From a virus, in the IMG/VR virus record IMGVR_UViG_3300006810_000416, positions 1 to 23,040 of that record: a stretch of DNA of 23,040 nucleotides; one strand, given 5' to 3'. Below are positions 1 to 23,040 of the stretch, one piece after another. Under the pieces are notes generated by a model. The model had not been told where the DNA came from. It did not search any database and saw only the letters and a list, made by a program, of their open reading frames with translations. Numbering within the stretch: the first letter of the stretch is position 1; each line of letters opens with the position of its first letter. A program made the translations under genes and the position numbers.

Positions 1-81
1 CAAGCTATCTGCAAAAATAGCCCACCATCTAGGAGCCCTGGCTTTCCGACCAGAGCTCGAGCGTTTAAAACTAATTTTCAT
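1..81 (-). CDS. 5' part of an unidentified gene running off the left edge
   Basis: An ATG on the minus strand opens a reading frame that stays open for 27 codons to the window edge. It begins MKISFKRSSSGRKARAPRWW, followed by a short hydrophobic stretch. The N-terminus is strongly basic. The ATG lies four bases after the stop of the large fibre-like gene, and AGGA sits about 8 bases upstream inside that gene's last codons, so it is positioned as the next gene of the same operon. Too little is visible to name a product. A virion or lysis protein would fit the position, but that is inference. Confidence 0.5.
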   Translation of the reverse strand, partial: MKISFKRSSSGRKARAPRWWAIFADSL

Positions 82-85
82 TAGC

Positions 86-3000
86 TTATCCTACCACAAT
101 GAAGTCAAATCCATCTTGGTCTGCATTTTCATTATTACCCACGCCTGGATCGTTAGAAGACCAAGTAAATCCGCTGGTAAGCTTACCTGTTACTTGCATA
201 ACGTGGTCTTCGCCGCCAGTAATTGTCATTATAACTGCATAATTTGTGTTAGGCATCGGAGTAGCAAAAGTAATACCTCCAGAGTTAGCACCAGACGTAT
301 TACCAGTAACGTTTCCTCCAGAAACTACACCATTAAGAGAAACAGTTCCCCAGGCTCTAATTGCGTACGCCGGGGCAGATCCTCCCTGACCACCACTTAG
401 CTTAGAGGCTGTTACAGCACTATTGTTAATCTGAGCTGTCTCTACGGCGTTATCTGCAATTTGTGCAGTATCAACAGCGTCGTCCGCAATGTGCTCGTTG
501 GCAACAGCGTCATCCGCTATTTTATCTCCATTAACTGCGTCATTAGCAATTTTACCGTTAGTCACCGCTCCGTTGCCGAGCTTTGCTTCAGTAACCGCGT
601 TACTTGCTATTTTACCCGATGTAACAGCCTCAGAAGCCAGTTTATCAGTAATAACGGCCCCGTTGTTAATTTTTGCTGTTTCTACAGCGCTATCTACTAA
701 CTGATCAGTACCGATTTGATAGAGTCTTAGCGCCCTTGCCGATACTAACTGAGCTGATTGTACTTCCGCAGTTCCAGACTTATCGAAGCTATTTGTAACT
801 GAAGTAACTAATTGGCCGGTGGTAGATCCAAGTCTCAACCCTGCTAACTTAGCCTCGTTTTGGTTACCTGCATCCAATCCAAGCTGAATGGTAAACTGAA
901 GGATGTTATCACTATCATCATTAGGATCGCCGCCGGGTGCTTCAACACTAGTCTCAGAAACAGTAAGAGGGCCAGAGGCCTGGACAACATTATCGAGCCT
1001 GAGATTAAGCTCTGTGGCAAGTTCAGCAGCAGTTACAACAACCTTATCTGCAATACCGGTATTTGCGTTTCCAAATGCTCCACGGATCTCTGCCTGAGAA
1101 GCTAATTCAACAAATCCTGCACGGTCGGTTGTGGCGTATACGTCAGGGACAGTAGTACTTGCCTGAATAGGACCAAGGTCAGTTCTAAGTTCTGTTCCGC
1201 TATTAAAGATTAGAGTCGTGTTAGGACCAAATCTCATAGTAGAGTCATCGTTCATATAGAGCTGACCCTTAACAATAACGTTGTTAAGAACCTGGTTTGT
1301 TACGTTGCCTAGCTCATTGTCAGCCTTAAGAGGAATGGAGAATTGCTCGCCGGACTTGAGGTCATAGACATTAGTACCAATGTAGAAGTTACCTTCTTCA
1401 TTCATACCAGAAGCATACACTCTTCCTCCGGTTTGTTCAACAATAATCTTACCTAGCTTAAAGTCTTGCTCAAGAGGCTCGCCTTGATAGATTGGGAAAG
1501 CGGTGTCGTAGTTAAGATAACCAGTCCACTCCCAAGTGTGACCAGAGGCTCTTACAACAGAGGGACGGTGGAGGCCAATTAAGAAACCAATTTGGTTTGT
1601 AGAGGTATTTTCTCTGATTTGGATCGGGTTTACGCTAGGGCCTAAAGAAGAGCTAAATACCACATTGGGTCTGTTTCCGAACTTCTGAAGAGCAACTTTT
1701 GTTACAGAGTTAGATGGATCGGCCGATGCTTCCGGCTCGTCTAGATCAAGCTTGGGTACAAAATCGGCAGTAAAAACGTCTCTTGCGTCTGCTGAAGTTG
1801 TCATGTAAGTAATGTACTTACCAGGGAACGGATTAGTTGCGTCTGTGTATGTTACTCCAGGGTTGCTGTAGGTGTGGTAGTTTCTTACGTCCGTAATTGT
1901 TAAAGGATCGCTGAGTAGTTCGTCTCCTCCGTTAAGCGGATAACCGGCAACACCCTGCTGCTTTTCGAGTACGTAATAAGCCTGAGGCTTTCTTAAACCA
2001 TCTTCTTTTAAGAAACCATCGAGTACAACTCGATACACTCTTTCGTCAGCAGTTCTTCTATCGACAGCTCTTCTAATTTTAAGAGGTGAACCATCAAAAA
2101 TGAAATCTAAAGAGTCGAATGGGCTATCTGTAGAATCTAAAATATACCTAAAGGCATAGTCATATTTTTTCTGTAGGTATCCATCTACGTCGCCAATCTG
2201 GCCATCAGTTGTTTCTTCAGCAATTGCAGAAGTTCTGATGTTAACGTACCACTTAGAGGTTGTGCTGTCCCACCCAAAGATCTTAGAAGCGTCATCTAAG
2301 TCATCAAATTTAGTTTCCGAAGGATCTTGAATTTGGATCTCTCCGGCAAAAAGAATAGAATTGCCATTCTCATCGAAACCTGCTACGTACAGAGTTTTTC
2401 TTTCTTGGTTGCCATCTCCGCCAGATAAGTAGTAGGTTCCATCAGCTGACTTTCTTGTATAGGTAAACTGACCAAATCCAAGTAGAGACGCCGAAGGAAC
2501 GTTAGTTGCAGAGAAGGGGCTTCCTATATCGGAGTTTCTGATATATACTCTAATTACAGAAGGAGCGCTAGTTCCTACTTTATTTGCAAGAACGTAAGCT
2601 TTAGTTTGAGTATAATCGATATTAAGACCAGTGCTTACCTCACTTGTTCTTATTGTTGCGTCTCTTCCGTTAGCTAAAGGAGAAAAGCTTAAAGGTAAAG
2701 GAGGAATAACCTGGATAATCTTTGTTCCAGAAGTTGTTGCTGTGGGTCTTCCTTCGTCTTGAGAGAACGCTTTTTCTTTAAATCCAATAGATCTTAGAGA
2801 AATGTCTCCGAAGTCAGAACAGGAGTTTGTAATAGAAAGATCCGCTCCGCTTTCCGCAATAAAGTGATCAGCGTTACCAATAACAAAGCAAGAAACTAAC
2901 TGAATTGTAGAATCAGCTGATCCTCTAAATCCAAAGTGGCGATATTTAAACTCGTCAGCAGAACAAGTTCTATATTTCTTGCCACTTCCAGAGCCTTTGT

Positions 3001-5569
3001 TAATTGGAGGATCAGAGAAGTACTCAGTAGAAGGAGTTTCAAAGCAGTTAGGGTCAGTTTGTAGAGAAACCTGAGTAAAGTTTGCAGTAACCATGGACTT
3101 GAAGCCACCAACTCTGGTTCCGTCAGCCCATAGACCTTGAAGACCAAAGATAGACCTTACTGAGCAATTAAATACATAAGGAGAAGAAGATCTCGTAGAG
3201 TTAACGTCAGGTAACTTGAAGAAGTTTACGCTTCCGCCTTCTTCTACCTTGAGTAGCGCTGGGCCTGGATATGCAGGAGGAGAGTTAGGATCAAGGTCGG
3301 GAGTTTGAGCACCGGTCTGGTTTTGCTCTACGTCGTTTCCACGGTTTTCCTTGCCTGCTACAACAGAAGCAACAATAGTTGTCTCACCAGGTACTTCTAA
3401 TAGTCCGTCATTGCCCCATCCATCAATACCTACAAAGAGAGAAGTGATTTTTGCATAGTAAGAAGTCTCGTTATTGCTTCCTCTAATCTCTGCTTGAGAA
3501 GCAAAGCCAACAGAAGTAACGGTGTTATGAGTTCTTGCGAATTGCTGGTTATCAGCAAACGTCATTAGTGATACATAGGTACCACCGGTTACTTTAAAGA
3601 TATACGTTCTTTGCGCCTGGGCAGTATTTTGTCCTGGAGTTAATGCAGGAACATACATTGGGCGAATTCTAACTTTTCTTAGGTCAACGCCATTGATAGA
3701 AATACCTCTGGGGACAATTAGACCACCGGTCGTAGGGTTGAAGTCGGAAGTTCTGTTATAAAAAATTTCGTCTCCGATATTAAAGTTTCCTTTTACATAC
3801 TGAAGATATACCTTCCATCTAGTAGCAGAAACGGAATTTTTTTCAATCTTTTTAATAGTACCTACCGAACCAGTAGAAGTATATAATACTCTTCCTAGGT
3901 TTAGAACAACGGGAGGCTGTGAATTTGCGCTACCTACATCTATAATGATGAAAGGATTTTCTGTACTATAAGCAGTTAGTGTAGAGTATCCAGTAGTAAC
4001 CTGCTTAATATATCTATCAGCGGCAGAGATTCCTGTAATAGCATTTACTCCAGGAGAGTTGTCTACATAGTAATCACCAGGGGCAAGCTCAATTACTGTT
4101 GTATCGTACGCGTCTGTAGCGCCACCTCTTCTACTGGCTCTTGCTGCTTCAAGAAGTGCTCTTTCAAGAGTTCTAAATGGCCTATCGTTATCGGTTCCGT
4201 TATTATTTAATTCGTCAGTTCCTACAGAAGGATCTACATAGATGATATTTCTGATTGCAGTGGAAGAGTCAGCAATTGTTCTTTTATTACATCTATTTGC
4301 GCCAAATACTTTAATTAGCCCACCTTCTCCGTTAGAGTAGATAGCTGTTGCTTCTCTAATTTCTTTATAGCACTTCTGAGAAGATACTTCGTAACGATAT
4401 ACTCCTTCAGAAGGGTTGGGGTACACTGCAGGAATTGGCTGGCCGTCTGGGCATTCTCCAGCGGTTCTTGTACCAATAAACTCTTTTCCTCCGCAGCTAA
4501 TAAATGTTCCTAGCTTAGGATTACATTCAGAACCAGGAGTTTCTTCAAATTTCCATTCAGCAGTAGATGCGTTATAGAATAGCTCTAAGTGAGCATCGCG
4601 AATATTTACGATCCAGTCGTCTACAGACCCATTAATTTTAGTATCGGTTCCAGGTCTTAGGACAATGGGGAATCTGTCAAAAGATCCTTCTAAGTCAACA
4701 ATTGCAACTCTATCGTTATCAGATGCTTTATTAGCTCCTGATGCTCCAGGTAGGCTGATAACAATAGATCCGTTTGTGGTATCTGCAATTGCTCTGTCCC
4801 ACGAGCTAATAGTAGTAGATGTAGCTAATACGTCGGTATTTTTTAAGATACCTGTTCCGTAGTTATTTAATGCACCAACGAATAGGTTAGGACGGAGATC
4901 AATCACTCCAGTTCCCATTACATCACCATCGGAATCTGTGTTAAATTCTCCGTCGGTAAAATTAATTTCCGCAAGAGGAACGTATGGGTTAGAAGTAGGA
5001 TCAGGGAGAGTAGAAGCAATCGCAAGAACACCGCCGTCTGTTAAAGAATCGTCTTCTTTTACATAAATATAATTTGTACCTGTTGGATTAGATACGCCAC
5101 TCTGACCTGTAGAAGCAGAGATTATTCCGACAATTTGCCTGTTCCAAGAGAACAAAGTTCCATTAGAAAGAACAATTTTTCCGGCTTCTACAATTACGCC
5201 CCTTGGAGCAGCTGCAGTACCCTCAACGGTGCTAATTGCATTATTTGCGCCAATAGAAATCCTAACGGTTTTAGGCTTGGTAAATGTTGCGTCGGTGATG
5301 GTCCACCCGGTACCGATAGTGCTGTATCCAAGAACTACACCATCATGGGCCAGTCTGCCGATTGCTGTTTCTTTTTCGTTTCTAGGATTAGAAATTTCGT
5401 AGTCCTTGAGTCCGTCTCTTTCTGTAATATCCCAGCTGTTTTCGTCGGTAGAAGACAGTGTATAGAAATCTGCCCTAGCTCCGCCAGAGAAGCTAGTACC
5501 TTTTTGTACCTCATTAAGGTACTCCTTAGTTACAATCGTTCCGTTTTGGAATGTAATTTTGTCAAGCAT
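86..5569 (-). CDS. Giant tail fibre / baseplate-attached structural protein (1827 aa)
   Basis: This is a very large virion protein, probably part of the tail-fibre or baseplate periphery that contacts the host. Residues 1-235 look like a baseplate-attachment region. Residues 252-345 are beta-rich (SLPGASG, LELFYNASTAEW). A cysteine-containing stretch follows (C349, C359, C373, C400, C427). At about 441-505 there is a right-handed beta-helix lead-in (IYVDPSVGTD, then RPFRTLERALLEAAR), as in pectate-lyase-like folds of phage fibres. ASQAEIRG occurs twice in the central and distal parts. Residues 1626-1725 are ten decapeptide repeats, followed by a 102-aa Gly/Asn-rich end domain starting near AIRAWGTVSLNG. 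The ATG follows the upstream gene by 18 nt. There is no Shine-Dalgarno; the transcript reads CCTCC just before the ATG. The family assignment rests on style and composition, so the exact attachment site and receptor are unknown. Confidence 0.8.
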   Translation of the reverse strand: MLDKITFQNGTIVTKEYLNEVQKGTSFSGGARADFYTLSSTDENSWDITERDGLKDYEISNPRNEKETAIGRLAHDGVVLGYSTIGTGWTITDATFTKPKTVRISIGANNAISTVEGTAAAPRGVIVEAGKIVLSNGTLFSWNRQIVGIISASTGQSGVSNPTGTNYIYVKEDDSLTDGGVLAIASTLPDPTSNPYVPLAEINFTDGEFNTDSDGDVMGTGVIDLRPNLFVGALNNYGTGILKNTDVLATSTTISSWDRAIADTTNGSIVISLPGASGANKASDNDRVAIVDLEGSFDRFPIVLRPGTDTKINGSVDDWIVNIRDAHLELFYNASTAEWKFEETPGSECNPKLGTFISCGGKEFIGTRTAGECPDGQPIPAVYPNPSEGVYRYEVSSQKCYKEIREATAIYSNGEGGLIKVFGANRCNKRTIADSSTAIRNIIYVDPSVGTDELNNNGTDNDRPFRTLERALLEAARASRRGGATDAYDTTVIELAPGDYYVDNSPGVNAITGISAADRYIKQVTTGYSTLTAYSTENPFIIIDVGSANSQPPVVLNLGRVLYTSTGSVGTIKKIEKNSVSATRWKVYLQYVKGNFNIGDEIFYNRTSDFNPTTGGLIVPRGISINGVDLRKVRIRPMYVPALTPGQNTAQAQRTYIFKVTGGTYVSLMTFADNQQFARTHNTVTSVGFASQAEIRGSNNETSYYAKITSLFVGIDGWGNDGLLEVPGETTIVASVVAGKENRGNDVEQNQTGAQTPDLDPNSPPAYPGPALLKVEEGGSVNFFKLPDVNSTRSSSPYVFNCSVRSIFGLQGLWADGTRVGGFKSMVTANFTQVSLQTDPNCFETPSTEYFSDPPINKGSGSGKKYRTCSADEFKYRHFGFRGSADSTIQLVSCFVIGNADHFIAESGADLSITNSCSDFGDISLRSIGFKEKAFSQDEGRPTATTSGTKIIQVIPPLPLSFSPLANGRDATIRTSEVSTGLNIDYTQTKAYVLANKVGTSAPSVIRVYIRNSDIGSPFSATNVPSASLLGFGQFTYTRKSADGTYYLSGGDGNQERKTLYVAGFDENGNSILFAGEIQIQDPSETKFDDLDDASKIFGWDSTTSKWYVNIRTSAIAEETTDGQIGDVDGYLQKKYDYAFRYILDSTDSPFDSLDFIFDGSPLKIRRAVDRRTADERVYRVVLDGFLKEDGLRKPQAYYVLEKQQGVAGYPLNGGDELLSDPLTITDVRNYHTYSNPGVTYTDATNPFPGKYITYMTTSADARDVFTADFVPKLDLDEPEASADPSNSVTKVALQKFGNRPNVVFSSSLGPSVNPIQIRENTSTNQIGFLIGLHRPSVVRASGHTWEWTGYLNYDTAFPIYQGEPLEQDFKLGKIIVEQTGGRVYASGMNEEGNFYIGTNVYDLKSGEQFSIPLKADNELGNVTNQVLNNVIVKGQLYMNDDSTMRFGPNTTLIFNSGTELRTDLGPIQASTTVPDVYATTDRAGFVELASQAEIRGAFGNANTGIADKVVVTAAELATELNLRLDNVVQASGPLTVSETSVEAPGGDPNDDSDNILQFTIQLGLDAGNQNEAKLAGLRLGSTTGQLVTSVTNSFDKSGTAEVQSAQLVSARALRLYQIGTDQLVDSAVETAKINNGAVITDKLASEAVTSGKIASNAVTEAKLGNGAVTNGKIANDAVNGDKIADDAVANEHIADDAVDTAQIADNAVETAQINNSAVTASKLSGGQGGSAPAYAIRAWGTVSLNGVVSGGNVTGNTSGANSGGITFATPMPNTNYAVIMTITGGEDHVMQVTGKLTSGFTWSSNDPGVGNNENADQDGFDFIVVG
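395..694 (-). repeat. Ten tandem 30-bp (decapeptide) repeats in the fibre gene
   Basis: Ten consecutive ten-residue units with the pattern x-x-A-V-x-x-x-K/Q/H-I/L-x (for example SEAVTSGKIA, NGAVTNGKIA, NDAVNGDKIA, DDAVDTAQIA) occupy residues 1626-1725. The register is exact, with no insertions. At DNA level the 30-bp units are degenerate, so the repeat is kept by protein selection more than by recent duplication. Similar AVxxxKI repeats occur in tail fibres of marine phages, where they probably build a fibrous trimeric shaft before the tip domain. Confidence 0.92.
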
Positions 5570-5587
5570 CGGAGGTAATTAAAATTA

Positions 5588-6142
5588 TTATGTAGTGCTG
5601 TCGTTAATCCAGAGTAACCGACCCATCCATTCTGAACTAGGACCAAAAGAGCTTAATTCAACTAACATTTTTCTTCCAGAAGCTTTATAAGCATCTATAG
5701 GGTTTTCAGCGCTTTCGTCTATGGCTATACCACCATATCCCCAAGTAATTCCGCCGGAGAAGATAAACCAAGTGTTCTTTTCTCCCCAGTTTACTGGGTA
5801 GTCAAAATAGGTTGTTACATTGCTCACGGGATCTGTTGAGAAGGTAAGCAAAATTCTCATTTCTCTATAAAACCCTTCTGGTACCGAAAGAGGATTTGTA
5901 TTAGGAACCGGAAGGTTGTCCGATTGAGCTAGATCTACAGACAAATAGTTTGAAGATCTTAAAGAGCCCATCGGCTTATTCTTTACTGCTCCGCCTAGTT
6001 CTATTGGAGAACCTACAGAGTCTCCTAGCCAAACTCTTCCATCAGCGTTATTGCCAAAGAGTTCCCCCTCACCTAAGTCCCCAATGAAAGGTTCTTCACC
6101 AACGACGTTTGACGTTAAAATTTGAATAGATGCTTGACTCAT
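5588..6142 (-). CDS. Small virion/tail-fibre-associated protein (184 aa)
   Basis: This is probably a structural protein of the fibre or baseplate. Residues 20-51 (GELFGNNADGRVWLGD, then PIELGG) match the style of a short motif found near the N-terminus of many phage fibre and virion proteins, where a 'grid' of coordinates or values is mounted on the particle. The rest is beta-rich, with aromatic patches (TWFIFSGGITWGYGG, SSEWMGRLLW). It is the first gene of the leftward operon and ends 18 nt before the giant fibre gene. The ATG is preceded by TTGTAA with no Shine-Dalgarno. A GTTTAAAG element points at it from 30 nt upstream. I do not recognise a precise family. Confidence 0.65.
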   Translation of the reverse strand: MSQASIQILTSNVVGEEPFIGDLGEGELFGNNADGRVWLGDSVGSPIELGGAVKNKPMGSLRSSNYLSVDLAQSDNLPVPNTNPLSVPEGFYREMRILLTFSTDPVSNVTTYFDYPVNWGEKNTWFIFSGGITWGYGGIAIDESAENPIDAYKASGRKMLVELSSFGPSSEWMGRLLWINDSTT

Positions 6143-6151
6143 TTACAAGAA

Positions 6152-6180
6152 ATTGTATTTAGTCTATCTTTCCTTTAAAC
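6152..6180 (-). promoter_or_regulatory. Candidate phage promoter, leftward (GTTTAAAG + ACAAT element)
   Basis: Read on the minus strand, GTTTAAAG (6180-6173) is followed after 8 nt by GACTAAATACAAT (6164-6152). The rightward element across the same gap has the same two parts with identical spacing, and its second part matches at 10 of 13 positions. It would drive the 184-aa gene, the giant fibre gene and the gene at the left edge. If the second part acts as a -10 element, the leader would be only a few bases long, which fits the missing Shine-Dalgarno. Confidence 0.6.
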
Positions 6181-6199
6181 TGATTTCCACGGTTTAAAG
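6173..6199. repeat. Perfect 8-bp inverted repeat in the divergent gap
   Basis: CTTTAAAC (6173-6180) and GTTTAAAG (6192-6199) are exact reverse complements separated by 11 nt (TGATTTCCACG). They sit in the middle of the 84-nt gap between the two divergent operons. The same octamer recurs singly in front of other genes, so I read this as two divergent promoter elements back to back. A dimeric operator is possible on this evidence alone. Confidence 0.75.
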
Positions 6200-6220
6200 C
6201 TGTATTAGAATAATAACAAT
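6192..6220 (+). promoter_or_regulatory. Candidate phage promoter, rightward (GTTTAAAG + ACAAT element)
   Basis: GTTTAAAG (6192-6199), 8 nt, then GAATAATAACAAT (6208-6220). The parts and the spacing mirror the leftward element. It lies 27 nt before the GTG start of the 295-aa gene, the first gene of the baseplate operon. Between the second part and the start there are only six bases, so the transcript leader is likely very short. Confidence 0.6.
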
Positions 6221-6226
6221 AAAGAT

Positions 6227-7114
6227 GTGGCAAAGAATAATTTTCTTACAGACAACCTTTCAACTGTAGGAGGACTGGCCGCCATTGCCTACGGGTCTTC
6301 TGCTTATTTTCAAACAGTAACAGACCAAGTTAGACAAGATTCTTCAACTAAAGAACTAGATTATCAGCTTCCTTCTAATGCTTTGTTAGATTACACAGGT
6401 ACTGATAAATTTGTCTATGACATTTTTTATGCTGCCATAGAAGAGGAATATAACTCTGGGAGTACTTTAACAGATTTTATAGATATTAACACAGCTGGAG
6501 AAGAAGAATTTTCCAAAAAATTACTGGAAATATTTTTATATAATATCAATAGGCTATCAGACTATCAAGATAATTACTCGTCATTGGTAGATGAGGCAAT
6601 TGAAGAAACAATCTATTATTTTAATAGAGAGACAGATTTAGAAGTAAGCATAGACTCTTTAGCTCAAAAAATACACAATGGATTTTTAAACTCAGAATAT
6701 TTAGGAAGAGATATTGCCAAGGTAGTTACTCTTTTGATAAGAAATCCTAAAACAAAAATTGCAGCGGCTCCTCCTGATTCTATTGTGTCTCTGTATGCTT
6801 CTCCAAGACAAGATAAGGATTTTAGAGGAGTGGACATGTATTGCGGTTATTTAACTAAGTCTCAGTACTATGGGGACACAGGCTATGTTTTAAAGAACGG
6901 GTCTATCAGGAAATCTGTTTCTGAGGGATACGTGGGGTATCCTGCAGTGACCTTAATAGGTGAAAGTTTATATAATTCTGACAGTTCCGATAACATAAGC
7001 TTAAAAGATTTAAGCTATTCTTCTAGCAGTCTTTTTGACTCGGGTGTAAGATTTTCGGCAACAGAAAGACAAATTTATAGTATTAACCTTGCTTCAATAA
7101 ATACAGGTAACTAA
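6227..7114 (+). CDS. Baseplate-operon protein of unknown role (295 aa, GTG start)
   Basis: I do not recognise a family. The protein is acidic and mixed alpha/beta. A helical middle section (about 60-170: KFVYDIFYAAIEEEY, LLEIFLYNINRL) is followed by a beta-rich, Ser-rich end. It is the first gene of the rightward baseplate block and sits 3 nt before the gpJ-like gene. In P2-like phages that slot holds gpW, the T4 gp25 relative, but this protein is much longer than gp25 and I see no gp25 signature. The start is GTG: an in-frame TAG lies 19-21 bases upstream and no in-frame ATG lies between. An out-of-frame ATG overlaps it (ATGTGG) and stops after 14 codons. There is no Shine-Dalgarno. A role as a baseplate wedge component is inferred from position only. 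Confidence 0.7.
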   Translation: MAKNNFLTDNLSTVGGLAAIAYGSSAYFQTVTDQVRQDSSTKELDYQLPSNALLDYTGTDKFVYDIFYAAIEEEYNSGSTLTDFIDINTAGEEEFSKKLLEIFLYNINRLSDYQDNYSSLVDEAIEETIYYFNRETDLEVSIDSLAQKIHNGFLNSEYLGRDIAKVVTLLIRNPKTKIAAAPPDSIVSLYASPRQDKDFRGVDMYCGYLTKSQYYGDTGYVLKNGSIRKSVSEGYVGYPAVTLIGESLYNSDSSDNISLKDLSYSSSSLFDSGVRFSATERQIYSINLASINTGN

Positions 7115-7117
7115 ATA

Positions 7118-8428
7118 ATGGCTGATATAAGAGGACCTATACTACCTCTCCAATTAGATCCTAGAAATACTCCGGCTCTAGTTAGAGATACACAAACAAA
7201 AATATTTTTAGAATCTGGTGGTCAGTTAAATGACTTTAGTGCAGCTTCTCCCTTGTCTGCAATAGTAGAAGGACAGGCCTATGCACAAAGCGAACTCTTG
7301 TATTATCTCAATTCGCTTCCTGAAGCTTTTACACTTCAGTGGTTTAGGCAATTAGGAATTCAAAGGTCTATTGGCGCAAAAGCAATTGTAGAAATTACTT
7401 TTACTAAGGTAGAAGGATTTGCAAGAACTGTAATAATTCCTAAAGGAACAATACTTTCTACTGTAAGTAATTTAAATTACATTTTAGATGAAGAAGTAAG
7501 AATCAATAACGATCAGCTTATTGCAACAGGGAAAGCAATATCTGAGAAGTGGGGAACAGTTTATAATGTAGCTACAGGAGCTATACAAAAAATCAATCTT
7601 AATATCTTGGGTCTTGGTGCTCAAACTAATGAAAGACAGGCGCAAGGGGGCAAAGACTTAGAGTCTATTGAAAATTTAAAAACAAGAGCATTTACTTTAT
7701 TACGAAGAAGAGGACTGATTTCTGCTAATGACTACGAAAATGAAATTAGAGAAATTGCCTCCGAAGCCTCTATTGTTAAAGTAATTACTCATGAGGAAAA
7801 AGAAAGGATAAGTGAGGATATTCCTACAGGAGTTATTGCAGTTTGTTTAGGAGATCAAGATGGTAGAGAACTCGAGGCAACAATAAGACAAAACCTTGTT
7901 AAGGCTCTAAGAAAAAGAGTTCCTCTTGGTACCGCAATATACCTCACCTCACCAGAGATCACTCCCTTAGAAACCACAGTTGTTATTGAATACGACGATG
8001 AGGTATTTACTACAGGTATAGATGCAAGAGCAGCGGCTATTAACAATATAATCTCTTCTTTTTTAAATATTCAAGAAATACCTCTTGGAGAGACATTTAA
8101 TTTTCAGCAAATTAGAAATGCTGTATTTGATCTTAACTTCGTAGACAAAGTTAGATCCTTATCTATAAAGCTTCTAAAGACAGAATCAGTGGCAACAGAC
8201 TCGAGCAATTTTTGTAATGCTCCTTTTGCTTCAGAATTAGTTAATGGAGTCTGTGTAACAGAGTACGAAGCAACAGTAGATAATACTGATGAGTCTTTTA
8301 CTAATACAAACGCATTAAGAAGCTTTAGGTATTATAAAAACACAATAACTTTGATTGCAAAATCAACCCAAGCACCTCTTACATACACCTTTGTTGATCC
8401 TGATTATCAAACTTTATTAGGAGGCTGA
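7118..8428 (+). CDS. Baseplate J-like protein (baseplate wedge, 436 aa)
   Basis: This belongs to the Baseplate_J family (P2 gpJ, Mu gp47, related to T4 gp6), which forms the wedge ring of contractile-tail baseplates. Visible family features are an N-terminal helical section with repeated SAIVEGQAYAQSELLYYL-type helices (45-80) and a beta region with IPKGTILST (107-115). The conserved linker GTVYNVATGAI (146-156) precedes GGKDLESIENLKTRAF (177-192), and RRRGLISANDYENEI (196-210) follows. A distal alpha/beta domain with LRKRVPLGTAIYLTSPE (264-280) comes next. The length is at the upper end for the family because of a C-terminal addition (about 355-436) holding a cysteine pair (C208-independent; FCNAP and GVCVTE). 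It lies 3 nt after the preceding gene and 1 nt before the gpI-like gene, the usual J-I order. Confidence 0.85.
   Translation: MADIRGPILPLQLDPRNTPALVRDTQTKIFLESGGQLNDFSAASPLSAIVEGQAYAQSELLYYLNSLPEAFTLQWFRQLGIQRSIGAKAIVEITFTKVEGFARTVIIPKGTILSTVSNLNYILDEEVRINNDQLIATGKAISEKWGTVYNVATGAIQKINLNILGLGAQTNERQAQGGKDLESIENLKTRAFTLLRRRGLISANDYENEIREIASEASIVKVITHEEKERISEDIPTGVIAVCLGDQDGRELEATIRQNLVKALRKRVPLGTAIYLTSPEITPLETTVVIEYDDEVFTTGIDARAAAINNIISSFLNIQEIPLGETFNFQQIRNAVFDLNFVDKVRSLSIKLLKTESVATDSSNFCNAPFASELVNGVCVTEYEATVDNTDESFTNTNALRSFRYYKNTITLIAKSTQAPLTYTFVDPDYQTLLGG
8419..8424 (+). promoter_or_regulatory. Strong Shine-Dalgarno AGGAGG inside the end of the gpJ-like gene
   Basis: AGGAGG lies 5 nt before the ATG of the gpI-like gene and overlaps the last codons of the preceding gene. 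It is the only full-consensus ribosome binding site I see before a gene here; most other starts have weak or no Shine-Dalgarno. It fixes the start at 8430. Confidence 0.8.
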
Positions 8429-8429
8429 T

Positions 8430-10682
8430 ATGGAGTATCTTTCAGTTTGGGATCAAAGAAATAGAAGGCCTATTGCTAGGGGCTTTAGAGCAGCTAAAAT
8501 TGTTGCAGAGTTTGATAGAACAAAAAAGATTAAAATTGCAGAGCATACACTCGGAGAAATAGAATTTGGTACAAATCCAGAGTTAAATAAATCAAGAAAC
8601 GAGGTTATTGATAGAGATATCGGTAAGCTAACGACTTCTGGTTTTCAGTATGAAAATATTGGAAATGTATTTTCTCCTGATCCTGAGTTTTTAGAAAAAG
8701 ACTCCGATGACAAGTATACTGTTCTTGGTCACGGTACTCCGGTAGAAGGAGACTTAACAGGAGGTAGAGAGAATTGTGCAATAGAGGGTTTGGTTTGCGC
8801 AAGTGGCCAAGGTACAAATAAATCCTGTAATCCTGGGAAATGCAAATTAGGAAAACTTCAAAAAATTACTAACTATAAGTGGAAATATACTTCTGAAAAC
8901 GGGTATCCAACGGCAAAAGTAGAATATTTTGTTGGAGGTAAAGAGTACGTAGAATTAAAAACTATAGCAAGAGGTGCACATACAAATAAGGATGGGACAG
9001 AAATAAACGTAAACAAACCTGCAAGTAAGGGAACAAGTATATACCTCCCTCCTGTAGGTTATATGGGGGATTTGTTTAACGAAGATTATTTAAAGGTAGA
9101 TCAGGGTGGAATTATTACCACAGAGGAAGATTTTGTAAGACAAATTATTGAGAGAGGGTATAAGAAACATCCGGTTATTGGAAAGTCTTTGGGTAAAGGT
9201 GGTTTGTATACTTCTATTGCAGATTCTCCTCTATCAGAAGAGGTATATACTGCTTTTTTAGATTTCTTTTTTAAGCTACCCAATCCCTGGAAAAAAGTTG
9301 TTAAGGATCTTGCTGATGCTAAGTGGAATGTAAAGGGAACAAGTCACGAAACAAACAGGGTTTTTATTGGAAGTTTATTTAATACTTTTAAAGTTAAGTT
9401 TACTCAGGCTATTCAAGTAACTGACTCGAGTTGGAAAGAGTCTAAGATCAAATATATTTCCGACCAAGGAGTAAGACCCACTTATCTAAGATTACCTGGG
9501 GCTTCTTTAAATTATAGAATATCTGAAGATAACGATATTGTAGTTGTATCTGAAGAAAAAGATAGATTCGATGTAAATATTTCTGCTCTAGAGATAGGAA
9601 CTATAGTAACCACGAGCAATAGAAAAATTGCTTATCAATTCTTGCCTAGGGTAATAGAGGATAGAGACGAAAGAGAAGAGTTCGGTATGTCTCCTGTACT
9701 AGATAACCGAACAAAGGAAGAGCTTTATTCTCCTAAAGACCCTAAATCTTGGCGTCCGCTACTAGAGGATCAGCTTCCAAAAGCCCCAGTAGCCAAGTGG
9801 ATAATGGCCGGTGTTGATGAGTTCTTAAGAGAAAAGAAACATGATATAGATTCGTTTTATTTTAAGTATCTTGATCCTACGGAATGTAGCGTTAAAAATA
9901 TAGATTGGCTGGCTCAGCACGTAGGACTTTGCGAACCAGTTTGGAATATAGCCTGGGATTTAGACTATAAAAGAGCGCTAATAAGAAATGCTTTAGGATG
10001 GTTTGATAAAGAGTTAATAAGTACGGTAGGAGATACAGACTACGATACTATCAAAGGCCAGATTCTTAAAGAGGCACCATTTACCTCCTCTTCGTGGAGA
10101 GATACCGAAGCTGTAGAAACAGGTGATGGTACAGATATTAGCGAAATAGATCTAACAAAAGTTGCTGCTTCTGGCTTCTTTAAAAAAGATGGTACTTTAA
10201 CCACTGGATTTTCTGTTTACAAGAAAGAGTGGGACGGACTGATGGAATCAAAAGGTTCTATTTTAACTCTAGTATTTTTATTTAGTTTGTTTAATGTAAA
10301 AGCTCATTCAGAAGACGAACTAATAACCGTCGGGTCTATCACCAAAGTTAGAAACGGTTTAAGATCTTATGAATCTAATGCACCTGTTCTTTTGCCTTAC
10401 AAACTAGAATTTTTGCAAACAGGAACCGAGGATGAAAAAGCTGTAGAAACTTATAGCAATCAAATGACCGTGGGGTCTGTAGTTGCAGATCTAGAGGGAG
10501 TAAAAACTACGTTCTTTAGAATGCCTTTCTATTACAATAGAGGAGGCAGAACGTGGGACCTTGTAGAATCAATCTCTAAATACTGGGTTCATCACACAAT
10601 GAACTCTAGAGTGCAATACGCGTACCTAGCTGCGGATCTCTGGAGACAGGGAGATGCGTATTTCCACTACGAGCAAAGTTAA
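8430..10682 (+). CDS. Phage tail protein I-like baseplate protein (750 aa)
   Basis: Residues about 440-530 match the pattern of phage tail protein I (P2 gpI): RPLLEDQLPKAPVAKW at the start, LDPTECSVKNIDWLAQHVGL (481-500), then VWNIAWDLDYKRALIRNAL. In P2-type baseplates gpI sits next to gpJ in the wedge and helps link fibres. The order here, gpJ-like then gpI-like, agrees. The protein is far longer than P2 gpI. About 430 extra N-terminal residues include a cysteine cluster (C116, C123, C133, C138) in a Gly/Lys-rich loop, and about 220 residues follow the gpI section. The extensions may replace other wedge proteins, but this is inference. Confidence 0.75.
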   Translation: MEYLSVWDQRNRRPIARGFRAAKIVAEFDRTKKIKIAEHTLGEIEFGTNPELNKSRNEVIDRDIGKLTTSGFQYENIGNVFSPDPEFLEKDSDDKYTVLGHGTPVEGDLTGGRENCAIEGLVCASGQGTNKSCNPGKCKLGKLQKITNYKWKYTSENGYPTAKVEYFVGGKEYVELKTIARGAHTNKDGTEINVNKPASKGTSIYLPPVGYMGDLFNEDYLKVDQGGIITTEEDFVRQIIERGYKKHPVIGKSLGKGGLYTSIADSPLSEEVYTAFLDFFFKLPNPWKKVVKDLADAKWNVKGTSHETNRVFIGSLFNTFKVKFTQAIQVTDSSWKESKIKYISDQGVRPTYLRLPGASLNYRISEDNDIVVVSEEKDRFDVNISALEIGTIVTTSNRKIAYQFLPRVIEDRDEREEFGMSPVLDNRTKEELYSPKDPKSWRPLLEDQLPKAPVAKWIMAGVDEFLREKKHDIDSFYFKYLDPTECSVKNIDWLAQHVGLCEPVWNIAWDLDYKRALIRNALGWFDKELISTVGDTDYDTIKGQILKEAPFTSSSWRDTEAVETGDGTDISEIDLTKVAASGFFKKDGTLTTGFSVYKKEWDGLMESKGSILTLVFLFSLFNVKAHSEDELITVGSITKVRNGLRSYESNAPVLLPYKLEFLQTGTEDEKAVETYSNQMTVGSVVADLEGVKTTFFRMPFYYNRGGRTWDLVESISKYWVHHTMNSRVQYAYLAADLWRQGDAYFHYEQS

Positions 10683-10684
10683 CT

Positions 10685-12103
10685 ATGGCGCAAGAAGCTT
10701 CATTTATAAGAAAACAAATTCAGGCTCAGCAGGCTTTTGAGATTCTTTCAAAAAAGACTGGTGGGCTTGAGTCTGATGCTTTTATCCATCCCGGTATTAT
10801 TGCAGACGTCAATGATCCAGACAAAAAAGGAAGAGTAAAAGTTGTATATGGTGAAGATGAAGCTAATACAAAAACAGAGTGGGTTCCGGTACTTAATGCG
10901 GGAAAGGGCGTTCTTACGTCTCAATTGTTAGGATCTAACGTAATTGTAGGATCGATTTCTGGTAACGTTAATGACAATATTGTACTAGGACTTTATAACA
11001 ACGAGATGGTTCCGTCGCTTCCAGCGTCTATTCCTATCGTTGATAAATCCGCCATTCAATACGCAGGAGATCCTGGTACTCAATGTAACAAAGAAAATGA
11101 GGGGAGGATGTATGTTTTCTCTAACAACGTATCGCAGGACTTAAAAATTTGTCTTAGAAGAAACAACAGACAAGGAGGACCTGATAAGGATGTGTACGAA
11201 TGGAAAAATATTACTAGAGGGTTAGTAGTTCAAGGCTCTGGTGATCCTAAAGAAATTGAGCAGGGCAACGTACTAATTGAACAAGACCCACTTGGCAAAT
11301 GTACTCAAGAAAGAGAGGGAGAGCAAGTTCAGTTTGCAGAAGATAGAGACTATAGGCAAATGCTTCTTACCTGTAAAAAAGATGAGAATAAAGAATGGGG
11401 ATGGGTTCCGGTCTCTACGATCCCTACATATTTTAAATCTACACTACCTAAGTGCACTGAAAAAGTCCATGGGCAAACCGCTCTTCATGACGACGGAAAT
11501 AACTCGGAGATGATTATTTGCGTTAGGTACAATAAAGAAATGAAGTGGGTGAAGTATGGGAGCAGGGAGGTTGTGCAATGGGAAGGAACACCCGTACCCA
11601 CTCCAGAAGAGGTTGCTAAAACAATACCCAATGCTTTATTACAAATCGGAGGAGCAGCGGCCGCTGCGGCAGCTGGAGGTTCTTTAGGTGCCCTATCTTC
11701 TGTTATCTCTAATCCTGACAACGTAAATAGTATTTTAGGTTCGGCCCTGGGAGCGATGGAAGGTCTGGCCGACGCCGGCTCTCTAGGAGGAGTTGCAGAT
11801 CAGATTAGTGGAGTAGCTGATATAGCCACTAGCGTAGCTGGTACATATGCAAACATTGCTGCAGGAGGAGTGCCTATAGCCGATGCTATGACATCTATAT
11901 TAGATACCGCAACAAGCATTGCTCAGATACCTAGTAACATACCCAATACATATCTCACTCCAGATGGCGCTAAAACTCTTGCAGATCAGGCCGCTCTAAA
12001 CCCTGACAACGCAAACTTAAACTTTTCGGAAGAACTTTCCACAGAAAACTTTAAAGATAAATACGGTGTAGACGATGACAATCCAGCCTTAGAACTATTA
12101 TAA
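10685..12103 (+). CDS. Baseplate V / spike-type OB-fold protein with Cys-bracketed repeats (472 aa)
   Basis: Residues 32-108 fit the N-terminal OB-fold of phage baseplate assembly protein V and T4 gp5: AFIHPGIIADVNDPDKKGRV, then WVPVLNAGKG, VIVGSISGNVNDNIVLGLYN. Family members form the trimeric membrane-piercing spike below the tail tube. There is no beta-helix of the usual kind after the OB-fold. Instead there are three units of about 45-50 residues, each with a Cys pair 22-24 residues apart and a following Trp (C134/C156/W173, C206/C230/W238, C257/C279/W288). Next comes an Ala/Gly run (323-332) and a long Ala/Gly/Ser-rich helical tail. It follows the gpI-like gene by 2 nt and precedes the Gly/Ala-rich gene by 4 nt. 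The OB-fold call is good; what the C-terminal half does is unknown. Confidence 0.78.
   Translation: MAQEASFIRKQIQAQQAFEILSKKTGGLESDAFIHPGIIADVNDPDKKGRVKVVYGEDEANTKTEWVPVLNAGKGVLTSQLLGSNVIVGSISGNVNDNIVLGLYNNEMVPSLPASIPIVDKSAIQYAGDPGTQCNKENEGRMYVFSNNVSQDLKICLRRNNRQGGPDKDVYEWKNITRGLVVQGSGDPKEIEQGNVLIEQDPLGKCTQEREGEQVQFAEDRDYRQMLLTCKKDENKEWGWVPVSTIPTYFKSTLPKCTEKVHGQTALHDDGNNSEMIICVRYNKEMKWVKYGSREVVQWEGTPVPTPEEVAKTIPNALLQIGGAAAAAAAGGSLGALSSVISNPDNVNSILGSALGAMEGLADAGSLGGVADQISGVADIATSVAGTYANIAAGGVPIADAMTSILDTATSIAQIPSNIPNTYLTPDGAKTLADQAALNPDNANLNFSEELSTENFKDKYGVDDDNPALELL
11078..11560 (+). repeat. Three diverged Cys-bracketed modules in the spike-type gene
   Basis: The encoded segments around residues 132-178, 204-243 and 255-292 share a layout: Cys, a charged stretch with Glu/His-Gly, a short beta segment, then hydrophobic-x-x-Cys, a charged loop and Trp (for example QCNKENEG...LKICLRR...YEW; KCTQEREG...LLTCKK...EWGW; KCTEKVHG...IICVRY...KW). 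DNA similarity is low. Such C...G...C...W units occur in phage and bacterial surface proteins. I infer small beta modules stabilised by the Cys pair. Confidence 0.7.
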
Positions 12104-12107
12104 AATA

Positions 12108-13727
12108 ATGTTTAATTCTACCGAAATTTTAACAAGCTCTGGTATTGAGGCAATGTCAGCTGCTTATCAGTCTATACTAAGCCCTCAAGAAAGGGGAGTT
12201 TTTTCGGCCGCTCTAGTTGGTGGTGCTGCCGGAGCATTTGATGCCGCTGCTCAGTACGGAATGGATAAGCTTCCATCAGGCCCTATTGGCGATTTTGCAA
12301 CTGCAGCTACTAGCAATCTAGATCTTACAAAAGCACCAGGTGCTATACAAAATGTTATCGATGGAGGATTAAGCGGAGGATTATCAGCTGCCATTGGCGA
12401 TATTGCTGGAGGAATAGATTTTAATAACGTTGACATAGCAAGTTTAAGCAGTCAATTAGCTGGAGGTAGTTTTGGCAATGTCGCCGGACTTATGCAAAAT
12501 TTTTCTAACCAGCCTGGCCTTAACTCTTTAGTCCCTGGTCTTACAACAACGGCTTCTTCTGTCTTAGGAGCAGCCGGTCTAGGAGGACCTTGGGCAGCAG
12601 CTATTCCTGCTGCAGGTTTAGGAATCCAAGGTGCTACTGCTCTATTAGGTGGGCAAAATCCCATGGGTGCTATACTCGGTGGTGGCGGAGCTTTTGGATC
12701 GTTACTCGGTGGGATTGGCGGATTATTTGGAGGAGGCGGTGGTAACCCCTGTCCTTGTCTACCCAAGTGTAGAAAAGTAGATCATGGTGCCGCAAGCAAC
12801 GGAGTAAATCCACTAGAAGCTACTGGGGCATTAATAGAAAATAACTCTAATAAATACGGATCTGATATTCTTAATAACAACGCCACTTGCCTCGCACAAG
12901 CCGCAGGATTAGATTTTTCTGGTATTGGAGAATCGCTTATCCCCAGTAACATTCTTAATTTAACAGGGGCAATTAATAGCATACCTGCATTAAACGACCC
13001 CGCAGGAAGGCTAGAAAAAGCAATAAAGGGAGGAGCGGAACAGTCTGACTTAATGCTAGAGTTTATGTACGCTTTTGAGGGTATGGAGAAGGGGCTTAAG
13101 TTTGCAGATAATAATATTAGCCAGTTAGAATGGATTAATCATATTAACTTAGTAAAAGGATTACTAGGTTATGACAAAATAATCACAGGGAATAAATCTA
13201 TACTAGATTTAAATGCTGTAGATACAACGGAGCATGCTCAAGCAATTACAGATTTGTTTGCAATGGTTCAAAAACTTGATGGTGCTCTATATAGAGGAGC
13301 GTTGGGAATAGCACCTACTCCGGCAATCTTAGCTTCCGCTGCTAATATAAAAGAAATCCCTGCAAAATACGCAAAGAATAAAGCATTTTTAATAGCAAAC
13401 GTAATCAAAGATATAAAGCAAGCCCTTGATCTTTTAACGGATTTAGATCCAGAGTTCGGGATTGCATTTGATCTAAGCGATAGCGATCAAAAATTTAATC
13501 AGTCTAAAGTCTTAAACGATTCCTTATCAGCAAAAATATCAAGCTCTGCACCTCAGGAAGATAAGGTGAACTATACTTTCTCGGCAGCAGCGGGTAATAA
13601 CAGCTCACAGAATCCATTTAGGTCGTTGAGTAATAGCCAGATTGGCTCTGGCGAATTTGATACATTAATCTCCCAAGTAAATAATGAAAAAGAAAGAGCT
13701 GCTCGTAAACAGGGCTCGTGTGATTAA
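12108..13727 (+). CDS. Gly/Ala-rich baseplate-operon protein with CxCxxxC motif (539 aa)
   Basis: I do not recognise a named family. Residues 1-210 are unusually rich in Gly and Ala. They carry stretches that could insert into or cross a membrane (PWAAAIPAAGLGIQGATALL at 161-180, then GAFGSLLGGIGGLFGGGGG). Immediately after comes a compact cluster, NPCPCLPKCRKVDHG (213-227: C215, C217, C221, H226), that could bind a metal. Residues 300-450 are helical and soluble-looking. The gene follows the spike-type gene by 4 nt and ends the baseplate operon. Position plus motif suggests a spike-tip or hub accessory protein that reaches the host membrane, but this is inference. No Shine-Dalgarno is seen before the ATG. 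Confidence 0.65.
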   Translation: MFNSTEILTSSGIEAMSAAYQSILSPQERGVFSAALVGGAAGAFDAAAQYGMDKLPSGPIGDFATAATSNLDLTKAPGAIQNVIDGGLSGGLSAAIGDIAGGIDFNNVDIASLSSQLAGGSFGNVAGLMQNFSNQPGLNSLVPGLTTTASSVLGAAGLGGPWAAAIPAAGLGIQGATALLGGQNPMGAILGGGGAFGSLLGGIGGLFGGGGGNPCPCLPKCRKVDHGAASNGVNPLEATGALIENNSNKYGSDILNNNATCLAQAAGLDFSGIGESLIPSNILNLTGAINSIPALNDPAGRLEKAIKGGAEQSDLMLEFMYAFEGMEKGLKFADNNISQLEWINHINLVKGLLGYDKIITGNKSILDLNAVDTTEHAQAITDLFAMVQKLDGALYRGALGIAPTPAILASAANIKEIPAKYAKNKAFLIANVIKDIKQALDLLTDLDPEFGIAFDLSDSDQKFNQSKVLNDSLSAKISSSAPQEDKVNYTFSAAAGNNSSQNPFRSLSNSQIGSGEFDTLISQVNNEKERAARKQGSCD

Positions 13728-13763
13728 ATTCTGAACAAAAATGTACTAGTTTTAAAATTTTTT

Positions 13764-13771
13764 GTTTAAAG
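13764..13771 (+). promoter_or_regulatory. GTTTAAAG element before the HNH-terminase pair
   Basis: The exact octamer lies in the 50-nt gap after the baseplate operon and is followed directly by TATAGT, then the ATG of the HNH gene 6 nt after the octamer. The upstream part of the gap is very AT-rich and has a weak inverted repeat (AACAAAAAT / ATTTTTTGTT) ending at the octamer. The closeness to the start would leave almost no leader for the HNH gene, so the element may serve mainly the terminase. Confidence 0.45.
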
Positions 13772-13777
13772 TATAGT

Positions 13778-14632
13778 ATGAACTACAGAAGAACATACTT
13801 TGCCTTAATCAGAAAAGCACTGAAGCGAAACAAGTGTGCCAAAAGCGTTTATTGCGAAGATCACCATATCATACCTAAAAGTTTTGTAAAAAATAATTGG
13901 ACAGTTACATTGACTCTAAGAGAGCATTTTATATGTCACAAGTTGATATATAAGTATTGCTTAAAAAGATATGGCCCAAGCGGATCTAAAACCAATAAGG
14001 CTTTATTGGCATTCTTTTTTATGTCTAATAGGATGGATATAAAAAGATCTAAAGAGTACGAGCAAGCAAGATCTGCATTTGTAGATTATTTACGTTCAAT
14101 ACAACGACCAGAGTACGTTTTTTATCACAAAAAGTACGGCAAGTTTGTCGGTACAATGCGAGAGTTTATCGAAAAATACCCCAATTTAAAAACGAATAAT
14201 CTTTCGAGTGTGTGGAATGGCTATAAGCATCATTATAGAGGTTGGTGTATAAGCGAGGAAATGATGGATAAAGTAGAGAAGGGACTACATACTAAGAAAA
14301 AAGTTTATAAATTTGTTCATAACCAACACGGAATATTTGAAGGTAGTCTTTTTCAAATGAAAGATAAGTTTTCTCATATGAAACTAAACATATCGACATT
14401 AGCGGCAGTCTATCGAAATGAAAGGTCACAGCACAAAGGCTGGAGGAGATTAGACTATGTTGACACTAGAAATAAAATCAAGTGGATACATTCAGAATAT
14501 GGAATAGTAGAAGCCGGAGTTACAGAGCTTGTAAATCTATTTCCAGAATTAAAATTAAATCGGGGTCACCTCTCAAGCGTAAAAACCGGGAGATTAAAAC
14601 ACCATAAAAAATGGAAATTATTAAATGAATAA
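13778..14632 (+). CDS. HNH homing-endonuclease-like protein with three tandem repeats (284 aa)
   Basis: Free-standing phage HNH endonucleases cut DNA at a target site and spread their own gene. The nuclease part is at about 26-56: EDHHIIPKSF, then NNWTVTLTLREHFICHKLI. It holds the HH...N...EH...H layout of the family (H29, H30, N39/N40, H50, H54). Behind it are three repeats of about 48 residues (113-158, 177-225, 234-282), with a shared H-x-x-x-G start, a LK-N middle, SSV and a closing H-K-G/K-W. These are likely DNA-binding modules. The gene ends 8 nt inside the start of the large terminase gene, a common kind of neighbour for phage homing endonucleases. The terminase itself is uninterrupted. 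The protein is very basic. Active or remnant status cannot be told, but the motifs are intact. Confidence 0.85.
   Translation: MNYRRTYFALIRKALKRNKCAKSVYCEDHHIIPKSFVKNNWTVTLTLREHFICHKLIYKYCLKRYGPSGSKTNKALLAFFFMSNRMDIKRSKEYEQARSAFVDYLRSIQRPEYVFYHKKYGKFVGTMREFIEKYPNLKTNNLSSVWNGYKHHYRGWCISEEMMDKVEKGLHTKKKVYKFVHNQHGIFEGSLFQMKDKFSHMKLNISTLAAVYRNERSQHKGWRRLDYVDTRNKIKWIHSEYGIVEAGVTELVNLFPELKLNRGHLSSVKTGRLKHHKKWKLLNE
14114..14623 (+). repeat. Three tandem modules encoded in the HNH gene
   Basis: The three segments align by their fixed points: H-K-K-Y-G / H-N-Q-H-G / H-S-E-Y-G at the start; YPNLKTN / FSHMKLN / FPELKLN in the middle; NLSSVWNG / TLAAVYRN / LSSVKTG; and HHYRGW / QHKGW / HHKKW at the end. 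The copies are diverged at DNA level, so the duplication is old. Confidence 0.8.
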
Positions 14633-16214
14633 ACAACAAAGAGATGATGAATTGGCTTTAGCAGCTGATATGCAGAAGAAGGGGAGCAGTCTCTCCTCTT
14701 CTGACAAAGAAGAACTACTCAGGTTGAAATGCAGGACTGACTTTGTTACTTTTGCAAAAATTATCACCGATCTTCAGTTCAAGTCGTATCCAGTACACGA
14801 GCTAATTTGTTCCTATCTTCAAAACATCGGAGATGGTAATAAAGACTATAAGAGGAGCGCAATTTCTCTTCCTCCAAGAACAGGCAAGTCTATGCTTATC
14901 TCGCGGATCTTTCCGGCCTGGCAAATAGGGCGGAGTCCTACAGCTCAGTTTATTATGAGCTCGTACGCGTTAGGCCTATCCACGGAAAACTCTCGAGCGG
15001 TTCTTGATTTTATTACCTCTGAAAAGTTTTCTTGGATATTTCCAGAATGCGAAATCAATAAAGAGAAATGCAACCTCACCGCTCTGAGAACAGAAAACGG
15101 CGGGTTGATTAAAATTGCATCTGCAGGAAGTAGCGTTACTGGATTTGGCTATGGAGTTATTGCAGACGACGATCTCCCAGGCATTGGCATCCTCGACGAC
15201 CTTCTTGCTGATGGTAACTCACTAACTGTTATGGAGAGCACGTTTGGTTGGGTCCAAGCTCAGTTCTTAACTCGTGGTTTGCCTAACCACGCTATTATTT
15301 CTATGGGAACAAGGTTCCATTGCGATGATGTTATTGGTAGGTTGCTGAGTGCAGACAGAGATAACTGGAAAGAACTAAATGTTCCGGCAATCTGTGTCGA
15401 TGAAGAAAACGACACGTTAGGTAGGGAGCTAGGTGAGTCTCATTGGCCAGAGTTTTTTCCTGTAGAAAACCTTGAGGCTATTAAAAAATCTATTGGCGAA
15501 AGGGACTTTAACTCTCTGTACCAGGGCCAGCCCGCCGGTGATGCAGGTGCCATCTTCAAAGAACATTGGTTAGAAACCTATTCTAAGCAAGAAAGATATT
15601 CTTACATCTATGCCACAATCGACACGGCTTATAAAGCCACGAGCATGAATGACTTTACTGCGATTTGTGTATGGGGTTTGGCAAAAGATAAAAGCCTTAA
15701 GCTCCTCCACGTAGTCATGGAGAGGATGGAGTTTCCAGATCTTCAAAAGTTAATCCCTAAAGTTGTTAAGCAATGGAAAGTTAGATGTGTATATATCGAA
15801 GGAAGAGCAAGCGGAGTTCCATTGATTCAAACTCTACGATCTACTCTGGATATACAAATAAAGGAAATCGTACCGTCTAAAGATAAAGTACTAAGAGCCA
15901 ACTCAGTGGCGCCCTTAGTAGAAGAAGGAAGTGTTAGCATTTATGAAAACATACCTAACCTTCAAGAAAGAATTAACGAACTAACCTCGTTCCCTTTTAT
16001 TAAAAACGACGACTTTGTAGATGCATTTGTGTACGGAATTACCGTATACAGAGATGAGTTAATGGGAGGAAGAGGCACATCTTCTGGTGGAATTAGAACT
16101 TCTTTGCCCCGATTGAGCTATGATTCCCCATCTTCTAGAAAATCCGCTGGGTTAGGATCATTATTAAACGACAGAAGAAACACCCGTAATGCCGGGGGTG
16201 TGCGTTATCTCTAG
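14625..16214 (+). CDS. terL: Large terminase subunit (DNA-packaging ATPase/nuclease, 529 aa)
   Basis: This is the motor that pumps DNA into the prohead and cuts concatemers. The ATPase has Walker A at 82-89 (LPPRTGKS), a Walker B candidate at 187-192 (GIGILDD), and a coupling motif SMGTRFH at 226-232. RNase H-like nuclease residues are D333 (ATIDTAYK), E392 (VYIEGRASG) and D463/D466 (NDDFVDAFVYG). Ordering and length fit the family. The motif wording differs from T4 gp17 and is closer to terminases with PPRxGKS. A second acidic string, VIADDDLPG (178-186), precedes Walker B. The ATG overlaps the end of the HNH gene by 8 nt with only a weak GGAAA upstream, suggesting translational coupling. 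No small terminase gene is seen in the window. Confidence 0.95.
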   Translation: MNKQQRDDELALAADMQKKGSSLSSSDKEELLRLKCRTDFVTFAKIITDLQFKSYPVHELICSYLQNIGDGNKDYKRSAISLPPRTGKSMLISRIFPAWQIGRSPTAQFIMSSYALGLSTENSRAVLDFITSEKFSWIFPECEINKEKCNLTALRTENGGLIKIASAGSSVTGFGYGVIADDDLPGIGILDDLLADGNSLTVMESTFGWVQAQFLTRGLPNHAIISMGTRFHCDDVIGRLLSADRDNWKELNVPAICVDEENDTLGRELGESHWPEFFPVENLEAIKKSIGERDFNSLYQGQPAGDAGAIFKEHWLETYSKQERYSYIYATIDTAYKATSMNDFTAICVWGLAKDKSLKLLHVVMERMEFPDLQKLIPKVVKQWKVRCVYIEGRASGVPLIQTLRSTLDIQIKEIVPSKDKVLRANSVAPLVEEGSVSIYENIPNLQERINELTSFPFIKNDDFVDAFVYGITVYRDELMGGRGTSSGGIRTSLPRLSYDSPSSRKSAGLGSLLNDRRNTRNAGGVRYL

Positions 16215-16218
16215 CGCA

Positions 16219-16227
16219 TGGTATAAT
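16219..16227 (+). promoter_or_regulatory. Extended -10 promoter TGGTATAAT before the thioredoxin-sigma operon
   Basis: TATAAT is exact and preceded by TG one base away, the extended -10 consensus of housekeeping sigma factors. No good -35 is seen at the expected distance, which is normal for extended -10 promoters. The predicted start is near 16234. This is the only gap over 30 nt without GTTTAAAG, so the sigma operon may be read by unmodified host RNA polymerase. Confidence 0.6.
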
Positions 16228-16234
16228 TACAAAA

Positions 16235-16261
16235 GTCGTAGGTTTTGTATAGTAAAACGAC
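16235..16261 (+). other. Stem-loop at the predicted 5' end of the thioredoxin-sigma transcript
   Basis: GTCGT-AGG-TTTT pairs with AAAACGAC around a GTATAGT loop: 9 pairs with a three-base bulge (AGG). It begins where a transcript from the TGGTATAAT promoter would start. A 5' hairpin could protect the mRNA, but I cannot show that it forms. The rest of the gap to 16300 is AT-rich with a GAGAT before the ATG. Confidence 0.4.
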
Positions 16262-16300
16262 GAGCGCACGCGATTTATTTATTAGTAAAACATTTGAGAT

Positions 16301-16615
16301 ATGACAAACTCTACACAATTTAAATATAGAGTAGTTTTCTTTAAACAACCAACATGTGTTGCATGTGAAACTATGAAGCCTATTTGGGTTGAGGTTGCAA
16401 ATAAGATTTGCGAAGAGTACCCCCATTATAACGTTGGTTTTGGCGAATGGGACGTAACTTCTGATGACTGGGAATTCTGCGATAAGATCGAGTGCGACGG
16501 CACTCCTAACTTTGCAGTCTTTGATGAAGAAGGAGTTCTACTGGGAATTAATACTGAAGGAATGCTTGCAGCCGGGCAGCTAAAGGACTTCATAATTACC
16601 TCTATTGAGAAATGA
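16301..16615 (+). CDS. Thioredoxin-like protein (104 aa)
   Basis: This is a small thiol-disulphide oxidoreductase-type protein. The active-site pair is C19-V-A-C22 inside FFKQPTCVACETMKPIW, at the N-terminus of the first long helix. The cis-proline loop is GTP (68-69) in DGTPNFAVF, and the length is that of a classical thioredoxin. The CVAC dipeptide differs from the usual CGPC, so its redox potential may differ. There are further cysteines at 37, 60 and 65. It shares a start/stop overlap (ATGA) with the sigma gene, so the two are co-translated. In phages thioredoxin-like proteins can serve nucleotide reduction or polymerase processivity. Neither partner is in this window. Confidence 0.82.
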   Translation: MTNSTQFKYRVVFFKQPTCVACETMKPIWVEVANKICEEYPHYNVGFGEWDVTSDDWEFCDKIECDGTPNFAVFDEEGVLLGINTEGMLAAGQLKDFIITSIEK

Positions 16616-17382
16616 AGCAAAGAACTAAGTCTAAGAGAGCAAGAGATAAACGCGATGAGCATATTATCTCTCAAATGTGGAAAGCAGACCAGGTTGCTAG
16701 AAAAATCTCGAATTTTACCGGGTTGCCATTTGAGGAGCTCAGAGATGCAGCGCTCGAGTATATTGTTCGTATTTATGACACCTGGGATCAGAGCAAAGGG
16801 GCAAACTTTAGTACCTGGGTAAACAGGTGCTTGCAATTCCACATGCTCAATTATCTTAGAGATAGTTCTAGGCTTGTTAAGATGCCTCGTTCGTATTCCG
16901 ATTTATATCTGAAGATCAGAAAATACCTCATTAAAAATCCTAATATCACCAATCAGGAAATTGCAGACGATTTAAAGATTCCTGTCAAGAAGGTCGATAC
17001 TGTTCGCACAGCTTTTACAATGAGTTTTAATCCTGTTACGGAACAAAACTGCGTTATTGAAAGTTCCGAGACAAACGAAATCGGATTTAATGAGTTACTT
17101 TCAAATCACAACGAGTTGTTGTTCAGGATTACTGACCTGGAGTCTAACGATGAAACTTTCTTGATTGACTACCTTGTAAAGAAAAGATCAGTATCTACTC
17201 TTTTACGTAAAAACCCCCACCTTAAAAACATTGATGATATTAAGTCGTACTCGACTAAGCTAATTAACTACATACTATGGGCAGACAAGTCGTTCGAGTC
17301 CTGGGACAAGACTATACAAAAACAGGGTTCGAGAAAAAGTGGTCAGAAGTCGTTAAAAACACAGAATGCAACTACTTCGTAA
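16612..17382 (+). CDS. Phage RNA polymerase sigma factor, region 2-3 type (256 aa)
   Basis: It redirects host RNA polymerase, most likely to phage late or structural promoters, in the way of T4 gp55. Region 2 is clear at about 36-90: LRDAALEYIVRIYDTWDQ, then GANFSTWVNRCLQFHMLNYL with RDSSRLVKMPRS. Region 3 follows at about 91-135, with the helix-turn-helix-like NITNQEIADDLKIPVKKVDTV. Residues 160-222 may be a strongly degenerate region 4; no clear region 4 helix-turn-helix is seen. The last 35 residues are basic, Ser/Gln/Lys-rich and overlap the next gene in another frame. The start overlaps the thioredoxin-like stop by 4 nt. Confidence 0.85.
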   Translation: MKQRTKSKRARDKRDEHIISQMWKADQVARKISNFTGLPFEELRDAALEYIVRIYDTWDQSKGANFSTWVNRCLQFHMLNYLRDSSRLVKMPRSYSDLYLKIRKYLIKNPNITNQEIADDLKIPVKKVDTVRTAFTMSFNPVTEQNCVIESSETNEIGFNELLSNHNELLFRITDLESNDETFLIDYLVKKRSVSTLLRKNPHLKNIDDIKSYSTKLINYILWADKSFESWDKTIQKQGSRKSGQKSLKTQNATTS

Positions 17383-17978
17383 GATCGCCGGATTTTGAAT
17401 TTGTCCACGAGGTGGTTGGTAAGATAGAGAAGTGGAAAACGCTTCATGAACGTAATGGCCTCAAGTACAAAATAAGAAATAAGAAGTTTCAAGGTCGTGC
17501 TGTACGAGGAGTTGTGATGATAACTCCTAGGTCAAAAAGGGAAATCTGGTTGGGGAAAGGAAAAATAGTTGAAGAACTATTTCCCAGAACAAAGCCTCTG
17601 CCCGAATATAGGCAAAATAAAAAAGAAGCGCTGGCGGCTCTAAGACAAATTGTTGAGCCTCAGATTGTTTTATATAGAAAATCTGTATTAAGACAGATAA
17701 AGCGCAAACCATTAAAATGTCCTATTTCAGCAGATTTTTTGGAAAATACAAGTTTTCATATAGATCACAAATATCCATTTAAAGATTTGGTGATAGAATG
17801 GTGCAGAGAAGAAAAAGTAGATCTTGAAAATATAGACGTTTATTGTAGGGGCACAAAATGCTATCTAAAAGACACAACTCTTGCAGAGTCTTGGTTTGAT
17901 TATCATATGATTAATGCAGAACTTCAAGCGTTAAGCGCAAAAGCAAATTTGCAAAAAGGTTCAAAATATTATGGCTAA
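17277..17978 (+). CDS. DCL/DUF3223-like protein with HNH-type C-terminus (233 aa)
   Basis: The C-terminal part has the shape of the nuclease-like end of DUF3223/DCL-family proteins: KCPISADFLENTSFHIDHKYPF (HIDH, residues 161-164, with C148 ahead). Then come a W and YH (W206, Y209, H210) and ALSAKANLQKG at the end. The N-terminal half (about 13-105) has DYTKTGFEKKWSEVV and GRAVRGVVMITPRSKREIW, compatible with a DCL-like domain, but this is a weaker match by eye. Its first 35 codons overlap the end of the sigma gene by 106 nt in another frame. The next Met in frame is residue 81, which would remove most of the DCL-like part. Its stop codon overlaps the stop of the converging 205-aa gene. Role unknown; a DNA-cutting or DNA-processing function is likely. 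Confidence 0.65.
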   Translation: MGRQVVRVLGQDYTKTGFEKKWSEVVKNTECNYFVRSPDFEFVHEVVGKIEKWKTLHERNGLKYKIRNKKFQGRAVRGVVMITPRSKREIWLGKGKIVEELFPRTKPLPEYRQNKKEALAALRQIVEPQIVLYRKSVLRQIKRKPLKCPISADFLENTSFHIDHKYPFKDLVIEWCREEKVDLENIDVYCRGTKCYLKDTTLAESWFDYHMINAELQALSAKANLQKGSKYYG

Positions 17979-18592
17979 ATTGACCGAATATCATCATCAG
18001 CTAGATCTCTTTCATCAAAGGCTTCTTCAAAAAGTTCTTCTACTTTTTCTGCAATAATATCACCAATGCCTTGAGCAGTTTTATCGCTACTTAGCCAAGG
18101 CTTATTCTTATCAACTAGAGGAGCATACTTTACTTTATTCCCTATAGAATAAACTCCTTGAGTCCTCCTACGAACAAAATGTCCTGCATATAACTTACCG
18201 GTAATTCTTTTAATTCCTTCTTCGTTGTATCTTTGCTCCAAGTACTGGATGATCGGTGTTTCTGGGCCCTTTGTACTTAGAAATATATTAAGACGTTTTA
18301 ATACATTCTCTACTACCACATTTATATTGTCTGAAGATTCGTCAAAGTCTACATCGAGCTCCATGTCTTGGACGGCTTCTATGTATCCTTCAGAACGTTC
18401 CTTTACTTGGTCTAAAAAGTTTTGTGCTATTTGCTCTCCGATTAATGCTTTAACATCCTGCATCTGAGACTTGAGAGCAGCCTCTTTTATCCGCTCTCTT
18501 GCAGCATTTTTTACTTCATTTTTAAGAGAGTCTTTGATTCCATCGAGAGCTATTCCGATTATAAACTTAGATAGGGCTTGGACTGGTATCAT
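17975..18592 (-). CDS. Putative tail-completion/minor tail protein (205 aa)
   Basis: The N-terminal half is helical and charged, with possible coiled-coil character (about 15-75: KDSLKNEVKNAARERIKEAA). The C-terminal part, GNKVKYAPLVDKNKPWLSS (151-169) followed by a helix, resembles the YAP..vD.G....PWL pattern of HK97 gp10-type head-tail or tail-completion proteins. The match is loose. It starts with ATGA overlapping the stop of the hub gene, so the two are co-translated and probably work in the same structure. Its end overlaps the end of the converging DCL/HNH gene. Confidence 0.5.
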   Translation of the reverse strand: MIPVQALSKFIIGIALDGIKDSLKNEVKNAARERIKEAALKSQMQDVKALIGEQIAQNFLDQVKERSEGYIEAVQDMELDVDFDESSDNINVVVENVLKRLNIFLSTKGPETPIIQYLEQRYNEEGIKRITGKLYAGHFVRRRTQGVYSIGNKVKYAPLVDKNKPWLSSDKTAQGIGDIIAEKVEELFEEAFDERDLADDDIRSI

Positions 18593-21500
18593 GATGGCTT
18601 AAGGCACTCAAGTACTTCACGAGCAAATTGTTGTCGATCATCTAAGACCGGCGTACCGGCTCTTTCATAAGCTGCTTCAAAAATTCTTGTTGCCTCGTTA
18701 GCACTATTTGTAGCATTTAATTGGCGGATCATCTCTTCGCCGCTTATGGCCCCTCCAAATTTATTATTCTTTACTTCATATACAAACCAGGACATCTGAG
18801 TATTTATGCTTTTTGGATCACCGCCTATTTTTGCCGCGTATTGTTCAAGTGCTGCTTTTCTAGGTCCGTTCCATTGAAATATACCCAGCTCCCCAGCGGC
18901 TCCTAAAGCCTGGGGATTTAAATAAACTCCATTTACACTTGATTCTTTTAACCCATTACCAAGAATTCCGGCTGTACCGGCTGCACTATTTATACCTAGT
19001 TGAGATGCCGCGTCGATTACTTTTTGAATATTAGTGGGATTATATTTACTACAGGTGTACTTAAATTTACCGGGAGGAAACTCTGATTTTACGTCATTTG
19101 CGCCAATTTGCCCAGGCTCTCTTCTTGCGCTTGAAGGTTTACCGCATTCATTGCATGAAAGTTTTCCGTCTTTTCTTTTGTAGCATAAATCACTAGGAGA
19201 TCTAATATAGTCGTAGTAATCTGCATATTCGTAGTCTTGAAGGTACTCGCTAAATGTAGGCACTAGCCCCTCCCAGGTTTGATTCTGAGTAGTATCCGGC
19301 CTTCTAAGCGCATTAACAGTAACTTTTAGGTTTCCTTTTTCCCACTTCCACTCTGTTTCATTTACAAACCAATTTCTATACTCATCTGGTACCCATACTC
19401 CAGGATCAACTTGAGTGTCATCTTTGCCTCCTTCTATCCAAGAATCATAGTCTGATACAAAAGACAGTACAGTTTTACCTGGTTCTATTTCTAGAGCCCT
19501 AGGAACTCCTTGAAACTCTGTTTTTAGTTGGAAACAAAATTTATCCTGAAGCGGCGCAGCGCCGCCACTTGAGACAGGACTTGAAGTAACTTTGTTGGCA
19601 ACAGCGGGTATTAAGTCTGCTTTATCTGCTCCTTGAGGAGGGCTGGGAAATAAGTGAGCTAATAAAAGTCCTTTGCCTCCTCCAATATCAAGAACGACAT
19701 ACGACCCATAGCCTCCTTTGCTACCAACGTCATTAACTTTAATATTAGGATTAGTTATATCTATAGGTTGGCCAATAATTCCTGCACCGACAATATCTAC
19801 GCCTTCGTGCAACTTACCATTTCTTGGACCATAGGGAGAACCTGTTTCCCACTGAGATGGTTTTTTGCCACCTATGGTGATATAAGGATCTAGATCGGCA
19901 GCTGTAACTTTTGGAGATATATCGTTTTTAAAACCCACTCCAGTTAAAGTAGATATTTCTGCATGCAAGTGTGCCCCGTCTTTTCCTGGGGGATCGACGT
20001 TTCCGCTATATCCTACCCAACCCACTAATGTTTTTCCCTCGTTATCTCCAGAAGAGCTATCTGGCGCCTTATCCTCTTGTTCTTTATCTTTGAGAGGCTC
20101 GGTGACAGACATTGTAAGCCTAACGGTTGCCGGAGTAATGGAAATTACAGAAGACTCTGCCTGAGGAGGTCTTATAAAGTATCTTGTTTTAGTTTGTTTA
20201 TCCCCTGTCTGCACCTCTCCGACTTTAGCACCAATTTCTATATCATCTCCTTCTTTTACCTTTATACCCGATAGAGACGTATACTCTTGATGTATGTAAT
20301 AACGTTGTTCTTTGTTCTGAGCAGATAAATTTATAGTAAGCGTGCTTTTAACTACGACTCTTCCTTCTTCTTTAGATACAGTAGTAACTTTTCCTCCTAA
20401 ATAAGACATGCCCTCTTTTGCATTTCCAAATGCTGCGTTCTTTTCTAGCTTTGTTATAGTAAATTTTTTACCTTTAGCCTCACCTTTAAATACAACTTTT
20501 GCTTGGTTACCAGTAGAGTAGTCTCCTATCTCATCAAATTGCCCCTCAAATTTAGTAAAAGCGTTTGAAGAGGCGGCATTTATTTTCTCTATTGTTTCGG
20601 TTACAGCGTTATTGTTATTTTTAGAAAATTTAAATTCTCCCTCGCCTACTTGGGCCAGGCCTGGCAGCGGTTCTGGGTTTTCAGGATCGCTTGTTTTAGG
20701 CCGAGACGTAGTAATATCAAATTCATTAATAGCGTACTCAGCATTTATACTATATTGCTTATATAAACCCTTACCTAAATAAAACACTCTAGACGCCCTA
20801 CAGCTATAATCTGTTTTATTACAAATCTGAATAACTTTAGCGTTTTCCGCCTTGGCAGAAATGTAGGCATCCATAAACTCTTTTTCTCCGCTGTATTTTT
20901 GTAACAACTGCCCTGGAGAAAGAGCAGTGCTTTTATAGGACTTTTCAGAGACTTCGTCCTCGTCTTCTCCGCATACAGACTCTATCTTATATCCAGATTT
21001 TGAAAATATTTTATCATTCAATTGTTTAAGGACCGGCTTTCCCTTCTCAAAGAAAACAGGTATAGTTTGATTAAAGTCTGTACTAAAAGCGTATTGCCCC
21101 CTCATTGTAACTTGAGGATATTTTGAACCATGGTCAATAGTTACTTTTGTGGCTTTAAAATATGTTTGAAACTCTGAAGTTATTCCTATGCCCTCTATTT
21201 CATAATAAAGAGATATAATTATCCATCCCCTGTTTTCTGCTAGGTTAACAAGATCTGGATCGTCTATTGTATCGTAAAAGGGATAACAAGGAGTGCTGTC
21301 TGGATCTTGGCCTTTTTCACATTTAGGTAAAAGTGTTCCTGCATTTTGATAAGCATTAAATCCGCTCATCACTTGTGCCATGTTTCCAAGTACAGGCCAA
21401 GCAGCCCCGTCTAAATAGGGATCGTTAAGAGTTACAGTGCATTCGTTATCTTTGGTACTATATAGTAAATCATCTAGCCCTCCGCTGGTATTTGTGTTAA

Positions 21501-21627
21501 ACGTAGTAACATTCTGTTTTAATTTTACAGAGACAGAGTCTATCTGCCGTTCTGGAAAAACAATTACGTTTTTACTTTTTGCAGGTTTGAAAGCAACTTT
21601 TGCTCGGCACCTATATATGCTATTCAC
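18589..21627 (-). CDS. Baseplate hub/tail lysin with M23 peptidase and tail-lysozyme domains (1012 aa)
   Basis: A tail-tip protein that opens the cell wall. Residues 1-300 are beta-rich and look like a gp27/gpD-type hub platform; this is inferred from position and style. Residues about 405-472 resemble the front of an M23 domain (YLGGKVTTVSKEEG, then IKVKEGDDIEIGAKVGEV) but lack its metal ligands. GAHLHAEIS (551-559) is the HxH motif, and YGPRNGKLHEGVDI (599-612) holds the HxxxD pair. GGYGSYVVLDIGGG and LLLAHLF (638-660) follow. All M23 ligand motifs are present, but HxH comes first. Residues 862-1008 fit the phage tail lysozyme family, with GILGNGLKESSVNG (catalytic Glu candidate E895), ELGIFQWNG and QMSWFVYEV. 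Cysteine pairs occur at 103/114, 269/276 and 825/828. The start is GTG; an in-frame stop lies just upstream and no ATG is available. No Shine-Dalgarno. Confidence 0.82.
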   Translation of the reverse strand: MNSIYRCRAKVAFKPAKSKNVIVFPERQIDSVSVKLKQNVTTFNTNTSGGLDDLLYSTKDNECTVTLNDPYLDGAAWPVLGNMAQVMSGFNAYQNAGTLLPKCEKGQDPDSTPCYPFYDTIDDPDLVNLAENRGWIIISLYYEIEGIGITSEFQTYFKATKVTIDHGSKYPQVTMRGQYAFSTDFNQTIPVFFEKGKPVLKQLNDKIFSKSGYKIESVCGEDEDEVSEKSYKSTALSPGQLLQKYSGEKEFMDAYISAKAENAKVIQICNKTDYSCRASRVFYLGKGLYKQYSINAEYAINEFDITTSRPKTSDPENPEPLPGLAQVGEGEFKFSKNNNNAVTETIEKINAASSNAFTKFEGQFDEIGDYSTGNQAKVVFKGEAKGKKFTITKLEKNAAFGNAKEGMSYLGGKVTTVSKEEGRVVVKSTLTINLSAQNKEQRYYIHQEYTSLSGIKVKEGDDIEIGAKVGEVQTGDKQTKTRYFIRPPQAESSVISITPATVRLTMSVTEPLKDKEQEDKAPDSSSGDNEGKTLVGWVGYSGNVDPPGKDGAHLHAEISTLTGVGFKNDISPKVTAADLDPYITIGGKKPSQWETGSPYGPRNGKLHEGVDIVGAGIIGQPIDITNPNIKVNDVGSKGGYGSYVVLDIGGGKGLLLAHLFPSPPQGADKADLIPAVANKVTSSPVSSGGAAPLQDKFCFQLKTEFQGVPRALEIEPGKTVLSFVSDYDSWIEGGKDDTQVDPGVWVPDEYRNWFVNETEWKWEKGNLKVTVNALRRPDTTQNQTWEGLVPTFSEYLQDYEYADYYDYIRSPSDLCYKRKDGKLSCNECGKPSSARREPGQIGANDVKSEFPPGKFKYTCSKYNPTNIQKVIDAASQLGINSAAGTAGILGNGLKESSVNGVYLNPQALGAAGELGIFQWNGPRKAALEQYAAKIGGDPKSINTQMSWFVYEVKNNKFGGAISGEEMIRQLNATNSANEATRIFEAAYERAGTPVLDDRQQFAREVLECLKPS

Positions 21628-21651
21628 TAGATGACATTACTCGTATATATA

Positions 21652-21659
21652 CTTTAAAC
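21652..21659 (-). promoter_or_regulatory. GTTTAAAG element before the hub gene
   Basis: On the minus strand GTTTAAAG is followed by TATATATAC and lies 24 nt before the GTG of the hub gene. Its first G is also the last base of the terminator hairpin of the preceding gene, so termination and re-initiation signals are fused. Confidence 0.5.
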
Positions 21660-21685
21660 CCCCAGAAGGGATCTCCTCCTGAGGG
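21659..21685 (-). terminator. Intrinsic terminator after the 243-aa gene
   Basis: On the minus strand CCCTCAGGAGG pairs with CCTTCTGGGGG over 11 bp (two G-U pairs) around a five-base loop (AGATC), 24 nt after the stop of the 243-aa gene. The T-run that follows is only TTT, then AAAG and TATATATA, so it may be a weak or partial terminator, or an mRNA 3' stabiliser. It is the strongest hairpin I noticed in a gap. Confidence 0.6.
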
Positions 21686-21709
21686 CTAAAGAGACTATTT
21701 AATTTTTTA

Positions 21710-22441
21710 TCAGAGTAGCTGAGTAACCTCGGCAAGCGCGGGAGTAGATCCAGCGGGAAGTGTACCAACAGCGTCAAGGGCGATAATAACGATATCGCCA
21801 ACCGAGTAATTAGCGCCTGGAACTGGAACTCCAAGATTGTCGCCAGATGCCGTAACAACTCCGTCAACAACAGATAGGCCGTTGTCAAGATTCGCGTTTC
21901 CGTCACCACCACCAGAATCTTCGGTGCTAACCAAGAAGAAGGTTGTGGCGCCATCAGCAGCGTTGGTGTAACCTGATCCGCCGTCGATAAGAGTAATAGT
22001 AAGAATTCCGCCTTCAGCAGCAGTACCCTCAACAACTTCTGTCTCAACTTCACCAACGATACCAGAGATCACTTCGCAAAGATTGAATGTAGCAACCATG
22101 AAGTGAAAGTCTTCTTCGCCTTCAAGGCCAACAAAACGAGTAACATTAACTAACTCTGTAGTAAGAGCAGTCTTGTCTGCAGCTGGAACAGCGGCTGAGG
22201 CTTGAAGGGCAAGTACAACTTGCTCAAGAACGGCGTAAGCATTACGCTTAGCTTCAAATCCCATAGAAGGTCCGCACTTAATAAACTTTGTAAGTGCTGT
22301 TGCAGCGGCTGCTGCTTCTCCGGCTTGTGCTTGAACAAGGGGATCATCCTTAAATTCTGTAAGGAGAGTCTGTAATTTCAGTTTGAATTCAAATTCAATA
22401 CCGAGGGTACGAGATAAACCCTCGTTTAGAATATTAGCCAT
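21710..22441 (-). CDS. Probable virion protein, helical N-half and Gly-rich beta C-half (243 aa)
   Basis: I do not recognise the family. Residues 1-135 are mostly helical and Ala-rich. Residues 140-243 are beta-rich, with GGILTITLIDGGSGYTNAAD and GANYSVGDIVII (209-220). This GGSGYT / YxVGD pairing recurs in marine phage virion proteins. The codon choice looks more even and GC-richer than in its neighbours, and the gene has its own promoter element and terminator. Together these suggest a highly made single-gene unit such as a tail, decoration or other major structural protein. The ATG is preceded by ACAATACT with no Shine-Dalgarno. A function beyond 'virion protein' is not supported. Confidence 0.6.
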   Translation of the reverse strand: MANILNEGLSRTLGIEFEFKLKLQTLLTEFKDDPLVQAQAGEAAAAATALTKFIKCGPSMGFEAKRNAYAVLEQVVLALQASAAVPAADKTALTTELVNVTRFVGLEGEEDFHFMVATFNLCEVISGIVGEVETEVVEGTAAEGGILTITLIDGGSGYTNAADGATTFFLVSTEDSGGGDGNANLDNGLSVVDGVVTASGDNLGVPVPGANYSVGDIVIIALDAVGTLPAGSTPALAEVTQLL

Positions 22442-22444
22442 AGT

Positions 22445-22477
22445 ATTGTTTTATAACAAATCTAGTTATCTTTAAAC
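22445..22477 (-). promoter_or_regulatory. Candidate phage promoter before the 243-aa gene
   Basis: GTTTAAAG (22477-22470), 12 nt, then GTTATAAAACAAT (22457-22445), with the ATG three bases later. The octamer includes the stop codon of the upstream kinase-like gene. The second part shares AAACAAT with the divergent pair and also resembles the T4 late element TATAAATA. The spacer is 4 nt longer than in the divergent pair. Confidence 0.5.
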
Positions 22478-23035
22478 CAGGACGTAATCCAGAACAGACT
22501 CCCCGAGTTTAGGCTTGATTATTTGATATGGCAGAGTGGAAATGTTTTCGAGATAGTTCTTCATATAAGCATAGTATTGCTTATGTTCTTCCTCTCTTAC
22601 AAGAAGTTGGTTACGCTTATAGTACGGAGTTGCATTAGGGAATAGCTCGTCGATTTCTTTAATATGGTTTTCTTTCGCCCATTCCCAATCTCTTTTCACA
22701 ACAAGAATATCAAGAGACTTACTTACAGCAAAGAAATACGACTCTGCTGCCACAGCCCACTCTGGAGAGATGATGATGTTCCTACGAAACTTTTCATAGA
22801 AGCAAACTTCAGAGAACCCTCGGTCACAAAGGATATATTCTGCGGTGTTCCGTGTGGTAACTTTATTTAGAGGCTCAATATATTGTTCAATAGGGCTATT
22901 ATGGTGAGGCTGAGGTCCAGAGAAATGAAGCTTTTCTACGTTAGCAAACTCATTAATTACATTATAGCTATTTTCAACGAGGGTGCTTTTTCCAACACGA
23001 TCGGGACCAAGAACAGCAATAATACGTGGGAGCAT
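22472..23035 (-). CDS. P-loop nucleotide kinase-like protein (thymidylate/dNMP kinase type, 187 aa)
   Basis: It probably phosphorylates a deoxynucleoside monophosphate to feed phage DNA synthesis. The P-loop is at 10-17 (GPDRVGKS) after the beta strand MLPRIIAVL. The DRG motif of dTMP kinase-like enzymes is at 71-73 (YILCDRGFSEVCFY). A lid-like charged region follows at about 112-150 (VKRDWEW, then NQLLVREEEHKQYY). The length is close to that of dTMP kinases, though the order of conserved residues in the lid is not clear. A start further upstream cannot be excluded, because only five bases remain before the window edge. The stop lies inside the promoter element of the 243-aa gene. Confidence 0.75.
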   Translation of the reverse strand: MLPRIIAVLGPDRVGKSTLVENSYNVINEFANVEKLHFSGPQPHHNSPIEQYIEPLNKVTTRNTAEYILCDRGFSEVCFYEKFRRNIIISPEWAVAAESYFFAVSKSLDILVVKRDWEWAKENHIKEIDELFPNATPYYKRNQLLVREEEHKQYYAYMKNYLENISTLPYQIIKPKLGESVLDYVLV

Positions 23036-23040
23036 TAGAG

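Follow-up and report, generated by a model that had tools for sequence, protein, structure and literature searches.

The MotA box of phage T4 is an activator site near -30 of a sigma70 promoter, with the -10 element about 12 nt downstream. As the title of a 2012 paper by Sabehi et al. reportedly has it, S-TIM5-like phages are cyanophages found widely in the sea that do not belong to the T4 group, and no description of their late control was found in the literature searched, the scope of which did not extend to that paper. In the T4 late system an 8-bp TATA box, one helical turn ahead of the transcription start, is read by gp55, with gp33 as co-activator and gp45 as sliding clamp. T4-type late promoters show no -35 conservation and have an A+T-rich segment just downstream (PMC2988020). 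The cyanobacterial SigF (type 3) promoter carries TAGGC at -32 and GGTAA at -12 (PMC2758279), and the J-Box of cyanobacterial SigJ, GGGaAtacT, is given in PMC6495340 as an extended -10 with a weak -35 at developmental genes of Nostoc. Set beside these systems, the octamer GTTTAAAG is very probably, judging from its sequence context, the late (virion-gene) switch of S-TIM5-like cyanophages, and a switch unlike that of T4-type phages. The octamer resembles the T4-type late promoter (gp55; Syn9) in being one 8-bp element with an A+T-rich flank and no -35 consensus, placed at the same distance from start codons and ahead of virion genes. In contrast to GTTTAAAG, the T4-type late box is TATAAATA, which is not among the 25 most enriched 8-mers of S-TIM5, with Syn9 showing ATAAATA. 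Syn9 holds three octamers in 177 kb; two fall in the 50 kb checked, neither of them in the 60 nt ahead of any of the 25 starts listed there.

The window, by which we mean the whole stretch of 23,040 bases analysed, covers part of the genome of a phage related to cyanophage S-TIM5; its terminase large subunit (TerL, 14625..16214, + strand) is 97% identical to that of S-TIM5 and served as the query for finding relatives. Six exact copies of GTTTAAAG lie on its two strands, and our recount agrees with the places and strands reported in an initial annotation, including a copy inside a thioredoxin-like gene. Two copies form a back-to-back pair 11 bp apart, with that at 6173..6180 (-) the putative promoter core of the 5588-6142 gene, after which comes the tail-fibre gene 86-5569, and that at 6192..6199 (+) the putative core for the gene run 6227-13727, which comprises baseplate and tail genes. 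A third, at 13764..13771 (+), precedes the ATG of an HNH homing endonuclease (13778..14632, +; phrog_655, 2.2e-15) inserted upstream of terL. The copies at 21652..21659 (-) and 22470..22477 (-) are predicted promoter cores of the tail-lysozyme structural gene 18589-21627, whose start is uncertain, the annotation of the S-TIM5 orthologue putting it 84 nt beyond the octamer, and of the 21710-22441 gene, whose S-TIM5 orthologue is annotated as a virion structural protein. The sixth copy, at 16339..16346 (-), is antisense within the thioredoxin-like gene and is taken as chance because no gene start lies nearby downstream. From octamer end to start codon, the other five measure 30, 27, 6, 24, and 28 nt, in keeping with the 6–30 nt originally proposed. 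Their placement in gaps, claimed for every one of the five, holds for the four that are wholly intergenic and fails for 22470..22477, which shares 6 nt with the end of the upstream ORF 22472-23035. With 16 genes taken, the window has 450 non-coding bases, and the probability of at least four of six copies falling in gaps is 2e-6, upholding the view that this placement is far from random. The copy number alone is only moderately unusual, because one of 100 dinucleotide shuffles of the window reached six (mean 1.94 copies, largest 6); this favours chance or base composition as an explanation for the window taken by itself, an explanation that is refuted by genome-wide enrichment, orientation, and footprint.

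In the complete S-TIM5 genome, with 212 annotated genes, GTTTAAAG is the 8-mer most enriched at gene starts, with 25 of its 36 copies within 60 nt upstream of annotated genes (p 6e-28), and 25 of 36 lying 15–50 nt ahead of the annotated start. The genome-wide count of coding against gap copies, which the initial annotation had suggested as a check, gives 22 copies wholly intergenic, four partly so, and 10 coding, where intergenic sequence makes up 5.0% of the genome. Thirty first-order Markov resamples of S-TIM5 contain a mean of 12.3 copies (maximum 20) compared with the real 36, and among 560 permutations of the octamer's letters GTTTAAAG is the most intergenic, with 23 such copies versus at most 6 for any other. 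Across nine non-identical related records, whose counts are not independent events because the records are related, 150 of 212 copies lie outside ORF calls and 62 are coding. The orientation count in these relatives, likewise suggested beforehand, finds 81 copies in co-oriented gaps pointing toward the gene and none away, with the remaining non-coding copies divergent (67), convergent (1), or at an edge (1). This count leaves out G004, which is 100% identical to part of G001; with G004 included, ten records hold 229 copies, 90 toward and 0 away. For unannotated records the gene start was the first ATG, GTG, or TTG of an ORF of at least 50 codons found by a greedy caller, and starts from our own caller were used throughout for the orientation, variant, profile, and distance counts, including those of annotated phages. 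An apparent 6-nt gap at 81602-81609 of S-TIM54 proved to be an artefact of this caller, the annotated start at 81639 giving 29 nt.

The octamer also favours one gene class, with an exact copy within 75 nt of 17 of 47 structural genes of S-TIM5 compared with 8 of 165 others (Fisher 1.6e-7); among six other listed structural genes with an upstream gap, three are without a clear octamer variant. Octamer position, orientation, and gene class are given directly by the sequence, and the last two bear out the earlier proposal of a phage-specific promoter element. No S-TIM5 gene combines the octamer with a host-type TGnTATAAT/TGATATAA within 75 nt. Conservation and tolerated variants can be read just as directly. 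In eight records (G004 and G006 were left out of the variant and distance counts, G006 not being a duplicate), the one-letter variants enriched genome-wide are GATTAAAG, GTTTAAAT, GTTTATAG, GTTTAAGG, GTCTAAAG, GGTTAAAG, and GTTGAAAG; variants changed at G1 or A5 are not among them. Four of the enriched variants, GGTTAAAG, GATTAAAG, GTTTAAGG, and GTTTAAAT, take the octamer's place in distant relatives at the orthologous divergent site. Counting only hits that start in the first 25 query residues and have enough upstream sequence, the site of 6173..6180 carries the exact octamer in 8 of 19 unique upstream regions, namely all six near relatives, L056, and L082, whose orthology is doubtful; the remaining 11 regions all come from distant relatives and carry GGTTAAAG (7), GATTAAAG (3), or GTTTAAGG (1). 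The site of 6192..6199 is exact in 8 of 18 regions (6 near, 2 distant), with GTTTAAAT in nine of the other ten and GTTTAATG in L056. Upstream of the HNH gene two of three unique regions (L008, L010) have the exact octamer and the third (L050) has GTTTAAAT, and the octamer is found in 0 of 33 unique regions upstream of terL. Orthologues of the 18589-21627 gene are preceded by the octamer in 13 of 23 unique regions, all from near relatives (0 of 10 distant), and those of the 21710-22441 gene by the exact octamer in 18 of 19.

The surroundings of the octamer were profiled from 158 sites outside the window at which the gap did not exceed 130 nt, reduced to 109 after look-alikes were dropped; these sites, each picked because a same-strand start lay no more than 130 nt away, comprise 61 co-oriented toward the gene and 48 divergent. 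A purine (R) directly precedes the octamer, and the absence of an upstream (-35) consensus across the 109 sites is plain in the profile. The median distance from octamer to start codon is 26 nt (n=121, eight records; still 26 with G006, n=133), compared with 27 for Syn9 ATAAATA (n=15, p 0.46), 24 for GGTAAAA of the cyanophage S-CBWM1 (n=19, p 0.56), and 22.5 for host-type TGnTATAAT (n=50, p 0.02); as TGnTATAAT sites are similarly distant from starts, a late box cannot be recognised by distance alone. A+T content at octamer sites is 0.74 and 0.73 at +1..+20 versus 0.62 upstream. Whilst a MotA box is likewise a phage-specific box before genes, it lies near -30 in T4, and the position of the octamer here fits -10; the start-codon distance, the missing -35 consensus, and the A+T-rich downstream flank favour a late -10 box over the MotA likeness first suggested, and MotA-box placement was rejected on the start-codon distance and on the lack of a spaced -10 downstream in the 109 sites.

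GTTTAA is the -35 hexamer of Bacillus and Staphylococcus SigB promoters. The octamer holds GTTTAA, and the best VIA match of the window sigma described below is SigB of S. aureus, yet a SigB-like promoter in which the octamer serves as -35 and the -10 follows about 13–15 nt later is very improbable, as the 109 sites show no conserved element 12–16 nt downstream and GGGTA occurs within 30 nt after the octamer at only one of them (1.5 expected). The start-codon distance also equals that of the Syn9 and S-CBWM1 boxes, and were the octamer a -35, transcription of many genes would begin at or within the gene itself. We consider it a shade more improbable still that the octamer works at the RNA level, serving translation or processing as a motif of the leader. 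Its fairly fixed distance before start codons and the dyads (arms of at least 5) centred 6–12 nt downstream at 16 of 109 sites (4.8 expected) speak for such a role, but in divergent gaps the back-to-back pairs on opposite strands, 5, 11, or 17 bp from each other, leave hardly any space for a second promoter upstream, and leader folding is no stronger than in shuffles (mean z -0.09 to -0.19). Words resembling a Shine-Dalgarno sequence stand between octamer and start at 19 of 121 sites, scattered from +2 to +30, and are uninformative on the transcript start. The preferred reading of the octamer as a -10-type promoter core has a point against it in the HNH gene, where an octamer so close to the ATG means that the mRNA would be leaderless. 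Also counting against it are the restriction of the exact octamer to 17 of 47 structural genes, the 62 of 212 copies in coding sequence, and the lack of the octamer in all 10 distant regions upstream of the 18589-21627 gene.

The best candidate reader of the octamer is probably, judging by association, the phage sigma factor encoded at 16612..17382 (+), which family and model matches tentatively place in the SigF/SigB/FliA (group 3) type. In an NCBIfam search SigF is the first model for this protein and matches 20 of 20 relatives, with a score of 43 bits that is far below the cut-off of 261. Pfam (E up to 1) lists Sigma70_r2 for all 20 sigmas and Sigma70_r3 for seven, with Sigma70_r4 not listed; Sigma70_r2 in the window sigma scores 23.7 bits against a cut-off of 24. 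Besides the window sigma, the alignment (A1) takes in 19 loci out of the 58 that gave a sigma hit. The window sigma matches phrog_351 (4.5e-18) and has no match to phrog_234, the family that Syn9 gp55 meets at 1.3e-71, and so differs in PHROG family from the T4-type late sigma. Its model finds its best VIA match, over sigma regions 2–3, in the open complex of S. aureus SigB (rmsd 3.5 over 136 residues, Z 12.0), with other sigmas level to within Z 1; the full-sigma VIA table hardly tests the C-terminal part. Because the C-terminal domain, modelled alone, is weakly sigma region 4-like (Z at most 7.2), a reader with a possible -35 domain would here be paired with promoters lacking a -35 consensus. 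The gp45 profile PF02916 found nothing in four phages or in any control, and the four include Syn9, whose record annotates gp45, so that the search is uninformative.

Reading of the late-promoter octamer by a host alternative sigma, or by the host sigma aided by an activator or appropriator from the phage, in place of the phage-coded sigma, is unlikely. It draws on the link between sigma and octamer being one of association, with octamers outnumbering a reversed control in 14 of 15 records and the sole exception, G015 (TerL 28%, a 42-kb fragment), also being without the sigma. TATAG and ATAGA are enriched after the octamer; 17 of the 29 TATAG and 18 of the 28 ATAGA lie at +5..+9, where initiation would fall under the preferred reading, and TATAG there faintly resembles a -10 hexamer. 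The usual -35/-10 and MotA/-10 spacings are, however, longer than the octamer-TATAG spacer of ~4–8 nt, which is too short for either pair, and a start ~18 nt downstream, as expected of a TATAG -10, would fall at or past the start codons where gaps are 18–22 nt and past the HNH start. TATAAT itself occurs in the 30 nt after the octamer at 4 of 109 sites (3.7 expected; at +1, +2, +5, and +7), and another gene class uses a clean TGnTATAAT without the octamer. This split of promoters between sigma operon and late genes is visible in the sequence. The thioredoxin-like gene (16301..16615, +; ORF and family search), first in a presumed operon with the sigma gene, is preceded by the host-type extended -10 TGGTATAAT (16219..16227, +), conserved in orthologous regions; of 37 unique orthologous regions upstream of the operon, 33 have exact TGnTATAAT, the remaining four have TGGTACAAT, and none has the octamer.

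We therefore think it likely that GTTTAAAG is a late promoter core of -10 type to which the phage's SigF-like sigma guides the host polymerase. Host RNA polymerase would first transcribe early genes and the thioredoxin-sigma operon from the extended -10 TGnTATAAT, and the phage sigma would then join the host core enzyme, its regions 2 and 3 recognising the octamer, preferably after A or G and at the -10 place, with no need of a fixed -35 element. Melting of the A+T-rich flank would follow, and transcription would start ~6–9 nt downstream of the octamer, predicting virion-gene leaders of ~10–35 nt. A late box with a candidate sigma makes a simple, testable cascade, and would allow late operons in metagenomic contigs to be called from sequence alone.

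SigF is the nearest named family of the window sigma, and S-CBWM1, which codes a distant relative of it (E 6e-8), has no octamer in its 139 kb and carries GGTAAAA, pointing toward the gene at 18 co-oriented sites and away at none; this box contains the GGTAA of the SigF promoter (PMC2758279), whereas GTTTAAAG does not. Neither GGTAA in the 30 nt downstream of the octamer (at 1 of 109 sites, 3.3 expected) nor TAGGC in the 40 nt upstream (1 of 109, 2.7 expected) is enriched. Upstream of S-CBWM1 GGTAAA, TAGGC occurs at 2 of 19 sites (0.7 expected), in both cases very close to it, at 2 and 5 nt, and a GTTT -35 was rejected (0 of 19, 1.7 expected). S-CBWM1 codes two sigmas, either of which could read GGTAAAA, and this counts against the explanation preferred here. 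The J-Box of SigJ (PMC6495340) is likewise a group 3 sigma element read mainly on the -10 side with an upstream G, and differs in sequence and in serving Nostoc developmental genes. We put forward tentatively, as somewhat short of probable, that in two cyanophage genera, Aurunvirus and Aokuangvirus, a SigF-type sigma serves as late switch independently of the gp55 machinery of T4-like cyanophages, and that sigma and box changed together, one lineage keeping a host-like GGTAA(AA) and the other reading a private GTTTAAAG, kept across both branches of TerL relatives and carried by an inserted homing endonuclease. Two related phage sigmas with different boxes would offer material for studies of sigma-promoter co-change. 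Microcystis phage MaAM05 encodes a sigma 25% identical, with neighbours that include ispH, and has 16 octamers versus 12 in the reversed control.

The octamer GTTTAAAG is real and strongly non-random. All six copies reported in the window by the initial annotation were recovered, with the strength of the observation lying in their placement, as a count of six is reached by 1 of 100 shuffles of the window. Of the five copies placed in gaps there, four fall wholly within the 450 non-coding bases and one straddles a gene end; the sixth is antisense within a gene. The genome-wide count proposed there was run on S-TIM5 (genus Aurunvirus; host on record marine Synechococcus), whose TerL and sigma are 97% and 99.6% identical to those of the window, and revealed gap enrichment, with 22 of its 36 octamers wholly intergenic, 4 partly so, and 10 coding by annotation. 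The octamer is the most enriched 8-mer within 60 nt upstream of the 212 annotated S-TIM5 protein genes (25 of 36 copies, expected 1.33, p = 6e-28), 25 copies lie 15–50 nt before an annotated same-strand start, and its 23 intergenic copies compare with 6 for the runner-up among 560 permutations of its letters.

A TerL search matched 54 IMG/VR loci, most 87–97% (“near”) or 63–71% (“distant”) identical and one 28%; TerL of S-TIM61 and S-TIM66 is as close to the window as that of S-TIM5, and S-TIM54 is further (91%). Across nine non-identical records, which are related so that events are not independent, 150 of 212 octamers lie outside our own ORF calls, with those in co-oriented gaps bearing out the proposed orientation (81 toward the gene, 0 away), and the others in divergent (67), convergent (1), and edge (1) positions; coding copies are sense in 39 cases and antisense in 23. 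The octamer exceeds its reversed word in fourteen of fifteen records (smallest ratio 11 vs 6, in G005), with neither an excess nor a sigma match found in G015, a 42-kb fragment with 28% TerL identity.

In eight records, enrichment of 17- to 45-fold is seen for the single-letter variants GATTAAAG (40-fold, 22 of its 65 copies falling in the upstream zone), GTTTAAAT, GTTTATAG, GTCTAAAG, GTTTAAGG, GGTTAAAG, and GTTGAAAG, and for no variant changed at G1 or A5. In the divergent gap 6143–6226, tallied by eye, both octamers are kept in 6 near relatives. The leftward side carries GGTTAAAG in 7, GATTAAAG in 3, and GTTTAAGG in 1 of 11 distant relatives, the rightward side GTTTAAAT in 9 and the exact octamer in 2, and locus L056 has the exact octamer leftward and GTTTAATG rightward. 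Because these two routes, both resting on related records, give the same variants, there is a good case that they would be working equivalents. The exact octamer precedes the 21710–22441 gene in 18 of 19 unique regions; of 23 regions before the 18589–21627 gene, 13 have it and the 10 distant ones lack it, and none of 33 terL upstream regions carries one. At 13764–14632, an HNH homing endonuclease gene inserted before terL carries its own octamer 6 nt before the ATG, as in L008 and L010 (L050 has GTTTAAAT), and its late mRNA is predicted to be leaderless.

An activator-box placement, likened in the initial annotation to that of the MotA box, was not borne out, with 109 deduplicated sites showing no further upstream consensus (≤0.12 bit per position), no enrichment of TATAAT downstream (4/109, expected 3.7), and none of TAGGC (1/109, expected 2.7) or GTTT (17/109, expected 19.9) upstream. 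The distance to the start codon (median 26, n = 121) does not differ from that of ATAAATA in the T4-like cyanophage Syn9 (27, n = 15; p = 0.46) or GGTAAAA in the Aokuangvirus cyanophage S-CBWM1 (24, n = 19; p = 0.56), with host-type TGnTATAAT slightly nearer to starts (22.5, n = 50; p = 0.02 vs the octamer). In S-TIM5 (49537/49562, 57041/57054, and 122783/122802), S-TIM54, G001, G009, G010, and the window, some octamers stand back to back at 5, 11, or 17 bp, and their spacing and gene order suggest three orthologous places. Such pairs leave no space for a -35 element, and no octamers in this set face each other within 60 bp. A -35 role for the octamer itself is very unlikely given its distance to the start codon. 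The octamer is best read, from its sequence context, as a putative -10-type late promoter core of new sequence. It is preceded by A or G in 81% of the 109 sites and followed by an A/T preference to about +20, a profile that matches the description of T4 late promoters in PMC2988020, where a box of 8 bp roughly one turn before the start is followed by A+T-rich sequence and has no -35 element. Furthermore, TATAG and ATAGA follow the octamer in 26/109 and 27/109 sites (expected ~5 from base shuffles), most occurrences (17 of 29 and 18 of 28, respectively) beginning at +5 to +9, where transcription would be expected to start. The back-to-back spacings go in exact 6-bp steps. Inverted repeats (arms of at least 5) are centred 6–12 nt after the octamer in 16/109 sites (expected 4.8, shuffle maximum 10), with milder excesses at 18–24 nt (11, expected 5.8) and 24–30 nt (10, expected 5.2) and none at 12–18 nt (3, expected 5.7).

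The octamer lies within 75 nt upstream of 17/47 S-TIM5 structural and packaging genes versus 8/165 others (Fisher 1.6e-7). Host-type extended -10 elements (TGnTATAAT or TGATATAA) precede 1/47 and 14/165, a difference not significant alone (p = 0.2), and no S-TIM5 gene has both. Among six listed structural genes that have an upstream gap but lack an exact octamer, a variant (GTTTAAGG, GTTTAAAT, or GATTAAAG) is present for three and none was seen for the other three, one of which has its octamer 84 nt away by annotation. An octamer 201 nt upstream of psbA (photosystem II D1) in S-TIM5 (L061:8047-8054) and S-TIM54 (L065:7859-7866) suggests a long late leader.

The octamer is probably read by the SigF-like phage sigma; the initial annotation had proposed the phage sigma or an activator as reader. 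The thioredoxin-sigma operon carries a host-type extended -10 (TGGTATAAT, 16219–16227), and among 37 unique relatives 33 have exact TGnTATAAT, 4 have TGGTACAAT, and none has an octamer, as a host-to-phage sigma cascade predicts. SigF is the best NCBIfam match of the sigma, and SigF, SigBFG, and FliA/WhiG models are matched by 20/20 relatives, but window scores lie far below curated cut-offs. It belongs to PHROGs family 351, unlike gp55 (family 234), and a region 2–3.0 stretch is almost invariant among 20 aligned sequences. Structural matches of its AlphaFold model (mean pLDDT 65) are to sigma regions 2–3, with S. aureus SigB in the open complex the top VIA row (Z 12.0, rmsd 3.5, 136 aligned) and other sigmas tied within 1 Z; by Foldseek E-value S. 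aureus SigB ranks third, after two integrative models with the titles RPSD-RPOB and RPSB-RPOC. When the C-terminal domain is modelled separately (pLDDT 84), most rows are of sigma region 4 (best Z 7.2, rmsd 4.4, 71 aligned) and no Foldseek E is under 1, so that this domain is putatively sigma4-like. After TGGTATAAT, at 16228–16290, an inverted repeat GTCGTAGGTTTT...AAAACGAC common to several near relatives (by eye) is perhaps a hairpin in the operon leader.

Syn9, with annotated gp55 and gp45 and 40.6% G+C, served as negative control and has 3 octamers in 177 kb and an ATAAATA box (13/38 copies at 8–60 nt, p = 2e-16). S-CBWM1 (51.6% G+C) has no GTTTAAAG in 139,069 bases versus 11 reversed copies, possibly avoiding it, and codes a distant relative of the window sigma (E 6e-8; SigBFG 2.5e-14). 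Its top upstream 7-mer is GGTAAAA (18/47 copies at 8–60 nt, p = 3e-20; co-oriented gaps 18 toward the gene, 0 away; 24 in coding sequence), with the shifted word GGGTAAA at 13 toward and 1 away. In our own alignment on TAAA, GTTTAAAG and GGGTAAAA share G1, T4, A5, A6, and A7. According to PMC2758279, cyanobacterial SigF reads GGTAA in the -12 region; its partner TAGGC is present at 2/19 S-CBWM1 sites, at the wrong spacing.

The pairing of a phage late promoter with a phage sigma is already a known kind of system, but we are not aware of earlier descriptions of this box, of the type of sigma behind it, or of the two-genus pair. By title, the searched literature contains no S-TIM5 transcription study and its listed matches no phage paper with GTTTAAAG, and Aurunvirus has no match in it; an earlier mention is possible, Sabehi et al. 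2012 lying outside that search.

The late-gene link of GGTAAAA in S-CBWM1 is weaker than that of the octamer in S-TIM5, because seven of 11 gap sites in the 50 kb of annotation covered (53–103 kb) precede hypothetical genes and one a sigma gene, the others preceding tail-fibre, endosialidase, and BNR-repeat genes (one each). The copy at 101602–101608 (NC_048106.1) precedes one of two sigma genes (101633), where an autoregulatory loop is possible.
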